From a virus: 64,000 nt of DNA. Every line of letters starts with the position of its first letter. Position 1 is the stretch's first letter. The notes under the pieces were generated by a model. It was not told the origin of the DNA. It searched no databases and saw only the letters and a list, made by a program, of their open reading frames with translations. Location: positions 29,818 through 93,817 of the IMG/VR virus record IMGVR_UViG_3300006077_000002; one strand, given 5' to 3'. This document shows positions 1 to 64,000 of this stretch, piece by piece. Made by a program: the position numbers and the translations under genes.

Positions 1-2620
1 CAGATAAGACAAAACGATAAGAGATATTGGTACCAACTTCAGGTACCCATACTCTAACTTCTTTAATCCAACCATTCTTTGTCAACGTATATTGATGTCC
101 TGAATATACAGAAGAGACATTGTCCAGTGTTGAAAACTGAGGGTCCTCTGTAGGTATAGCGAACTCTGGTGTTCCACTAGGTTGAGGAGCAGGTCTATCA
201 GAGGTATCTTTGTTAGCTACCATAGACCATGCACCATCTAGCACAGTGTCATTCTTAAGGTATGAACCAGTTGTCCAGTAACCTTTCCATTGCATACGCT
301 CTGCATCTCCTGCCGCCATAGCTGTTGCTGTGGCTGTACTTACAGGTTTGTCTAGGTCAGCTGTGTTATCAACATTACCAAGACCAACTTGTGCTTGAGT
401 TACAGCATGTGGGTTATTTGTTGCTCCATTATGACTTGTTACAACTACCCCAATATTCCCAATATCAGTAGTGTTAGTGCCAATATTAGTTGTATTAGTT
501 GCAATATTGGTTGCATTAGTTCCTATGTTAGTTGCATTAGTTCCTATGTCTGTGGTATTAGTTGCAATATTAGTTGCATTAGTTCCTATGGCTGTGGTGT
601 TGTTACCTATGGCAGTTGTATTAGTATTAACATCTGCCTGTACATTGCCAATAGCTGTTGCTGTGGCAGTACTAACTGGCTTGTCTAGGTCAGCTGTGTT
701 ATCAACACTACTAAGACCAACATCTCCTTTGGCAAGTACTACATCTCCTGTACGTCCAGCAACGCTAGTTACAGGGTGAACAATGGCACCAACTGCAGCG
801 GCAATAGACGTATTAATTTTTGTAGAACTCCAAGTCTTATCAGAGACAGTAGAATTATCTGCGATAATACCAGTAAGTCTTGCATCAACTCTTGCATCTG
901 TATAGTATAGATTAAGAGCACCTTCATTGATATCATCAGAACCAAGGACTACTGCACCAACCTTACCATTAACTGAGTCTACAGCATTAGTAGAACCAAA
1001 GCGTTCAAATTGTGTTCCATTATGGATAACATCATCACCCTCTGAAAATACAATTGAGCCTGAGCCTAAATCTTGAGTACCTGCAGTAGTGACTTTATAG
1101 AAGTCACCATTTGACCCAGTATTGTCAGCGATTGCTGGTGTATTAGTATTAGCATCCCATCCACCTTTATAGGTCAATGAACCTGAAACAATAGCATCAA
1201 TCTTAGCTGAACTATACAGTGTAGTTGTGCTTGATACAGTATCTTTAATAGCTGCTTGTATTCGTGCATCTGCTCTAGCATCTGTAAAGTACAAGTTAAC
1301 ACTCTCAGCAATATCAGATGAGTCAAGAGTTACAACACCAGTCTCACCATTAACTGAAGTAACACCTAGTTGGTCAGGTGCAAGCCAAGTACGAGTCCCT
1401 AAGTTATCTGAGATAAGTACATAGTTAGCACCTGCAGGGTTACCAAGTGAGTTCTCTTTACCAGCCAATGCCGTAACAGTAGCAGTACTAATTGGCTTAT
1501 CCAAGTCAGCTGTGTTGTCTACGTTCTCAAGACCTAGCTGAGTCTTAGTAACACCATGAGGATTACTTACATCAGCTACATGATTTGAGATAGCTGTAGT
1601 GTTATTCTGAACAGGAGTGTCATTATACACAGTATCTGTAAATAATGCACCTGTAGGAACAGATGTTTCCACAGTAAGTCCATTAACTTTTTCTGCGTCA
1701 TCCACGACACCACTATCATTAGTATCATAAGCAGCCTTAGACATATCTCCAAAACCACTTGTAGCTAGTTCATTTTCAGTAACAAGTTTATTCGTAAGGG
1801 TTACTGCACTGGCAGTATCAGCATCTTTCAATACATCACTATCATCATATACAGTATCAGTGAATAATGCACCTGCAGGTACAGCAGTTTCTACTGTTAA
1901 GTTATTTACTTTCTCTGCGTTGTCAACAATACCACTTAGGTTAGTATCATATACAGACTTCTGCATAGCATCAGCAGCATTAGCCTGAGTAAGAATTTTA
2001 TTAGTTGGAGTTACTGGGCTTACGGTATCCGAATCTTTCAGCACAGCTGAATCATCATAAATAGTATCAGTAAATACTGCACCAGAAGGGACAGCAGTTT
2101 GAACTGTCAAACCATTAACTTTCTCTGAGTCATCAACAGTACCACTATTGTTCTGGTCGTAAACAGCCTTAGTCATATCTCCAGTTCCTGCAGTGGTAAT
2201 CTCAGCCATTGTAGCAACTTTATTAGAAGATGTAACAGGACTTTGAGTATCTGCATCTTTCAATACATCAGAGTCATCATAGACAGTATCAGTAAATACT
2301 GCACCCGCAGGGACATTGGTAAGTACCTGACTATCATCCACCTTACCATCAAAAGAATTCTGAAGGTCAACCTGTGTTGTGATATCACCTAGGATTGCTC
2401 CCCAATAAGTACCACCAATATTAGAGTCTACGAACTCCATACCTTGACCATCAATAGTTACTACAGGAACTTGTCCTGGAGTACCAAGAGTAAGCGGAGT
2501 GTCTGTAAGGTCTACAAAAGCACCAGCTTTAAGTATAGGCCCAGCTACAACTGTAGTTGCTACTGTAAGGTCTTCAACTGTTACTTTTCCATTTTGCTCT
2601 TCTATTACTATAGTGCTCAT
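1..2620 (-). CDS. Tail fibre-type repeat protein, C-terminus beyond the window
   Basis: About 873 residues are visible; the frame stays open to the left edge. The start ATG at 2620 overlaps the stop of the upstream gene (ATGA). From about residue 100 to 335 there are four repeats of about 73 residues, each holding a VPAGAVFTDTVYDDS-like segment. Three DNTADLDKPVSTAT-like motifs follow, as seen in many phage fibre proteins. Between about positions 650 and 440 the protein is a run of polar heptads (IGTNATN, IATNTTN) that suits a trimeric coiled-coil shaft. Known of such proteins: they build trimeric tail fibres that contact the host surface. The receptor-binding tip is probably beyond the window. 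It is the last visible gene of the leftward tail operon. Confidence 0.75.
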   Translation of the reverse strand, partial: MSTIVIEEQNGKVTVEDLTVATTVVAGPILKAGAFVDLTDTPLTLGTPGQVPVVTIDGQGMEFVDSNIGGTYWGAILGDITTQVDLQNSFDGKVDDSQVLTNVPAGAVFTDTVYDDSDVLKDADTQSPVTSSNKVATMAEITTAGTGDMTKAVYDQNNSGTVDDSEKVNGLTVQTAVPSGAVFTDTIYDDSAVLKDSDTVSPVTPTNKILTQANAADAMQKSVYDTNLSGIVDNAEKVNNLTVETAVPAGALFTDTVYDDSDVLKDADTASAVTLTNKLVTENELATSGFGDMSKAAYDTNDSGVVDDAEKVNGLTVETSVPTGALFTDTVYNDTPVQNNTTAISNHVADVSNPHGVTKTQLGLENVDNTADLDKPISTATVTALAGKENSLGNPAGANYVLISDNLGTRTWLAPDQLGVTSVNGETGVVTLDSSDIAESVNLYFTDARADARIQAAIKDTVSSTTTLYSSAKIDAIVSGSLTYKGGWDANTNTPAIADNTGSNGDFYKVTTAGTQDLGSGSIVFSEGDDVIHNGTQFERFGSTNAVDSVNGKVGAVVLGSDDINEGALNLYYTDARVDARLTGIIADNSTVSDKTWSSTKINTSIAAAVGAIVHPVTSVAGRTGDVVLAKGDVGLSSVDNTADLDKPVSTATATAIGNVQADVNTNTTAIGNNTTAIGTNATNIATNTTDIGTNATNIGTNATNIATNTTNIGTNTTDIGNIGVVVTSHNGATNNPHAVTQAQVGLGNVDNTADLDKPVSTATATAMAAGDAERMQWKGYWTTGSYLKNDTVLDGAWSMVANKDTSDRPAPQPSGTPEFAIPTEDPQFSTLDNVSSVYSGHQYTLTKNGWIKEVRVWVPEVGTNISYRFVLS

Positions 2621-2931
2621 ACTTTTCTCTCCACATCCACGTCACCTCTAAGGATACGTGTAGTTGTAGCTCCAAGTGTATAGTCTGCTTGGTAAGTACC
2701 ACACAGTCCATCATACACCTGAGTCTCATCAATATTAAACGTAATTGAGTTTCCATTTACAGAACCAACTACGTTAAGAATAGAGGTAAGAAACTTAATT
2801 CTTAACTCTGCGGTAGCTCCAGTAAGGTCTACTGGTAATCCATCATCATCCAATATACTAAAGACGATACGATAATCCGTTCCCTCTTGAATACATAAGT
2901 TGTATGTTGGTAAATCACATGTTGTTGCCAT
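2617..2931 (-). CDS. Small tail/baseplate-type protein with Ig-like fold pattern
   Basis: 104 residues. The pattern of a leading strand, then DDDGLPVDLTGATAELRI, resembles the beta-sandwich domain found at the N-terminus of BppU-like baseplate proteins and in other small phage tail proteins; this is a resemblance only. It has a strong ribosome-binding site (AAGGAGG) before the ATG and overlaps the following fibre gene by 4 nt, so the two are probably translated together. It may join the fibre encoded downstream to the tail tip. Function is inferred from position and fold pattern. Confidence 0.6.
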   Translation of the reverse strand: MATTCDLPTYNLCIQEGTDYRIVFSILDDDGLPVDLTGATAELRIKFLTSILNVVGSVNGNSITFNIDETQVYDGLCGTYQADYTLGATTTRILRGDVDVERKV

Positions 2932-2951
2932 TTTATCCTCCTAAGGATGTG

Positions 2952-2969
2952 CTAGGGTTGCAGCCCTAG
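2952..2969 (-). terminator. Short hairpin between two tail fibre genes
   Basis: Perfect 6-bp stem CTAGGG/CCCTAG with a 6-nt loop, in the 49-nt gap after the 1193-residue fibre gene. There is no T run after it on the minus strand, so it may stabilise or punctuate the mRNA rather than end transcription. Confidence 0.35.
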
Positions 2970-2980
2970 TTAATTGTTTG

Positions 2981-5900
2981 CTATCCTACTTTCGTGATAA
3001 CCATTGCACAAGAGCCGCTATCTACATCCATTCGGTCATCATTTGTATTATACACGCTGGTCATAGTAAGTTCAACTCCAGCTGTGAAGTACTTTCTATT
3101 AGTAGCTGATGCAGGAACATATGTCCATCCAGTAGGAGTTACAGAATTATCTCTGCCAACACTCTCAACATGAACTATTCTTGTGCTCCCATCTTGTACA
3201 ATAGTAGCATCGGTAAGTCCAACAGTAGCAGAAATATGTCTAAAAATAGCTCTAAGTTCTACCTCATATATTCCATCAACTGGGATGGTATAGATAGTTC
3301 TAGCAGCATTGAAACCACCTGCTGTATCCTCTAACTGTGCAGGAGAGAATGTAATAGGTGTTGAAGTGTGGTCATATACTTTGGCATAGAATCTAATAGC
3401 TGGTGTAGCTCCGCCAGGAACTTCCGTCCATAGACCATCTTGCCTTGCATATTGTTTAGTATCAACTGGGGCTTCTAAGAAACCACCAACAGCTGTATCA
3501 GTTGCATCAGGTACTAGTAAACCATTTTGCTGATACCCAGGAATTATATCAGGAGCTCCACCCATTACTCCATACTTATAAGAATATATATTACCTTGAG
3601 CCAATGTGATTGGGGCAAAAAGTGTAAAGGTATTAGTTACCACACCATTCTTATCATAAAATGCTATACTATCTATGGTGGCTGACGAGTCTGCCTTAAA
3701 TGCAAAGATAATATCAGCAAGTATATTGGAGGCAAGGTCATTTGTAGAGTTAACATCCAGCAACCCTGGTGAAGTTCCTTCCATAACTGTTTGGTCATAA
3801 GGGACAATAGATGCTGCAGAAAAGATAGAAGCTACATCATGTAACACATCATATCCTATAGTGGTAACTTCGCTCCACGCACCATCTTGCCGTGCATACT
3901 GTTTAGTATCAACTGGGGCATCAGATAAGACATGTGCATCCACATACTCCTTAGTAGTTAATGCTTTCGTATCTACAATCTCTGCAAGTACAGAAGATTC
4001 AGCATAGACTTGACCATCATCATCCACTCTCAGAGCATTACTTCTGTTAACTTCATTGGAACCATTACCAACTTCAAATAACGCATTTGCTGAAACATTA
4101 TTATACTCACCAACAGCAAGCCCATTTTCTCTTGCTATATTAATACCAGTACCTAAGGCTGTGGAGTCAAAGGCATTTTCTCGTGCAATATACAATTGGT
4201 TTTTACTTTGGTAAAAGCTATAATATTGTAAGTCAGGAAAAAATCTAAGTTGTCTAGTTAGCCCACCAGAATATTGGTATGCCACTACATACTCACTACT
4301 CATTGGGAGTATTCCATTAATACTTATAGCCTCAGAGTATACTACCTCTGCTGCAAGTAAAGCACTATTAGTATTCACTTTAATTATTTTAAGAGTAGCG
4401 TTACTTCCATTTGCAAATGTAGTGTAGAAATACCCATCATCAGAAATGTAACCATTAGCTCTTTCCCAAGTATATTGGTCCTCTTCTGCTTTTTGAAAAT
4501 TAGTAAAATCAGTATCTGACTTAGCTATCCAAGACCTAAATATTGCATAGTTTGCACCACCATAATAAATTTGCCCATTACCATATGCTAGACATGTTAC
4601 TAAATCGAACTGAGTAGTCTCTCCTATATAGGTGAGAGAGTTATTACTTACATCATATTTCATAGATGCTAGTCCAACATTAGGCATACTTGAAACTATT
4701 ACAAACTCTGTACCCTGCATATAAGATACAAAAGTTCTAGCTGAAAGGTCCATAGTCCCTGTAAATCCTAGAGAGTTTGCAGTAGAACTTAGTATGGTGA
4801 ACAGCAGAGTTCTTGTAGTTGCAGTGATATTATACTCTGAAACTTCTATACCACCAGCACTATAATTCCCCTGAAATACATAGAATATATTAGGGTCATC
4901 TGAAGCACAAGCACTAACAGATGAAGTAGATGAGCCAGGCATACCTAACCATTGTGCAACAATGGTTTCTCCACCATCATCAGTAACAAGTATATCTAGT
5001 GTACTTGTACCAGCTGGAAATATTGACCTACCAAGAGAGTCAATACTTCCACTCTGCTTTTCTGATATAACATTGAAACCATATCCTGGGTCTTTAATCT
5101 CAGGTGGTCTAGTGGTAGAAGTGTTCTTAGAGAACACACCAATATCTGCATCAATACCTTCGGTAACTGGAAGCTCAGACCAATCAGCATCTTTACGAAC
5201 ATACTGCTTACCATCTATAGGAGCTTCCTCCATCACACTAGAATCCACGTAGTCAACTACTGGCTGTGCAACAGATGAGAACCATACATCTGGTATAGGA
5301 AATCTTAATAATCTTTTTTCTCCATTATCTGGAACATAAAGAGTGGTAGAGTTTACCACAGCACCTATTGGATAGTAATTACCTGTAGGAGAGTGTGGCA
5401 ACATAAAGTACTCAGTGTTGGTGTGCAGGTTATATAATGTGCTACTACACTCATCACTGCATGAATATCTACCAATTCCTACAATATCATTATCATTAAT
5501 ACTTACACGGAATCCAAAGTATGTGCCTCTACCATTTTTATTATATATTGTTTTGTGGAGAGAACCATCAGAGATATTGTATACATCTACCTTTCCAATG
5601 TTACTAGTAGTTCCATCCCAATAATTAGACATCCCGATAATTATGAAATTCTCATTAGAATCCATACTACTAATAGAGTTATAGTCCCTAGGTATCTCAT
5701 ATAATAGATTACCTTGAAGGTCAAAAACGTACACAATATAATTACCTATGTCAGTTATAACAATACGAGTTTCTGTAATACTAGCATGAGACCCAAAAGA
5801 AGAAGAGCTGCTTGCAGGTTTACTAAAAGAACTTCTAATAGTTCCATCCATATTGTACAAGTAAGTATCTGCACCCCTGCTAGTAACAAGAATAGTGTCA

Positions 5901-6562
5901 GAATTCATGGATAGGTCCTCTGCAAAGTAAGAGGTGATACCAGCAGGTCTTGGAACTTTTGTAAGAGTAGTAGTAGCTAGATTCCATAAATAGAATTCAA
6001 CATCATTAAATCCAGCAGCTGTAGCATATTGTCCTCCAGTAGCTACCCTTTCTCCAATGCCTGTACCAGAACCGTCGTCATAACCAGTTACTAAAGTATT
6101 AGTAGCAACATCATAAATCTTTACATCATTATAATCATCTGTACCTGTAATATAATAAAGGTCAGAAGCATCACAACTCTCAGCATACACATCAATTCTA
6201 CTAGTAACTCCTTGGACATACCCAGTAGTGTCAGGGTTTCTTGGTAAAATACTTGCTGACTCCAATGATTCTAATGATAGTTGTACATTAACATCTGTGT
6301 CAGAAAGTATGTCTCCAGAAAAACCAGCAGTGTCTGTAGAAACAGCAGCCGCAGTAACCTCTAAAGGTTCCCATTCTTTCCCTTGTCTTACATACATATC
6401 ACCATCATCAGGTGCTTCTTCTAGACCATCACCAGCGGCATTATCAACGTAACTCTTCGTAGCAATACTATCATCCCCAGTTGGGGCATAACCAACTGGT
6501 AGTTCTGGATTGTCTGAAGTGAGTGCTAGTTTTGCAATCTCAGCTATACTTTTGTTATTCAT
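2981..6562 (-). CDS. Large tail fibre / receptor-binding protein with propeller-like regions and a C1q-like tip
   Basis: 1193 residues. Four copies of a short module with the pattern A-P-x-D-x-x-x-Y-x-R-x-x-x-x-W are spread along the chain (for example APIDGKQYVRKDADW), a motif seen in phage fibres as a linker between domains. The stretch between the first two copies (about residues 110-430) has repeated beta-blade segments (FGSHASITETRIVIT, VYVFDLQGNLLYEI) that suggest a beta-propeller; a second such region lies at about 480-790. The last 130 residues (AKVYDHTSTPITFSPAQL, then TIYTIPVDGIYEVELRAIF) resemble the jelly-roll C1q/TNF fold. I infer a host-contact protein. Start ATG at 6562; the gap to the upstream fibre gene is 9 nt. 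Confidence 0.7.
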   Translation of the reverse strand: MNNKSIAEIAKLALTSDNPELPVGYAPTGDDSIATKSYVDNAAGDGLEEAPDDGDMYVRQGKEWEPLEVTAAAVSTDTAGFSGDILSDTDVNVQLSLESLESASILPRNPDTTGYVQGVTSRIDVYAESCDASDLYYITGTDDYNDVKIYDVATNTLVTGYDDGSGTGIGERVATGGQYATAAGFNDVEFYLWNLATTTLTKVPRPAGITSYFAEDLSMNSDTILVTSRGADTYLYNMDGTIRSSFSKPASSSSSFGSHASITETRIVITDIGNYIVYVFDLQGNLLYEIPRDYNSISSMDSNENFIIIGMSNYWDGTTSNIGKVDVYNISDGSLHKTIYNKNGRGTYFGFRVSINDNDIVGIGRYSCSDECSSTLYNLHTNTEYFMLPHSPTGNYYPIGAVVNSTTLYVPDNGEKRLLRFPIPDVWFSSVAQPVVDYVDSSVMEEAPIDGKQYVRKDADWSELPVTEGIDADIGVFSKNTSTTRPPEIKDPGYGFNVISEKQSGSIDSLGRSIFPAGTSTLDILVTDDGGETIVAQWLGMPGSSTSSVSACASDDPNIFYVFQGNYSAGGIEVSEYNITATTRTLLFTILSSTANSLGFTGTMDLSARTFVSYMQGTEFVIVSSMPNVGLASMKYDVSNNSLTYIGETTQFDLVTCLAYGNGQIYYGGANYAIFRSWIAKSDTDFTNFQKAEEDQYTWERANGYISDDGYFYTTFANGSNATLKIIKVNTNSALLAAEVVYSEAISINGILPMSSEYVVAYQYSGGLTRQLRFFPDLQYYSFYQSKNQLYIARENAFDSTALGTGINIARENGLAVGEYNNVSANALFEVGNGSNEVNRSNALRVDDDGQVYAESSVLAEIVDTKALTTKEYVDAHVLSDAPVDTKQYARQDGAWSEVTTIGYDVLHDVASIFSAASIVPYDQTVMEGTSPGLLDVNSTNDLASNILADIIFAFKADSSATIDSIAFYDKNGVVTNTFTLFAPITLAQGNIYSYKYGVMGGAPDIIPGYQQNGLLVPDATDTAVGGFLEAPVDTKQYARQDGLWTEVPGGATPAIRFYAKVYDHTSTPITFSPAQLEDTAGGFNAARTIYTIPVDGIYEVELRAIFRHISATVGLTDATIVQDGSTRIVHVESVGRDNSVTPTGWTYVPASATNRKYFTAGVELTMTSVYNTNDDRMDVDSGSCAMVITKVG

Positions 6563-6571
6563 ATCAACTCC

Positions 6572-9541
6572 TTAAAGTGTTGCTTTGTATCTATAGAATG
6601 TTCCGCCTAAGCTCACAAACATATATGTCCCATCTTCGCTAAAAGATAGAGAGTATAATGGGGAAGTTCCATATTCAGAGTGCCAACTATTTCCAGAGTA
6701 AGACATTCCATTAGTTACATCAAATGGATTCGTAAGTGAGTATTCATATACTCTATCATCATCATATCCACCGATAAAAAGTTTAGTTCCATCAAGATTA
6801 AATGCCATGTTCTCCATCCATAAATCTTGAGGTCCTACGTTGTAGCTACCTTCAGCAACCTTTCCTAACAACGTCCAAGGAGTTGGTAGGTGGAATTGAT
6901 GAATAAGAGCACTTGAAGAAAGTAGTTCTAGTACATACACCTTAGTACCATCTCTATTAAAGATAAGTCCTCCAGGCATGAAACCAGTACTGACCCAGAA
7001 GTCTTCTTGGTAGAATGCATCAGCTCCCGCAAAAGACCAAGCATCTGTAAGCTCAATAGTTAGTACTCTATCAGGGTCAGCATTAAGTCCTGTATTAGTT
7101 CCTACAAAACATTTCTTTCCATCAGCTGACATAAAGATTCCTCTAGGTCCCTGAGAGTAACTTACAATGGAAATAGAATTTCCTGAGTACGTCATCGTGG
7201 TCAAGTCCCAAGGAGTAGTTAAGTTATACTGTCTGACATAATCACCATCAGCGTCAACCAAAAACATACGGAGTCCATCAGGTCTCCATACATGTTGCAG
7301 TGGTTGGACAGCAGGTGATAAAGACCCTGTCTGTTGAGAAGGACCAGTTGCAGATAGTTCCCACCCAATAACAGGAGGAGCATAATTAGTTGCATACTCT
7401 AATAATATGGTATCTGCAGTTGCTGCAGTATATCTAAATACATCAATAGCTCCACCTCCAGAAGTAAGTGTTGGCTGCCCTCCTTGAAGTTTAAAATCAT
7501 TATCAAATGTAACTGGATTATCTGCGTATGTTTGTCTAAGAGTAATTGTTCCAGTATCTCCAAGGGTCATTCCACTGGTTGTAATGGTTGTACTTTGGTC
7601 TATTGAAAAATCAAAGTAATTACCAAGAGAGCCATCAACTACTAGAGTTGGTGAACCACCATCCGTAACTACTCCACCTCCTGAAGAGCCTCCACCATCA
7701 AGTACCCAAGCACCATTAGTGTTGGTATAATATGTAGCAGTCTTTGCAACTCCTGGAGTTAATGTAAGAACTGCAGAAGAGCTAATAGAAGTCATTGTTG
7801 CTCCCACTGCATTTAGAAAAGTTACTGCAGCTGGGTCCATATCAGAGGTAATACTAACATTAAGTACTGGAGTTGCATTCTCATCAGTAATTTCATCTAC
7901 CTCTACCGTACTACCTGGAGTAAGTGTAAGAGATACACCATTAACTTCAATAGTAGCATCAATAAATTTATCAGTATTTAAGTCAGAGATTATAAATCCA
8001 AGACCAGACATAGGTCTTCCATCAGGTTCTCCAGCAACATCATACCCAATAAATACTAAATTAAAACTAGATTCATTTGGACTAGGAGAAATTGTTCCAG
8101 ATACAGGGGCAGCAGAAAAAGTAAGAGTACCATCACTTACATAGAAAGATGCAGGTTCTCCTACTATCTGAGCGTACCCTGAAGTGGTAACTGTTTCCTC
8201 TGGTGTGGATACTCCAGAAGTTATAAGTGCAAACTTATCTCCTGCAGTTGTTCCAGTAACAGGAATTAGTGTATCACCAGAATGTGTGACAACTTGTCTA
8301 GTCCAAGCTCCATCATACTTTGCGTATCTATCTGCAATTTTACCTACAGTACCACCAACATTAGTGACCTGCCCGTCAAAGCCATCTAGGTCATCAGGAG
8401 CTGTAGCACTCCAAACAACTGCATTACCTGAAGTTCCAAAAGTATCTTCAGCATACTTCTTTGTAATTAAGGCATTGTCCTCAGTGAACGTAGGATTAGG
8501 AGCAATAATCTCTCCAGATTGTCTAACCTCAATACCATTTTTATCTGCTAATGTATTACCTATACCAAGTACAAAAGCTGTACTGGCAGGGGGAGTGACA
8601 TTAAAATTTCCCAATACTGTTTGTGTGTGGTCATTATCTATAGATGCTGTAAGATGCTCACCCACCAATAAGGTGTTACCAGTGCTTGCAGTATTATAAT
8701 TACCAACAATAATAGAAGAAAAGTTTCCAGTGGTAGTTGTATTATTACTACCAAATACTGTAGCCAAACCTAAAGGTGTACTATTTGTGCTTCCAACTAC
8801 TGTGGAATGTATACCAACATCATTACCACTTCCAACAGCTATTGATGCTGAATTAGTAGTATTATTAACTCCATACATTATTGCAGAAATATTAGCACTA
8901 CCTATATATTCATTTGAAGAACCTATGGAAACACCAGAACCATTGGACATATCATTACTGTAACCAATAGCAACTACAGAAGTACCGTTAGAGTTTCCTG
9001 CAGTATTGCTTGAACCAATAGTAATAGCTTTTGAATTATTTGCTGTGTTGGCAGAGCCTACTGCAATAGTATCAGGAGCTAAGGCTGAACTACTATATCC
9101 CATAGCAATTGAATAATCACCAGCTGCAGTAGTATTTTGCCCACTAGAAAACGAATAGTCTCCTGTTGACCCTTGAGTTCCTGCAGAAGATTGTACTGAT
9201 AAGTCAACTGCACCGTTACCTATATCACCATGATTAGCTGCTAATTCTTGAACTAGCCTCCAACCGTAGCCTACACTATCATCAGAAATATAGTCTAATC
9301 CAGAACCTGTGCTTGATGTAGGAAGGGAAACCCATGCTGCATCTTTCCTTACATACTCAGTACCATCGCTTGGTGCTTCACCAATACCTGCTGCTGGCAT
9401 AGGAATCCATGTACCATTCTGTCTTACATATGGAGTATTGTCACTGATACTATCTTTTATAAATCCAGCATTAGTGACTACAGTTTCAATTGTCGGTGCA
9501 TCCTCCCCTAGGAGGACATCTGTTAAGTTAATAGTTGCCAT
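6572..9541 (-). CDS. Tail fibre protein with YadA-like head repeats and a C-terminal propeller-like domain
   Basis: 989 residues. The first 80 residues hold two linker motifs of the same type as the neighbouring fibre (TPYVRQNGTW, APSDGTEYVRKDAAW). Residues about 120-330 form short repeats rich in AxGYSN / AVGSxNT / TIGSSNT, the pattern of the YadA-like head (Hep_Hag) left-handed beta roll of trimeric adhesins. The last 240 residues have repeated blades such as HVWRPDGLRMFLVD, GIFMSADGKKCFVG and LIFNRDGTKVYVL, typical of a WD40/YVTN-like propeller. I infer a trimeric host-binding fibre. Start ATG at 9541. Confidence 0.7.
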   Translation of the reverse strand: MATINLTDVLLGEDAPTIETVVTNAGFIKDSISDNTPYVRQNGTWIPMPAAGIGEAPSDGTEYVRKDAAWVSLPTSSTGSGLDYISDDSVGYGWRLVQELAANHGDIGNGAVDLSVQSSAGTQGSTGDYSFSSGQNTTAAGDYSIAMGYSSSALAPDTIAVGSANTANNSKAITIGSSNTAGNSNGTSVVAIGYSNDMSNGSGVSIGSSNEYIGSANISAIMYGVNNTTNSASIAVGSGNDVGIHSTVVGSTNSTPLGLATVFGSNNTTTTGNFSSIIVGNYNTASTGNTLLVGEHLTASIDNDHTQTVLGNFNVTPPASTAFVLGIGNTLADKNGIEVRQSGEIIAPNPTFTEDNALITKKYAEDTFGTSGNAVVWSATAPDDLDGFDGQVTNVGGTVGKIADRYAKYDGAWTRQVVTHSGDTLIPVTGTTAGDKFALITSGVSTPEETVTTSGYAQIVGEPASFYVSDGTLTFSAAPVSGTISPSPNESSFNLVFIGYDVAGEPDGRPMSGLGFIISDLNTDKFIDATIEVNGVSLTLTPGSTVEVDEITDENATPVLNVSITSDMDPAAVTFLNAVGATMTSISSSAVLTLTPGVAKTATYYTNTNGAWVLDGGGSSGGGVVTDGGSPTLVVDGSLGNYFDFSIDQSTTITTSGMTLGDTGTITLRQTYADNPVTFDNDFKLQGGQPTLTSGGGAIDVFRYTAATADTILLEYATNYAPPVIGWELSATGPSQQTGSLSPAVQPLQHVWRPDGLRMFLVDADGDYVRQYNLTTPWDLTTMTYSGNSISIVSYSQGPRGIFMSADGKKCFVGTNTGLNADPDRVLTIELTDAWSFAGADAFYQEDFWVSTGFMPGGLIFNRDGTKVYVLELLSSSALIHQFHLPTPWTLLGKVAEGSYNVGPQDLWMENMAFNLDGTKLFIGGYDDDRVYEYSLTNPFDVTNGMSYSGNSWHSEYGTSPLYSLSFSEDGTYMFVSLGGTFYRYKATL

Positions 9542-9565
9542 AAGGCTCCTTTTTAAATAATCCCA

Positions 9566-10705
9566 TTAGGGGCTTGGAGTTACCACAATGTTCCCATTGT
9601 TTGTAACAATTCTTGTAAACGCATCATTTACAACATATAGTAGCTGAGGTGCTAAAGTATTACTACGAGCTTTTCTCATCTCAAAGGTAGCAGTAACTAC
9701 GTACCTACCAAAACCAGCAGCTTTGGCAGAGTATCTTCCTATAAACTTAAATAAGTAGGTGTTGTAGTCAATGATAAACCAGTCAGCTTTAAATAGTGAC
9801 ATACCATTATTACATATATCCTCATAAAAATATCTAAACTTCATCATATCATCTCTATCCGCCATAAGAAATGTCAGAGTGACAATAGGATTAGCCCCAA
9901 ATCTTTCAACTTGGTACGGAGCTATTAGCCCAGCTTCCTTAGTTGCTGCGTCAGAAGATTTAAAAGACGCAGAAGAGTAATTAGGTGCTCCTAATTCTTC
10001 AGGATATTTTTTAGGAAGTACTTCTGCAGAACTCATATTAAAAAGAATATCTACTTCTTCTGAAGTTATAGCCCTATTAAAGATTCTAAGTGTTTGTACT
10101 TGAGCTCCACTACCACTAAAGGCATTTCGTATCTCAAATATAGGAGTAATTCCAGAGTTAGGTGAAGGATTCCAATCTCCTAACTGCCGATAGGTAGCGT
10201 CACTTCCTATATAGGCCCTATAGAATCCATCATCGGTATATGATACTGCTATTGCATAGTCACCTGCAGGATTACCAGTAGACGAGAAGCTTTGGAAAGT
10301 TCCATCTCCCCAACAACTTATGTCTATAGTCCCTACAGTATTATTAGTTACTCTAATACCATGACTTGCTTGTGAGTTAAACAATGTAGCTGCTGCAGAA
10401 TTTGTTAGACTTACTACCATAAAATAAGAAACAGCAACACTATTAGGGGTAGTAGGATATCCTAAGAATCCAGGAGTTGAAACATCTACAACAACCTTTT
10501 GTGAATCAGCTATTGAGTTATATCTTAAATCTATTGAATCTCCGTATGCTCCAGGAGCATACTTAATATCTTCTTCTGGAATAGGTACACCATACCCATC
10601 AGTTACTCCACCCATGCCAGAGAAAATATCTTTACCATTCTCAAACATAGGAATATAGAATATCTGAGAGGCATCATTAAATGGGTTATTTGTATCTCTA
10701 AGCAT
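9566..10705 (-). CDS. Tail protein: LamG-like N-terminus joined to a minor tail domain
   Basis: 379 residues. The first 230 residues resemble a concanavalin-like (LamG) beta sandwich, a common carbohydrate-binding fold in phage tails (VAVSYFMVVSLTN, YAIAVSYTDDGFYRAYIG, VQTLRIFNRAITSEEV). The last 120 residues match the pattern of the whole next protein upstream: F-R-x-F-Y-E, then a glycine, L-F/S-F-x-A-x-W, then a Y-V/K-x-x-x-x-E-x-x-x-R end. So this looks like that protein with a sugar-binding domain added. Overlaps its upstream neighbour by 8 nt. Confidence 0.55.
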   Translation of the reverse strand: MLRDTNNPFNDASQIFYIPMFENGKDIFSGMGGVTDGYGVPIPEEDIKYAPGAYGDSIDLRYNSIADSQKVVVDVSTPGFLGYPTTPNSVAVSYFMVVSLTNSAAATLFNSQASHGIRVTNNTVGTIDISCWGDGTFQSFSSTGNPAGDYAIAVSYTDDGFYRAYIGSDATYRQLGDWNPSPNSGITPIFEIRNAFSGSGAQVQTLRIFNRAITSEEVDILFNMSSAEVLPKKYPEELGAPNYSSASFKSSDAATKEAGLIAPYQVERFGANPIVTLTFLMADRDDMMKFRYFYEDICNNGMSLFKADWFIIDYNTYLFKFIGRYSAKAAGFGRYVVTATFEMRKARSNTLAPQLLYVVNDAFTRIVTNNGNIVVTPSP

Positions 10706-11066
10706 TTGGTGTCCTACTAATAATTTCTACATCTATGTTTACTTTATATAGTGACCCAGGAAGTGGAACTCCAGAGTACCCACTAGTAAATCTATAGGCT
10801 CCATAGATTAGCTCACCATCAAACTCCCATGAAGCATTAAATGATAATGAACCTTTAAGAAGATTTACTTCATAGAAGTTTCTAAAAATTTCATAAGAAC
10901 TAACTGATTCAAACAAAAAAGAGGCAGCATACCTAGGGGTTCCTTCAAACCCTCTACGTATTCTATTTCCTTGGTCAAACTGTATGTAAATATTTGTGTT
11001 AGGTCTAGTCATAGCCCCAGTATCTAATGAGGGGCTTGGGAGTGTTAGTGGATAATCGATAGCCAT
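10698..11066 (-). CDS. Minor tail protein
   Basis: 122 residues, between the tip (J-like) gene and the fibre genes. It has the pattern FRNFYEVNLLKGSLSFNASW followed by an R-F/Y-x-S segment, shared with the C-terminus of the 379-residue downstream protein. Position and length suggest a small tail-tip or tail-completion protein of a siphovirus. No catalytic motif seen. Confidence 0.55.
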   Translation of the reverse strand: MAIDYPLTLPSPSLDTGAMTRPNTNIYIQFDQGNRIRRGFEGTPRYAASFLFESVSSYEIFRNFYEVNLLKGSLSFNASWEFDGELIYGAYRFTSGYSGVPLPGSLYKVNIDVEIISRTPNA

Positions 11067-11076
11067 AGTTCCTCCT

Positions 11077-14000
11077 TTAGGTAATGGTTACACTATAGTT
11101 AGGTGAATACTCAGATGATGCTGATACTGCTTCATACTTTCTTCTAAGCACTAGCTTGAAGTTCCAAGTACCTGTAATACTAAATGGATGAGTATATGGT
11201 GAAGGAATATCTTGTGCTTCTGCTGAAATTTCATTTTCAAAATACAAGTCTACAGCGTAGTCATTACTTGCAGTTCTTGCATATGTGGCTGTAACACTGC
11301 CTGTACCACCAACTATATTAGTTGACGTGAAGGTAGATGGAACATCCATAACTGGCTCAATTAGTGTATCACTATAAATATCACCATATAGGTTACTAGC
11401 TAATAGTTTGAACTCATGTAAGTCTCCTGGAGACAGTCCAGTTACAACATGTCCTGATGTAATAGCTCCTTGAGACACTCCATCAACTATAAGCACTACT
11501 TGTTGAGCACCAGCAGCACTTAATGAATATGTAACAGTAGCTTCTCCTACGCTCTCTGACACAGCAAAAAAGTCCAAGAACTTAACAGGATTAGTGTATA
11601 AATCTGTGTCATAATTACCTGCAGTAATAGAGTAAACTCCTTGCCCATCCGAGGTAACTTCAAGCACTTTATAGTCTTTAACTACGTGGTCTGTAATACC
11701 AAGAGATAGGTAAGCACCTTGCTCACTACCTTCAGCTACCGCTAAATAGTTTGGAAGCCCTGTGGTATCATCAAACTGTATTTGGTTATCAGATATCTTT
11801 GTCATATTATACTCTGGTGATGCAATTCCTGTAGGTGACCTAAATATAGCCACTAAAGAAGTTTGTCCAGCAAGTCCTCTTGAGTCACTTAAGTAATAAT
11901 CATCTAATGTAATAGTTCTGTTAATAACATCATAGTGTATAACTTGAGCACTATCTCCCCAGTTAGCAAACCTATGAGTAACACCAATTCTATCCTTAAT
12001 ATCAGGAATCATTGCTTGTATATCAGAGGAGAACTTAACAGTTTTCGTAGAAAGTTGCTGGTTATTATATGTAAACTTCGCTGACTTTAAAGCAACAGCC
12101 TCATCAGTACAGCCAACCAACTCTCTAGTTTGTGGATTAACCGCATCTATTGGATGACGCACAGTAGCTTCTTTAAACGTATAAGGGTCTCTATACTTTA
12201 CTAGCTGACCATCATATGTTGTATTTCTATTAAACAAGTATGAGATAGTTAGACTATCTTTAACAATATTTGTCTCGTTAAACAATGAGCTTCGTATATC
12301 TTGAATCTCTTCTATTCGACCTCTAACAGTTGGACCATCAAGAAAGATAGTCATTTGTGCTGGAGTTGCAAGGAGCTTTAAAGCATCCATAACAACCATA
12401 GGTCTATCTATAACTCCATTGAACTCTGCCTCATGATAGTTAGGTCTTAAGGCTTCTGTGAGCATTTCATATTTATAATAGTTATTAAGTAGCCCTGTGT
12501 ATGGAGTTCCAAAAAAGTACCCAGCATATGGTGAGTCTATAGCAATACATGGATACCCAACATTTGGGATTAATGGTTCGGTAGAATCAACTACCAGAAA
12601 TCCATTATAATAAACTCTCCATTTAAGAACTGAGTCTACTTCCTTAGTATAAAAACTTCCAAGTGTAAAATGAGTACTTGGATATAGTACAGTATCCTTA
12701 GTACTTTGTATAATTAAGTCTGAGGCAGGTAGTCCTGCTCCGTAATCTGACCTTGTATAAATATCTCTGATACAGTCAGAAACATACTTATCAGGAGCTT
12801 CTGCCCAACAGTTAATTGTTTGATTATTCAAAGCAGAAGTCTCAGCACTTGAAGTTGTCTTAGTCCAAAGCACAGTTATATCACCGTAGTCTTCCGTATC
12901 AATACGCTTATCTACAATAGCCTTTACTTTCTCAATAACTAAATCATCTTTAACATAGTTAGATTGTGAATCTGGAGAACGTGTTATTTTCAAAGTTGCA
13001 ACTAGACCCTCAGTTGGTGCACCATACTGTGGTGGTATACGGTATCTAAAGGTTTTACGAATTGCTTGTTTACTAGTTCCTGTAATGCTTTCAGTAAAAA
13101 ATTGATTAGATACAGTACCATTAGGCTCAGTCTTTCTAAGTATAAAATTGATATCTACAGTGTATGGTGTGAGATTTCCTGTAGTCTGATTTGCCTCATA
13201 CAATCCTCTAGGAAATACAACATCTACTTCAAAATATGTTGAAGCTTCTTGTGTAGCATTAATTATTTCAAAAGGTCCATAAGCTGTTGTTAGGTCAATA
13301 GTAAATCCAGTCTCTTCAAGATACCCATAGGATTCAGTATTAACACCTTCAGATACAATACTTTGGTTTAACCAATTCTCTCCACCTTGTTGGTACGGAG
13401 GATTTGAACAAGATTTAGTTGATGCAGTATTACGTATTACTCTTAAGTTATAGAAGATACCTGCAGAGATATGAAAGGTTATTCTAGCTTGTCCAGAAGG
13501 ATTAATACGTTTGTTCCATGCCCAGAAAGTTTCATTATACTCACAGTACTGTATTCCAGTGACTACATGATTTCCAGAAACACTAACTGACATCTTACCA
13601 TTACTATTATCAGTAGTATTATTAGGTTCTAAGTTAAAGCTAGTTGTAATAGTAATAGTATGTGCTAGGTTATCGACAGCTGCTACAGTATATGCTCCAT
13701 TATTACGAATAGAATCTCTAACATTAAATACTGACCCAATTAGAACAAAGGATAAATCAATAAATGACCCATCATCTTCTGCTGAAAAGGTAAGTGTATT
13801 CCCAGAGAATGTACCACTTCTTTTAGCAACTACAGGAGATTGTCTTACTTCTAGATTGTGGATAGTAGGACAGTCATAGACTCTCATATTATAATCTGGG
13901 TCTATCGTATCATTAATTTCTTGCTGAATGTCATCAAATGAATCTTGATACAATATCTTACTTATCATAGGAGGGCTAACAAGGTTATTCATGTTAGTAT

Positions 14001-14571
14001 CTCCAAGGAGGGTATCTGTTACAGTAACACTTCCAGCAGCTACACACATCAAGTTATATACAACTTTATTATTATCAACATACTTTGTATATGATTTTTC
14101 AATAATAGTTGGATATATTCTAGCTCTACCATATAGAACTGGGATAGGATTTCCAAGTTTAGGTGAGTTTGATTTTATATTTAGATTGTATGCAACTGAC
14201 CCAGATTCTGAATTCTTATTTTGGTAGTTAACCTCGTACTCTGTTGGAGGTACCTCGGCAAACTCTTCTATAATATAATCAATTACCCAGTTAATAATCC
14301 ACCCAACTACATAAGCAACTATTGCACCAGCAAGAGCTTCTACTCCTGGATGGTGGATAATAGTGTATGTAATATCTTTATCTGAAGAAAACGCAATATC
14401 ATAGTCATCTAACTCTACTATATTACTGCCTTCAAATATGGTAGTTGGTTGTCCTTCAAATCCTTTAGGAAACTCTTCTTGTAAAAATTCTATAAGAGTA
14501 CTTTGTGGTGCATCTAGAAAAGTGTAATCACTTGGATGCATAACATTTTTTACAACTTTAATCTTTCGCAT
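11077..14571 (-). CDS. Tail tip attachment protein (lambda J-like)
   Basis: 1164 residues. The N-terminal 110 residues include a hydrophobic glycine-rich segment (AGAIVAYVVGWIINWVIDYI), and residues 125-160 hold NSPKLGNPIPVLYGRARIYP, the start of the conserved J-type domain. The middle is the long beta-rich body; the last 200 residues hold two FN3-like domains (GAQQVVLIVDGVSQG...GLSPGDLHEFKLLASN). In lambda-like phages this protein forms the tail tip and binds the receptor. It follows the NlpC/P60 gene with a 14-nt overlap, the canonical K-J order. Confidence 0.8.
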   Translation of the reverse strand: MRKIKVVKNVMHPSDYTFLDAPQSTLIEFLQEEFPKGFEGQPTTIFEGSNIVELDDYDIAFSSDKDITYTIIHHPGVEALAGAIVAYVVGWIINWVIDYIIEEFAEVPPTEYEVNYQNKNSESGSVAYNLNIKSNSPKLGNPIPVLYGRARIYPTIIEKSYTKYVDNNKVVYNLMCVAAGSVTVTDTLLGDTNMNNLVSPPMISKILYQDSFDDIQQEINDTIDPDYNMRVYDCPTIHNLEVRQSPVVAKRSGTFSGNTLTFSAEDDGSFIDLSFVLIGSVFNVRDSIRNNGAYTVAAVDNLAHTITITTSFNLEPNNTTDNSNGKMSVSVSGNHVVTGIQYCEYNETFWAWNKRINPSGQARITFHISAGIFYNLRVIRNTASTKSCSNPPYQQGGENWLNQSIVSEGVNTESYGYLEETGFTIDLTTAYGPFEIINATQEASTYFEVDVVFPRGLYEANQTTGNLTPYTVDINFILRKTEPNGTVSNQFFTESITGTSKQAIRKTFRYRIPPQYGAPTEGLVATLKITRSPDSQSNYVKDDLVIEKVKAIVDKRIDTEDYGDITVLWTKTTSSAETSALNNQTINCWAEAPDKYVSDCIRDIYTRSDYGAGLPASDLIIQSTKDTVLYPSTHFTLGSFYTKEVDSVLKWRVYYNGFLVVDSTEPLIPNVGYPCIAIDSPYAGYFFGTPYTGLLNNYYKYEMLTEALRPNYHEAEFNGVIDRPMVVMDALKLLATPAQMTIFLDGPTVRGRIEEIQDIRSSLFNETNIVKDSLTISYLFNRNTTYDGQLVKYRDPYTFKEATVRHPIDAVNPQTRELVGCTDEAVALKSAKFTYNNQQLSTKTVKFSSDIQAMIPDIKDRIGVTHRFANWGDSAQVIHYDVINRTITLDDYYLSDSRGLAGQTSLVAIFRSPTGIASPEYNMTKISDNQIQFDDTTGLPNYLAVAEGSEQGAYLSLGITDHVVKDYKVLEVTSDGQGVYSITAGNYDTDLYTNPVKFLDFFAVSESVGEATVTYSLSAAGAQQVVLIVDGVSQGAITSGHVVTGLSPGDLHEFKLLASNLYGDIYSDTLIEPVMDVPSTFTSTNIVGGTGSVTATYARTASNDYAVDLYFENEISAEAQDIPSPYTHPFSITGTWNFKLVLRRKYEAVSASSEYSPNYSVTIT

Positions 14572-14917
14572 GGTAGTACCTTACTGCAGGATATTTTGCT
14601 AGTATCTTGTCTAGTGGGGTATACATTACAGAAGGGATTGTGGCATGTATCATACCTCCCTGATAGTATACTCCAGCATGGTAAAAAAATCCCTCATCTC
14701 TACCTAGCATTATAATATCTCCATCAGTAGGAGTATCTACAATTTCAAAATCTTTCCAATACCTTTCATCACTAAAGTACTTAACACTTGCTGTCAGTGA
14801 TGCAGGAATTTCTAACCTATACGCTTTAGGTGCTAGTTCTGTAACTAGATGCCAGCAATGAAAGTGTCTATCATCATATGGTTTACCTATTAATTCTCCA
14901 GCCTTTTTAACATCCAT
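14558..14917 (-). CDS. NlpC/P60-family tail peptidase (lambda K-like)
   Basis: 119 residues, the usual length of the isolated NlpC/P60 domain. The expected catalytic residues are visible: Cys21 in FHCWHLV, His80 in FYHAGVYY and a polar third residue, probably His91 in MIHA. Family role: cleaves the peptide stem of peptidoglycan during genome entry, from inside the tail tip. It overlaps the J-like gene and abuts the DUF1833-like gene, the order seen in many siphophages. Confidence 0.85.
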   Translation of the reverse strand: MDVKKAGELIGKPYDDRHFHCWHLVTELAPKAYRLEIPASLTASVKYFSDERYWKDFEIVDTPTDGDIIMLGRDEGFFYHAGVYYQGGMIHATIPSVMYTPLDKILAKYPAVRYYHAKD

Positions 14918-15405
14918 TATGCTACTCCTTTAAATATCCAAGCATCATAATTTCTTGCTGGAACTTTTATACCAAACAGGTCTGTACGTACAGCTGTTGT
15001 GGTTATTGTTGTTGAGGTAGCAGAGACATTTGCTAATTCAAGCGTTAAAATATCAGACTGAGGTCTGGGATTACCTTCTAAATATGAAGCGTATTTCAGA
15101 ATAATTGGTGTATTAATATCTTCTACCGCTCTCTCTAATTCTGTAATTGCTCTACCGCCAACATCACCTATTACCAATTGTAAATCTTGCTGGTTACTTC
15201 CTTTTGTAGGCGTAGTAACTGTAAAAGATGCAGGAAGAAACGACTGAGTAGTTCCATCAGAGCTTTCTAAAAGTAGCACTTCTGGGTTAGCTACTAAGTA
15301 GATAGTTCCAGTGAATAAGTAATGATGTAGTTCTATCACCTCTATAGCTCTAACAGCTATAGGGTTATTAACGTAGATGGACTTTAGCTCTTCTGAAAGG
15401 CTCAT
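14917..15405 (-). CDS. DUF1833-like minor tail protein
   Basis: 162 residues. The composition and order (I-E-V-I-E-L-H-H near residue 22, L-L-E-S-S-D-G, a D-I-N-T-P/Y-L-E-G central part, and a C-terminal D-L-F-G-I-K-V-P-A-R-N-Y-D) fit the DUF1833 family found between tape measure and NlpC genes. It probably forms part of the tail-tip hub. It overlaps the tape measure gene by 4 nt. The family call is from memory of its pattern. Confidence 0.6.
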   Translation of the reverse strand: MSLSEELKSIYVNNPIAVRAIEVIELHHYLFTGTIYLVANPEVLLLESSDGTTQSFLPASFTVTTPTKGSNQQDLQLVIGDVGGRAITELERAVEDINTPIILKYASYLEGNPRPQSDILTLELANVSATSTTITTTAVRTDLFGIKVPARNYDAWIFKGVA

Positions 15406-18400
15406 CTTGACACTCCAAATGTTGATTGAATAGATGTACCGACAGGGCCAGTACCTCTAGCTATTCCAGAAGCAATTGAATTAGTAACAGTATCTATAAT
15501 AAATTGGATATTACCCTCATCATCAGTTGCTGTAGTAACTTCTGCAGATGAATTATTTATAACTGAAACATTAACTACTGGACTTTGAGCTTTGACTCCT
15601 AAGTCTCCGCCACTTGTTCTTGTTAGTGGGACAATGGCTTCAGGCCCTGCCTCACCCATCATACCTGTACCTGAAGACATTGGGAATAGCGTAGGGGAGC
15701 TTACAACTCCACCTTTAGCATACGCTGTAAGTTGGCTACCACCAGAAAAGGCATTACCCTTCTCATTAAATAGGCTTACAACAAAATCTCCAACAGCACT
15801 TCCAATACTGCCAGAAGCACCATCTCCCATACTTTTCTTTATAGCTTCAACAATCGGTCCCATAACTAGTAACTCTATAATAATTCTATTTAGTGCAGTT
15901 CTGAAACCTTTAGCAGCATCTGCCCAACTATCAATACCCTCCAACGAATCAGCTAATGCTGAAGACATTGAGGAATTGAATGCATCAAGAGCTCCTACCA
16001 TTAATTTAGTATTTATTGATACTTGCTTAGCTTGTCTATCATAAAGTACATTTTGTTTTGCTATAAGTGCAATCTTCTGTTCTTCTGTTAGCTTAAATTT
16101 ATCAGCCTCTATAGATAACGCCTCGTTAGCCGCCAACCTATTGGCCTCAATAACTTGTAGCTCTTTGGCAGAGCCTGTCATAAGAGTCATTGCATCTAAT
16201 TGCTTTTGTAAAGATGCATCACGTTTATTATAATTACTATTTTGAGCAAGTGCTACCTGCTCTGTAACTTTAATTACATTAAGACGTGCTTCTTCTTCTT
16301 TAGTCTTATCCTTAAGAGCTTGTAACGTAGATTTCTCTGTCTCAGCAGTAGCTCTAGAAACATTATGAATAGCAATAGCTGTTTGATATTGTTGTTCTGC
16401 TACAGTAATCTTATCATTTTGGTCAATAAGTGCCTGAGCATCTATACCAATTTGTTTAACTTTCTCTTGACTTGTTGATGTTTCTAGTTTTAATATACGG
16501 TCTTTGGCTGATAACTCAACATTTGCTAATTCAGTAAGATACTTAGCTAAACCAATTTTTTCAATAATGATTTTGTTAGCAGATTCAAGTGTTCTGGTAA
16601 TCTTATTGTGTTCACCAAGTTCCTTCCCACTAAGAGCTGCACTCTCTTGTTTACGAGAAACTATCTCTTTCTGTATAAGTGCAGAGTTCTTCTGAAGTGT
16701 GATAGCCTCATTACCATCAGCAAGCCCTTGAAGAAATCCTCCACTATCGTTATTATTTTTAATAGCGTTATACTGTTGGTCAATACCTCTAAGCTGCTCA
16801 TTAATCTGAGCAAGAGGTTTAGTATCAACTGCGAAGTCAAATAGTGAATTATCTTTAAAGAACTCTTTAGTTGCTGCCACAAGATTACGAACATCTTGTG
16901 TTGCAATCTTAAGATGTCCAATAGTATTTTTACCTACTATTGGTTTTTTACTGGCACCATCTTTAGCTTGATTTAGGTCTGTAATAGAGCGATTAAGAAA
17001 TTTAATCTTCTTAGTAGACTCAACGATAATAGCTTGTTCTTCCTTAAGCCTTTTATCATAGAAGCCTGTTTTTATTTCTTTACCCTGGCTCTTCAGATAT
17101 GCAATACGTTTTGCTTTCATCTTTTCAAAGTGAGCAATTTGTGATTTAGCATCTAGGATAAACTGTGTATGTCTAGCAACTGCAGCAATTGCTTGCTTCT
17201 CAGTTAACTTATCTTGTTCTGCAAGTACTTTAGATTGATTTCTATATACTCCAGATTCATCTTCTAAAGCCTTCCGTTTATCTTCATGTGCTTTTTTAAG
17301 TTTAATTAATGAAGTAAGTTGTACAGCAGAAGTAGCTACTAAAATCTGTTCATCAATAATAGCTATCTTATTGCTTTCTTCTCTAGCCTCTGCAAGTTTT
17401 TGATGGGCTTTCCACATTTTAGCATAAGCTGCTGGACCACCATCTATGAGGGCAGCCATACGTTCAAGACCTTCAAACAGGCCTCTGGAAGCACCTGCTG
17501 CAGTATCCATTTCTATAACTAAGTCTACTAGAGTTAGTTTGAATTTTTCCCATGTAGCAACATATCCTAGTAGGATTTTATCTGCTGCTTTAATTCCTTC
17601 ATGTGTACCATCAGTAAGCGTTTTGATATTTTCAGAAATACCTTCAGACTGTTGTCTTAATAGTGCCAATGAGTTACGCTGTAGGATATTCATACTTGCA
17701 GTTATACGGTTAAACTCTTCACGAGTAAGCCCTGCAAGTTTCTTACTTAGCCCGATAAGAGCTGCATTGGAACGCTCTCCACCAGCAGCTAGTTCAGCCT
17801 GGAAGTTTCCTTGTACAACACCAAGCTCTGTGAAGAATTTGTTAACACCCTTTGAACCATCAAGGAATGTTTTCGTAAGTGAACGAATCTGTGTACCAAT
17901 TGTTGATGCGTTAACACCTGCTTTGGAAAACTGAGTTGCAACTGCAGATACAGCATCAACTGTAAGTCCTGCAGCATCTGCTGCGGCCAAAGCGTAGTTT
18001 GAGAATGTTTGAATATCTTGAGTTGATAGTCTTGATTCATTAGCCATGAACGCAAGTTTATCTCCTAAAGTTTCAACAGTCTCTCCGTACTTACCAAATA
18101 CTTCAAGGTAAGATACGATAGCCCCACTAGATACTTCAAGAGTATCACCAGTAAGTTTTGCTAACTTAATAGTAATCTCAGTTGATTTAGCTAGTTTGTC
18201 TTGAGCAACACCAGCACGTCCAAGTAGGATTGCTGCCTGGTTAATACCTTCAAAAGTACCACCATATGCTTTACCAAGACCTATTAGTTGGTCTTCAAGC
18301 TCTTTTGCAGCTGGGATAGATAGTCCATTAATTACTGCGGCCATTGTACGGCTTGCAGTATCAAACTCTACAATTGCTAGAGCACCATCACGAGCTGCAT

Positions 18401-19487
18401 TAGCAACAGCAAATAGTCCTGCGGCTGCTGCAGAGTATTGTGCAGTAGTCTTTACTTTGTGAGCAAACGTAGTGTTACCACCAGTTCCTCCTCCAGGTCT
18501 AGGAGCACTATTTGTAGCTTGCCTACGTGCCTGAGCGTTTGCTGCAGCGGCTAGAGCAAGCTGTGTTTTAGCCTGTTGTACTTGACGATTATTCTCAAGA
18601 GCAATCTTATTCTTTATTCTTAGAAGCTCAGCAGCTTCTTGAGTAAGACGTTTAGCATCCTGAACAGTTGAATCATTAAGAACAGCTTGTTTTCTATTCT
18701 CAGTATTTATCGCATGGTCAATTGCTAATTGTTGTTTTTTAGCTAGAAGTGTTTTATCATTAGCAAGCAAAGAGACTTTATCAAGACGTGCCTGTTCTTT
18801 ATCTAAAGCAAGTTGGTTTCTCTGTGCAGTTAGTGTTGAATTATTGAGTCTAGCCTGTTGTGAAGCCAGTGATATTGCTTCCTTGTCAACTGCAAGCTGA
18901 ATCTTCTTAGCTATAATAGTTGCATCATTTGCGATAGCTGTTTGTGATACTAGAGAGTTGCGTGCTTTATCTATAGCAAGTTGTGTTCTAGCAGTCTGTA
19001 AGCTTTTATCATTGGCAATTAGTGCCTGAGCTGCAAGGCGTGCTTTCTCTGCTGCTATCTTAGCTGCTGGAGAGTTTTTACGAATCTGCTCTTCTTCTCT
19101 AACCTTCTTAGTAATATCAGATTGGGCTTTTGAGATTTCAATAAGAGAGACTTTAAGTTCTTTTTGTAATCTCTTTAACTTATTCTTAGTCCTCTCTTCA
19201 AGCTTCCAGCCCTTAGCATTCCTATTACGAATTAGTTGTAGCTGTGCATCAACTGCCTTAGCAGCAGCACGAGCTTTATCAAGAGCTGCAGTATAACCAG
19301 CTGCACCATTAGGTCCTGCAAGTTCTTTAAGCTTATTTAGTATAGAAGAATAACGAGAGTCTTGCTTAGAGAGTCCTTTAAGTAAGTTCTCAGCCTCCTT
19401 CTCTACTTCTTTTGCAGACTGCTTATCAACAGTAAACACTGTTTGGTATTCAACCTTATATACTTGACCTGTACCTGTAACTGGCAT
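15402..19487 (-). CDS. Tail tape measure protein
   Basis: 1361 residues, the longest gene here. Residues about 145-305 are five helical repeats of about 28 residues with the core A-N-D-x-T-x-x-A-K-x-x-Q-L-A-x-D-K. Residues about 345-560 match the TP901-type tape measure core (LLGRAGVAQDKLA, FANYALAAADAAGLTVD-like, VATQFSKAGVNASTIGTQI). The rest is coiled coil, with a glycine-rich end (MGEAGPEAIVPLTRTSGGDLG) typical of tape measure C-termini. It sets tail length and is ejected on infection. At 1361 residues, about 1.5 angstrom per residue of helix, it would fit a tail near 200 nm; that estimate is an inference. Confidence 0.92.
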   Translation of the reverse strand: MPVTGTGQVYKVEYQTVFTVDKQSAKEVEKEAENLLKGLSKQDSRYSSILNKLKELAGPNGAAGYTAALDKARAAAKAVDAQLQLIRNRNAKGWKLEERTKNKLKRLQKELKVSLIEISKAQSDITKKVREEEQIRKNSPAAKIAAEKARLAAQALIANDKSLQTARTQLAIDKARNSLVSQTAIANDATIIAKKIQLAVDKEAISLASQQARLNNSTLTAQRNQLALDKEQARLDKVSLLANDKTLLAKKQQLAIDHAINTENRKQAVLNDSTVQDAKRLTQEAAELLRIKNKIALENNRQVQQAKTQLALAAAANAQARRQATNSAPRPGGGTGGNTTFAHKVKTTAQYSAAAAGLFAVANAARDGALAIVEFDTASRTMAAVINGLSIPAAKELEDQLIGLGKAYGGTFEGINQAAILLGRAGVAQDKLAKSTEITIKLAKLTGDTLEVSSGAIVSYLEVFGKYGETVETLGDKLAFMANESRLSTQDIQTFSNYALAAADAAGLTVDAVSAVATQFSKAGVNASTIGTQIRSLTKTFLDGSKGVNKFFTELGVVQGNFQAELAAGGERSNAALIGLSKKLAGLTREEFNRITASMNILQRNSLALLRQQSEGISENIKTLTDGTHEGIKAADKILLGYVATWEKFKLTLVDLVIEMDTAAGASRGLFEGLERMAALIDGGPAAYAKMWKAHQKLAEAREESNKIAIIDEQILVATSAVQLTSLIKLKKAHEDKRKALEDESGVYRNQSKVLAEQDKLTEKQAIAAVARHTQFILDAKSQIAHFEKMKAKRIAYLKSQGKEIKTGFYDKRLKEEQAIIVESTKKIKFLNRSITDLNQAKDGASKKPIVGKNTIGHLKIATQDVRNLVAATKEFFKDNSLFDFAVDTKPLAQINEQLRGIDQQYNAIKNNNDSGGFLQGLADGNEAITLQKNSALIQKEIVSRKQESAALSGKELGEHNKITRTLESANKIIIEKIGLAKYLTELANVELSAKDRILKLETSTSQEKVKQIGIDAQALIDQNDKITVAEQQYQTAIAIHNVSRATAETEKSTLQALKDKTKEEEARLNVIKVTEQVALAQNSNYNKRDASLQKQLDAMTLMTGSAKELQVIEANRLAANEALSIEADKFKLTEEQKIALIAKQNVLYDRQAKQVSINTKLMVGALDAFNSSMSSALADSLEGIDSWADAAKGFRTALNRIIIELLVMGPIVEAIKKSMGDGASGSIGSAVGDFVVSLFNEKGNAFSGGSQLTAYAKGGVVSSPTLFPMSSGTGMMGEAGPEAIVPLTRTSGGDLGVKAQSPVVNVSVINNSSAEVTTATDDEGNIQFIIDTVTNSIASGIARGTGPVGTSIQSTFGVSR

Positions 19488-19496
19488 TTGCTACTC

Positions 19497-20192
19497 CTAT
19501 TTAGTATCTTCTGATTGTCCTTCATAGTACTTAGCAACCTCAGACATCTTCTGGGAAGCTACTATGAAAAATACAGTTTGATTACGAATACCTCCATCTT
19601 CTGGAAGTAATGATTGGTTCCTAAAAATATATGCCTCCATTGCTCTGTTACTCATCAGAGTATCAACTAACCCTATTGGGCATACAGTTGATACTCCATC
19701 AATAGTATCATAACGAATGTCAGGACTATATCCCTCTTTATTAAGGAATGGACAGTTCCTTAATCTATCTAATTTTCTGGATTGACAGGTCTCACAGTTC
19801 CAACTTTTATCTGAAAACCTTGGGTTGTGTTGAGTGTATAACGACGTACTAAGTGTAGCTATTGACTCTGGTGTATACATTGATATTTTAAATATAAACT
19901 CAAGTAGTTCCCCAACCATCTCTGCAGGAAGTACTGATATAATATCTTTAGGTTTAACGGGTAAACCTTTAGCATCTATAATATTCCTATAGTCAACTAT
20001 ACAATATTCAAAAAGAGTTCTCTCAATAGAATTAGAGTGTACTCCAGAAAGCTTACTGATTTCATCGGATAGGTGGTATGTAGAAAGAAAGTGGTAGGGG
20101 AATGTACGAATTAAGAACTCAGCTGGAGATGTGTCTCCTCGCTGAGCCTCTGGAGTATACCAGAGTTCGGTATGAAAGATTGCAGGTAGCAT
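19497..20192 (-). CDS. Tail assembly protein next to tape measure, with zinc-binding cysteines
   Basis: 231 residues. It sits where the second tail chaperone is normally found, 10 nt before the tape measure. Residues about 150-170 hold CETCQSRK followed by a further Cys in RNCPF and another in TVCPIG, which could bind a zinc ion. The ATG at 20192 lies 5 nt after the stop of the previous gene and has no clear Shine-Dalgarno of its own, so translation is probably coupled. I do not recognise the family. Confidence 0.5.
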   Translation of the reverse strand: MLPAIFHTELWYTPEAQRGDTSPAEFLIRTFPYHFLSTYHLSDEISKLSGVHSNSIERTLFEYCIVDYRNIIDAKGLPVKPKDIISVLPAEMVGELLEFIFKISMYTPESIATLSTSLYTQHNPRFSDKSWNCETCQSRKLDRLRNCPFLNKEGYSPDIRYDTIDGVSTVCPIGLVDTLMSNRAMEAYIFRNQSLLPEDGGIRNQTVFFIVASQKMSEVAKYYEGQSEDTK

Positions 20193-20197
20193 TGGAG

Positions 20198-20608
20198 CTA
20201 CTCTTCAACGTCTGCAAAAAACAATTGGAATGTAGATGGGTCTCTACTAATTGCTGAGATTGCGTTTGAGATTTCAGTAATCATGTCTGAAGGAATAATT
20301 CCAACTGACTCTGCTGCTGCTTCTCCGCTGATATCTTTTACCAGCACATGCTCTTTGCCATCATCATCATTAATGTTTTCCCAAGAGACGAGAGTCTTTT
20401 GAACAACTTTGAATGAGTATGAACCTGACGCAAGGAACATTGTATCTTCACCTTTTTTAACTACTACTTCATCTTCAAGTAACAATAGGTCACGAGAATC
20501 AAGAGGTTTAAGATATACTGTGAATGGGTTTTCTTGGCCCTTCTGAGAAGAAGGGATAAACTTATGTCCACCTTGTGGAGCTGAATTAACTACTAATGCC
20601 ATGAGCAT
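20198..20608 (-). CDS. Probable tail assembly chaperone
   Basis: 136 residues between tail tube and tape measure genes. The protein (PFTVYLKPLDSRDLLLLEDE, then YSFKVVQKTLVSWENI, ending in ITEISNAISAISRDPS) has the pattern of small phage tail chaperones that coat the tape measure during assembly. Two start codons lie together (ATGCTCATGGCA). No productive frameshift into the next gene is visible. Confidence 0.6.
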   Translation of the reverse strand: MLMALVVNSAPQGGHKFIPSSQKGQENPFTVYLKPLDSRDLLLLEDEVVVKKGEDTMFLASGSYSFKVVQKTLVSWENINDDDGKEHVLVKDISGEAAAESVGIIPSDMITEISNAISAISRDPSTFQLFFADVEE

Positions 20609-20647
20609 TCCTTTTATTGTAATACTATATTTTTGTATAGCTTAAGT

Positions 20648-20667
20648 GGTAGGCCCGAAGGCTTACC
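20648..20667 (-). terminator. UUCG-loop hairpin after the tail tube gene
   Basis: On the minus strand the 65-nt gap after the tail tube gene holds two 8-nt arms (7 pairs and one mismatch) closed by a C-UUCG-G tetraloop, an exceptionally stable RNA loop. No T run follows, so partial termination or mRNA stabilisation is more likely than full termination. A matching hairpin follows the capsid gene. Confidence 0.5.
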
Positions 20668-20673
20668 TATAAG

Positions 20674-21828
20674 TTATACTGTTGGGAAGTAAACTGTAAT
20701 TGTACGCTCGTTACCAACACAGTCAGGTGACTCAGCTTCAAAAGAAACCTCGTCGTATAAGATACCTGCATCATCAGTACGAGTTACTGTTACAAATTTC
20801 ATTTGTGGAATATAAACACCACAAAGGATAGGAGCACCAGCATTACCGTCACGAAGTTCTAAACTGAACTCTCCACGGACAGAGTTAAGAAGAGCATCAA
20901 AATTTGTTGTACCAACGTACTCAGTTTTGAATGTTCCACTTACAACTTTTTCTGTACCAACTTTGTTAGTGATACCATCAGTTGTAATACTAAGGATATC
21001 AGTGTTAGTTGTAGCAACATCTACTGCCAAGTCTTGAGCCGTATAAGGAACTCCAAGAATTGTAACAACAGCATTCTTACCAATTACTGGAGTAAGAATA
21101 TCACAGTCAAGGTTAATTGCTGGTGCTGGAGTAGTTGTTCCAGAACCTGCACCTGCAACTGAGAAGTCAGCAGTAGCAATACCACCAACTGGGAAAGCCA
21201 GTGCAGCAGTCTCAATCATACAACCACGATAGTCATAATCAATGTTATCGCCAGCAGTAGGCTTTAGGTGCTCACGGATAAGAAGTGATTTTACTTCAGT
21301 ATCTGGGCGAGGCAAGATGAATGAAAGAACACCACTTGCTGATTCTCCACCTGTAGGAACTGCAGAAAGTGCTGGAGTTACAACCAAGTCGTTAGTAGAA
21401 ACTGAAACAACTTGTACATACTCTTTAGCACCACCAACAGTTACCTCAAGCATCTGACCACCAACGATACCAGTAGCATCAGTTAGTGTAAAGTTACTAC
21501 CATCAACAGCACTTGCGATAGTTGTTGCAGTTGTGCTTGGAAGCTCAACACCAATACCATTTTTGTATAGGAGTTCAGCGTTAAGTACACCACCTACTAG
21601 ACCTGAAATCTCAGTAGTAATATTTCCTGAGCTAGTTTCTTGTCCAGCAATAGATGCTAGTTTAACGAGTGAGTTACGAATAACTGAGCGTTCAATTTGT
21701 TCGATATCAATCGAAATATCTCCAGCTGTGTAATCAAAATAGTCTGCGTCTGTAATGACGGTTGCTGGGTCTGCGTATGTTGCCTCTTCTTGAGCGGCGA
21801 GGCTTCGGCCTTTAGTTAAGAAAGCTAT
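20674..21828 (-). CDS. Major tail tube protein, apparent ATA start codon
   Basis: 384 residues. The first ATG in frame is at 21453, but the frame is open and protein-like 125 codons further upstream, beginning IAFLTKGRSLAAQEEATYAD, which is how tail tube proteins begin. No ATG, GTG or TTG occurs in that stretch. An AAAGGA ribosome-binding site ends 6 nt before an ATA codon at 21828, so I take ATA as the start. The body is beta-rich with an Ig-like insertion, as expected of the tube protein. Position between tail terminator and chaperone supports the call. If the ATA is a sequencing error for ATG, the product is unchanged. Confidence 0.7.
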   Translation of the reverse strand: MAFLTKGRSLAAQEEATYADPATVITDADYFDYTAGDISIDIEQIERSVIRNSLVKLASIAGQETSSGNITTEISGLVGGVLNAELLYKNGIGVELPSTTATTIASAVDGSNFTLTDATGIVGGQMLEVTVGGAKEYVQVVSVSTNDLVVTPALSAVPTGGESASGVLSFILPRPDTEVKSLLIREHLKPTAGDNIDYDYRGCMIETAALAFPVGGIATADFSVAGAGSGTTTPAPAINLDCDILTPVIGKNAVVTILGVPYTAQDLAVDVATTNTDILSITTDGITNKVGTEKVVSGTFKTEYVGTTNFDALLNSVRGEFSLELRDGNAGAPILCGVYIPQMKFVTVTRTDDAGILYDEVSFEAESPDCVGNERTITVYFPTV

Positions 21829-21874
21829 GATAAGTCCTTTAAGTTTATATTGGGGATGGGTAGGCCCTAAGGCA

Positions 21875-22300
21875 TCAGGTACATGGGTCCATTTTTACAC
21901 GGACTTCAAGTACGATTGTGGCTCCACGTACGGGTGCCATCTCAGCATGGTCATAGTTAACAGATACAATATCTCTATCAACTATATATTTCCAAATTTT
22001 GTTGTCATTTAAGATAGATGACTCAAGAGAGTCTACAATATCCATAAGAACTAAATTATCTTCACCAACATTGGCAGCAACATAGACACTAAATAACATA
22101 GTTCTTAGGTATCCAGCCCTGCCAGCAGAGTTTGAGTCAAGTGTAAATACAACTGTCTCAAGGGTAACATCTACTGCAAGGTCTTCAGTAAGTTCTGAAA
22201 GTGGAGTAATATCATTCACAGTTACTTTAGGTTGTTGTGAGCTTGCCGAAATTAATTGGGAAAGCTCTTCAATAATTTGTCTAGTAAGTTGTGTACTCAT
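21875..22300 (-). CDS. Probable tail terminator protein
   Basis: 141 residues, directly before the tail tube gene and after the HK97 gp10-like gene, where siphophages place the tail terminator that caps the tail at the head junction. Its pattern (N-terminal helix, LTEDLAVDVTLETVVFTLDS, then a long helix VLMDIVDSLESSI and a final pair of strands) fits that alpha/beta fold. It overlaps the upstream gene by 4 nt. Confidence 0.55.
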   Translation of the reverse strand: MSTQLTRQIIEELSQLISASSQQPKVTVNDITPLSELTEDLAVDVTLETVVFTLDSNSAGRAGYLRTMLFSVYVAANVGEDNLVLMDIVDSLESSILNDNKIWKYIVDRDIVSVNYDHAEMAPVRGATIVLEVRVKMDPCT

Positions 22301-22788
22301 TCAAATCCTCCATACTGAAGTCCCTCAACAGGTTGTAGAAGTTTCTCTACTCGTTTGCTAAGTTCCTTATAAATTTTCTGCTTAAAGTTAAAGAACCTAC
22401 CTTGGATGTTATCATTATGATATTCTCCATAGTTAAAATCTCTTACAGTAAATGGCACAAACTCAGCGTATGCACCTGCTTTAACTATTGGGTGAGTTCC
22501 ACTTTTAGAAACTCGTGTATATGTTCTATGACCCAATGACCTCTCAAGGAGTCCAGAACATCTACCAGGGTACCCACCTGATGCTGAGTTCTGTGGACCA
22601 TTCTTAGTTGCACAAGGGCTACTTAGTTTTACCTTAGCCCACTGTCTCCATAACGCAGCAGAGGAAGCTAATTGAGAACGAAGTTTAAGAGCATATTTTT
22701 TGGCTACACCTACATTAACTGCTTCCGCAATATCTAATAGCGTTTTACCTTTACCTATCTTTGTCTTCTTCTCAAAATGCATTAACAT
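22297..22788 (-). CDS. Head-tail joining protein (HK97 gp10-like)
   Basis: 163 residues, basic. An N-terminal helical half is followed by GGYPGRCSGLLERSLGHRTY and KAGAYAEFVPFTV, the pattern G-x-L-x-x-S followed by G-x-x-Y-A-x-x-x-x-F of HK97 gp10-type tail completion or joining proteins. It lies between the connector and the tail terminator and shares one base with the upstream gene. Confidence 0.6.
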   Translation of the reverse strand: MLMHFEKKTKIGKGKTLLDIAEAVNVGVAKKYALKLRSQLASSAALWRQWAKVKLSSPCATKNGPQNSASGGYPGRCSGLLERSLGHRTYTRVSKSGTHPIVKAGAYAEFVPFTVRDFNYGEYHNDNIQGRFFNFKQKIYKELSKRVEKLLQPVEGLQYGGFE

Positions 22789-23126
22789 TAGATAATCACT
22801 GATGCTGTAGGGGAATACATTCTATAAGTACTTGTGATGATATCTGGAAACTTATCTGAATAAGTAACTGAACCACCACCAGGATTTTTTACAGAGTCAA
22901 TAGTTGGTACGCTTTTTGTCTGTTGCTCATACTTAAATTTAGCATGAGAGTACATTGCGTATACTAGGTCAATAGGAATATCATCAGGAGTTTCGTACTC
23001 ATCAATATCAATTGCATGAACTGTCTTAACGTACTGAAAGACCATCTTAAGAATCATTGAATAAGTTTCTTCAGAGATATCAGAGATGTTCATCACTGAC
23101 TTGAATTGTGTGAAAGAGAAACTCAT
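22788..23126 (-). CDS. Head-tail connector (adaptor) protein
   Basis: 112 residues, largely helical (SEETYSMILKMVFQYVKTV, IDLVYAMYSHAKFKYEQQ), with a Gly-Gly-Gly turn. This is the usual look of the gp6/HK97-type adaptor that binds below the portal after packaging. Position after the capsid gene supports it. No further motif. Confidence 0.5.
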   Translation of the reverse strand: MSFSFTQFKSVMNISDISEETYSMILKMVFQYVKTVHAIDIDEYETPDDIPIDLVYAMYSHAKFKYEQQTKSVPTIDSVKNPGGGSVTYSDKFPDIITSTYRMYSPTASVII

Positions 23127-23129
23127 CGG

Positions 23130-23345
23130 CTACTCCTCTGTGGGAACAGCTTTCTTAGTTCTCTTTTTACGGACAGGTTTAGCTGGTTCTACAGCCTCTG
23201 CCTCTACGACTAGTGTGAATGTTTTCTCACCAAATGTCTTGATATAATACTCAGCAATGCCATCTTCTAGCTCATACTCAGTACCTGGCTCAAAACGCTT
23301 ACCATTGGAATTCATGGCACCTGTACCATTATAAATAACTTTCAT
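23130..23345 (-). CDS. Small head protein of unknown role
   Basis: 71 residues. The first 45 form a compact beta domain (MKVIYNGTGAMNSNGKRFEP, with YYIKTFGEKTF); the last 20 are Pro/Lys/Arg-rich (KPVRKKRTKK), which could contact DNA or an acidic partner. Genes of this kind often sit between capsid and connector genes. AAAGGATAAAC precedes the ATG at 23345. Confidence 0.5.
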   Translation of the reverse strand: MKVIYNGTGAMNSNGKRFEPGTEYELEDGIAEYYIKTFGEKTFTLVVEAEAVEPAKPVRKKRTKKAVPTEE

Positions 23346-23362
23346 GTTTATCCTTTGTGTTA

Positions 23363-23399
23363 AGTTCCAGTGGGAAGCCCGAAGGCTGCCCTAGGAACC
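23363..23399 (-). terminator. Bulged hairpin with UUCG loop after the capsid gene
   Basis: The 65-nt gap after the capsid gene holds a long stem (GGTTCC, GGG, AGCC against GGCT, CCC, GGAAC) closed by TTCG on the minus strand, with small internal loops. No T run. It probably protects or attenuates the capsid mRNA. Confidence 0.5.
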
Positions 23400-23410
23400 T
23401 AATCGTTAGA

Positions 23411-24643
23411 TTAGATACGGTTTACGTTGATTCCAACAACAATGTTCTTGCGAGTTGCGTCGATTGCAGTAGGGTTACTGTCAAGACGGTCGAAGCGAGA
23501 GTTGAAGCCAGCACGTACACTACCAGTAGTGATGATGTGTTGGTTTACAATGTTACGGTCAATTTCCATAAGTGGTGTACCAGTTGCGTAGTAAACACAA
23601 GTCTCACGGTTAACCATTACGATTGAACTGAAGTCATCAGCAGTTCCACCAACTACACCAGTTGCATCAACTTGTGGTAGGTACGGAGTCATAACAACAG
23701 GAATGTTGAATACAGAGTCTACTGGAGAACCAAATAGAGTTGCTGCACCAGCTGCTTTGTCACGAGTCAAGAATGCTGGAAGCATACGTAACTGGTTATA
23801 AGAGTTTTGGTCAACAAGAATAACTACGTTACCCATTGATACTTCAAGGTCGTCTAGATAAACGCCACCAGCCTCTTGCATTGCAGAGATGTTTTTCAAC
23901 CAATCTTCTTGAGCCAATGCTGCACCACCAAAGTCTACAGTTTGCTTGCCAAGTCCTAGTTTACGAAGACCTTTGAAAGCTTTCTTGTAAGAGTTAGCTG
24001 CAACACCTGCATCCATATGAGTAGCTGTATCGTCACCATTGATTACTGCTTGTTCGATTGCACGAGCAAGAGCGTCAACGATACCGTTACGTACTTCAGT
24101 TGCAAGGTCAATCAATGCATCATCAAGAGCTTCGTATGATTTACGAACAACAGCCATACACTTGCTTACTAGGTAAATCATAGTGATGTAGCTTTCTGCC
24201 GAGTCAGTTCCGTCAGTAGCTTCGTTAGTTAAGAAACCTTCGATACCATGAACGGCAATTGAATCGTACTGACCTGGAGAAGTTTGCTTGAACGGGAACA
24301 ATGCAGTAACAACTAGGCGAGACTGGATGTCTTGCCATAGTGTTCCAGTGAATCCACTTGGTAATAGTTCAGCGATATCAGTTGTTACACCAACAGCTTT
24401 GATACGAGAGTTAAGAGCATCAGATTCTACTTTAAGTAGAGGTGCTCCACCACGGATTGTTTTGATAATCAAACCAAGTTCAGCAGCACGTTGTGCATCA
24501 GCAGGAGCACCTTTAAGTGCAGTTGTAAGTGCGTCAGCAGGAGCTGATACAGCAGGGTTAGATGCAAGCTCTGCACCAGCAGAATCAATCTCAGTTTTCA
24601 TAGACTTAATAGCGTCAGCTACTAATGATTTAAGTTTAGACAT
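23411..24643 (-). CDS. Major capsid protein (HK97 fold)
   Basis: 410 residues. The first 80 or so residues are helical and charged like the delta domain removed by the prohead protease. Then come VGVTTDIAELLPSGFTGTLW (N-arm), a KSYEALDDALIDLATEVRNG spine helix and ARAIEQAVINGD, and a C-terminal domain with AAGAATLFGSPVDSVFNIPV and FSSIVMVNRETCVYY, the usual order in HK97-type capsid proteins. It directly follows the protease gene. The exact cleavage site cannot be told from the sequence alone. Confidence 0.88.
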   Translation of the reverse strand: MSKLKSLVADAIKSMKTEIDSAGAELASNPAVSAPADALTTALKGAPADAQRAAELGLIIKTIRGGAPLLKVESDALNSRIKAVGVTTDIAELLPSGFTGTLWQDIQSRLVVTALFPFKQTSPGQYDSIAVHGIEGFLTNEATDGTDSAESYITMIYLVSKCMAVVRKSYEALDDALIDLATEVRNGIVDALARAIEQAVINGDDTATHMDAGVAANSYKKAFKGLRKLGLGKQTVDFGGAALAQEDWLKNISAMQEAGGVYLDDLEVSMGNVVILVDQNSYNQLRMLPAFLTRDKAAGAATLFGSPVDSVFNIPVVMTPYLPQVDATGVVGGTADDFSSIVMVNRETCVYYATGTPLMEIDRNIVNQHIITTGSVRAGFNSRFDRLDSNPTAIDATRKNIVVGINVNRI

Positions 24644-24664
24644 AGTCTTCCTTTGTGTTTGGGT

Positions 24665-25774
24665 TTATTGCTCTTCATCGAACATAGCTGCGGCAATCTC
24701 TGCTACAACTTTCTTCTCTACAGCTTCTGCAAGCGTAGACACGGTTTCAAATACCTCTTCCAACTCTTCGTCGTTAAGGTCTTCAATTTTGATTTTAGAA
24801 AGAAGGTCAATTGCATCAGATAATGTCAACTGGACTTCTTCAGGTTCAGTAACTTCAGGCTCTACCTCAGGTTCTACCTTAGGCTCCTCTTCCACTACAT
24901 CTTCCGAAGTCTTTGAAGGCTCTTCAGTTTCCTCGGTAGCAGGTTCTACTACCTCTTCAGGTTCAGGCGTTGCTTCTGCAACTTCTGCAGGAACGCTATC
25001 TGAAACTGCAGGTTCAGTAGAAGTGTCTTCCACGCCATCCTCAGTTCCATCTTCAGTTCCTGATACTGACTCTCCGTCAGGTTCAGTGTTATCAACCACG
25101 GTTGGCACTTCTTCATTCTCAATCTCTTTAATTACATCCACTGGCGAATCCTTTTTAGTAGATTTAAGAAGGCAACCGAGCGTATCACATAGCTCAGGAT
25201 TGTCTGCCTTCAAAGCGTCTGGTGAGACAACAGCTTTAGTAGTTACACCGTCTACACTTTTAATGACGGTTGAACTAAAGGTTGCTTCTGCCAAAGCTGG
25301 TGTTGAAACTACGGATAGTTCAAACAAATGAGATTTGGTAATCTCAATCATGTCATCCTCTGTCCAATCAATCTCTTCAACCATAAGGCCCACTGAGAAT
25401 GAATTAAGTAAACCAGCCTTAACGGCTTCGTATACATAGTTAGTCATTGAATCACCTGGAAGTTTTGTAACTTCAGCTGATACATAAAGTCCCTTAGCAT
25501 CGTAAGACGCTGAGGTAACCTTACCAATAATCTTTGATTGGTCATGTTGGAAAAGTAAGGGGATGTTTCCAGTTTCAAGCCGACTAACATCAATACCATA
25601 TTGATTGATAGTCTCTCCGTCCAAGTCCACTGCTTTGTGTCCTGTGTCGGTAAAGCCTCTGGAAGCATACCCATTTAGCATTATTGTTGGTAGTTCTCGT
25701 TGGTCTGTATCCATCATCTTAACTGAGTCAAGAGTGAAGGATTTAACCAGAGCGACTGCCTTGTCTAATTTCAT
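24665..25774 (-). CDS. Prohead protease fused to an acidic scaffold-like domain
   Basis: 369 residues. Residues 1-175 are an HK97-family (S78) serine protease: His77 in LLFQHDQSKIIG, the probable nucleophile Ser127 in LLNSFSVGL, and the ELSVVSTPAL strand. Residues about 200-330 are extremely acidic and Pro/Glu/Val-rich; the last 50 form a helix that may bind capsid subunits. Such protease-scaffold fusions direct procapsid assembly and then digest themselves. It lies between portal and capsid genes, as expected. Confidence 0.88.
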   Translation of the reverse strand: MKLDKAVALVKSFTLDSVKMMDTDQRELPTIMLNGYASRGFTDTGHKAVDLDGETINQYGIDVSRLETGNIPLLFQHDQSKIIGKVTSASYDAKGLYVSAEVTKLPGDSMTNYVYEAVKAGLLNSFSVGLMVEEIDWTEDDMIEITKSHLFELSVVSTPALAEATFSSTVIKSVDGVTTKAVVSPDALKADNPELCDTLGCLLKSTKKDSPVDVIKEIENEEVPTVVDNTEPDGESVSGTEDGTEDGVEDTSTEPAVSDSVPAEVAEATPEPEEVVEPATEETEEPSKTSEDVVEEEPKVEPEVEPEVTEPEEVQLTLSDAIDLLSKIKIEDLNDEELEEVFETVSTLAEAVEKKVVAEIAAAMFDEEQ

Positions 25775-25801
25775 GGTATCTCCTCTTATAGAAAGTACAT
25801 T

Positions 25802-25830
25802 CAGGTATCTTGTGCAGGAATGTTGGGATT
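25802..25830. promoter_or_regulatory. Copy 1 of a three-copy regulatory motif (inside the head operon)
   Basis: A 29-nt stretch identical except for one base to 29121-29149 and sharing its TATCTTGTGCAG...ATGTTGG core with 41506-41526. It fills the gap between protease start and portal stop. Here no TTAAGCA boxes or TATAAT follow on the plus strand. It may be a protein-binding site. See the promoter entries for the other copies. Confidence 0.55.
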
Positions 25831-27175
25831 ACTCTTTAGGAGCGTTCTCAGCACCACCTGTAGACCCAGAGCCTGTACCATCTTGGTTCATACCATCTGT
25901 TGCATCGTTAGGAGCACCATCGGTAGGAGCAGCTATATCTGCACGAAGTGAGTCTTTAATGTCTGCGTATTCTTCAATAGGTACAGGACTTGAACTCACA
26001 AGGTAAGCAGGTAGGAAGTGTAGGTTAGCATCTTCAGTTTCAAGAGGGTCCATCTCAAGGTATCCACGAGCTTCGTTAATTGACATCAGGCCTAGCTTGT
26101 AGGCTTTCTCTGCAATCTCCATCTTAGTCTGAATAGAATCACTAAGAATATCAATGTCAGCAAAATCAAATACCACTTCAGCGTTTTGTAGCTTCAGGGT
26201 ATTGCGAAAGTACTTAGTCATTTGATGGCCAAGGCTCTCGAAGATAGGACGAATCTGAATCTGGAAGAAAATCTGACTGGCTTTAACAACTGCTGCGTCA
26301 GATACATATCCCTGGTAATCACCTAGCAAGTACTCTGGCATACCAAATGCTCTTAGTACCTGTGTATTAATCTTAGTGATAGCTGTCATTACTTCCATAG
26401 GGTTCTGAGCTGTACTAACAGACTTTACATCTATGTCAGCGTTAAGATACATTGCTGTAGTCTTAGAACTTTGAACAAACTGTTGGAATGCTGCATGGAT
26501 AGGAGCAATCTTTTCATCTGCAATTGGCTCTTTGGGAGTTACGATTACAGAGTCTTTAGCTCCAGAGCCATAGAACTCTTTCTGGTTAAGTACTAGGAAG
26601 CCTTGCATCTGCAGGATATCGTTCAGTGCTTTAAGACGACTGATTGGGTACACCAGGTTTGTTATATCAATTGTATTGTTAACGTAGATTACATCTTTGG
26701 GTTTGAACTCAAGCTCATTACCCGCTTCAGTTGAATAGGTAAACTTACTTATCGTTGCCTTGGCAGTTGCATCAATCTCAAACTTAGTTGTGTCGTAAGG
26801 ATAGAAATTAATGTTACTACTTGGGCCTTTCTCAGCAATGATGATTGCTGCACCCTGTGTAAAGATACTTGAGAAAGTCTTGCGAAGGAAATCAGATTGA
26901 CTGTCGGTCTCGTTAATGTCATACTTTAGGTCAATGTTCTTAATCTTGTAGGGCTTCATATCACCCTTAGAGTCTACTTTCATAACCTCCATCTTAGCCA
27001 TTGAGGCAATGTTAGCACACGTACGTATTACAGAGTCAAGTGTTTCAGCACTCTGTACATACTCATCATAGACTTTCTCAAAGGTTTTATTACCACCGTT
27101 CTCATACGCTGTGTAATCTTCTTTGACTGTTGGATTTTTTGTTCGTGTAAACATCTTTGTAAAAAAGTTTGCCAT
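25829..27175 (-). CDS. Portal protein (HK97 family)
   Basis: 448 residues. Features of the family: an N-terminal region with ETLDSVIRTCANIASMAKME, a central ISRLKALNDILQMQGFLVLNQ helix, and RAFGMPEYLLGDYQGYVSDAA, the conserved R-x-F-G-x-P-x-x-L-L-G-D motif at about 285. The C-terminal 40 residues are low-complexity Gly/Asp/Thr. It forms the dodecameric vertex through which DNA is packaged. Between the 118-residue protein and the protease. Confidence 0.88.
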   Translation of the reverse strand: MANFFTKMFTRTKNPTVKEDYTAYENGGNKTFEKVYDEYVQSAETLDSVIRTCANIASMAKMEVMKVDSKGDMKPYKIKNIDLKYDINETDSQSDFLRKTFSSIFTQGAAIIIAEKGPSSNINFYPYDTTKFEIDATAKATISKFTYSTEAGNELEFKPKDVIYVNNTIDITNLVYPISRLKALNDILQMQGFLVLNQKEFYGSGAKDSVIVTPKEPIADEKIAPIHAAFQQFVQSSKTTAMYLNADIDVKSVSTAQNPMEVMTAITKINTQVLRAFGMPEYLLGDYQGYVSDAAVVKASQIFFQIQIRPIFESLGHQMTKYFRNTLKLQNAEVVFDFADIDILSDSIQTKMEIAEKAYKLGLMSINEARGYLEMDPLETEDANLHFLPAYLVSSSPVPIEEYADIKDSLRADIAAPTDGAPNDATDGMNQDGTGSGSTGGAENAPKE

Positions 27176-27177
27176 GC

Positions 27178-27534
27178 CTATCCTTTCACTTGATACTCAA
27201 GTTCATAAACAAAGGCCGAGCGACTCGTCACCTTCATCTTTAAAACAATTGATTTATTCTCCTGCCAGTCAGCGAGAGCAATTGTGAAGATGGCGTTAAC
27301 CAACCCACAAGAACCCATCTGCATTGTAACCAGAGTGTTAGGGATAACTTCTTCGTTACGCCCATCCTTATAATACAGCTGTCCTGTGACACCTGCCATT
27401 TTATCAACGCCTACTGCGTCGTATATCTCCAGCTTAATAAAAGTCTGTACGTCAGGGTCTATACTAAATGTGTTTCCACCAGCATCCCTAACCTCAAACT
27501 TCGAGTAGTTGAAGAAGTCATCTATAGTACTCAT
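27178..27534 (-). CDS. Head-module protein of unknown function
   Basis: 118 residues, beta-rich, ending in EYQVKG; first gene after the consensus promoter upstream. AGAGGAGC precedes the ATG at 27534. No motif recognised. Being just before the portal gene, it may be a head decoration or assembly protein, but that is only position. Confidence 0.55.
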   Translation of the reverse strand: MSTIDDFFNYSKFEVRDAGGNTFSIDPDVQTFIKLEIYDAVGVDKMAGVTGQLYYKDGRNEEVIPNTLVTMQMGSCGLVNAIFTIALADWQENKSIVLKMKVTSRSAFVYELEYQVKG

Positions 27535-27608
27535 ATGAGTTGCTCCTCTAAAATTGTGTTAACTTCCTTCAGCCAAGGGGAAAGAATTAATTAAATGATT
27601 TAAACAAT

Positions 27609-27647
27609 AAGTATTTAATACATAAAACATTTAATAATTAAATACTT
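27609..27647. repeat. 11-bp perfect inverted repeat at the transcript start
   Basis: AAGTATTTAAT (27609-27619) and ATTAAATACTT (27637-27647) form a perfect inverted repeat with a 17-bp spacer. It begins about 8 bp downstream of the minus-strand TATAAT, so it would be the very 5' end of the head-operon mRNA. It could be an operator or an mRNA-protecting hairpin. Confidence 0.5.
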
Positions 27648-27654
27648 AATGTAT

Positions 27655-27683
27655 ATTATACCTGAATTCCCCTTAATTGTCAA
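27655..27683 (-). promoter_or_regulatory. Consensus sigma70 promoter for the head/tail operon
   Basis: On the minus strand, TTGACA (27683-27678), a 17-bp spacer and TATAAT (27660-27655): a perfect match to the bacterial housekeeping consensus. It points at the 118-residue protein, portal and the rest of the structural genes, about 113 nt upstream of the first ATG. Host RNA polymerase should therefore be able to read these genes unless they are repressed. Confidence 0.85.
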
Positions 27684-27714
27684 GGCCTTTTTGAACTAGT
27701 TCATTTCCTTAAGC

Positions 27715-29082
27715 TTACGCTAAGAATATAGTTCCTGCTGATGATTGTCTTACATATGTATAAATACAATACCGCAAAGCAGCGATGAGGTCCCAGTGGT
27801 GAGACCTGTCAGGTGGTGGTGCGAATAAGTCTCCGCCAGTTGCAGCAGAGGCAGCTCCGTTCTTGTACTCCACGTTAGATATCTGATGGATTAGTTCGGT
27901 AAGCTCACTGCTAATATAAAGTTTAGGTCTACGATTCATACCCTGAGGTGCGAACATATCGTTAAGACACTGAAGGCCAGGTGCAACTTTGTTGGTGGCC
28001 TTACCTATAAAGTAGTTGTAGGTTGACGCAAGGTCAAGCAATGTTTGTGCAGCTGAAGGGTCACCATAGCGACCAGCACACACAGCATCTCCAAACCACT
28101 CATCTTGCTTCCTGAAGTTTTCCAAGTGTTTCTTAGTTGGCAGTTGGTTCTTCATATAAGCTTTAGCTACATACATATCTCCAGCAGAGTTTACATAAGC
28201 TGATATCTGTGCAGTGGAGTCACTTAGTCCAAAGTCATAGCCACTAATATATTTGCACCCACTAAGGTCAATGCTATCAGGGTCATAGATATTAATATCT
28301 TGGTCAAATGCATGGAATACTCCAGAACCTGTGCTAACCCACTCGGCTAATATTTCCTGACGATATGTTAGGTCAGGCAACAAGTCCTTCTGTGCTTCCA
28401 AATAAGCTGCTGGAAGCAAGGGGTTACAAGTGCTGGGTGAAGAGTAAGAGCGGTAGTTGGAAAACTTACCAAGTTCTGCTCTCTCAAACAATGTGTGGAA
28501 CTCTGTGTTCTTACCACGAGGTGTGCCAAGGAATACAATGTTAGCATATAGGATGCCAGACGCTCGCAGTCCGTAGTCCAAGAGCATTGGTCCCAACTCT
28601 TGGTTAAGGATTTCAAGTACTCCACTTACAGATTGTGTCTCGTCCACAACCAACAGAGAACAACGTGAACCTAGGGCTGACGAAATGTTAGACTGTGTGA
28701 AAGAACCAAAGGCAGCTCCGTTCTCCAATGTAATTGTAAAGGCACCCTTATTAATTTCCGCCACGGGAAGTTCAAGTTCGTGTACAAATTTCAATACTTC
28801 TTTAAATAGAATCTTCGAGTTCTTATAGGATGGAGTAAGGAGGATAGTGTTGGAGAATGGTATAAGAAGTTCTCTTAGTACAATAAGTGCTGTACTTAAG
28901 GACTTACCTGAACGACGACCCAGACAAACAACAAATACATTGGCTGAATTGTCCTCATCGAAGTCTTTAATGATGGGAGATTGTCCCGAATGTGGTGTCA
29001 TATTGACTAAATCCCACACCTTTTGTAGAGAAATCTTATCAGAAACCTGCTGATATATCTCTATTTCTTTATTAATAAGCAT
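27715..29082 (-). CDS. terL: Terminase large subunit
   Basis: 455 residues. ATPase half: Walker A GRRSGKS at residues 55-61, Walker B LLVVDET near 142, and the coupling-like motif FLGTPRG. Nuclease half: ISGYDFGLSDS, YGDPSAAQ and HHWDLIAALRY carry the acidic metal-binding residues. It cuts and translocates DNA into the procapsid. It stands at the upstream end of the leftward block, and the consensus promoter lies after it, so it must be read from its own signal in the 29083-29202 gap or from beyond. Confidence 0.92.
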   Translation of the reverse strand: MLINKEIEIYQQVSDKISLQKVWDLVNMTPHSGQSPIIKDFDEDNSANVFVVCLGRRSGKSLSTALIVLRELLIPFSNTILLTPSYKNSKILFKEVLKFVHELELPVAEINKGAFTITLENGAAFGSFTQSNISSALGSRCSLLVVDETQSVSGVLEILNQELGPMLLDYGLRASGILYANIVFLGTPRGKNTEFHTLFERAELGKFSNYRSYSSPSTCNPLLPAAYLEAQKDLLPDLTYRQEILAEWVSTGSGVFHAFDQDINIYDPDSIDLSGCKYISGYDFGLSDSTAQISAYVNSAGDMYVAKAYMKNQLPTKKHLENFRKQDEWFGDAVCAGRYGDPSAAQTLLDLASTYNYFIGKATNKVAPGLQCLNDMFAPQGMNRRPKLYISSELTELIHQISNVEYKNGAASAATGGDLFAPPPDRSHHWDLIAALRYCIYTYVRQSSAGTIFLA

Positions 29083-29120
29083 AAATTAAAACCTTTTACT
29101 TGCTATATGTGTAGAAAATA

Positions 29121-29181
29121 CAGGTATCTTGTGCAGAAATGTTGGGATTTAAGCAGGGTTTAAGCATACTTATGGTATAAT
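29121..29181 (+). promoter_or_regulatory. Composite rightward promoter (copy 2 of the shared motif)
   Basis: In order: the 29-nt shared motif (29121-29149), two TTTAAGCA boxes at 29148-29155 and 29159-29166 (11-bp period), 9 nt, then TATAAT at 29176-29181 with the extended -10 TGG before it. The same order and the same 9-nt gap recur at 41506-41589. No TTGACA -35 box. The paired boxes on one face of the helix suggest an activator or phage RNA polymerase cofactor site. It serves the small operon 29203-31507. Confidence 0.75.
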
Positions 29182-29202
29182 GTCTGTATAAATTAAGGAG
29201 AT

Positions 29203-29580
29203 ATGATGGAATTATCAGAGACAATTAGAGTTAAGTACGCTTCAGGGCTGTACTCAAATACAGAATTGGTGCTAGAATACAGCCCTTTGGTTGGTGCTAT
29301 GAAGGTACTGGAGATATTAAACTATGCGGTGGATAAAGATGTGCGTCCTGACCTACAAGGTATCATTGAGGACATGCCTAAAGTGCATACGATAACCTCT
29401 TTATACCATCGAGAGCTTCGTGAGAGTCATACACAGATTGAAGGAACCACTGAGACAACTGCTTGGAAAGACCGTGAGTTTGCAATTGATAAGCGTAGGT
29501 TAGACTTTAAGCTACGAGAAGAGTTGAGAGCGTATCCTTGGGTAACCCCAGATGTCTTGTCAAAGCTATATCATGACTAA
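29203..29580 (+). CDS. Unknown protein, first gene of the rightward operon
   Basis: 125 residues. AAGGAG lies 5 nt before a tandem ATGATG. Helical and charged; no domain recognised. First gene after the composite promoter and 120 bp from terL on the other strand, in an operon that also holds the probable small terminase. Confidence 0.6.
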   Translation: MMELSETIRVKYASGLYSNTELVLEYSPLVGAMKVLEILNYAVDKDVRPDLQGIIEDMPKVHTITSLYHRELRESHTQIEGTTETTAWKDREFAIDKRRLDFKLREELRAYPWVTPDVLSKLYHD

Positions 29581-30148
29581 GACCTGTACCAAATGTGGTG
29601 TTACAGCCACAGGTCAGGGCCAGATAATTAAAGAATTCGTTAAGAGTTCTGGGTATAAGTACGGGATAGAAGCTACGTGTAAGCGTTGTCATAACCTAGG
29701 GAAGACTGCCAATGATGTTGTTGGCCCATACTCACTCCTTACGGAGAAGCCTAGCCCTAAGGTATGTGCTTGTTGTGGTAAGGAGAGCTATGTATATGGT
29801 AGAGACTTCCGCCATGTTAGGTCAACCAGAGCAAGTTCCTCAGCATATCTTCCTATATGTAAGGGATGTGAGCAGGTTGCTTGCTTGGTATTGGGAGAGT
29901 TTCAACACTTAATACGTGAAGGTAAACACCTGGAAGGTGGACCAGAAGACCCTTGGTATAAGGAGCTGTTATCAGCCTTCTATTTAATGACGTTGGGTCA
30001 TATACCAGACCGTGATGTACTGAGCTTCCCAGCTCGCTACGCATTACCAAATGGAACGCCGTGTGTACGGTCAGCAAAACGCATCTGGCAAATCAAGCTT
30101 GATGTTGGTTATTCTCAAAAGGAGATTGTAGATGAAAGTGGATTCTAA
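29573..30148 (+). CDS. Zinc-ribbon protein with two CxxC pairs
   Basis: 191 residues from the ATG at 29573, which overlaps the previous stop as ATGACTAA; an ATG at 29552 is also possible. Two zinc sites are visible: CTKCG...CKRCH and CACCG...CKGCE. The first resembles the zinc ribbon at the N-terminus of many phage HNH-type endonucleases, but I see no HNH catalytic core, so a DNA- or RNA-binding role is as likely. The last 80 residues are unique. Confidence 0.55.
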   Translation: MTKTCTKCGVTATGQGQIIKEFVKSSGYKYGIEATCKRCHNLGKTANDVVGPYSLLTEKPSPKVCACCGKESYVYGRDFRHVRSTRASSSAYLPICKGCEQVACLVLGEFQHLIREGKHLEGGPEDPWYKELLSAFYLMTLGHIPDRDVLSFPARYALPNGTPCVRSAKRIWQIKLDVGYSQKEIVDESGF

Positions 30149-30569
30149 TATTGTAGGTACGGATGGTTCAGATAAACTGTTGCCAAACTTTACTGAACTC
30201 GAAACTAAGATACTGGTGGCCAGCCTAGAGGGCGGCTCAACAAAACAAATTGCGGCTATGCTTAGGGTTCCCCCTACGTTCATCCGTACGTTCTTGAACA
30301 AGGGGAAGGTTAAAGAATACCTTAGAGAACAGAAAGAACTGGCCGCAGAATTAGTACAGCTTAAGATTCAAGAGCTTCTTACTGGAGTTGTTGAACAGCG
30401 TATTGAAGAAGCGGATGGTGATATGTCAAAGATAACTAAGAAGGATACTCTTGAAGTTATTAAGGTGTTGCAAGACATCAGCTCTGGAATTGTTAAAGGT
30501 GCCCAGAAGAGTGAGAGCGAGGATAAGTATGCTGCTATCCTTGGGTTGGTGATGAAAGATGAGGACTGA
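30132..30569 (+). CDS. Probable terminase small subunit
   Basis: 145 residues. Residues 20-60 look like a helix-turn-helix (ETKILVASLEGGSTKQIAAM, then VPPTFIRTFLNKGKV), followed by long charged helices and an acidic end. This is the usual architecture of small terminases, which recognise the packaging site and form a ring. It lies near terL on the opposite strand. AAAGGAG is 6 nt before the ATG. It could also be a transcription regulator. Confidence 0.55.
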   Translation: MKVDSNIVGTDGSDKLLPNFTELETKILVASLEGGSTKQIAAMLRVPPTFIRTFLNKGKVKEYLREQKELAAELVQLKIQELLTGVVEQRIEEADGDMSKITKKDTLEVIKVLQDISSGIVKGAQKSESEDKYAAILGLVMKDED

Positions 30570-30738
30570 GTGGCAGGACTTTGTCCGCTCCAATTATAAG
30601 GTGATGACAGTTGAGCATATGGCTTATCTCTTGGGTGTTACCCGCACAGAGATACTTCAGGAGTTTCCTATGCTTCAAAGAAATAGTCCAGATAGAAGTA
30701 TTCAAACACTGGTAATTATTAGGCCTAGACATGACTAA
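30559..30738 (+). CDS. Small protein of 59 residues with HTH-like helix pair
   Basis: Begins at ATG 30559 inside the end of the previous gene and ends with ATGACTAA overlapping the next. The segment TVEHMAYLLGVTRTEILQEF could be a helix-turn-helix. Overlap at both ends strongly suggests a real gene in the operon. Function unknown. Confidence 0.55.
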   Translation: MRTEWQDFVRSNYKVMTVEHMAYLLGVTRTEILQEFPMLQRNSPDRSIQTLVIIRPRHD

Positions 30739-31507
30739 GAGACAGCGTTGGGTTTACAACTATAAGTCCCCCGTCCCTCGTTTAGGAAAGGAAGGTGCTG
30801 GAATAGAACCACCTCTAATAGTTCCTGGAGTTGAACAGTTGATATGCCTAGGCTGTGGCACTGAGATTAATATCCTTAGAGCTAAGAGTAGGTTCAAAGA
30901 TGATACCAATCGTATGCTGAAGACATTCTCTGGGTTCTACCCTAAGCAGCCTGAGGCTTGTGCATGTGACCTTATGGAAATTGAGGTTAGTCTTGAGGGT
31001 CAGCTCACAGTACGGTCAGACAGCCCAGAACTAATTAGGTGGCAGGTACGAAGTCCTAAGGGGTTGGTCCTTACGCTTGCCCGTTCATTGGGAAATGATA
31101 TTCCTACATACATCTCCCCACCACTGGAGGAGTATTCCAAAACTGTGTACAAGAATCCCAAATGGGAAATCGAGATGTTAGACCACTTGGATATGCACCA
31201 GTTCAAACCTAAGGAGCGAGAGGTTGTACTGCCAGGCACTGATGCTGACAGAGATTTCTTCCTTCGTTGTTATGCCTACACCTACAAGGTGTGTGTCTCA
31301 GAGAACCAAAGTACATACCTACCAACAGGTCATAGGGTTTCTTACAATCCTGACCTTAAGGGCGAGAGGTCTTACCCAGAACACCTCATAGCCAACCTTC
31401 ACCTTCGTTCCCTCTCGCCCCTGCGGTTAGAACTTGAAGGAATAACAGACCCTTTCCATAGGGCAAACCTCACACTGCAATATGCTAAAACTTTGAGGGT
31501 TCCATAA
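30731..31507 (+). CDS. Unknown protein, last gene of the operon
   Basis: 258 residues. Cysteines in LICLGCGTE and EACACD might bind a metal. Otherwise unrecognised. It overlaps the previous gene by 8 nt and is followed at once by the GC-rich tandem repeat that opens the 2 kb gene-free region. Confidence 0.6.
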   Translation: MTKRQRWVYNYKSPVPRLGKEGAGIEPPLIVPGVEQLICLGCGTEINILRAKSRFKDDTNRMLKTFSGFYPKQPEACACDLMEIEVSLEGQLTVRSDSPELIRWQVRSPKGLVLTLARSLGNDIPTYISPPLEEYSKTVYKNPKWEIEMLDHLDMHQFKPKEREVVLPGTDADRDFFLRCYAYTYKVCVSENQSTYLPTGHRVSYNPDLKGERSYPEHLIANLHLRSLSPLRLELEGITDPFHRANLTLQYAKTLRVP

Positions 31508-31604
31508 CCTCCCCCAGAATAACCTCCCCCAGAATAACCTTAGGGGAACCCCCAGAATAACCTTAGGGGAACCCCCAGAATAACCTTAGGGGAACCTTAG
31601 GGGA
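31508..31604. repeat. GC-rich tandem repeat, unit about 23 bp
   Basis: Three full units beginning CCCCAGAATAA and ending CCTTAGGGGAAC, with partial copies on both sides. Each unit can fold CCCC against GGGG. It starts right after the stop codon of the preceding operon and may act as a transcription barrier or binding array. Confidence 0.8.
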
Positions 31605-31691
31605 CTTTCAAAAACCTCCCGCAAATTTCTGGCTATGGGCCCTGGGGTTTGAACCTTAAGTATACCTTAACCCTCCCCCTCTACCCCCTAA

Positions 31692-32675
31692 GTGTTACTA
31701 ATAGTTACACCTCTGTTACCTTTCGTAACACTTCAACAATTCTTTTCCTATTTAAGCAAGACTTAAGAAAGAACTCACCTCAGAAACTCCTTATATTTAA
31801 TATAAGTGTTACCATTCGTAACACAACAGAAATAAACAGGTGTACCTAAGGTCACGCTTAAGGTCTATCGAAGGTTACATCTGAGTGAAAAATTCTTTTT
31901 GTGCTTTAAGCATATCTTAAGGAAGAACTCGCATAGGCTAAAAAGAGGCTCCTTCATAACATACCTTCAAATAAGCTTAAAGTCTAAATGATAATGATTA
32001 TCATAGTCACTTTCATTTCACTTTTTGACTCTTAAAAGGGTAAAAAATACACCCCTAAAAACAGGGCTATAAACGCCCTAAAATCGCTTAAAGGCACGAA
32101 AAAACGGTATGAATATATTGATGTACTAAACAGCGTTATACACGTACAGACCCCTTAAAAGGCTTTTAAAGGTGATAATGATAATCAATACGGACTGTAT
32201 AACTTTTAACCAATTTGTTGTATAAAAAGTAATCAATAAGAAAAACTTATACTGATAACGATAATCAATACCATAAAGGGACGGCACGCTAAATGATAAC
32301 GATAACCAAAATCAAAACCAAAGGACTCCTAAAGTTAATTGATAACGATACTCAATATCATAACCGCTATTCTAATTGATAATGATAACTAATATCATAA
32401 CCAAAGGACTCTAAAGCTAATTGATAACGATAACCAAAATCAAAACCAAAGGACAATAAGGGCTAATTGATAATGGTTATCACTATCAGAACACTTTAGG
32501 TCACGCCCTAAATGATAATGACTATCAATATCGCCCCTGAGAACTCTTCTAATTGATAATGATTATCACTATCGCACCCCTGAAGTAGGACTAAATGATA
32601 ACGATTATCAATACGGCTAGTGACGATGAAATTCCAAATTAAAGCGTCAATTCAGGGTGTTACGAAAGGTAACAC
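31692..32675. promoter_or_regulatory. Operator-like palindromes GTGTTAC-N5-GTAACAC
   Basis: Perfect 7-5-7 copies at 31806-31824 and 32657-32675; a 6-5-6 copy at 31714-31730; an imperfect one at 31692-31710. After two copies the flank ACAACAGAAA is also conserved. The two-fold symmetry with an arm-to-arm spacing of one helical turn is typical of a dimeric DNA-binding protein. Confidence 0.75.
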
Positions 32676-32731
32676 AACAGAAAAAAACATTGCTTGAAAA
32701 AGGCGATTTAAGCTTAGATTAAGAAAGAAGT
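31751..32731. repeat. Three TTTAAGC...AAGRAAGAA boxes
   Basis: Copies at 31751-31776, 31905-31930 and 32707-32731. The first two hold the inverted repeat TTAAG-N5-CTTAA followed by AAGAACTC or GAAGAACTC; the third is looser. Each lies downstream of a GTGTTAC palindrome. The TTTAAGCA core is also the box doubled in the composite promoters at 29121 and 41506. Confidence 0.65.
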
Positions 32732-32797
32732 GGGTACTCTCGCACGTTGCGTGTTTCTATATACTTTTTAAGGGCAACTAAATGAGAATGATTATCA
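31989..32797. repeat. Array of twelve Fur-box-like elements
   Basis: Fifteen-bp cores of the form TGATAAYGATWATCA begin at 31989, 32173, 32253, 32294, 32340, 32377, 32422, 32468, 32513, 32554, 32596 and 32783. The copies at 31989 and 32554 are TGATAATGATTATCA. The nine from 32253 to 32596 are spaced 37-46 bp, mean near 43 bp, about four helical turns. The core matches most of the known gammaproteobacterial Fur box (GATAATGATAATCATTATC). The DNA between is partly repeated too (ACCAAAGGACTC). Confidence 0.85.
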
Positions 32798-32968
32798 ACT
32801 GAAAGTAATCTTAAGAAAAAATATTAATTTAAAATCCATAGGAAACTCTTTTTTATACACGTTATAATTTCGACGTTCCAAATATGAAGATTGATTTTTA
32901 ACTTTTCTCTTTGGACGTGATTTTTTAAAACGTGAAACAAATGGTAAACGAACGGTAAATGAAGTTCG

Positions 32969-33038
32969 TGCTATACTTTCACTGTTCGACTGATTAAGCC
33001 TGAGAGTAAAATCTCTAAATCAGATAACATCTTTTTTT
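32969..33038 (+). promoter_or_regulatory. Extended -10 promoter-like site followed by a hairpin and T run
   Basis: TGC-TATACT at 32969-32977, then CTGATT (32990-32995) pairing with AATCAG (33018-33023) around a GAGA/TCTC inner stem, then TTTTTTT at 33032-33038. It could be a very short transcript such as a primer or small RNA. There is no -35 box. Confidence 0.35.
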
Positions 33039-33241
33039 GTAACAATCTCCCTGCTAGTCTACTTCAATTTAGGAGTAGGTGATAAGGGTAACACCTCAAA
33101 AAATACCATTGTCAAAAATCTCAAAATATGAAAAATTTGAGTATCCATAAAAAAAGTTGAAATTTTAGAATTTCATCTGTTTATATAGGGCGGTTGTAAA
33201 ATCTTTGTTAGTTAAAAGTAATGTATTGCCTATAACATTTT

Positions 33242-33257
33242 GATAACATTAGTTATC
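33242..33257. repeat. Palindrome GATAAC-ATTA-GTTATC
   Basis: Perfect 6-bp inverted repeat with a 4-bp centre, in AT-rich DNA. It resembles a half of the Fur-like element but with a different centre. Possible operator. Confidence 0.35.
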
Positions 33258-33366
33258 TGTAAATGGCGGTATAACACTATATAAACGGTTGATATTATTA
33301 TAGGAAGATAAATGCTTTCTATCTATTCATTAAAAAACTAATATAACGTAAAACGTATTGGATAGC

Positions 33367-33440
33367 ACTTCGCTTTGTAACTAGGGCTAAATCTATGAAG
33401 TGTGAACGGGTGATAATAAAAATCATAAAGCCCGTTTTTT
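33367..33440 (+). ncRNA. Possible small structured RNA ending in a rho-independent terminator
   Basis: CACTTC (33367-33372) pairs with GAAGTG (33397-33402). Next, AACGGG (33405-33410) pairs with CCCGTT (33431-33436) and is followed by a T run to 33440, a good intrinsic terminator. It lies 100 nt before the first early gene, with no reading frame before it, so it either ends a small RNA or attenuates a leader. Confidence 0.5.
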
Positions 33441-33456
33441 AATTTGCTTTCACCGT

Positions 33457-33488
33457 TTCAAAAAGTATCTTTTTAGGTATTTTTTGAA
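33457..33488 (+). promoter_or_regulatory. A/T-stem hairpin in the leader of the first early gene
   Basis: TTCAAAAA and TTTTTGAA form a perfect 8-bp stem with a 16-nt loop, 52 nt before the ATG at 33541. It may be part of the early leader. Weak evidence. Confidence 0.3.
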
Positions 33489-33540
33489 GTGGTAAAACAC
33501 TCAAATTTCCCGCAATTAAGCGGACAAAAAAGGGCTTATT

Positions 33541-34335
33541 ATGGCTAAAAATACTACAAAAAACACGGCAACTACACCTGCGATTGAAACTGAAACTACT
33601 CTAATCACTGATGAAAACACGGTTATTGGTACGGGTATTCTTAATGAATTAGCGGATAATTTGGTAGCGGTTGATACATCATCAATTAAATTTTTCAAAT
33701 GGGCGAAACAGGTTTACACTGACGGCGGTTCAAAAAACAGTGAGGCTAGTTTTGCAGAAGTTGAAAAGCTAATTGCAAAAACTTTAAGTGATGTTCACGT
33801 TAAAAGCATTGTAAACCGTGTTAAGAAAATTAACGGCATTGTGTATGATGTTTACAAAAATGGTTTGATGTTTGAAGTTGATTTGGTAACTTTTGGAAAT
33901 ATTGAGAGTGCTACACAATTTATAACAAGCCGTACTAAGGCGGTAACTGAGGGAAATCCGATTTTCAAAAAAGTTGATGGGAAATTAACTCCAACCACTC
34001 TAAAAATTGCAAAGGGTGCAATGACTAAGGCGGTGAATAAAGCGTATAAAGAAACGTGTAAAGCAAATGGAGTTAAAAAATTGGTAGCCTCACATCACCG
34101 TCAATATAACAATCTTTTAACAGATTTGGTTGATGATGTTACAAAAATGTATGTAACTGAAAAAGACGAAGAGGCAAAATTTGAAGCCCTTAACAAGATG
34201 ATTGAGGCATTCTTGGAGGGGTGTACTGTTGAACACAGAAAAGCACTTGAGGCAAAATTCTCAAAAGAGGTAGCGGTTAATACAACTGAAAAAGCACCTG
34301 AAACTACGGAAGAAATGGAAGCAAAAGTTTCTTAG
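33541..34335 (+). CDS. Early protein of unknown function
   Basis: 264 residues. First gene after the control region. Thr-rich N-terminus, helical charged body (EAEKLIAKTLSDVHVKSIVN-like), acidic C-terminus (TTEKAPETTEEMEAKV). No domain recognised. Its place makes it a candidate for a highly expressed early, host-takeover or origin-binding protein. Confidence 0.65.
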   Translation: MAKNTTKNTATTPAIETETTLITDENTVIGTGILNELADNLVAVDTSSIKFFKWAKQVYTDGGSKNSEASFAEVEKLIAKTLSDVHVKSIVNRVKKINGIVYDVYKNGLMFEVDLVTFGNIESATQFITSRTKAVTEGNPIFKKVDGKLTPTTLKIAKGAMTKAVNKAYKETCKANGVKKLVASHHRQYNNLLTDLVDDVTKMYVTEKDEEAKFEALNKMIEAFLEGCTVEHRKALEAKFSKEVAVNTTEKAPETTEEMEAKVS

Positions 34336-34412
34336 TATTCTTAGATACTCCCAAATTATGGGGGTATCCATAGAGTTCTAAACTCAAATTCTAATGTATG
34401 TAGGAGTACACT

Positions 34413-34538
34413 ATGAAATATTTTCTCACTTTTGTTGTAATTGTTGCGGTGCATACCGCCCTAAATGCCTCTGATTGTATCGACCCGTTTGATAATAACG
34501 GCACCTGTGGTAATCCCGTAGTATGGGTTAAGGGGTAA
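34413..34538 (+). CDS. Small exported peptide with two cysteines
   Basis: 41 residues: a signal peptide (MKYFLTFVVIVAVHTALNAS, cut likely after ALNA) leaving about 22 residues with Cys at SDCIDP and GTCGNP, which could form a disulphide in the periplasm. TAGGAG precedes the ATG. It may act on the cell envelope, for example against superinfection; this is a guess. Confidence 0.55.
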   Translation: MKYFLTFVVIVAVHTALNASDCIDPFDNNGTCGNPVVWVKG

Positions 34539-34541
34539 ATT

Positions 34542-34814
34542 ATGGTAGAACATTCACATTATCAAAAATATTCTGCAATTCCTTTGCAGATGGCAGAAAT
34601 CCCTCAACGTCAAAAATTATCAACTGTTTTTGACAACTTCAATTTTACAAAGTCCCGCCTTGATGGGTATATTTCCCACAAATCTAAAAATTCCCACCCT
34701 AAATTTAAAAATTCCCACGATATTCTACGGGAAAAAACTTTGCGTGGAAATGTAGATAGAGCTTTAGCCCTTGTGGTATTTTCCACAAATGCATCTTTAG
34801 ATATTGAGGGATAA
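34542..34814 (+). CDS. Unknown early protein
   Basis: 90 residues, basic, with a Ser/Lys/His-rich middle (SHKSKNSHPKFKNSHD) holding a short internal repeat, and a hydrophobic C-terminal third. Ribosome-binding site overlaps the end of the preceding peptide (AAGGGGTAAATTATG). Not recognised. Confidence 0.5.
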   Translation: MVEHSHYQKYSAIPLQMAEIPQRQKLSTVFDNFNFTKSRLDGYISHKSKNSHPKFKNSHDILREKTLRGNVDRALALVVFSTNASLDIEG

Positions 34815-34816
34815 TT

Positions 34817-34999
34817 ATGGAAGAAATTATTGTATTTGACCAAGATTTTCACACTTATTATCACGTAAATTATGCGGGTAAAATGGATTTAATTACAGAC
34901 CTTGAGAAATTCCTTGAGGCTTGTCTTATAGATGGGAGAATGCCTAAATTTGAAATAGGTATTGATGTTATGCAAGGGGAAAATTATGACCAAAACTAA
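34817..34999 (+). CDS. Unknown 60-residue early protein
   Basis: Starts 2 nt after the previous stop and overlaps the next gene by 14 nt. Acidic, alpha/beta. Not recognised. Confidence 0.5.
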   Translation: MEEIIVFDQDFHTYYHVNYAGKMDLITDLEKFLEACLIDGRMPKFEIGIDVMQGENYDQN

Positions 35000-35318
35000 A
35001 ATCTCAAAGCACGGGTTTTCTAAACCCTCTTTCCGCCTAAACGATATTTCTGGCATTGAACTTGACAGACAACCAAGAGCAAAAGTTAGAGATGCTAGGG
35101 TAGAATTTGCCAAAGCAAATCCAAAACTACCTCACGGAAAATTGAAAATTCGTGTAATTAGTGCAGATGGTACAGCCCGTAAAGTTAATCAGTCCGCAAA
35201 ATTCAAGGAAGTTTACGGCAAAAAGAAGTATGGAAAAGCTTATGGTGATGATAATTCTATGGTGGAAACTTCAAATAAACAATTAAATATCGCTGAAATT
35301 GGCGAGGGGAGAAAATAA
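34986..35318 (+). CDS. Basic early protein
   Basis: 110 residues from ATG 34986, chosen because AAGGGGAAAATT stands right before it (an in-frame upstream ATG at 34962 has no such site). Strongly basic (ARKVNQSAKFKEVYGKKKYG), so it may bind nucleic acid. Shares one base with the next gene. Confidence 0.5.
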   Translation: MTKTKISKHGFSKPSFRLNDISGIELDRQPRAKVRDARVEFAKANPKLPHGKLKIRVISADGTARKVNQSAKFKEVYGKKKYGKAYGDDNSMVETSNKQLNIAEIGEGRK

Positions 35319-35560
35319 TGGCAACTATTACAGCACCAATTATGGTTATGACGGGATTTTCAAGTATGAAGATTTCAGAGAAAGTTAAAATTAAGATTAA
35401 CACTCACCTACTTTCTGAGGGAGCCAAGAAATTATTGGCTAGTCCTATGGGGTGGCACGTCCGTATTAAGCACGGCAGTCCTGCAATCTGTGGCGGTGGA
35501 GTGTACTACAAAGTAACCAAAGGGTCGTATTCTCTAATTTCCCTTAACGGAAAGGGGTAA
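35318..35560 (+). CDS. Unknown early protein
   Basis: 80 residues. GGCGAGGGGAGAAAATAATGG supplies the ribosome-binding site inside the previous gene. Beta-rich with a Gly-Gly-Gly turn. Not recognised. Confidence 0.5.
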   Translation: MATITAPIMVMTGFSSMKISEKVKIKINTHLLSEGAKKLLASPMGWHVRIKHGSPAICGGGVYYKVTKGSYSLISLNGKG

Positions 35561-35562
35561 TT

Positions 35563-35793
35563 ATGGCACCTAAATTCGGGAATGTTAGAATGAAACCAAT
35601 TGAAATTAAGGAATTTCAGGAGTGGATAGAAAAAGAATTTGATGTTTCCTTTGGTGGGGCGGGTGATGTGATTATTGAGTACCAAAAGTATTTGATTGCC
35701 AATGAATTTCAGCACCATTATGGGGAAAACACCCAAGAACAGTGGTTAATTCTACAAATTACTAAATTCGTTGAGAATTTCAGCAAGAATTAA
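35563..35793 (+). CDS. Unknown early protein
   Basis: 76 residues, alpha-helical, starts 2 nt after the previous stop (AAAGGGGTAATTATGG). Not recognised. Confidence 0.5.
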   Translation: MAPKFGNVRMKPIEIKEFQEWIEKEFDVSFGGAGDVIIEYQKYLIANEFQHHYGENTQEQWLILQITKFVENFSKN

Positions 35794-35853
35794 GTAAGTT
35801 TTGGATATACTACGGCTCTCAGGTCGGAAGGAAAACACAAGGGTTTTTGCTAG

Positions 35854-35875
35854 GGTACACTTCCTACGGTGTACC
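35854..35875 (+). promoter_or_regulatory. Hairpin in the leader before the 168-residue gene
   Basis: GGTACAC and GTGTACC form a perfect 7-bp stem with an 8-nt loop; an outer AGGGT/ACCCT pair can close it. It sits in a 126-nt gap without a gene, so it probably marks a leader or processing site. Confidence 0.45.
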
Positions 35876-35919
35876 TTATGGAGTAACCCTCCAAATTTAG
35901 ATAGTGTAGGAGCTATATT

Positions 35920-36426
35920 ATGAAAAAAGAATTATTACTAGAAGTGTTGAAGGGTGGGGAGGCTATGAAATCAGCCGTCCTTGAGTATGGAATTACAGGA
36001 AAGGATTTATTCCCGATTGTTGAGCTTATGGGGAAATCTACATATAAAGAGATTCGCCAAGAGTTCAGCCAAATTATGGGCGAGAATGGGCTTGATGGTA
36101 ACTTTCGTGGGGAAGAATTTACCCGAAGTGACCTAAAAACTATGGCAGAGTCAGCAGAGCAACACGCTGAAACACTTTCAGAGCGTGCTTATGAGGCACA
36201 TATGAATGGTGAAGATACCACAATTCTGCGATTACGTATGAACAAGCAAGCTGAATGGTGGTTTGCCTATGATTCTGCTTACCACGAAACAGAATTCTTG
36301 ATTCCTGAAATGTGTGACCGTGCTTTCACCATCGAGCTTGTTGGTACTAACACTTTCAAAATTAAGGGCGGTGGCTATATTCTGCCAACTAACATTAAAA
36401 CCCTACTTCAAGCGGAGGACGTATAA
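35920..36426 (+). CDS. Unknown early protein
   Basis: 168 residues, acidic and helical (SDLKTMAESAEQHAETLSER) with a beta C-terminus. Begins a second small operon after a structured leader. Not recognised. Confidence 0.55.
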   Translation: MKKELLLEVLKGGEAMKSAVLEYGITGKDLFPIVELMGKSTYKEIRQEFSQIMGENGLDGNFRGEEFTRSDLKTMAESAEQHAETLSERAYEAHMNGEDTTILRLRMNKQAEWWFAYDSAYHETEFLIPEMCDRAFTIELVGTNTFKIKGGGYILPTNIKTLLQAEDV

Positions 36427-36695
36427 TGGAAAAGCTTTACGAAGCCATAAATAATGGCGAAATTCAACTACACATAGGCACTAAGTATGCGGTGATTAAC
36501 AACACCGTAACCGTGCAAATTACAGGAGCCAAAAAATGCGAAGTCCATCTTATAGATGGTCAAGATGGTGACGTAATGGACCAATGGCGGTTTATCTCTT
36601 GTGGTGATATTGAGAAATTGACCGAGCGTGTTCTTTCTGCTTGTAAAAGTGGGCGGTTTTCATATGAAATGAATAAATTGTCAAGGGATTACTAA
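36426..36695 (+). CDS. Unknown early protein
   Basis: 89 residues; shares one base with the gene before and one with the gene after (TAATG). Beta-rich first half, helical end. Not recognised. Confidence 0.5.
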   Translation: MEKLYEAINNGEIQLHIGTKYAVINNTVTVQITGAKKCEVHLIDGQDGDVMDQWRFISCGDIEKLTERVLSACKSGRFSYEMNKLSRDY

Positions 36696-37021
36696 TGACT
36701 AAAATTTATAGCGGGTTCTTCAACGGAACCCATCACATCACACACCAGTTTGCTCCTGGAAATTGTAAATTACCAGTAGGAGTTTTTGAGGGTGACTCAA
36801 TTGATTTCTACATTCTAGGAACTTACCAAGCTGATGGTTTTTTAGGGCTTGTTATTCAGGGGCATCAACCCAATGGCACTCCATATCATATCACCCAAAA
36901 AGTGCCTGATGGAGTACCACCAGTTGAGATGGGTCGCCAAATTATGGCACACCCTGAAAACATCATCAAGACCACTGGTCCTGAGGTAATTACACTTGTC
37001 GCAGGATTCCACCGTGCGTAA
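36695..37021 (+). CDS. Unknown early protein
   Basis: 108 residues, beta-rich and compact (FYILGTYQADGFLGLVIQG). Ribosome-binding site AAGGGATT. Not recognised. Confidence 0.5.
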   Translation: MTKIYSGFFNGTHHITHQFAPGNCKLPVGVFEGDSIDFYILGTYQADGFLGLVIQGHQPNGTPYHITQKVPDGVPPVEMGRQIMAHPENIIKTTGPEVITLVAGFHRA

Positions 37022-37220
37022 TGATGTAGTACTTCGTTCAGTTGATGGTAAATACCAACTGAAAACACAAGCTCAAGTATGCCGTATGCTTCATAAGAAG
37101 TTTGGCGGTTCCCCTGATGTTCCCCATAAGTGGGAACAGTTAGGCGATTTTGTAGAGTACAACGACAAATTGTACCTACTTAGCAAAGACCTAAAGGAGT
37201 TGGTATGCGTAGCACATTGA
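37014..37220 (+). CDS. Unknown early protein with GTG start
   Basis: 68 residues from GTG 37014, chosen because AGGA lies 8 nt upstream; a TTG at 36996 is an alternative. It overlaps both neighbours. Not recognised. Confidence 0.45.
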   Translation: MRNDVVLRSVDGKYQLKTQAQVCRMLHKKFGGSPDVPHKWEQLGDFVEYNDKLYLLSKDLKELVCVAH

Positions 37221-37531
37221 TGATAATTATGGCTCTCTTCCTTTTTTCTGGCTGTGCCGAAGAGGATATGCGAGAGGTATGTACGGAAGAACAACTTCCA
37301 ACAGATGTGGTGTCACAGTTAGAGATAGAGTTTGGCACTTGTGATACTTCCTCCAAAAACTATATCCTCAATACTTCAAAGTGTATTGAGGCTATGCTCC
37401 AATTTATGGAGCCTCAAGATGCAATGGTGGAGGATTATCGTGTCCTCTTTTGGTGGGGTCCGTATGGAAATCCCACAGAGTTTACCTCTGATGGTGTAAA
37501 CTGCTTTATTGATGGAGAATATTATGACTGA
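37205..37531 (+). CDS. Small lipoprotein
   Basis: 108 residues. N-terminus MRSTLMIIMALFLFSGC is a lipoprotein signal peptide with lipobox LFSG-C (Cys17), then an acidic domain with four more Cys. It should be anchored in the membrane of the infected cell. Some phages (T5 Llp, for example) use such lipoproteins to block superinfection; that role here is inferred only from type. Confidence 0.7.
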   Translation: MRSTLMIIMALFLFSGCAEEDMREVCTEEQLPTDVVSQLEIEFGTCDTSSKNYILNTSKCIEAMLQFMEPQDAMVEDYRVLFWWGPYGNPTEFTSDGVNCFIDGEYYD

Positions 37532-37640
37532 AGCAAAAATGGTTGAAAAATGGCTTAAGAAACATAAACCAAAGGTTGGAAGAGATGTAAATAAGCTGAC
37601 TTGTCGCTCTTCTAAACGCTACCAAAAAGTTAAGGGGTAA
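37524..37640 (+). CDS. Short basic peptide
   Basis: 38 residues, strongly basic (KWLKKHKPKVGRD, SSKRYQKVKG). Overlaps the lipoprotein gene by 8 nt; GGAG lies 9 nt upstream. Possibly nucleic-acid binding. Confidence 0.45.
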   Translation: MTEAKMVEKWLKKHKPKVGRDVNKLTCRSSKRYQKVKG

Positions 37641-37643
37641 ATT

Positions 37644-37901
37644 ATGGCAAGAATGCTTATGAGCGTCCGAGAATTGGACGACAAGACGTTTTCTCTGCCA
37701 AAAGGTACCAGAGTTCACCTACGAGGAACAACGGCTTCTAAGCCCTCCTTTGGTGTCCAAAGAAAAGAGTTATACTTTTTGGGAAATGATGGTGTTGGGG
37801 CTGTATTTAGTCCCAAGCGGAATACTAAGTTGAAAGATGGAGATTACCTCCACTATTCTGACCTACTCTCTATAACTGACGAAGGATTTGATGATGTCTA
37901 A
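37644..37901 (+). CDS. Unknown early protein
   Basis: 85 residues, beta-rich, SH3-like spacing of strands (GTRVHLRG, KELYFLG, GVGAVFSP, GDYLHYSDLL). AAGGGGTAAATTATGG supplies its start. Not recognised. Confidence 0.5.
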   Translation: MARMLMSVRELDDKTFSLPKGTRVHLRGTTASKPSFGVQRKELYFLGNDGVGAVFSPKRNTKLKDGDYLHYSDLLSITDEGFDDV

Positions 37902-38196
37902 AGAATTTGAAATAGCTGGGGAAACCCTTAAGTTGACAAAAGTGAATAATGAATTGGTACATATTGAATATCCTGACCGCCCTTTGGTTTCTCTTATGAG
38001 AAATGGTGGTCACAACGACTACTATGAGTGTGCCATACATCACCCCAACGGTGATATTGAGACAGGTGGTAGATATTCTGTGGAGTTGGATAGCCGTGAT
38101 ATTCTCAAGGAACTTATCGGATTGTTGGTATACCAATGGGTAGATTCTGACAAGTTCTTAGAAGATTCAGCAAATATAGGGGGTCAAGATGTATAA
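37894..38196 (+). CDS. Unknown early protein
   Basis: 100 residues from ATG 37894 (GAAGGA 7 nt upstream; ATG 37891 is also possible). Overlaps both neighbours by 8 nt. Not recognised. Confidence 0.5.
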   Translation: MSKEFEIAGETLKLTKVNNELVHIEYPDRPLVSLMRNGGHNDYYECAIHHPNGDIETGGRYSVELDSRDILKELIGLLVYQWVDSDKFLEDSANIGGQDV

Positions 38197-38356
38197 ATGT
38201 AAAAAATGCCCAGAGGTTGTTATGGGTGAACACACCTTTGGAGAGATTGTGGCTATGAAAAAGCTATGCCCAGCGTGTCACTCTGAAAGTAGTGCTAAAT
38301 CTATTCGTAGAGTAAGCCTGAAAGAGTCTAAGCGTTTGGCAAAGGCTCGTAGATGA
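38189..38356 (+). CDS. Small zinc-ribbon protein
   Basis: 55 residues: CKKC near the start and CPAC at about 29 make a four-cysteine zinc ribbon, then a basic tail (KESKRLAKARR). Overlaps both neighbours. Such proteins often bind nucleic acid or RNA polymerase. Confidence 0.55.
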   Translation: MYKCKKCPEVVMGEHTFGEIVAMKKLCPACHSESSAKSIRRVSLKESKRLAKARR

Positions 38357-38670
38357 TGATGCTTGAAGCACTCCTGAAGCTTCAGGAAGGGAGACAAGAC
38401 ACTCACTATGCTTATCGTGAACCTAAGAATGGTAAAGGGAAGAAAGACGGCAATTATATTGTCAAGATGTCTGCATTTGCTGGAGATGAGGCTTGCATAA
38501 AGAGAGGTGATGGAGAAGATTTTAGAATCTCCATTGGTGACTTGAAGTCTGACAGTTGGGAATTGTATGAGTTCCCAAAACCTGACACCACCTTGGAAGA
38601 CCTTGAAAAGGAAAACTACCAACTAAGAGCAAAACTTCGATGTTTCCAAGATGCCCTTAAGGACATTTAA
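38353..38670 (+). CDS. Early protein, weak DUF2829/Tad2-like pattern
   Basis: 105 residues. EALLKLQEGR near the start and ISIGDLKSDSWELYEF near 60-75 recall the A-L-x-x-L-x-x-G-K and D-x-x-A-x-D-W-x-x-x-x pattern of DUF2829 (which includes the Thoeris inhibitor Tad2), but the middle does not match and the call is weak. A coiled-coil tail (LEDLEKENYQLRAKLRCF) follows. Last gene before a strong hairpin. Confidence 0.4.
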   Translation: MMMLEALLKLQEGRQDTHYAYREPKNGKGKKDGNYIVKMSAFAGDEACIKRGDGEDFRISIGDLKSDSWELYEFPKPDTTLEDLEKENYQLRAKLRCFQDALKDI

Positions 38671-38692
38671 ACTGGAGGGGGGTAACCTACCC

Positions 38693-38743
38693 CTTACAGA
38701 GCCCATAGGATAGCCTCCTACCTACTCCTATGGGCTCTGTAAG
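38693..38743 (+). terminator. Perfect 18-bp stem hairpin ending the early cluster
   Basis: Arms 38693-38710 and 38726-38743 are perfectly complementary over 18 bp with a 15-nt loop. No T run follows, so it may be an RNase III processing site or a termination/anti-termination structure between the early cluster and the next genes. Confidence 0.7.
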
Positions 38744-38780
38744 GTGTACTAAACACCAACAAAAATATTAAGGACTTATT

Positions 38781-39353
38781 ATGACTGTAACCCGTGGATT
38801 GACGGAGCTTAAGAAGCTTCAACGTAAAATTGAACGAAGAACAATGTCTGCCCAATGGGTAGGCAAAGATTTGGCAACTGACCCAGAGCGTGAGCTTCAG
38901 AGTATCGTTGATATTATTCAAGAGAAACACTCTCTGAAGTTAGCAATACTCAAGACAAATGCGGTAACTTTGGTGACAGTTCAAGGTGCAGTCATGACAG
39001 TACAAGAGGCTATTGTCTTGAAAGATACATTCACCAACAAAGCCAAGCTCTTAGGGGCTATGCGTTATGAACTGACCGAGGCTCGTGAACTCTTGGAGCG
39101 TCAAAAGTCTAAGGCTGAAGACCGTCTTCAGAAACTTCTGGAAAGCTTAGGGAAAGACCTAAGCCCTGAGATTATCACTCAGAACACCACAGCATTTTGG
39201 GAAGCAAACCCTTTCGTTATTGAAAGTGGTAAGCTTGACTTAGCTAAACACGTAGCAGAGGAGACAGAACGTCAGGAGGATTTCACAGCAGAGATTGATT
39301 TTATTCTCTCTGAGAGTAATGCGGTTACGGAGCTTGTAGATGCAACTCGATAA
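38781..39353 (+). CDS. Coiled-coil protein of unknown function
   Basis: 190 residues, almost all helix. The order (N-terminal ELKKLQRKIERR, then LAILKTNAVTLVTVQGAVMT, then a long charged helix) is faintly like the DUF6847/septicolysin-type family. I am unsure. First gene after the long hairpin. Confidence 0.5.
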   Translation: MTVTRGLTELKKLQRKIERRTMSAQWVGKDLATDPERELQSIVDIIQEKHSLKLAILKTNAVTLVTVQGAVMTVQEAIVLKDTFTNKAKLLGAMRYELTEARELLERQKSKAEDRLQKLLESLGKDLSPEIITQNTTAFWEANPFVIESGKLDLAKHVAEETERQEDFTAEIDFILSESNAVTELVDATR

Positions 39354-39540
39354 AGTAGAAGAGTACCTTTTTGATAAAGGGTACACTCTTGATATGCACG
39401 GAGAGGGTTTGGTTTTCCAATTTATGGGTGAACTGTATGTGGTAACAGCCAAAGACCATTCAATTAAGAGCGGTGATAAACTTGGGTGGTTCCATAAATT
39501 ATGGCTGATTGCCAGTGGAGGTGCTCAGGAACTCTGGTAG
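39340..39540 (+). CDS. Unknown small protein
   Basis: 66 residues, overlapping the previous gene by 14 nt. The segment LVFQFMGELYVV and the ending with a Trp-containing helix resemble the protein at 42442-42696 (TVFKFLGNMYCS). Possibly paralogues. Confidence 0.5.
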   Translation: MQLDKVEEYLFDKGYTLDMHGEGLVFQFMGELYVVTAKDHSIKSGDKLGWFHKLWLIASGGAQELW

Positions 39541-39842
39541 TTCCCTCACAATCTTCTGCACTTAAAGTATGAGAAAATATTAGCTCTTGGTTAGGGAGTG
39601 CCTGACCAACAAAATTTGGATTTGAGGACGGAAGTCCACCCCTTAAAGCTTAAGACTTATAGTTTAAAGTTTAAGATTCAAAGGTTAAATTAATGAGAGC
39701 TCAAAGAGAATAAAGTTTGATAAATTCCCTGCGTTAACTGTTTTTGGTTCTAATATTACCATCATGGCAGGCGGGGTGAATGTAAGGAGACTTTGCTGAC
39801 CTTAGGGTTGGCTTAGTATCTTTATTGAAGAGGATGGAAAAT
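39541..39842. other. 300-nt gap with RNA hairpins and direct repeats
   Basis: No gene seen. At 39587-39609 the arms TTGGTTAGG and CCTGACCAA pair (one G-T). At 39626-39637 GGAC and GTCC enclose a GGAA (GNRA) tetraloop. TTAAAGYTTAAGA occurs twice, near 39643 and 39662. A leader RNA for the next small-protein block is likely. Confidence 0.45.
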
Positions 39843-40100
39843 ATGGAAATAATAAGCTATAGAGGTATGGAGTGTAGAGCCTTTTGGATTAAGGGTGCAA
39901 CTTGCTGGGTAGTAACTACAGTTGACCCTGAGGTAGAAATGAAAGAGTCTTTTTCTGAACTAACTGAATCATCTGTTGATACATATAAGATACCTCCCAG
40001 CTTCTTACATAGAAGATATTGGACTATAAATAGTATAGACATTTATAAAAATAAGGATGTCCAACGAATTACTGGGGTGCTAGGAGTACTTTATGGATAA
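39843..40100 (+). CDS. Small protein, family A, C-terminal LxxLYG tail
   Basis: 85 residues. ATG 39843 chosen for the GAGGATGGAA spacing. Pattern C-R-A-F-W-I-K-x-A-x-C-W-V-V is shared with 40614 (C-Y-A-K-W-I-E-x-A-x-C-W-V-L) and 40093 (C-H-A-V-W-V-T-K-A). Ends GVLGVLYG. First of seven genes joined head to tail by overlapping stops and starts. Function unknown. Confidence 0.6.
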   Translation: MEIISYRGMECRAFWIKGATCWVVTTVDPEVEMKESFSELTESSVDTYKIPPSFLHRRYWTINSIDIYKNKDVQRITGVLGVLYG

Positions 40101-40365
40101 GTTATTGGTTATTAGTAAGAAGAATATCTTATGCCACGCTGTTTGGGTAACTAAGGCTAAGTTATGGGTTATTTCTCCAGTAGAATATGAGAAATACCAA
40201 GACTTTGGGCACAGCAAACTTCGTCCTAGTATTGGAAGTGAGTACCCAGTCCTTGAAGATTTTATAGGTAGACCCTACGACACAGTTGATAAAAGGGATA
40301 TTTGTAAGGACAAAGAGTATTCAAAGTATGTTAGTTTAGGAGAGATTTATGGCGAAAATACTTAG
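40093..40365 (+). CDS. Small protein, family A, LGEIYG near the C-terminus
   Basis: 90 residues. Overlaps the previous gene by 8 nt. Shares the C-x-A-x-W strand pattern with its neighbours. SLGEIYGENT at the end; the SD and ATG of the next gene lie within that segment. Function unknown. Confidence 0.6.
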   Translation: MDKLLVISKKNILCHAVWVTKAKLWVISPVEYEKYQDFGHSKLRPSIGSEYPVLEDFIGRPYDTVDKRDICKDKEYSKYVSLGEIYGENT

Positions 40366-40621
40366 AGTTAAGGTGGTGAGACGGTACGACCAATTAAAAG
40401 CCAGCAATGAGGAAGTTTATCAGGCCGTAAAGAAAAGTAAAGATAACAATTACTACTTACTGCTTCTTGAAAATGGTCTTGGTTGGACTCTTGGAGAAAC
40501 TGAAGCTAAACATATACTGGGTGGAGGCATGAAAGAGTGGGTTGGGCGGAAAGTCTATAATGTTCCTGGGAGTAGGCTTGAGTTTTTATCACAAGCACCT
40601 TTGAAGGAAATTTATGGCTAG
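40349..40621 (+). CDS. Small protein, family B, C-terminal PLKEIYG
   Basis: 90 residues, overlaps its upstream neighbour by 17 nt. Family B pattern: V-x-R-Y-D-Q-L-K-A-S, E-V-Y-Q-A-V, Y-L-L-L-L-E, G-W-T/I-L, then V-x-x-x-x-Y-x-V-P. It recurs in the genes at 40876 and 41126. Looks like a small beta-barrel (SH3-like). Ends APLKEIYG. Confidence 0.6.
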   Translation: MAKILRVKVVRRYDQLKASNEEVYQAVKKSKDNNYYLLLLENGLGWTLGETEAKHILGGGMKEWVGRKVYNVPGSRLEFLSQAPLKEIYG

Positions 40622-40892
40622 TGTTATCTTGGTGTTATACAAAGATGTGGTATGCTATGCAAAATGGATTGAAACTGCAGAATGTTGGGTGTTAGTTACG
40701 AGAGACCCTGCAGAGATTAAAAAACTTGTATATTCTAGCTCTCAATTATCTGATAGAGATGGAGAAATCCACGACATCCCAGAGATATTTTTGAATAGGG
40801 CTTATTTTACATTAGCTAAGAAATATCTATTTGCATATAACACCATTAAAAAAGTTTACTGTTTGGAGGAAATTTATGATAGTACACATTAA
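40614..40892 (+). CDS. Small protein, family A, LEEIYD near the C-terminus
   Basis: 92 residues. Family A pattern as at 39843. ATG is embedded in the previous gene's LKEIYG codons (ATGGCTAG overlap). Near the end CLEEIYDSTH. Function unknown. Confidence 0.6.
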   Translation: MASVILVLYKDVVCYAKWIETAECWVLVTRDPAEIKKLVYSSSQLSDRDGEIHDIPEIFLNRAYFTLAKKYLFAYNTIKKVYCLEEIYDSTH

Positions 40893-41133
40893 AATAATCA
40901 AAAAATTTGACTCTTTACATAGGGGTACAGAAGTATTTAAAGCTGTAGCTCATGGAGGTGGAAGCCAATATATAGTATTACTTGATGGGACAGACTATAG
41001 AGGTTGGATATTATCATCATTTGATGCCTCTGGTTTTGGGGTGGAAGAATGGGGAGAGCTTGAAGTATACAGCGTACCAGCAGATTACATTGAAGTACTT
41101 AAAGAAAACCCTTTGAAGGAGATTTATGGTTAG
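40876..41133 (+). CDS. Small protein, family B, C-terminal PLKEIYG
   Basis: 85 residues from ATG 40876, which has GGAGGAAATTT before it; an upstream ATG at 40831 lacks a site. Family B pattern (F-D-S-L-H-R-G-T-E-V-F-K-A-V, Y-I-V-L-L-D, G-W-I-L). Ends NPLKEIYG. Confidence 0.6.
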   Translation: MIVHIKIIKKFDSLHRGTEVFKAVAHGGGSQYIVLLDGTDYRGWILSSFDASGFGVEEWGELEVYSVPADYIEVLKENPLKEIYG

Positions 41134-41383
41134 ATTAGTTAAAGACCACGACCAGCTTGAAGCTGGGCCAGAGGTATACAAAGAGATAGCTCAGGATGGA
41201 GAACATAGAAGTTTTATAATTCTTCTTGAGGATATTACAGATATAGGGTGGAGAATGCCTCCAAATCAAGCCAGAGAGCTTGGAGTTCCTGAATGGACAA
41301 ATAAGAGATGTTACTATGTTCCTGAGCACAAACTTCACTTCGTGGAACATGAACCACTTAGCAAAATTTACGAACTGCGATAA
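41126..41383 (+). CDS. Small protein, family B, LSKIYE near the C-terminus
   Basis: 85 residues. Family B pattern (H-D-Q-L-E-A-G-P-E-V-Y-K-E-I, F-I-I-L-L-E, G-W-R-M, C-Y-Y-V-P). Near the end PLSKIYELR, with no gene starting there, so the motif is kept without serving a downstream start. Confidence 0.6.
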   Translation: MVRLVKDHDQLEAGPEVYKEIAQDGEHRSFIILLEDITDIGWRMPPNQARELGVPEWTNKRCYYVPEHKLHFVEHEPLSKIYELR

Positions 41384-41401
41384 CTTTCTTTTAAGGTTTA
41401 T

Positions 41402-41421
41402 ACTAGGATTTATCACCTAGT
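41402..41421 (+). terminator. Hairpin after the family A/B cluster
   Basis: ACTAGG and CCTAGT form a perfect 6-bp stem with an 8-nt loop, 19 nt after the stop. No T run. Possible end of the upstream transcript. Confidence 0.35.
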
Positions 41422-41505
41422 ACCTTAAGAGTACCTTAATAGGAATAATTCTTAAGGTTTACCTCTATGTTTTTCCCTTCGGCCTAACTAATAGTATTAT
41501 ATGTT

Positions 41506-41589
41506 TATCTTGTGCAGATATGTTGGTAAAAGGAGAAAATATACAAGTTTTTACAGTTAAGCAGGTTTTAAGCAACATTTGGGTATAAT
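41506..41589 (+). promoter_or_regulatory. Composite rightward promoter (copy 3 of the shared motif)
   Basis: Upstream motif core at 41506-41526 (TATCTTGTGCAG...ATGTTGG), then a 29-nt insert relative to copy 2, GTTAAGCA at 41556-41563 and TTTAAGCA at 41567-41574 (11-bp period), 9 nt, TATAAT at 41584-41589. Likely drives the block beginning at 41630. No TTGACA -35 box. Confidence 0.75.
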
Positions 41590-41629
41590 ACGATTCCTCG
41601 GCCCAAAGGAAAAACAATAAGGATAACTT

Positions 41630-41902
41630 ATGGATGAACTTATGGTTACAGTTATAGATATGGGAGGTACTACCCTAGCGGTAAGACTACAAGTAAGAGC
41701 CCTACTAGCAGAGCATGGAGAAGCAGTCTATGAATCTTCTACTGTTTGGACAGAGGCATTCAAAGAGCCTACTAACCAATACATAGGTAGAAGTAATAGC
41801 AAGTGGATGGGAATTGGCTCTCATCATAAGGATGAAAGCATCCATGCCACAGAGTTCTTGAGACGCTTTGGCAAATTTAAACTAGGAGAAATTTATGGTT
41901 AG
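41630..41902 (+). CDS. Small protein with C-terminal LGEIYG
   Basis: 90 residues. First gene after the second composite promoter; AAGGATAACTT precedes the ATG. Central W-x-G-I-G-S segment; ends FKLGEIYG and overlaps the next start. Function unknown. Confidence 0.6.
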   Translation: MDELMVTVIDMGGTTLAVRLQVRALLAEHGEAVYESSTVWTEAFKEPTNQYIGRSNSKWMGIGSHHKDESIHATEFLRRFGKFKLGEIYG

Positions 41903-42056
41903 ACATACTATGGAAGCCGCAAGAATTATTGAGCAAAACTCAGATTCTAGCGGTAAGTACAAGGGACAGATTGTAACGGACTGTGTCCTTGCAAAAGTTA
42001 CCAAACAAGTTAAGGTAACCCATCACCTACGAGTAAAGGCTAAATATGGTAGTTAA
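41895..42056 (+). CDS. Small basic protein
   Basis: 53 residues. ATGGTTAG overlap with the previous gene; overlaps the next by 11 nt. Basic, helical. Not recognised. Confidence 0.5.
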   Translation: MVRHTMEAARIIEQNSDSSGKYKGQIVTDCVLAKVTKQVKVTHHLRVKAKYGS

Positions 42057-42186
42057 ATTTTTTGCCTTTGCCCTTTACATTGTTGTTCTTTATGCTCTTC
42101 TAAAAGAGTTTACAATAGAACAAGTTTTGCTTTTTGTAGCATTCACCGTATTATCAATTTTTCTAGGAGGAAAAAGTAATGAATAG
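42046..42186 (+). CDS. Small membrane protein
   Basis: 46 residues with two hydrophobic segments (FFAFALYIVVLYALL and VLLFVAFTVLSIFLGG), so probably two membrane helices. Overlaps both neighbours. Could be holin-like in shape, but it is far from the lysis gene. Confidence 0.55.
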   Translation: MVVKFFAFALYIVVLYALLKEFTIEQVLLFVAFTVLSIFLGGKSNE

Positions 42187-42442
42187 TCAAACACTACACC
42201 AAATGGTCTGCGAGAAGCGAGGGGAGATGAGCTACTCAAGAATGAAAAAATCACTTGAGAAAATTGTACATACACCTATGGTATCTCAAGCAGTAGAACA
42301 TAAGCGTATTGGTATTCACCGTCTTGGTGAAATTGCCAGCTCATATACAACCAGACAGTTGCACTTATTTGCCGTATGGTTAGAGAAAAACCCTACAGCA
42401 AACAAAGCGGAGATTGAGCTTCATATCAGCGGAGGTTTATAA
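42179..42442 (+). CDS. Unknown small protein
   Basis: 87 residues, helical, basic. GGAGGAAAAAGTA before the ATG. Not recognised. Confidence 0.5.
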   Translation: MNSQTLHQMVCEKRGEMSYSRMKKSLEKIVHTPMVSQAVEHKRIGIHRLGEIASSYTTRQLHLFAVWLEKNPTANKAEIELHISGGL

Positions 42443-42696
42443 TGGGAAATGAACAGCTAAATACTCTGATTTACTACCATGAGGGACACCTTATGAGAAA
42501 TCAAGGTACAACGGTATTTAAGTTCTTGGGTAATATGTATTGCTCTAACTTAAGACGTAAAAATAAATACTCATTTGATAGTATAACTTGGAAGAGTCGT
42601 AAGATATCTTTCTGGAATAAAATGAAGTTAGTATTTTCTGATAAGTATAAAAAGCTTACCAAAGATACTAAAAAGAGTATTGCAGCAGGTATTTAA
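42442..42696 (+). CDS. Unknown small basic protein
   Basis: 84 residues. TVFKFLGNMYCS resembles the strand in the 39340 protein. Very Lys-rich C-terminus. Followed by a structured gene-free stretch. Confidence 0.5.
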   Translation: MGNEQLNTLIYYHEGHLMRNQGTTVFKFLGNMYCSNLRRKNKYSFDSITWKSRKISFWNKMKLVFSDKYKKLTKDTKKSIAAGI

Positions 42697-42930
42697 CCAC
42701 ACAGCGGAGCCGAGGTCAGCGTTATACACGAGATTAGAAGACGTTGGATGTAGAATCCTCTAGCAATAGGGGTCCGTATCTCACTTATAAGGGTGCTGAC
42801 AGTGCCTAAGATGTGGTTTAATTCCACTAACCCTTACCACAAGAACCCTACCATTTAAACGGTGGTGTCATAGACCACGTAGGGTGGTTTCATTGAGTAG
42901 ACTTTGGTCTATTGAACGGAGGATAAAATT
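42697..42930 (+). ncRNA. Structured RNA region, at least six helices
   Basis: No gene. Helices seen: GTCAGC (42715-42720) with GCTGAC (42795-42800); inside it GAGAT (42730-42734) with ATCTC (42778-42782); inside that CCTCTA (42757-42762) with TAGGGG (42767-42772) around a GCAA tetraloop; ACCCTAC (42845-42851) with GTAGGGT (42879-42885), enclosing GTGGT/ACCAC; TAGAC (42898-42902) with GTCTA (42907-42911); and GTGG/CCAC near 42813-42827. CGGAGG follows before the ATG at 42931. It could be a leader or a free RNA. Confidence 0.55.
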
Positions 42931-43215
42931 ATGGCTAATCATAAAAGAGTAAAGGTACTAACCGATAGAGATGGATTTACTCAAGGATATATTTACAAGG
43001 CATATCCAGGGCATGACCCCAATGCAGATTGGGTAGTAATTATGGACAATCCAGATAATTTACAAGGTTGGTTTCTTACAGAAAACCTTGGGCATACATC
43101 ACTTACCTTAGATGACTTTGAGGAAAGTGATAGAGGTAAGAAAGGTTGGTATGTATCACCAGTATTTCTTGAAATAGTTTATGTAAATATGCTTAAAAAT
43201 ATTTACGAGGAGTAG
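42931..43215 (+). CDS. Small SH3-like protein, LKNIYE near the C-terminus
   Basis: 94 residues. V-K-V-L-T-D-R-D-G-F, Y-K-A-Y-P, W-V-V-I-M-D and G-W-F-L-T parallel family B (40349, 40876, 41126), so probably a distant member. Ends MLKNIYEE. The next gene starts 52 nt on, so the tail motif does not serve its start. Confidence 0.6.
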   Translation: MANHKRVKVLTDRDGFTQGYIYKAYPGHDPNADWVVIMDNPDNLQGWFLTENLGHTSLTLDDFEESDRGKKGWYVSPVFLEIVYVNMLKNIYEE

Positions 43216-43267
43216 TCTCTGCTTCGTACAGCTCATTTCGGTGAGTTATTAAAACAGAGGAGAACGA

Positions 43268-43423
43268 ATGTTAACAATCTATCTATTCATGGTACTAGCA
43301 TTTGCTGGAAAGTTTATCTTTGATGAACAACCAACAGCATTAACCAAACCACTAGCCTTGGAGGCTATTCAAGCAGGTTTACTATGGCCACTTACAGTAT
43401 ATCATATGCTGTACAAAGGCTAA
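43268..43423 (+). CDS. Small membrane-associated protein
   Basis: 51 residues with a hydrophobic N-terminus (MLTIYLFMVLAFAGKFIF) and a second hydrophobic patch (AGLLWPLTVYHML). AGAGGAGAACGA before the ATG; a short CTCA/TGAG hairpin lies upstream. Function unknown. Confidence 0.5.
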   Translation: MLTIYLFMVLAFAGKFIFDEQPTALTKPLALEAIQAGLLWPLTVYHMLYKG

Positions 43424-43426
43424 GTT

Positions 43427-43555
43427 ATGTGGAACGATGAAAATCGTTTCCATTGTCCCCATAAAGGGGAAGAGTTAGTGATGCCTCAAGAGAGGGATTA
43501 CAGAAATTTGTTTCTCTTTCTTGAGGACTTACAAAAATATGAGGGATGTTTATGA
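43427..43555 (+). CDS. Short peptide of 42 residues
   Basis: ATG 4 nt after the previous stop, overlapping the next gene by 4 nt. Aromatic-rich; two Cys. Not recognised. Confidence 0.4.
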   Translation: MWNDENRFHCPHKGEELVMPQERDYRNLFLFLEDLQKYEGCL

Positions 43556-44868
43556 ATATATCAGAAATTCAGATTGGGCAACTTGTCCTGTTTAAACCAT
43601 ATCATTTGGTAGTAGATAAAAAATACCCAGATGCTACTAATAATATAGGAACTACTGATGGTACTAGAACACCAGCAGACAAACTTAAAATTCCTAATAT
43701 TAAAGGTGTTGATGTTCACGTTATAATCAATAACACAAAGGCTTCAGTTCGTACCCCAATGTTCTCCAAAGAGTACAAATTTGAGGGGATAAGTAAACTT
43801 TTAAGTGCAATAGCTGTTGATATCACTGATAAAAAAGCTGAAATCTTTGACAGAACTATGGTAATTGAAAAGGGTAAGAAGATGAAGCCACGAGTTGATG
43901 ACTTGTCAAAAACTCCAGAGGTACAAGAAGTCCATCATAACCCAAAAGCACCACGACAAGAGCAGTACATTGCAATTGTTGGTGCAGTAAGTTCTCTTAC
44001 CAAAGGCATTAACCAAGAGGGTATGCTTAAAGATGCCAAAGAAGTTGCGGAAGCATTTATGAAAGCCAAGAAAGAAATTGAAGGGCTTGCCACTACAAAG
44101 GCTACTAGTGCTGGTGGGGGTAACAAGAAAACTTGGATATCAAAATACTTTGGTAAGACTGACCCAACTGCCACTCCAAGTGGGTCAAAAGCATCAGTAC
44201 AAGACAACATTGATTACTTATTTGGGCTAGTTCACGAGAAGTATGAGAAGCTCGTCACCACTGGTGAAAGACTACAGAGTACCAAAGGTCTACTTGCACA
44301 GCAACTTGTCCTTCTAGGTACCTTAGAAGATGAATCAGAGGCATTCATTAATACCTTTGAAGATGCTACCCTCATTCCAATGAGAGATATGGCTCTTGAT
44401 ACCCAAATCAAAAGTTCTGTGGAAAAATACAAAGACAGACTACTTAAGATTGATGGTGCAATTCTTGCAACACAAACTACAATTATCTCTCTTGGTAAAG
44501 ATTTGCCAGCCATGAAAACAGACCTTACAGATGAGATGGCTATCAGTCAGTTACTAACTGATGTTGCAGATTATCAAGCAATGTACTCTGAGATTGCCTC
44601 TTTGGTAAGTGATGTAACAACAAATACCTCTGAGAAAACTCACGATGTGATTGAGAGTGTACTTACAATGCAGATTGAAGATACCCATTCAATTGATTAT
44701 CTCCGAGCATCCTCTGAGCGTGGAGAGAGATTTGCTGAGATGATTACAGATAAGAGCCAACAGCTTGCATCAAAAACTATGGCAGATGCTAATGAGATTC
44801 GTGAAATTGCTGCACGAAACACTACACAGATTGCCCGACAATCAATCAACTTGATTGAATCTAAATAA
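43552..44868 (+). CDS. Coiled-coil protein, possible TelA-like
   Basis: 438 residues from ATG 43552 (GAGGGA upstream; an in-frame ATG at 43546 is possible). A beta-rich N-terminal 130 residues is followed by a long helical region: a heptad-rich GLVHEKYEKLVTTGERLQST, a LKIDGAILATQTTIISLG segment and MADANEIREIAARNTTQIAR. This resembles the helical bundle of TelA/toxic-anion-resistance proteins, without certainty. Function in phage unknown. Confidence 0.5.
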   Translation: MNISEIQIGQLVLFKPYHLVVDKKYPDATNNIGTTDGTRTPADKLKIPNIKGVDVHVIINNTKASVRTPMFSKEYKFEGISKLLSAIAVDITDKKAEIFDRTMVIEKGKKMKPRVDDLSKTPEVQEVHHNPKAPRQEQYIAIVGAVSSLTKGINQEGMLKDAKEVAEAFMKAKKEIEGLATTKATSAGGGNKKTWISKYFGKTDPTATPSGSKASVQDNIDYLFGLVHEKYEKLVTTGERLQSTKGLLAQQLVLLGTLEDESEAFINTFEDATLIPMRDMALDTQIKSSVEKYKDRLLKIDGAILATQTTIISLGKDLPAMKTDLTDEMAISQLLTDVADYQAMYSEIASLVSDVTTNTSEKTHDVIESVLTMQIEDTHSIDYLRASSERGERFAEMITDKSQQLASKTMADANEIREIAARNTTQIARQSINLIESK

Positions 44869-44877
44869 GGAGAAACT

Positions 44878-44961
44878 ATGAAATTTTTAATTATCGGTTA
44901 TGTTGTTGTATACATTACAATAATTTATATTGTTGCACATTTTGTTATTAAGTTCTGGTAA
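44878..44961 (+). CDS. Single-span membrane peptide
   Basis: 27 residues, one hydrophobic span (FLIIGYVVVYITIIYIVAHF). AAGGAG lies 6 nt before the ATG, and the stop overlaps the next ATG (TAATG). Confidence 0.5.
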   Translation: MKFLIIGYVVVYITIIYIVAHFVIKFW

Positions 44962-45179
44962 TGGAACAGTTTAAAGTTGGGCAGTCATTAAGAAGAACTG
45001 GTCAAGGGAACTTAGATGCAAGCACATTTGCTGATGTTGAGGGGAGATTATACACTGTCTTTGAAGTACTTCCACTTACATACAAAGTAAAAAGTTATAA
45101 GGGAATCACTAAGTTCTCTAAAGACTATGCCCATAAAATATTTTCACCACAGATATCACCACTTACTAACATATACTAA
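44961..45179 (+). CDS. Small SH3-like protein with C-terminal PLTNIY
   Basis: 72 residues. F-K-V-G-Q-S-L-R-R-T-G, then Y-T-V-F-E-V and Y-K-V-K-S-Y look like a small beta barrel. Ends SPLTNIY with the stop directly after Tyr; the next gene starts 9 nt later with its own site (AAGGAGAAATT). Confidence 0.55.
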   Translation: MEQFKVGQSLRRTGQGNLDASTFADVEGRLYTVFEVLPLTYKVKSYKGITKFSKDYAHKIFSPQISPLTNIY

Positions 45180-45188
45180 GGAGAAATT

Positions 45189-45398
45189 ATGGTAAAATCA
45201 GTGTCATCAGTATTGGTCTTAACCCCTGGAAAACCTCCTCGTCAGCTTGAGGAGCTAACTATGGACGAGATGGATGAGTATCTACGTAATGTAATAGTTG
45301 AGGACGGACAATATATGTTAATTCATAGTGTCTATCCTCTGGCAAAAGCTCTTAGAAGAGCAAATAAACGTATTGAGGAGATGGAACATGCGAAATAG
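45189..45398 (+). CDS. Unknown small protein
   Basis: 69 residues, C-terminal helix rich in Arg/Glu. Overlaps the next gene. Not recognised. Confidence 0.5.
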   Translation: MVKSVSSVLVLTPGKPPRQLEELTMDEMDEYLRNVIVEDGQYMLIHSVYPLAKALRRANKRIEEMEHAK

Positions 45399-45549
45399 TT
45401 ATTTGATAGCACTATCTATCATGATACTTATATCTATCAGCCATTTTTATGGGGCAGAAAAGACACTTGCAGAGGTAATAACAATTAACACCCTTGTTGG
45501 TTCTTTTTGGATTGTGTCTGCAATTGAAACGGGGAAGATTGATGACTAA
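45388..45549 (+). CDS. Small membrane protein
   Basis: 53 residues from ATG 45388 (GAGGAGATGGAAC upstream). Hydrophobic spans IALSIMILISISHF and TLVGSFWIVSAI. Overlaps both neighbours. Confidence 0.5.
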   Translation: MRNSYLIALSIMILISISHFYGAEKTLAEVITINTLVGSFWIVSAIETGKIDD

Positions 45550-45631
45550 TCCTAACCTTAATCTTAAAGATGCACTATTTACTTTGGCAGTAGTTACCTT
45601 TGGGTGGTTGGCATGGCTAACTCACTCATAG
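45542..45631 (+). CDS. Single-span membrane peptide
   Basis: 29 residues, one hydrophobic span (ALFTLAVVTFGWLAWL). Overlaps both neighbours (ATGACTAA with the upstream gene). Confidence 0.45.
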   Translation: MTNPNLNLKDALFTLAVVTFGWLAWLTHS

Positions 45632-45918
45632 AAGCATATGAAAAGCACACAGCTTTTCACATACTAACAAAGGAAATCACAGATGTTAAACTATTTGTAA
45701 AAAATCATAGGGAGTTTAAAAGATACACAAAAAGTCTTTTTAAAGATACACGTACTGACCCTTCAAGTGCTTGTGAAGAACACCTTAAAGATTACAAATT
45801 TTTTATAGCCTATAAAGAGACGGAGGATATCTATACATTTTATTTTTCAAACCTCACAAGAGGAGAGAGAGTAAACTTTGCTTCAAGTGTTTTGAATAGC
45901 ATCTATGACCAGTCCTAG
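45613..45918 (+). CDS. Unknown small protein with LNSIYD near the C-terminus
   Basis: 101 residues from ATG 45613. Helical then beta (FFIAYKETEDIYTFYFSNL). Ends VLNSIYDQS just before a terminator, so the motif is kept with no downstream start to serve. Confidence 0.55.
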   Translation: MANSLIEAYEKHTAFHILTKEITDVKLFVKNHREFKRYTKSLFKDTRTDPSSACEEHLKDYKFFIAYKETEDIYTFYFSNLTRGERVNFASSVLNSIYDQS

Positions 45919-45920
45919 AA

Positions 45921-45941
45921 CTACCCACCGTGGGTAGTTTT
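45921..45941 (+). terminator. Rho-independent terminator
   Basis: CTACCCA and TGGGTAG form a perfect 7-bp stem with a 3-nt loop, followed by TTTT. Ends the small-protein block. Confidence 0.75.
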
Positions 45942-46055
45942 ATGGAGCCCATCTCGGTGGGTTAGGTAGGAATAGCAGGCAGTAACCAACAAGTCAACTA
46001 CGGTAAGAACTTACATTTAATTAACATATTAAATTACTAAACAAAGGACCAAATT

Positions 46056-46736
46056 ATGGCAAAATCAATTAAAGTACTAACGTATAACAAAGCAGGATTC
46101 GACAAAGCAGTTAAGCACGCTCTCTCTCTTGGTGTAAAGAAAACTACTCTAACCTTTGATGCTAACAAATCAAGCCTTGTGGTAAAACTTGGAGCTACTC
46201 CAACTATGGCTAAGAGCCGTGCAGGTTACACTCCTAAAGAGAACCCGTATGCAGCAATTCTTGACCTTGCTGGTTTCCAGTCTTGTCAGCACCTTGATGA
46301 CTTGGCAGCAAACAAACCAGCAGTTAAAACTGTTGGTGTTCCAGAAGCAGTTTGTGCTCAGCGTGCAGATATAGCATTCGACCAAGGATTTGTAATCGGC
46401 TATGACGAAGGTGTAGATGATACACTTCCACAAAGCACTTTGAAGTGTGTTGAAGCTGAGGTACTTACTCAGAACCCAATCGTATGGGCAACAATGGGTA
46501 TTCCATTCTTCAAAGATAATGGGCTTGATATCGTTGAGAACGATGGTAAGATGTACACCATCAACACTACAACTAACACAGCGACAGAGTTCACTGCGGT
46601 AGAAGCTGCCAAGCAAGCTAAGAAAGACCTACTTGCTGGTGAAGATTCAATCTATACTAGCTTTGCTAAAAACTTTGAGCTTGTTGACATGCTTCGTCAT
46701 GCAAAAGTCCTTGTTGACGCTGATAGCGAAGACTAA
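46056..46736 (+). CDS. Unknown abundant-type protein with one copy of a repeated domain
   Basis: 226 residues. The C-terminal 80 residues (NPIVWATMGIPFF, D-G-K-M-Y-T-I-N, then A-x-x-A-K-x-D-L-L-A-G) recur twice in the next protein. The N-terminal 140 residues include AVCAQRADIAFDQGFVIGYD. Free-standing gene flanked by hairpins, with AAAGGACC before the ATG. Confidence 0.6.
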   Translation: MAKSIKVLTYNKAGFDKAVKHALSLGVKKTTLTFDANKSSLVVKLGATPTMAKSRAGYTPKENPYAAILDLAGFQSCQHLDDLAANKPAVKTVGVPEAVCAQRADIAFDQGFVIGYDEGVDDTLPQSTLKCVEAEVLTQNPIVWATMGIPFFKDNGLDIVENDGKMYTINTTTNTATEFTAVEAAKQAKKDLLAGEDSIYTSFAKNFELVDMLRHAKVLVDADSED

Positions 46737-46743
46737 GAGTTAC

Positions 46744-46758
46744 GGAGGGATGCCCTCC
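46744..46758 (+). terminator. GC hairpin after the 226-residue gene
   Basis: GGAGGG, loop ATG, CCCTCC: perfect 6-bp stem. No T run. Probably mRNA stability or partial termination. Confidence 0.45.
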
Positions 46759-46846
46759 ACAAATACCAATGGCCCTACATCATCAGCATCAGTCAACCTA
46801 AACCAATTAATTACAATAATTAATTACAACATATAAGGAAATTATT

Positions 46847-47488
46847 ATGGCAAACTCAATCCACTCTTTCGCAAAAGCACTAAATCTTACAGTAAAATCA
46901 GCAGACGTACAAGACATGAACCCAGTTATCTTTGCAACTCAGTTCGTTCCAAGTCTTCGTGGTTCAGATATCGTTAAAGATGGTGATACTGTTTACCGTA
47001 TCAACACAAAAGCAAACACTTCAACTGAAGTATCTGCATCAACACTTACAACTGAAGCAAAAGATGGTCTTGTAAAAGGTCGTGGTAACGATGCTTCTGT
47101 AAATGCTGCAATCAGCTTTGGTTTGGTTAAGAAGCTTGTCCTTAAAAAGAACAAAGCAGAACCAACTACAGGATGTAAAACTTCAGTAAAAGATATGGCT
47201 GACCTTCTTAGTCTAGTTGTAACTGATATCAAAGTTGCAGTTCAGAACGAAATCATCTTCCAAACTCAAGGCATCAAGCAAATTGCTGGTCTTGATATTC
47301 ACGATGGTCAGTACTTCAAGCTTGATACAGTTAGCAACACAGCTACACTTATCAATGCTGAAGCAATCGCAGAAAATGCTAAGGCTGATTTCCTTAAGGG
47401 GAAAGTAACAGACCTTACAAAGTTCTGTGAAAACTATTCACTTATCTCAAGTCTTACACTTGAAGTTAAGCCTACTGCAGCAGCGTAG
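46847..47488 (+). CDS. Unknown protein with two copies of the repeated domain
   Basis: 213 residues. Copy 1 about residues 22-107 (NPVIFATQFVPSLRG, DGDTVYRINTKANTSTEV), copy 2 about 128-205 (NEIIFQTQGIKQIAG, DGQYFKLDTVSNTATLI). The same domain ends the 46056 protein. Function unknown. AAGGAAATTATT before the ATG. Confidence 0.6.
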   Translation: MANSIHSFAKALNLTVKSADVQDMNPVIFATQFVPSLRGSDIVKDGDTVYRINTKANTSTEVSASTLTTEAKDGLVKGRGNDASVNAAISFGLVKKLVLKKNKAEPTTGCKTSVKDMADLLSLVVTDIKVAVQNEIIFQTQGIKQIAGLDIHDGQYFKLDTVSNTATLINAEAIAENAKADFLKGKVTDLTKFCENYSLISSLTLEVKPTAAA

Positions 47489-47498
47489 TAGTATGGAT

Positions 47499-47554
47499 GG
47501 GGAGCTATTCTCCCCTCCAATCTGATATTAGTTGAGCTGTCTAAGGACAGTTCA
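47499..47554 (+). terminator. Two hairpins after the 213-residue gene
   Basis: GGGGAG/CTCCCC at 47499-47515 and TGAGCTGTC/GACAGTTCA at 47533-47554 (loop TAAG, one G-T pair). No T run. Confidence 0.45.
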
Positions 47555-47577
47555 TAAATAACATATAAAGGAATAAC

Positions 47578-49137
47578 ATGGCAAAAGCAACCCCAATTGA
47601 GAATGTCTCTGAAATTACAGATGACTATATAGAGCGAGTTCTTAAAGGGCATTACTCAGGTAATCTCACCAAGCAACTTACTCCGCTAATGATTAAAACT
47701 TTGGCGTTTGACTACAAACAAAAAGCTCGTAACCTTGACTGGTTATTTAAGGGTAAGACTACAATTACAATTACCCCAGACCCTGAAGTAATTCTTAAGA
47801 ATGCTATGAAAGAAGACTCTTATGGTATTAGAACTCTTTCATCATTCTTGGATAGTATAGGTGCAACTTTCTCTGGAGAAACTCTCCAAGATGGTAAGTG
47901 TAACTACAAAAATCAATCAATGCGTATTAGCCGTGTGATTAGTAACACTGGTAGTACCGATTTAGTTAAAGCTGTATTGGCTAAAGATTCTTATTCAGGA
48001 AACATTATTATCCGAAATATTGGAAGAAATGACCTGTACACATACAATCCAGAAACTGATACAGTAAGTACTGGTGACATACGCCGTTCAAAGAAGTCAA
48101 CTGACCTAACAGATGGTGAGCACTTTTGGTATAGAAATTCTGCAGGTTATTATGAGTGTGCAACAGTAGAACAAGCAGAGATGAAAGTAAAGAGAGCTAT
48201 TGATGATATACACTTACAAGAATGTCTAAGCCAATTAGATGCTGGTACAGTAATTATGTCAATTGAAATCAATGACTTTATCACTGCTTCAAGTGGTGGA
48301 GTTAGTTCATGCTTTGGTTTTGGTGGAATGCATCATATGGGCTGGATTAACTATTTCCGTGCTGACTTCGGGATTATGGTTTATATGCAGAACAGAGAAG
48401 ACCGCTTCTCTAAAGTTGGTCGCCAATGGTTATTGATGAAGATGACAGAGAATGGTGAAGACTTTGAAGCACCTGCTTATAAGTTCCAAAAACCTTATGG
48501 TCGTATTCAAAAATCCCACACCAATTTAGTTAATGCCTATGTTTTGGCAGCAATTAAAGATAAGTGGGGGTACAAAGAAAAAGACTTTGAAAAGATTACA
48601 AGTGGTAACATAAGCCATTGTAGTGTATCTGATACTTGTCTCCAACGAGATGGCTCACACAGTCGTCATTCAGGATATACAGATACAGGATTCGGAGACT
48701 CTGCGTATGGTATGCAACTAAAAGAGGGTACGGCATACAAAGGTCAGTATATGGCATTCCCATATGTATCACAACATTCCTCTCGTCAGCAGAATGGTCG
48801 CTCACTTATCTTTAACTTCCCAGATGCTTTAGATATGTCAGGACAACCAACAAACTCTGGTAACTTTGAGTCACATCAAAATTCACGTACAGATTCTCCT
48901 ACTGGATATATTCCACCATACAAAGTGGTTACTTGTTCGGTAAGTGGAGAGAGTGTGCTGAATGCTGAATGTACTATGATGCCTGATGGAACATACGTAA
49001 AGACCTCTTTACTTATCCGTGCATTTAATCCAGACTTAGTGCCTGAAGATGAGCCAGCTACTCCTGAAGTAGTTGAAGTTGCTGAAGAAGCACCAATCAC
49101 CGAAGAAGAATTAGACTTTGACGAAGACGAATTCTAA
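47578..49137 (+). CDS. Large protein of unknown function
   Basis: 519 residues with an acidic C-terminus (EEELDFDEDEF). Conserved-looking segments: SSCFGFGGMHHMGWINYF near 240-257, GRQWLLMKM near 285 and HSRHSGYTDTGFGD near 360, rich in His, Cys and aromatic residues. I cannot assign a family. Free-standing gene with AAGGAATAAC before the ATG. Confidence 0.55.
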   Translation: MAKATPIENVSEITDDYIERVLKGHYSGNLTKQLTPLMIKTLAFDYKQKARNLDWLFKGKTTITITPDPEVILKNAMKEDSYGIRTLSSFLDSIGATFSGETLQDGKCNYKNQSMRISRVISNTGSTDLVKAVLAKDSYSGNIIIRNIGRNDLYTYNPETDTVSTGDIRRSKKSTDLTDGEHFWYRNSAGYYECATVEQAEMKVKRAIDDIHLQECLSQLDAGTVIMSIEINDFITASSGGVSSCFGFGGMHHMGWINYFRADFGIMVYMQNREDRFSKVGRQWLLMKMTENGEDFEAPAYKFQKPYGRIQKSHTNLVNAYVLAAIKDKWGYKEKDFEKITSGNISHCSVSDTCLQRDGSHSRHSGYTDTGFGDSAYGMQLKEGTAYKGQYMAFPYVSQHSSRQQNGRSLIFNFPDALDMSGQPTNSGNFESHQNSRTDSPTGYIPPYKVVTCSVSGESVLNAECTMMPDGTYVKTSLLIRAFNPDLVPEDEPATPEVVEVAEEAPITEEELDFDEDEF

Positions 49138-49169
49138 ACAACAACCCTAACATATTAAAAAGGAACATC

Positions 49170-50933
49170 ATGTCAACAGTAAAAAACAAAATTAAGAATG
49201 TAGACTTAACAGTTTACACACCATTGGACAAGCCATTAGCAGAAACAACAGTAGTAGTATTTGGTCATGGAATTATCAAAGACCATTCTATTGGTACAAT
49301 CTCCCGTGTAGGACTTACAGATACCGCTTTGGTTTATGTAAAAGTAGGACATGTTACTTACTCAGTCCCTAAAGATATGCTATACACTCGTAAGCCTGTG
49401 GCAGGAGATGTTTCAAAAGCTATCTCTACTTTAAAAGTTCCTGCCAATTTACGTCGTGCCGCATATTTCACAAAGAACACAAAGATGTTTATCTATGGGC
49501 ATAAAGACTACAAAGATGGAACACCATGTGTAGTTGATGCTTATATGCAACCAACAAGTAAGTTTATTGCAGTTATGGTAAACAAAAAGGTGCAGTATAT
49601 TGAGCCAGCAAATCTATACATCATAGACCCTCAGTATGTTACTCCAATTCCATTGTTCTCTGAACTGAAAGAGCCCACAGATTTGCAAGAGTATATGGCA
49701 AAACTCCTTTATGCAGATAACATGGATGATTCAATCACTCTTGCGTTAGAAGATGTAGACCTTAGCAAGTATGATATGATTTCAAGTCAGTCAGGTTCTA
49801 AATGGGCAGCGATTATTCCTAAAGGTGCCAAAGGTCCTATGCCAGTACTTATGGCTCACTGTGATATTCAAATGAATGTCAAGCACCCAACAGAAAAGAA
49901 CCTTACATATGATGAGAAGCTTAGTAAGTTTAACTCTCCAACTGGTCTTGGTGCTGATGACCGTGCAGGATTGTTCGTTATCAATCGTGCTCTAAATATG
50001 CACGAAGGGAAGTTTATTGCTATCTTCTTTGATGAAGAAGAGGTTGGCTGTAAAGGCTCTCGTAACTTTGTTAAGAGTAAGGACTTTAAAGAGAAGATTG
50101 ACCCTATGGCTAGTCTTTATATCTCTATTGACCGTACTCGTTCAACTACTGGTGGTAAGACTGTAGCAACTTATGGGCATGATAACAAAGCAATTCTTGG
50201 TATGTTTAAAGATAAGCTTAAACGTCCTGAAGTTCGTGGTTCAAGCACTGACTGTAAAGTTCTAAGTGCAGAGTCTGTTGAAATTTCAAAAGATAATATG
50301 GGTATTGCTTGTGTTAACTTCTCTTGTGGTTATCAGTTTGAGCATACATCTCGTGAAACATTATACTGGAAAGAGCTTCTTGAGTGTGCTATTGATATCT
50401 GTGCTATGCCAGAGAAAATGCCTACACTTTGGAAGTTACAGTATCGTGCAGAAAAGCCAGCTGTGTCTTATGGTGGATATTATGGTCGTGGAGCCAATAC
50501 AACTACCAAAGCTAAGACAAAACCTAAAGCGAAAGTTACATCAACATTGTACGCTGATGACTATATCTTAGTTAATGGTGACTACTATGACAGTGATGAT
50601 GTAGAAGCACTACTCAAGCAGTTTAAGCATAAGATGGGTAGAGAATATGTTGTAGGTGATGCTGGGCCCTATACTCCGAAACGCAACGACTTCGTACGTC
50701 TATCCACCAGTGTTTCAATCGGAGGAATTTATGGTGGACAAAGACTTGATAAGGCTACTTACATTATGCTCGATTCCAATGTTTGGATTGTTCACAGCGT
50801 GGACCATACAACTGCTTCAGTAAGTCTTAGAACTGATGATGCATCTTATGACGCTGTGAATATCCCTATGGAGCTTCTTGAAGCAGTAACACAGAGCGAT
50901 ATGCTCGTATCACAAAATTTATTGGAGAACTAA
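49170..50933 (+). CDS. Zinc metallopeptidase of the M20/M28/M42 type with extra terminal domains
   Basis: 587 residues. The peptidase core is about 180-430. Metal ligands are in family order: His in LMAHCDIQ (about 230), Asp in LGADDRAG (about 268), the Glu pair in FFDEEEVGCKGS (about 290), Asp in YISIDRTR (about 322) and His in FEHTSRETLYW (about 391). The first 150 and last 120 residues are extra; the end (SIGGIYGGQRLDKATYIML, VNIPMELLEAV) looks like a small beta barrel. The substrate is unknown. A peptidase of this class is unusual in a phage. Confidence 0.75.
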   Translation: MSTVKNKIKNVDLTVYTPLDKPLAETTVVVFGHGIIKDHSIGTISRVGLTDTALVYVKVGHVTYSVPKDMLYTRKPVAGDVSKAISTLKVPANLRRAAYFTKNTKMFIYGHKDYKDGTPCVVDAYMQPTSKFIAVMVNKKVQYIEPANLYIIDPQYVTPIPLFSELKEPTDLQEYMAKLLYADNMDDSITLALEDVDLSKYDMISSQSGSKWAAIIPKGAKGPMPVLMAHCDIQMNVKHPTEKNLTYDEKLSKFNSPTGLGADDRAGLFVINRALNMHEGKFIAIFFDEEEVGCKGSRNFVKSKDFKEKIDPMASLYISIDRTRSTTGGKTVATYGHDNKAILGMFKDKLKRPEVRGSSTDCKVLSAESVEISKDNMGIACVNFSCGYQFEHTSRETLYWKELLECAIDICAMPEKMPTLWKLQYRAEKPAVSYGGYYGRGANTTTKAKTKPKAKVTSTLYADDYILVNGDYYDSDDVEALLKQFKHKMGREYVVGDAGPYTPKRNDFVRLSTSVSIGGIYGGQRLDKATYIMLDSNVWIVHSVDHTTASVSLRTDDASYDAVNIPMELLEAVTQSDMLVSQNLLEN

Positions 50934-50934
50934 C

Positions 50935-51777
50935 ATGTTGAAATTTAAAGAAGGGCAACTAGCCCAGCTCTTAGAAGCAATTACAGACTCAGGTGTGAAG
51001 CTTAACACTTCACCTAAAGTAACTCAAGCAATCATTAACTTGGCGATGCAATCAAAGAAACTATCAAGCGTTATAAAGCTTAAGAGTACTACAAATGGCA
51101 TCGTCCTTACTACAGCAAAGAACTTTGATTCTAAAAATCCAGTTATCTTTAGTGATGAGACAATGGTTGAGTTCAGTCATGAAATTACTCCTGATATCTA
51201 TCACAAGAAGAACGATAACAAGGCAGAGTTTAGATACTTTGTCCCGCTTCGTCAAGTTCTGCGTGTTCGTTCACAAACAACTTCTAAGTTCTTTGTTGAA
51301 GATGATGATGGAAACACTTTCTTCGTCCCAGTGGATTTTAAAAGCATTAGTGCTAAGCAGTCTGTAATTCCTATCTTCTTTCCAAATCTAATTGAGAACA
51401 GAGAGAAAGCTCAGCAAATTATTCTTGCTTCTAATGCTCGTCGTTCAATGACAGGTATTCAGGTTGGAGATACAGTAACAGTTCGCTCTTATGCAGATAT
51501 GGTTGCAGAGTTTGGAGATACAGAAGTATCTTTCGGATATGATGGAGAGACTATGCGTATCACTGGAGAAATTCGTGGTGCTGATACAATTGTATTCCCT
51601 AACTATGCTTCACACTTAGCAGGTAGAACATACCGTATTGCAAAGATTTTGGAAGAGCGTGATGAGATTATCTTAACTGATAACATCACAGACCTAATCA
51701 ACCCAGAGACTTCTGAAGAGTTACCAAACATTGACCCTATCAGATTCAGTAAACTACACTTTACAAAAGCAGCTTAA
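50935..51777 (+). CDS. Unknown protein with C-terminal SH3-like domain
   Basis: 280 residues. The last 100 (GDTVTVRSYADMVAEFGD, then ASHLAGRTYRIAKIL) follow the Mib/HERC2-like SH3 pattern used by many small proteins in this phage. Starts 2 nt after the peptidase gene, so the two probably act together. Function unknown. Confidence 0.55.
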   Translation: MLKFKEGQLAQLLEAITDSGVKLNTSPKVTQAIINLAMQSKKLSSVIKLKSTTNGIVLTTAKNFDSKNPVIFSDETMVEFSHEITPDIYHKKNDNKAEFRYFVPLRQVLRVRSQTTSKFFVEDDDGNTFFVPVDFKSISAKQSVIPIFFPNLIENREKAQQIILASNARRSMTGIQVGDTVTVRSYADMVAEFGDTEVSFGYDGETMRITGEIRGADTIVFPNYASHLAGRTYRIAKILEERDEIILTDNITDLINPETSEELPNIDPIRFSKLHFTKAA

Positions 51778-51786
51778 GGAGAGCAC

Positions 51787-53016
51787 ATGAAAAAATTCAC
51801 AGGACGATTTAGTCCATCACCAACTGGTAAGCTTCATTTAGGAAGCCTTCGTACTGCACTTATCTCTCATATTATCAGTGATACTTTCGTCCTGAGAATT
51901 GAAGATACAGATGCAAAGCGTTCAACTGTGGAGTCAGAGCAAGAAATCATTGAGTCATTCAAGTGGCTTGGTATTAAAAATGATGGGGAAATTGTTAGAC
52001 AATCTGACCAAGAGAAAGGTGGAGTATATTCTGACTTAGCAAATAAACTTGTTGAGGCTGGATATGCCTACCGTTGTAACTGTACTGTAGATTATCTGCG
52101 AGCTATGAAAACTCAGCAGATTAAAAATAAGGAGCGTCGCCTTGGGTATAATGGAAAATGCCGTGAGTCAGGAAATACTGAGGGAGTCATTAGACTTAAT
52201 GCACGGAAAATCGGAGAAGAAAGAGGTGATATCTTCTTTCGCTTTGAAGATGATGTTTTTGGTACTCGTCGTGTTGATTTTAGAGATGTTCCTGATACAG
52301 TTCTTACTAGAGCAAATGGTACAGCAACATATATACTCGCCAATACATTCGATGATATGTTGGCAGGAGTGGACTATGTAGCTCGTGGTGCTGACATCAT
52401 TACTCAAACAGCAACACAAATTGCACTTCGTGAGGCTATTCACTTGGCAACAGGAATCCCTAACCCTGAAGTTCACTATTCACACTTACCGTTAATTCTT
52501 GGTGCAGAGAATCAAAAGCTTAGTAAGCGTAATGAAGATACAAAGTCTATCTTAGACTATCGTGCTGAAGGATTTACTCGTGAAGCAATCATTCAGTTTG
52601 TATTAAGCTTAGGTAACAAATCAATCTCTACAAGTCATGCAATGACAGTGGAGGAGATTAAACAAGCCTATAATCGTACATCATTGAGACGTAACGACAC
52701 AGCATTTCTTGAGCATAAACTCAAACACTTAAATGCAATGCATCTTAAGCGAATGGATACCTCAAAACTTGTGGCAGAAGTTGAAGAAGTCTATGGTGTA
52801 GCCCTTAGTACAAAATTAGTTGGAGCATTTAAGTACCGTGTAAGTACTATGCTTGAACTAAAAGAGAAATGTGAGCAGTTTGAGGGATTAGTTGCAGCAA
52901 AGCCAGAGGCATTGTCTGCACTTGAAGCTTCAGGATTTTCAGTAGATGGATGTAAAGCATTCAGAACAGATGCGTTGGGAGGAATGAGAACACCTCCACT
53001 TAAGGAATTATTATGA
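51787..53016 (+). CDS. gltX: Glutamyl-tRNA synthetase
   Basis: 409 residues, shorter than the usual 465-500. Class I signatures are intact: GRFSPSPTGKLHLGSLRTAL with the HIGH-type HLGS at 17-20, and KLSKR near 243-247. A possible zinc site is CNC...YNGKCR. The LRIEDTD motif near 37-43 also fits. The segment after KLSKR (SILDYRAEGFTREAIIQFVL) is of GluRS rather than GluQ-RS type; the anticodon-binding region is shortened. It attaches glutamate to tRNA. Ends PPLKELL overlapping the next start. All catalytic motifs look intact. Confidence 0.88.
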   Translation: MKKFTGRFSPSPTGKLHLGSLRTALISHIISDTFVLRIEDTDAKRSTVESEQEIIESFKWLGIKNDGEIVRQSDQEKGGVYSDLANKLVEAGYAYRCNCTVDYLRAMKTQQIKNKERRLGYNGKCRESGNTEGVIRLNARKIGEERGDIFFRFEDDVFGTRRVDFRDVPDTVLTRANGTATYILANTFDDMLAGVDYVARGADIITQTATQIALREAIHLATGIPNPEVHYSHLPLILGAENQKLSKRNEDTKSILDYRAEGFTREAIIQFVLSLGNKSISTSHAMTVEEIKQAYNRTSLRRNDTAFLEHKLKHLNAMHLKRMDTSKLVAEVEEVYGVALSTKLVGAFKYRVSTMLELKEKCEQFEGLVAAKPEALSALEASGFSVDGCKAFRTDALGGMRTPPLKELL

Positions 53017-53504
53017 GCACACCAACAAGCCTAGTGTATAAAAGTCGCCGTCTTCCAGTAAGACTATTGGAAGAGGATTGGGAGGCTACCACCACCTCAA
53101 AAGTTAAGCAGGAGATGTTGAGACAGAAAATCTTTAAAGCTCCTGAAACAGGTACATTATTGGTAAGTGGTACCGCAGGACCTATCATTAACCAGTTGTA
53201 TCAAATGGGTCGCAAATGTGCTGGACTATCTTTGATTGAGTATTTTGAGTCAAAGTTACAGAGCGAAGGAGAAAAACCTCCTGTCAGCGAAGTAATCTTT
53301 TTGTATGGTGTTGGTAATGAGCCTGCAAAAAGTGGTGAGTATGGCGGAAAGTTAATATCAGGACTTATGGAGTACTGTAAAAACAGAGGATACTTATTAG
53401 TTATTGAAACTCATTTATCTCCTACCAATTTTGAAGTTCGTTATGGTATCAACATAACAACTAAAATCTCTATTAAGTTAAAGGCTGAAGATGCATGGCT
53501 CTAA
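53013..53504 (+). CDS. Unknown protein, ATPase-like half
   Basis: 163 residues. The second half (SEVIFLYGVGNEP, ISGLMEYCKNRGYLLVIETHLS) resembles the Walker B to sensor part of AAA+ or RecA-like proteins, but there is no Walker A lysine (only GTAGPI). It may be a degenerate ATPase or helicase loader. Overlaps the GluRS stop (ATGA). Confidence 0.4.
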   Translation: MSTPTSLVYKSRRLPVRLLEEDWEATTTSKVKQEMLRQKIFKAPETGTLLVSGTAGPIINQLYQMGRKCAGLSLIEYFESKLQSEGEKPPVSEVIFLYGVGNEPAKSGEYGGKLISGLMEYCKNRGYLLVIETHLSPTNFEVRYGINITTKISIKLKAEDAWL

Positions 53505-53751
53505 AAGAACACTGATACTGAATAGAGGTATTGCCAGCACCTTTTACGATGCTAATGATATTCGTAGAAGCATCCTGGCATATAAGTTTATTCATGGACT
53601 TAAAAAAGGTGCTGGTATACTTTATCATCATGCTACTGGAGGTAGCACAATACTAACTGCGGAGGAAGTCCTATCATTACTGCGTAAGAAAGACCCACAA
53701 GTTACTTTGTTTGGTAAATCAGACTCTGTACTATCAGGTATATACAAATGA
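53491..53751 (+). CDS. Small protein with C-terminal LSGIYK
   Basis: 86 residues, basic. Overlaps both neighbours. Ends SVLSGIYK. The weak Shine-Dalgarno near the next ATG does not explain the tail motif. Confidence 0.55.
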   Translation: MHGSKRTLILNRGIASTFYDANDIRRSILAYKFIHGLKKGAGILYHHATGGSTILTAEEVLSLLRKKDPQVTLFGKSDSVLSGIYK

Positions 53752-54059
53752 AACCACTATACACTCTAACTATCTTAAGAGGATGGAGAGAGGCTGAAGA
53801 GTACTATAAAAAGTACCCAGAAGAGAAGACCTTTGAGGCTTATACCTTTATAATTAACCAAAGGCTTTATAATTTAGGGGCATTTAGATGTGCTGACCGT
53901 ATAAAGTATGGTACACAAAGAATGTACAACAGTGTCATCAAATCTTATAAAGAAGGGTTACGCAGTAATTCTGAGATACTTATTGGAGGCAAGAGAGTTG
54001 CTCTTATTGTAGATAAGAGTAGAAGTACTAAAAATATTCTAAGGAAATTATATGAATAA
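53748..54059 (+). CDS. Small protein with C-terminal LRKLYE
   Basis: 103 residues, basic, Tyr-rich (EEYYKKYPEEK, INQRLYNLG). Overlaps both neighbours. Ends NILRKLYE. Confidence 0.55.
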   Translation: MKPLYTLTILRGWREAEEYYKKYPEEKTFEAYTFIINQRLYNLGAFRCADRIKYGTQRMYNSVIKSYKEGLRSNSEILIGGKRVALIVDKSRSTKNILRKLYE

Positions 54060-55407
54060 ACTACGTGGAGGAATCCAGTTAGTAAATCCCCCAGCAGAAT
54101 TATTGGAGAGATTAACTTACCCCAACCCCTTTGAACCTGACCAAGAATTTCTTGGGTATAGAGATGATGGTGCTGGTAAAGTTACTGTTCCAAGAAAATC
54201 TATTGATATCTCTCCTGATATTGTTGATGTTACAACCAGCCCTATCAGTATAGGTATCAAAAGTAGCTTCTCGTTAAGAGATTATCAAATCAAACCTGTA
54301 AATAAAATTACTAGTCTCTTAACTGGAGGCTATAATCAATGCCTTCTAACTGCACGAACTGGGTCTGGAAAATCATTCAGTCTTGGGTTCATCATAAAGG
54401 ATATTGGAGAACGTACCCTAATTTTGGCACACTTATCAATGCTTACAACTCAGATGGCTGATGAGTTATCAGAGAATCTTGATGCTGATGTTCGTATCAT
54501 TGATAAAGATAACCAAGAGTTAGGTGATGTTAATATCTGTACCTTTCAGTATCTACATGCCAACCCTATGCTAACCCTACAGTTAGCCAAAGAGATAGGC
54601 TTTGTAGTTGTTGATGAGGCAGAGAATATGCTTAGTCCAAGTAGACTTAATGTATTCTATTCGCTTACTCCAAAGTATCAACTACTTATGACAGCAACTC
54701 CTAGCCGTGACCTTGTTGGTAGAACACCAATGATTACAGAACTAATTGGAGATGCCATTGTAGTTATGGAGCCTACCAATGAAATTGTAACAACACCCGC
54801 AATGTTTGATTACAGACATCTAAAATTCCATGCACCAACTAACAAGATGATGTATAAAGGAGCGTTGACTAGATTCTTTTTGCAAAGTTCAATACCTGCT
54901 GATATTGTAGGTGTAGTAGGCATGCTGTTAGAGTATGAGGGTTGTGTATGGGTTATTATAGACAGTCTTAAATTCCAAGATAAAATGGTGGAGTTGTTTG
55001 CCGCTCAGGGGGTAGGAGCAGAGGTAATTCGTGGAGCTACCTCAACCAAAGAACGGAAACGTATTCTTGCTAATGTTGAGAGTGGAGATTGTAGAGTACT
55101 ACTTGCATCTGCACCTCTATCTGCTGGTATATCAATGCCAGAACTTGCTCATGCATTTAGAGTTATGCCTCATAGTTCAGGACATGAGCTTCTTACACAG
55201 CAAAGAGGTCGTCTTAAACGGTACTCAGAGTTCAAAGACTACCAACCTACTATCTGGTTTGACTATGCCATAGAGGGTTCTCTGGCATGGACAGGCAAGA
55301 AGAGATTCAAAAGTTACAAAGAGGAAGAAGGATTTCTATTCGGAAGCTTAAGTACTATTAAAGCAAAAGTTAAGGAGTTATTAGATGACAAACAAAGAAA
55401 AAATTGA
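54052..55407 (+). CDS. SF2 DNA/RNA helicase
   Basis: 451 residues. Motif I LLTARTGSGKS near 95-105, motif II VVVDEAEN near 183, motif III LMTATPSR near 210, motif VI QQRGRLKR near 385. Reads as a two-domain superfamily 2 helicase of the UvsW/RecG-like phage type, though shorter. Probably acts in replication or recombination. Overlaps its neighbours. Confidence 0.85.
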   Translation: MNKLRGGIQLVNPPAELLERLTYPNPFEPDQEFLGYRDDGAGKVTVPRKSIDISPDIVDVTTSPISIGIKSSFSLRDYQIKPVNKITSLLTGGYNQCLLTARTGSGKSFSLGFIIKDIGERTLILAHLSMLTTQMADELSENLDADVRIIDKDNQELGDVNICTFQYLHANPMLTLQLAKEIGFVVVDEAENMLSPSRLNVFYSLTPKYQLLMTATPSRDLVGRTPMITELIGDAIVVMEPTNEIVTTPAMFDYRHLKFHAPTNKMMYKGALTRFFLQSSIPADIVGVVGMLLEYEGCVWVIIDSLKFQDKMVELFAAQGVGAEVIRGATSTKERKRILANVESGDCRVLLASAPLSAGISMPELAHAFRVMPHSSGHELLTQQRGRLKRYSEFKDYQPTIWFDYAIEGSLAWTGKKRFKSYKEEEGFLFGSLSTIKAKVKELLDDKQRKN

Positions 55408-55654
55408 TAAGTTAAGTAAACAGGACTATGTTCTTCGTGGGTATAGTGAATGGTACCTAGAGCTATATCAAAATGCTGGAGGAAATTGGAAAGATTATAA
55501 TTCTGACATAGCTGCAGGAGCTAGAAGACGTTACCAAAGCTATAAAGAGATTGGTAATGGTTTAGTATATGCTAGACAAAGGCTTTCAAAATACATGAAA
55601 AGTATTGTGTCAGTACACAAATCACCATTAAAGGGAATTTATGAGAGTAAGTAA
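55385..55654 (+). CDS. Small protein with LKGIYE near the C-terminus
   Basis: 89 residues, helical and basic. Overlaps the helicase by 23 nt. Ends PLKGIYESK, in whose codons the next gene's ribosome-binding site and ATG lie. Confidence 0.6.
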   Translation: MTNKEKIDKLSKQDYVLRGYSEWYLELYQNAGGNWKDYNSDIAAGARRRYQSYKEIGNGLVYARQRLSKYMKSIVSVHKSPLKGIYESK

Positions 55655-55928
55655 GTTTAAGAAAGGGCAAAAAGCTCGGGTAAAAAGTCTGGAGAAATTA
55701 AAAAGAGATGCTGAAGAAATTAAAAGTTCAGGAGCATTTCGTATGAAAGACAGAATGCACATTGTAGACCGTATGTTTAGCCTGTGTGGGCAAGTAGTAA
55801 CTATTAAAACAATAGTAGCTCCTGAAGACCCTCAAGGGTATTACTTAATTGATGAAGACACTGCAGGATATAGTTGGTCTGACAGTTTATTGGAAGACCT
55901 TGCACCTTTGAAGGAGATTTATGGCTAG
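55641..55928 (+). CDS. Mib/HERC2-like SH3 small protein with C-terminal LKEIYG
   Basis: 95 residues. Clear pattern: K-G-Q-K-A-R-V-K-S, F-x-x-x-x-H-I-V-D-R-M, C-G-Q-V-V-T-I-K-T-I, Y-Y-L-I-D-E-D-x-x-x-Y-S-W-S-D-S-L-L-E. This is a common phage SH3-like fold. Ends APLKEIYG. Confidence 0.7.
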   Translation: MRVSKFKKGQKARVKSLEKLKRDAEEIKSSGAFRMKDRMHIVDRMFSLCGQVVTIKTIVAPEDPQGYYLIDEDTAGYSWSDSLLEDLAPLKEIYG

Positions 55929-56142
55929 TTGGACACAAAAACAACCTGATTTATGGGAATTATTAGATGCTGATGTGGCATTTATAGAGTATCTTAACAC
56001 CTTACGTCCCAGACTCTACCACAAAGCTATCATATTCAGACTTAATACTCTGATTGATGGGGTAGATGAGGCTAAAGATAGATATCGTAGAAATGCGATA
56101 GAATTATACCACAATAATCTTGTGGCATTAAGCAAAGTTTAA
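55921..56142 (+). CDS. Unknown small protein
   Basis: 73 residues, helical. ATGGCTAG overlap with the previous gene. Lacks the C-terminal motif (ends ALSKV). Not recognised. Confidence 0.5.
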   Translation: MASWTQKQPDLWELLDADVAFIEYLNTLRPRLYHKAIIFRLNTLIDGVDEAKDRYRRNAIELYHNNLVALSKV

Positions 56143-56150
56143 GGAACATT

Positions 56151-56687
56151 ATGGTAAAGTATATAATCGTAAGCATATTTATGGTATGTAGTATGCATGC
56201 TCAGAGTTTGACAGATGAGTTTCTTCAAATGAGTGACAAACAGGTTGAGTCATTAACCTTTGCTCATAATCAAGGAGGCTATACACTGGCTGCAATTGCT
56301 TGGACAGAGTCACATGCTGGTAAAGTGCGTATAAATTTAAATGTTGGGTCAGTTGACTTAGGTTTATTTATGTTAAATTCTAAATCATTTCTTGAGAGAT
56401 GGTATAAAGCTCACCCAGATAAAACACGCAGTCATTACTACGACAACATATTGTTGAGTAGAGTAATGACTGATGATAGTTTATCAAGTATCTACGCTCA
56501 AAAGGAGCTAGATTATTGGAAGACTATGCGAAATCGTAACATCCGAGATACGATTAAAAGCTACAATTGTGGCTCAAATATTCAGCGGCATAGATGTGAT
56601 AAGTACTTTAGAAAAGTATGGGATAGACGTAAAGTCTTGATACAACATCTACAAGTGGAAAACTACTGGTATAAGGATAGACCATGA
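56151..56687 (+). CDS. Secreted lytic transglycosylase (endolysin candidate)
   Basis: 178 residues. A signal peptide (MVKYIIVSIFMVCSMHAQS) is followed by an SLT-like domain: catalytic Glu54 in AIAWTESHAGK, then the substrate-binding S-V-D-L-G-L-F-M-L-N (the D-x-G-L-x-Q-x-N pattern). It should cleave the glycan strand in the periplasm. Export by Sec would let it act without a holin, as SAR endolysins do. No holin or spanin gene is recognised nearby. Confidence 0.75.
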   Translation: MVKYIIVSIFMVCSMHAQSLTDEFLQMSDKQVESLTFAHNQGGYTLAAIAWTESHAGKVRINLNVGSVDLGLFMLNSKSFLERWYKAHPDKTRSHYYDNILLSRVMTDDSLSSIYAQKELDYWKTMRNRNIRDTIKSYNCGSNIQRHRCDKYFRKVWDRRKVLIQHLQVENYWYKDRP

Positions 56688-56911
56688 GAAAGATTAATTA
56701 CAATGAACGAGCAGTAAAAGCAATCATTCAATTACTTACAGAACAAAATGCAGTATTTGGAATGCATGAGGAGAGTATTGAAATTGAGGCAACAAAAAGA
56801 AATGAGGACATGTTATTTAAAGAGCTCAATAGAATTGTGGCTGGCACTAAATATATGGTGCAAAAAGATATCAAGTCCGTAATCATTACAATATTTAATG
56901 GAAGTGTGTGA
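56684..56911 (+). CDS. Unknown small protein
   Basis: 75 residues. Overlaps the transglycosylase and the next gene. Lacks the C-terminal motif. Not recognised. Confidence 0.5.
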   Translation: MRKINYNERAVKAIIQLLTEQNAVFGMHEESIEIEATKRNEDMLFKELNRIVAGTKYMVQKDIKSVIITIFNGSV

Positions 56912-57210
56912 TGAGAAAGCAGGGTTCAAAAGTACAGGTAATTCATCGAAGTGAGTTATTTAGCAGAACTAGCAGTGCTGTAATGATTAGTGGTGTGAAA
57001 TGTCTCAATATCAGAGAAAGTTACCAAATGTTTGTACCATCTATGGATAGGATGCTTGGTAAAGTTGCAACCATAACTTTAGCTACTACGTATCATGGTG
57101 TGCCAGTGTATGCTATTGAAGGCTCAAGTGATTGGTGGTCAGAACAGATGTTTGCACAGAACACTAGACTTCGTTCTTTATACGCTCGTAAAGGAACTAT
57201 GGATGACTAG
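56911..57210 (+). CDS. Mib/HERC2-like SH3 small protein with internal LRSLYA
   Basis: 99 residues from ATG 56911, in the overlap TGATG. V-Q-V-I-H-R-S-E-L-F, M-D-R-M-L-G-K-V-A-T-I, Y-x-I-E-G-S-S-D-W-W-S-E-Q-M-F give the SH3 pattern. LRSLYA is ten residues from the end. Confidence 0.6.
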   Translation: MRKQGSKVQVIHRSELFSRTSSAVMISGVKCLNIRESYQMFVPSMDRMLGKVATITLATTYHGVPVYAIEGSSDWWSEQMFAQNTRLRSLYARKGTMDD

Positions 57211-57442
57211 AACAATTATAAGCCGAAAGGTTTGGGAAGAAAAACAACGAGATGAGGACACTTGTGGGTGTGGTTATCATATGCCTAGAGCCATGAAGCG
57301 TTGGGCTGATACTACACATGAGGTAAAAAGTTCCAGAGAGATTATGAAGTCTACTGTATTTAAGTTTAGCGACATAGATAGCTGGGAATTTTGTGCGTGT
57401 CTATTAGTGGATGCATCAATACTAAAGGGGATTTATGATTAG
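57203..57442 (+). CDS. Small protein with C-terminal LKGIYD
   Basis: 79 residues from ATG 57203. Cys cluster CGCG near 22 may bind a metal. Ends SILKGIYD; the polymerase start lies in these codons. Confidence 0.55.
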   Translation: MTRTIISRKVWEEKQRDEDTCGCGYHMPRAMKRWADTTHEVKSSREIMKSTVFKFSDIDSWEFCACLLVDASILKGIYD

Positions 57443-59984
57443 TGAGTTATTTGGAAATAAACAAGAGGATGTACTGCAGGTTATTGTATGTGGTGCTAAA
57501 CAATATAGCTTTGCCAAGTTTATAGGACAAAATTTTGTAACTCCTATGAAAACTTTAGGCATTCAAAACTTCGGTAAGACTATGCAGACTGTGCAAGCAT
57601 TTGAAAATGCTGACAAGAAGAAGCCAACTAAGAAACAATTAAAGCCTCATATTGATGAGTTGCTTGAGCATTGTGACCTTTATGGAATTGAATTCTTGGC
57701 AGTAGCTAACGCAAACTATTTTGCATATCTTACTGGTAAGAAATTTGAGCAGAGTATAGGCTCTAAAGTTATGTGTTCGGTGAAGGGATTTGAACACATT
57801 GTAGTTATACCATTGGTAAACCCTGCGGTAGTATCAATTACCCCAGCAAAAAGACCATTGATGCAAAGAGGGTTGCAAGTGTTCCATGATATTATGGCTG
57901 GAACATATACCTCAAGTACCTTTGAGTTCGAGAGTTATGAATTTGTTACAAACCCTGATAGAGCTCGTGAGTTACTTGATGGCTTAAGAACTCTTGAAAG
58001 AATTGCTTGGGATATTGAGACAACTGGACTTCACCATATGACTAGCGACTTCATTACTCATGGCTTTGCTAAAGATACGAATAATGCTTTCACCATAGCA
58101 GTACATCCAAAACATGTGGGTATGGCTGTTGCAGAGGAGATGAAGAAAGTTGTTGGTGATTTCCTTACAACTTACCAAGGTAAATTGTTAGTACACAACG
58201 TAGGCTTTGAGGGTAAATACCTTGCTTGGAATTATTGGATGAAAGATGCTGATGACCAACAAGGAATTGTAGATTGTTTCAAACACACTAAGTGGGATGA
58301 CTCAATGCTACAAGCATATGCTCTCTTAAATTCTACAGAGCGTACATCACTTGGACTTAAAGATTTGGCTCATGATAAGTATGGCGATTGGGATGCAGAC
58401 ATAGACATTAAGAATGCTATTGATGCACCTATTGAAAAGCTTGCTTACTACAATGCCATTGATGTTAGTGCAACTTGGTATGTGTGGAACAAGATACAGG
58501 CACAAATTACAGAGAAACAGTTTGAGTTTTATGATGTTACTATGCGTTTAACTCAAAATCTATTCTTGAAGTTAATGCTGACAGGTATTCCAATCAGCAT
58601 GGACAATGTTCTTTCCGCAAAGAAAGACTTGACAGTAGCCTTAGATGAAGCTGAAGAAAACTTCTTTACAAATCCATATGTACTTATGGCTGAGAAGCAG
58701 TATCGTATTGACTTGGCTGAGAAGTATAACACAACTCATAAAGTTGCGAGAAAAATTCCAGAAGACTTTAAAGACATTAAGTTTAACTATAACTCACCAA
58801 ACCAGTTAAGAACACTGCTGTTTGAGATGATGGATTATGAACCGATTGCCTTTACTGACAAAGGATTCCCATCAACTAACCGAGCGTCAATTGTAGAGTA
58901 CTCAGAAACTGAGTTAGATACTGACAAGAAGAATGTATTGGAAGGGCTAATTGCATTCTCAGAGATTGGTATTATCCTTAATACATTCTTAAAGAGTTTT
59001 GAACGTGACTCAATTGAAGTAAGTCCTGGAGAATTTAGACTCTATGGAAACTATAAGAATGGTGGTACTCAAACATTCAGACCAACAGCTAACAATCCGA
59101 ACTTACTTAATGCCCCTAGTGGGTCTAAGTATGGGAAGCTTATTAAGCATTGTTTCAAAGCACGACCAGGATTCATCATTGGGTCAAGTGACCACGCCAG
59201 TCTTCAGGGACGTACAGCAGCTAACTTGACAAAGGATGCTAACCTTATTCGTTTGTATAATGACCATATTGATATGCACTCATTTCACGCCACTCGTTAT
59301 TGGCCTGAAGCATTCAGCGATTTTGAAGACACTGTTGAGTATTATGCAGAAGTAAAACATACACACCCTGCAGAGCGTAACCGTTCTAAGGGGCCAACAT
59401 TCCTTATGCAGTTTGGTGGTGGTGTTGCAAAACTTGCAGCAACATTGAAGTGTAGTGTGGAAGAAGCAGAAGTTATTTACAATGCCTACCATAACGAGCT
59501 ATACCCAGACATGAAGAAGTATAATGAAAGAGTTGGGCAACAAGCCCTTAGAGATGGATTTGTTGAGCTAGGACTAGGACTTAGACTTCAATGTCCAAGT
59601 GTTCGCTCTCATGATAAGCAAACAGCAAGTTCAGCTTTACGTTCAGTAGCTAATGCAACTGTACAATTTTGGGATGTACTAACACTTATCGGGATTGAAA
59701 GATTCCAACAACATATAGAGGAGCAAGGATATGTGGGAAAAGTTATTATGCACTCAACTATCTATGACTCTGTTTATATGGAGATTGCTGCAGATACGGA
59801 GACAATCCAATGGGTCAATGAAACATTAATCCCTGATATGGTTCAAGATTATATGGATGACCAAGAGGTAAAACTTGAGGCTAACCTAGACATTACTGCT
59901 GAAGAAGGGACGTGGGCTGACCTACAAGAACTTCCAAATGGAGATGCCAAAGCAGAGATAAAGGAGATACTATCGAAGAGTTAA
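57435..59984 (+). CDS. Family A DNA polymerase with UDG-like N-terminal domain
   Basis: 849 residues. Residues 1-165 resemble a uracil-DNA glycosylase fold (CGAKQYSF at 19, KPHIDELLEHCDLYGIEFLA, HIVVIPLVNPAVVSITP in place of the H-P-S loop, RGLQVFHDIM); SPO1-type polymerases have such a domain. Residues about 190-350 are the 3'-5' exonuclease (DIETTG near 193, VHNVGFEG, YNAIDVSATW). Residues about 520-840 are the polymerase: SSDHASLQGR motif A, RNRSKGPTFLMQFGGG motif B and HSTIYDSVY motif C near 776. It replicates the phage genome. Confidence 0.9.
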   Translation: MISELFGNKQEDVLQVIVCGAKQYSFAKFIGQNFVTPMKTLGIQNFGKTMQTVQAFENADKKKPTKKQLKPHIDELLEHCDLYGIEFLAVANANYFAYLTGKKFEQSIGSKVMCSVKGFEHIVVIPLVNPAVVSITPAKRPLMQRGLQVFHDIMAGTYTSSTFEFESYEFVTNPDRARELLDGLRTLERIAWDIETTGLHHMTSDFITHGFAKDTNNAFTIAVHPKHVGMAVAEEMKKVVGDFLTTYQGKLLVHNVGFEGKYLAWNYWMKDADDQQGIVDCFKHTKWDDSMLQAYALLNSTERTSLGLKDLAHDKYGDWDADIDIKNAIDAPIEKLAYYNAIDVSATWYVWNKIQAQITEKQFEFYDVTMRLTQNLFLKLMLTGIPISMDNVLSAKKDLTVALDEAEENFFTNPYVLMAEKQYRIDLAEKYNTTHKVARKIPEDFKDIKFNYNSPNQLRTLLFEMMDYEPIAFTDKGFPSTNRASIVEYSETELDTDKKNVLEGLIAFSEIGIILNTFLKSFERDSIEVSPGEFRLYGNYKNGGTQTFRPTANNPNLLNAPSGSKYGKLIKHCFKARPGFIIGSSDHASLQGRTAANLTKDANLIRLYNDHIDMHSFHATRYWPEAFSDFEDTVEYYAEVKHTHPAERNRSKGPTFLMQFGGGVAKLAATLKCSVEEAEVIYNAYHNELYPDMKKYNERVGQQALRDGFVELGLGLRLQCPSVRSHDKQTASSALRSVANATVQFWDVLTLIGIERFQQHIEEQGYVGKVIMHSTIYDSVYMEIAADTETIQWVNETLIPDMVQDYMDDQEVKLEANLDITAEEGTWADLQELPNGDAKAEIKEILSKS

Positions 59985-60202
59985 GCAACTATCCATATGT
60001 GAATAATTATGTGATTGAGATTGAACACTATGGTAAATATCAAATGACTACAGATGCTCCACCAGAAGCTATAAGACATGCATATAACTTGATGCACATG
60101 AATGCTGATGAAGATGAAGACATAATAGACTTTTTGACTAGAGTGTTGGTAGATGCAGGATTTAAATTTGGGCCACTAAATATTAAATATATAGAATTTT
60201 AG
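59972..60202 (+). CDS. Small protein, apparent ATC start codon
   Basis: 76 residues if begun at ATC 59972, which has AAAGGAG 5 nt upstream and overlaps the polymerase end, the arrangement used throughout this operon. The first GTG (59999) has no ribosome-binding site nearby. Acidic, N-D-E-D-E-D-I-I-D. Function unknown. Confidence 0.5.
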   Translation: MEELSNYPYVNNYVIEIEHYGKYQMTTDAPPEAIRHAYNLMHMNADEDEDIIDFLTRVLVDAGFKFGPLNIKYIEF

Positions 60203-60210
60203 GAGAAATT

Positions 60211-60585
60211 ATGCTTAGCAATTTACATATTATTGAAATACCTACAGATGCATATTCTGAAGTAGCAAAGTTAGTTAATTTTCTGGAAGAAACACCAGAC
60301 AATGTCAATGAAGAGATGGTTCGTGATAGTATTTCTGCTTCTACTAGAAGTGGGAAGCTACTTAATGGGATGCACCATCTCTATTATAAACCATCATTAG
60401 TTCAGAAGAATACTGCACCAAAAATTGAGGCAGGAGGAGATGGCTATTGGCTATGGAATGACCCTCCAAACCCTAACTATACTAAGGTTATGTTTCAAAA
60501 AGCATTAGAGATAATGGAGAAATCAGCAGACACTAAAGACTTCTTATCCATACTTCAATCGCCTATAAGAACATTATATGCATAG
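60211..60585 (+). CDS. Small protein with C-terminal IRTLYA
   Basis: 124 residues. An early I-x-x-P-T-D-A-Y strand and a late G-Y-W-L-W-N segment recur loosely in the next protein. Ends SPIRTLYA; no Shine-Dalgarno lies in those codons. AGGAGAAATT before the ATG. Confidence 0.55.
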   Translation: MLSNLHIIEIPTDAYSEVAKLVNFLEETPDNVNEEMVRDSISASTRSGKLLNGMHHLYYKPSLVQKNTAPKIEAGGDGYWLWNDPPNPNYTKVMFQKALEIMEKSADTKDFLSILQSPIRTLYA

Positions 60586-60922
60586 AGGATACTTTATTAC
60601 AGGAGTTCCAAAAAATCTAAAAGCTTTTATGAACTTGTTAAAAGGGCTTGGAGATGATGGATATACAGATAAAGAGTTGTGCAAAGAGGCTTTAGGAGAT
60701 TTGGAAGGAGAATATATGGTAGTCTATGATGATACCACAGGCTCTGATGAATGCTATTGGCCTTGGAGTACCGACACTTGGGAAGAGTATGAGGACTCTT
60801 ATGAATTTGATTCTACAGAATACAAACTTAAACATATAGACTATTATCAGGTGTGCAGAAAGCACAACATTAAAATCCCTAAGAAGTATCGTAGAAAGAT
60901 ACTATCAGAGATATATTTCTAG
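60578..60922 (+). CDS. Small protein with C-terminal LSEIYF
   Basis: 114 residues, partly resembling the preceding protein (C-Y-W-P-W-S). Acidic, ends RKILSEIYF. The next gene starts 13 nt later with its own site (AGGAGAAAAAAG). Confidence 0.55.
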   Translation: MHRGYFITGVPKNLKAFMNLLKGLGDDGYTDKELCKEALGDLEGEYMVVYDDTTGSDECYWPWSTDTWEEYEDSYEFDSTEYKLKHIDYYQVCRKHNIKIPKKYRRKILSEIYF

Positions 60923-60935
60923 GAGAAAAAAGAAT

Positions 60936-61610
60936 ATGACCACTAAACAATTAAAAATAACTTCGGCTAACTTAGCTGAAGACTACCCACTAACTTCTCA
61001 ATTTGTGAATGGTATCTATGGCTTAGCTAAAAAGCTTAGCTACCAGATAGCAACAAACAAAGCTGTAGATAGTCATGATGACTTCTTTCAAATCATGTTG
61101 GTTGAAGCCTGTAGGCTTGAGCCAAAGTTTGACCCTGATAGAGGGACAAGTTTCTACTCATTCATTAACAGACCTTTAAGAGCAAAGATGTTTAAAGAGT
61201 TCATTGATGTTGACCGTGGCGGAGATAACTACAAGAAGATTAAAGAGTTCATCAAAGGGTACCAAGCAGATAAACATATATTTCCATCAGTGGAAATTAT
61301 CAGTGATGAGCTTGATATCCCATCCGATGTAGTTCGCCTTGATTATTATGGCAAGACACAAACAATCAGTGTTGATGATTGTGATGACTTGTTATTATCT
61401 GACGAGGTTGATGGGGTGAACCCAATGGACTATGTCAAATACCTTGAGCCTATAGAGCAGTTGGTAATCAGCTTACTCTATTCTGAAATACCTGAGGATA
61501 TGGCTGATGTATTTACGAGACAGTACTTAATGATTACCCAAGAAACTTTGGAAGAAATCAGAGACATCTCTCTAACCAAACTTAAGGGGTTAATAGATGC
61601 AGAGGATTAA
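60936..61610 (+). CDS. Phage sigma factor (sigma70-like)
   Basis: 224 residues. Region 2: DDFFQIMLVEACRLEPKFDP, then RGTSFYSFINRPLRAKMFKE. Region 3: FPSVEIISDELDIPSDVV. Region 4: EPIEQLVISLLYSEIPEDMA with a helix-turn-helix ending LTKLKGLI. All three parts fit a small sigma70-family protein without region 1. It should direct host RNA polymerase to phage promoters, perhaps those of the late genes. It lies in the replication operon. Confidence 0.75.
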   Translation: MTTKQLKITSANLAEDYPLTSQFVNGIYGLAKKLSYQIATNKAVDSHDDFFQIMLVEACRLEPKFDPDRGTSFYSFINRPLRAKMFKEFIDVDRGGDNYKKIKEFIKGYQADKHIFPSVEIISDELDIPSDVVRLDYYGKTQTISVDDCDDLLLSDEVDGVNPMDYVKYLEPIEQLVISLLYSEIPEDMADVFTRQYLMITQETLEEIRDISLTKLKGLIDAED

Positions 61611-61926
61611 TGACAAGGAAGTTTATAAACTCCTCAAAAAGGATATACAAATTAGACTGAATAACAAAGAGGAGGTAAAAGAATTCTTAAAAGCTATGTA
61701 TGAAATTGTAGCAGAAAACGGTGGTACTACCTTTGGCTCTGCCGATGGAAATAGTTATGGACGTAAGTTTATAGAGGATATAAGTGACAGAGAGTATCCA
61801 ACTTACATCTATAGAACAGACAGAGCACTATTTCAGACAGCAAGAGGAAACGACCACAACTTTACACTGCCAGAAATTAAAAGTAAATTTGCAGTAGCAA
61901 AACCATTGGGAGGTTTATATGATTAA
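61597..61926 (+). CDS. Small protein with C-terminal LGGLYD
   Basis: 109 residues. Overlaps the sigma gene by 14 nt. Ends KPLGGLYD, in whose codons thyX starts (GGGAGG upstream of the ATG). Confidence 0.55.
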   Translation: MQRINDKEVYKLLKKDIQIRLNNKEEVKEFLKAMYEIVAENGGTTFGSADGNSYGRKFIEDISDREYPTYIYRTDRALFQTARGNDHNFTLPEIKSKFAVAKPLGGLYD

Positions 61927-62515
61927 CGTAGAATTACTACACCACACACCACTAAATGTTGCAGACTTTGCAATTTCTAAATGTTGGGACAAGCCATGTG
62001 ATATGGATAACCCTAATGTAGAGAAAATCAATAGAGTTGCTAACAAGTTTAAACATGCTTCAACAATTGAACACGTAACATACAATTTCAATGTAGATGG
62101 AATATCAAGAGCATGTCTTCAAGAACTTGCACGCCATCGAATGGCAAACTTATCTGTTAAGTCAACAAGATATACCTTAAAAGAACTAAGAGATTTTCCA
62201 ATTACTGGAAATTACATGGACTTTTTGGTATCAACAGATAATCCACTAGTAGATGCAGCTAATGAAGCTCAGCTAAGAGCTCTTCAGAACATTCTTAAAG
62301 ATGGATTGAGTAATGATGTTGCAAAGTATATGTTACCAGAAGCCTACAAGACATCTTTAGTATGGACTATCAATGCTCGTTCTCTTCAGAACTTCATATC
62401 TTTAAGGACTGACAAGAGTGCCTTATGGGAAATTCAAAACCTAGCCCATGCAATCTTCGATGCCTTGCCAGAAGACCACAAGTTTCTGTTTGAAGGGATG
62501 GTGAAAGATGGCTGA
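61919..62515 (+). CDS. thyX: Flavin-dependent thymidylate synthase
   Basis: 198 residues. The ThyX signature R-H-R-x7-S-x-R-Y is intact as RHRMANLSVKSTRY. The early H-x-S-x-x-E-H motif is HASTIEH. It makes dTMP from dUMP with FAD, NADPH and folate. In the replication operon before the RNA ligase; supplies thymidylate for phage DNA. Confidence 0.92.
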   Translation: MINVELLHHTPLNVADFAISKCWDKPCDMDNPNVEKINRVANKFKHASTIEHVTYNFNVDGISRACLQELARHRMANLSVKSTRYTLKELRDFPITGNYMDFLVSTDNPLVDAANEAQLRALQNILKDGLSNDVAKYMLPEAYKTSLVWTINARSLQNFISLRTDKSALWEIQNLAHAIFDALPEDHKFLFEGMVKDG

Positions 62516-62726
62516 TACAGAGATGACATATAGTGAGCATATGAATGCAGTTGCTAAACGCTCTTTCTATATGGAGGAAGTTAATTCAGTTACTGCAGAG
62601 GCAACAAGAGTTATTGTTGATAGGCTGACAAAGTTTGGAGTAGTCACCGTTGGTGATGAATACTTTGATGCTATATTTAAAATTATGGAGAAGCAATGCC
62701 CAAATGATTATAGGAATCACTTATGA
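62508..62726 (+). CDS. Unknown small protein
   Basis: 72 residues, helical. Overlaps thyX by 8 nt and the ligase by 4 nt. Not recognised. Confidence 0.5.
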   Translation: MADTEMTYSEHMNAVAKRSFYMEEVNSVTAEATRVIVDRLTKFGVVTVGDEYFDAIFKIMEKQCPNDYRNHL

Positions 62727-63847
62727 GAAAATTAGTAACAGTTAGAACAATCTCAAAGCTAATACCAATTAATGGTGCAGACCGTATTGAGGTAGCAGAG
62801 ATTGACGGATGGCAGTGTATTGTAAAGAAGGGTGAATTTGCGGTAGGAGATAAAGGCCTCTACTTTGAGATTGATTCTTTCTTGCCAGGAGATGACGCAC
62901 GCTACAGTTTTTTAGGAAGTACTAAGCAGAAATCTTATGATGGAAAGAAAGGTTGGAGAATACGTACTATGAGAATGCGTGGAACAATTAGTCAAGGGTT
63001 ATTACTTCCTTTGGAAATGTTTCCAGAGCTTGACCTCACAGCTGATAACTTAGCGGAAGCATTAAGAGTTGTAAAGTATGATGTAGCTGATGTTATCCAA
63101 AGACCTGCAGGAAAACAAGGAAAGGCTGTAGGTAAAAAATTCCCATCATTCATTCCTAAGACAGACCAAACACGTATCCAGAATGTTATGTATTACTTCA
63201 ATTCTCTGAAAGATGAAGAGTTTGAAGAGACACTTAAGCTTGATGGTTCAAGTTGTACAATCTTTAGAACAGAGCGTCCACCAACACGATGGGAAAAGGT
63301 TAAAGCATTCTTTGGAATATCCTCTGACCTAACCCATAATGGAGTATGTAGTCGTAATCTTGAGCTTAAACCTTATGACAATTTCATCATTACATTTATG
63401 AATAATGGAATTAAGAGTCAGTATTCACAAGCTGACTTCTGGAAAGTTGCAGAGAAGTACGAAGTATTCAAGAAGCTACCTGTTGGGTTTGCTATTCAAG
63501 GAGAACTTATAGGTCCAAAGATTCAGGGCAATCATGAGAAAGTAGATGAACTTAAATTCTACGTGTTTGATATCTTTGATATTGGGCAATGTCATTATCT
63601 ATTACCTGGTGAGAGAGCTTCGTTTATGGCAGAACATCTTAAAGGTGTTCCACATACTCCAGTACTTCAAAGAGATGTTAAGATATTTCAACAAGTAAAA
63701 GATATTGAAGCATTCCAACAAAGAGTTAATGGTAAGAGTATGAACAAAGATGTTGTGAGCGAGGGACGTGTTTACAAGTCTTGTAGTCAACGAGGTCTTA
63801 GCTTCAAGGTAATCAACAACGAGTTCTTACTTAGGTATGAATCATGA
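62723..63847 (+). CDS. ATP-dependent RNA ligase (DRB0094-like)
   Basis: 374 residues. The N-terminal 140 residues (ELIPINGADRIEVAEIDGW-like start, KGEFAVGDKGLYFEIDSFLP) form the OB-like domain characteristic of DRB0094-type ligases. Motif I LKLDGSS near 171-176 carries the lysine that takes the AMP. FAIQGELIGPKIQG matches motif IIIa/IV, and LSFKVINNEFLL holds motif V. Members join 3'-OH and 5'-PO4 RNA ends. It may repair tRNAs cut by host defence nucleases; this is inference. Confidence 0.88.
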   Translation: MRKLVTVRTISKLIPINGADRIEVAEIDGWQCIVKKGEFAVGDKGLYFEIDSFLPGDDARYSFLGSTKQKSYDGKKGWRIRTMRMRGTISQGLLLPLEMFPELDLTADNLAEALRVVKYDVADVIQRPAGKQGKAVGKKFPSFIPKTDQTRIQNVMYYFNSLKDEEFEETLKLDGSSCTIFRTERPPTRWEKVKAFFGISSDLTHNGVCSRNLELKPYDNFIITFMNNGIKSQYSQADFWKVAEKYEVFKKLPVGFAIQGELIGPKIQGNHEKVDELKFYVFDIFDIGQCHYLLPGERASFMAEHLKGVPHTPVLQRDVKIFQQVKDIEAFQQRVNGKSMNKDVVSEGRVYKSCSQRGLSFKVINNEFLLRYES

Positions 63848-63865
63848 TTATGCAGGAAGTAAGAG

Positions 63866-64000
63866 ATGGATTTACCTAGTATACTTGGGGTAACTGTCAG
63901 TCAGATTGCATTCAACTTTGCAAGAACTGCCGCCAATAGGCACACAGTCCAAGACAATGCTTGGCATACAATTAAATGGGGAGTAGCTGTACAGTGCCTA
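63866..64000 (+). CDS. N-terminus of a protein cut by the window edge
   Basis: 45 codons open to the right edge (MDLPSILGVTVSQIAFNF). AGGAAG lies 6 nt before the ATG. Nothing recognisable yet. Confidence 0.5.
   Translation, partial: MDLPSILGVTVSQIAFNFARTAANRHTVQDNAWHTIKWGVAVQCL

Follow-up and report, generated by a model that had tools for sequence, protein, structure and literature searches.

A recurrent C-terminal tail on small phage proteins whose codons often include the translation start of the following gene

Why do about 21 small proteins of one phage end in nearly the same few residues, and is it the protein or the underlying DNA that has been kept? The genes lie mostly in the window analysed here, a stretch of 64,000 nucleotides (positions 29,818 to 93,817) of the record IMGVR_UViG_3300006077_000002, which in its full length of 93,817 bases (G000) holds 131 genes by our own gene call. 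A tail of the form L-x-x-[I/L]-Y, followed by 0-8 residues, ends 21 small non-structural proteins of this phage, 19 of them in the window and two outside it. All 19 genes listed in the preliminary description are present, with ends as described there, and two entries were amended: the gene ending at 60585, which had been set among those with an absent, separate or weak downstream start, in fact runs in register over the next ATG, and the tail of the gene ending at 57210 stands 8 residues before the protein end. The tail proteins are given below, with letters for paralogue groups A (genes starting at 40349, 40876, 41126 and 42931 of the window) and B (39843, 40093 and 40614).

39843..40100, + strand: 85-aa protein, group B; LGVLY at 40080-40094, then G; next ATG overlapped in register
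40093..40365, + strand: 90-aa protein, group B; LGEIY at 40336-40350, then GENT; next ATG overlapped
40349..40621, + strand: 90-aa protein, group A; PLKEIY, motif at 40601-40615, then G; next ATG overlapped
40614..40892, + strand: 92-aa protein, group B; LEEIY at 40863-40877, then DSTH; next ATG overlapped
40876..41133, + strand: 85-aa protein, group A; PLKEIY, motif at 41113-41127, then G; next ATG overlapped
41126..41383, + strand: 85-aa protein, group A; PLSKIY, motif at 41357-41371, then ELR; Tyr codon TAC; no gene starts there, the next lying 246 nt on
41630..41902, + strand: 90-aa protein; LGEIY at 41882-41896, then G; next ATG overlapped
42931..43215, + strand: 94-aa protein, group A; LKNIY at 43192-43206, then EE; Tyr codon TAC; no overlapping start
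44961..45179, + strand: 72-aa protein; PLTNIY forms the protein end, motif at 45162-45176; Tyr codon TAC; next ATG 9 nt past the stop, its Shine-Dalgarno sequence also past the stop
45613..45918, + strand: 101-aa protein; LNSIY at 45892-45906, then DQS; no following gene, and a hairpin-like sequence with a T run directly 3' of the stop
53491..53751, + strand: 86-aa protein; LSGIY at 53731-53745, then K; Tyr codon TAC; next start out of register, with a 4-nt overlap
53748..54059, + strand: 103-aa protein; LRKLY at 54039-54053, then E; next ATG (helicase gene) overlapped
55385..55654, + strand: 89-aa protein; PLKGIY, motif at 55628-55642, then ESK; next ATG overlapped
55641..55928, + strand: 95-aa protein; PLKEIY, motif at 55908-55922, then G; next ATG overlapped
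56911..57210, + strand: 99-aa protein; LRSLY at 57169-57183, then ARKGTMDD; Tyr codon TAC; Shine-Dalgarno sequence of the next gene downstream of the tail
57203..57442, + strand: 79-aa Cys-rich protein; LKGIY at 57422-57436, then D; next ATG (DNA polymerase gene) overlapped
60211..60585, + strand: 124-aa protein; PIRTLY, motif at 60565-60579, then A; next ATG overlapped, weak Shine-Dalgarno sequence
60578..60922, + strand: 114-aa protein; LSEIY at 60902-60916, then F; next ATG 13 nt past the stop, with its own separate Shine-Dalgarno sequence
61597..61926, + strand: 109-aa protein; PLGGLY, motif at 61906-61920, then D; next ATG (ThyX-like gene) overlapped
G000 11534-11776, outside the window: tail protein with KPLKEVYG
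G000 11769-12023, outside the window: tail protein with SPIKDIYEK

The pattern [LIVM]xx[ILVM]Y occurs within the last 15 residues in 23 of the 131 genes of G000, against about 3.0 expected from its rate inside the same proteins (p ~3e-14) and a mean of 3.9, with a maximum of 11, in 2000 trials with shuffled proteins; the matches cluster 0-4 residues from the C-terminus. Two matches were discarded, one at G000 3457-3678 for its 10 trailing residues and one at window 29206-29580 (VLSKLYHD) because homologues conserve that C-terminus as part of their protein family. The tail is absent from all minus-strand structural proteins of G000 and from its DNA polymerase, ligase and sigma factor. The polymerase ends in EIKEILSKS, and the conserved IKE(I/V)L end, a family feature of those polymerases, was left out of the tail count.

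The tail also ends 8 of 20 small early proteins of G003, a relative with a capsid protein 81% identical to that of G000, and these bear no sequence similarity to the tail proteins of G000. Within the early region of G003, which spans only 6 kb, 7 of the 20 genes have 0-4 trailing residues (p ~1e-9), the eighth being included if 6 are allowed. Most of the resulting 29 tails (21 of G000 and 8 of G003) keep the L-x-x-[I/L]-Y spacing, and their consensus can be written (S/N/D)-(P/V/I)-L-x-x-(I/L)-Y-(G/D/E/N), trailed by 0-8 more residues; the Tyr is followed by 0-4 residues in 27 tails and by 6 and 8 in the remaining two. Pro precedes the Leu in 10 of 29 (p ~1e-8), which is no Shine-Dalgarno effect. 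Acidic residues occupy +2 in 14 of 29 and +5 in 11 of 28, and basic ones +1 in 13 of 29.

The preliminary description had considered that the ribosome-binding site and ATG of the next gene might by themselves create the motif, and had judged selection on the protein likely. By the former account the standard ribosome-binding site of this phage, AAGGAGATTTATG, merely happens to read KEIY(G) in the upstream frame. Indeed, 16 of the 29 tails are coupled, that is, they overlap the next start, with a Shine-Dalgarno sequence in the codons of 14 and TAT as the Tyr codon in all 16, and of the three copies of AAGGAGATTTATGG in the genome one lies away from all tails, ahead of gene G000 9713. However, the 13 uncoupled tails have no Shine-Dalgarno sequence in their codons (0/13), use TAC for Tyr in 8 cases and vary in their Ile/Leu codons, and still keep L/I/V/M-x-x-I/L-Y intact. 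Moreover, among genes with 8-nt overlaps the motif is present in 11 of 21 in G000 (the 10 others being without it) against 2 of 84 control genes of equal overlap geometry, a ribosome-binding site requires neither Pro at -1 nor Leu, and several G003 tails are kept with 62-119 nt to the next gene. Coupling as the sole cause is thus refuted by the uncoupled tails, and as an account of the tail it is highly unlikely. Both checks that had been proposed, persistence of the Tyr and Leu/Ile positions where no start overlaps (as in G003) and conservation of amino acids instead of nucleotides at the codon level, bear out the earlier judgement that selection acts on the tail as protein sequence and not just on a ribosome-binding site. 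Since uncoupled tails keep the motif without a Shine-Dalgarno sequence, the motif belongs to the protein and its free positions accommodate the start signal of the gene that follows, the K, E and G at the x-x positions being there because the ribosome-binding site is written into them.

The tail is known from two genomes, G000 and G003; the more distant relatives G001 and G006 are without it, and in 80 related-polymerase loci of other phages the motif stays at background level, with 17 of 2345 genes. Single-sequence scans with the polymerase or GltX yielded no close relatives, tblastn of 50,697 phage records with the tail proteins of G000 and G003 matched nothing, and a TerL scan across bacterial and archaeal genomes was likewise negative. 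Searches of IMG/VR with exact and relaxed tail DNA patterns returned, among the matches listed, only chance ones and G003. No description of such a C-terminal tail was found in a literature search.

Could all tail proteins have diverged from a single old family, or from a few, with the tail simply their slowest-changing end and perhaps serving structure or dimer formation instead of docking as a transferable tag? The proteins had been described as unrelated-looking, which does not hold for the 7 of 19 in the two paralogue groups, and holds for the others, between which BLAST detects no similarity except in the tail. Besides the two groups in G000 there are two pairs in G003, and weak SH3-like hints exist for several bodies (Foldseek with a tail-protein body returned SH3 folds, none at E <= 0.001). 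On the other hand, about 12 bodies have no detectable mutual similarity beyond the tail, their matches outside the paralogue groups being confined to it (G000 70166 with 85458; G003 2632 with 3142), and the proteins range from 72 to 124 aa, one of them Cys-rich. Pfam and PHROG searches gave weak matches only, and the PHROG matches end just before the tail: the 55641..55928 protein matches phrog_17705 to residue 87, directly ahead of PLKEIY, and the 56911..57210 protein matches phrog_7488 up to the tail. A search for tail-less members of phrog_7488 and phrog_10169 gave no match of any kind among 33 records and carries no weight here. The single body amenable to modelling (40349..40621; a shallow model from 4 sequences, mean pLDDT 64.5) is beta-rich and is followed by a disordered tail, residues 83-90 being the sole stretch with pLDDT < 50. 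Common descent of this kind seems unlikely to us; it concerns origin, and docking as a function is compatible with it.

Docking on one common partner appears the most plausible reading of the tail, which is probably a short linear motif that docks some 21 small accessory proteins of G000, and 8 of G003. The Leu, Ile/Leu and Tyr (i, i+3, i+4) would lie on one face of a short helical turn, and this hydrophobic face would plug into a hydrophobic pocket of a single partner, to which many small effector proteins may be recruited or for which they may compete. The polar x-x positions would be free, and used to write a Shine-Dalgarno sequence when a gene follows closely, with the TAT codon supplying the AT of the next ATG. 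More tentatively, there may be a phage-wide docking code in which at least 20 different early proteins reach a single hub through one C-terminal peptide, a tag that moves between unrelated bodies and has merged with the signal that starts the gene behind it. The best-informed guess at the hub, a ring or subunit linked to replication or transcription, phage- or host-encoded, with a pocket like that of the T4 clamp, is speculative and unlikely. Neither of two candidate proteins gained support, 46056 as a hub (AF2 mean pLDDT 37) or 50935, of 280 aa, as a clamp.

Other roles for the tail fare less well. It could target early proteins to a protease, be it ClpXP or Lon of the host or the phage's own ClpP-like protein, which would clear them once the early phase is over; the tail proteins are non-structural, and a ClpP/S49-like gene can be read at G000 8780-9478. 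Known C-terminal degrons, however, are recognised through the free carboxylate; in these proteins the Tyr is trailed by 0-8 residues, in no fixed register to the C-terminus, and G001 has the homologue of this protease yet no tails, so that a degradation tag is quite improbable. A nascent peptide that slows the ribosome near the stop codon and aids re-initiation on the next gene would suit the many tails at stop/start junctions, but some tails have no gene close behind them (45918, 41383, G003 4788) and the spacing between tail and stop varies, which makes this explanation very improbable. As for tail DNA serving as a recombination boundary at which small genes shuffle as cassettes, it is in favour of this that the 24-nt sequences at 40598-40621 and 41110-41133 are near-identical and that the end at 55928 is almost the same; yet synonymous positions differ among uncoupled tails and the tails of G003 have other DNA sequences, so that what has been preserved is not identity of DNA, and we give this proposal barely any credence.

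For most small early phage proteins no function is known, and a shared docking tail, if real, would be a common address for about 29 of them; its binding target might lead to a hub through which the host is taken over or replication controlled. Under a docking code, each small gene would carry both its own tag and the ignition of its neighbour. The tail also illustrates clearly how a protein motif and a signal for translation start can share the same letters, with the uncoupled copies separating the two constraints.

Several known systems can be set beside the tail. It resembles ssrA-like and MuA-like degrons as a short C-terminal peptide on several proteins, and differs in having no fixed carboxylate register and no sequence similarity to them. 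Its coupled copies, with an AAGGAG-like sequence and the next ATG, resemble overlapping ribosome-binding site/start codon systems, from which the 13 uncoupled tails set it apart. The PIP box (QxxLxxFF) and the bacterial clamp-binding motif (QL[S/D]LF) are likewise short hydrophobic-aromatic peptides that dock many proteins on one ring; unlike them, the tail has no Gln and has Ile instead of an aromatic residue before the Tyr, and its spacing differs from that of the bacterial motif. The closest precedent is offered by the C-termini of T4 gp43 (SLDFLFG), gp55 (SLDFLYEAND) and gp33 (TLDFLL), which are described as interchangeable and as binding the sliding clamp (PMC2988020). Membership in this T4-type motif is not supported: the tail is missing from the polymerase, and a profile search of the G000 record for a T4-type clamp gave no PF09116 or PF02916 match at E <= 1, a search that a diverged gp45-like clamp could escape and that leaves room for a clamp of the host. 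The tail further differs in ending some 21 small accessory proteins rather than polymerase, ligase or sigma factor, in apparently not being consistently acidic, and in being written, in half of the cases, over the start site of the next gene. What the two have in common is a C-terminal position with few trailing residues, the hydrophobic spacing L-x-x-L-[F/Y/L], and one short peptide shared by otherwise different proteins.

The tail, a C-terminal L-x-x-[I/L]-Y followed by 0-8 further residues, far exceeds chance in G000, the 93,817-base uncultured virus record (the window spans bases 29818-93817, and the remaining bases were also read). Among its 131 genes, predicted by a custom script, 23 carry [LIVM]xx[ILVM]Y in the last 15 residues, against an expectation of 3.0 from the rate within the same proteins (p ~3e-14) and a mean of 3.9 (maximum 11) in shuffled proteins, and the matches cluster 0-4 residues before the C-terminus. 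Two of the 23 were dropped as not belonging. The 21 retained include all 19 of the preliminary description, and the proteins are all non-structural, encoded on the plus strand and 72-124 aa long. The L, I and Y columns served to select this set, and independent evidence comes only from the other columns and the codons. Paralogues, recognized by sequence similarity, and the two additional genes, found by motif match, are as follows:

Window starts 40349, 40876, 41126 and 42931, plus strand: tail genes of paralogue group A
Window starts 39843, 40093 and 40614, plus strand: tail genes of paralogue group B
G000 11534-11776 and 11769-12023, plus strand: additional tail genes at the far left of G000, outside the window

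Immediately 3' of the tail gene at window 45613-45918, an inverted repeat resembling a hairpin and carrying a run of T (45919-45945, AACTACCCACCGTGGGTAGTTTTAT) is likely a terminator. A glutamyl-tRNA-synthetase-like protein (window 51787-53016, phrog_35649) has a tail-like end, PPLKELL, and the last codons of its gene also hold the next gene's ribosome-binding site.

The tails could have been by-products of such sites: among 29 tails (21 in G000 and 8 in G003, a related uncultured phage), 16 overlap the next gene's start codon in register, all 16 with TAT for Tyr, its AT being part of the next ATG, and 14 of these 16 hold a Shine-Dalgarno sequence within the motif codons. However, a pure ribosome-binding-site origin is refuted by the 13 uncoupled tails, none of which contains a Shine-Dalgarno sequence, while all keep the hydrophobic pattern and Tyr, encoded by TAC in 8 and with Ile/Leu codons ATT, ATA, ATC, TTA and CTA; their x-x residues are chiefly polar (S, N, T, D, K, R, G, E and the like). 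Nor does overlap geometry force the motif, which is found in 11 of 21 G000 genes with an 8-nt overlap versus 2 of 84 controls of the same overlap, the 10 other G000 genes ending in, for example, KETHD, RLTHD or MVKDG. Pro immediately precedes the tail Leu in 10 of 29 (p ~1e-8), which no ribosome-binding site requires. From the codon, overlap-control and Pro results, K, E and G of LKEIYG are read as start-signal overprint and L-x-x-I-Y as the protein motif; both constraints shape the tails, the protein first, and the selection on protein proposed earlier is supported. Tails are present also where no gene follows, which an effect of the nascent chain at stop codons does not explain; with anything from 0 to 8 residues between Tyr and the carboxylate, a degron is a less likely reading.

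Common descent accounts for groups A and B but leaves unexplained about a dozen bodies that share the tail alone, the tail proteins outside these groups being singletons; the description of the proteins as unrelated-looking thus holds for the dozen and not for the two groups. Uncharacterized PHROG families match three tail proteins (55641, 56911 and G003 3142), each match stopping right before the tail. An AlphaFold2 model of 40349, built with its paralogues, has a beta-rich body at modest confidence (mean pLDDT 64.5), falling below 50 solely at residues 83-90, the tail; a Foldseek search with the 40349 model returned SH3-like folds, none significant.

Scans with alignments of the polymerase, the major capsid protein and the terminase yielded a clade of uncultured phages as relatives. 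In G003, a 43.6-kb record (81% identity to G000 in the capsid protein, 75% in the terminase), a 6-kb piece of early region adjoins the terminase, and eight small proteins there end in the tail:

EPDVLSDIYNL, IDVKEIYNSF, EPDVLKEIYDTL, VDISGIYDC
MDLDKLYGEFTDV, VCITDIYKDF, FGLDEIYSL, VNMNKLYNSF

None of the eight is similar to any G000 tail protein, and between G003 2632 and 3142 the similarity is confined to 11 residues at the tail. When no more than 4 residues may follow the motif, it occurs in 7 of 20 G003 early genes (p ~1e-9). Across 80 further loci with related polymerases, 17 of 2345 genes have the motif, and in T4 3 of 269 do. G001 and G006, which are more distant (39% identity in the polymerase and 44% in the terminase, respectively), have no tail cluster. 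The known tail-bearing genomes number two, from collections that may omit records very near G000. The DNA polymerases of G000, G001 and G006 all end with a conserved IKE(I/V)LS, and several other related polymerases have similar short ends.

By gene content (tape measure, terminase, ligase, DnaB-like helicase, ribonucleotide reductase, sigma-region-2 protein), G000 looks like a tailed phage, and its A-family DNA polymerase distantly resembles those of Schitoviridae. Left of the window lies a 241-aa reverse-transcriptase-like protein with YADD (G000 1701-2426; homologue at G006 88491-89399, 33% identity), and the replication gene cluster includes a ClpP/S49-like serine protease predicted from sequence (G000 8780-9478), with a homologue in G001. 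An M28/M42-like peptidase domain sits in a 587-aa protein within a replication-type region (window 49170-50933). Adjacent paralogues at window 46056-46736 and 46847-47488 have a strong coding signal and contain internal repeats of a module (DGxxYxIxTxTNTAT...AKxDLLxG), but matched no family. In G006, a ~1.7 kb insert with a 315-aa ORF divides the DNA polymerase gene in two (62767-66994) and is probably an intron or intein carrying its own gene.

A search of open-access papers yielded no description of such a tail. With Leu at i, Ile at i+3 and Tyr at i+4, the flexible end would form an amphipathic turn, as is typical of short docking motifs; candidate partners include a diverged phage ring and a host protein, among others. 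In T4, the C-termini of the polymerase, late sigma factor and co-activator bind the sliding clamp and are described as highly similar and freely interchangeable (PMC2988020; PMC7892883); in the T4 record they read SLDFLFG, SLDFLYEAND and TLDFLL. Unlike the T4 polymerase, that of G000 has no tail, and T4-type clamp profiles found no match across the G000 record; the tail is therefore not classed with these C-termini, although by analogy it may function like them.
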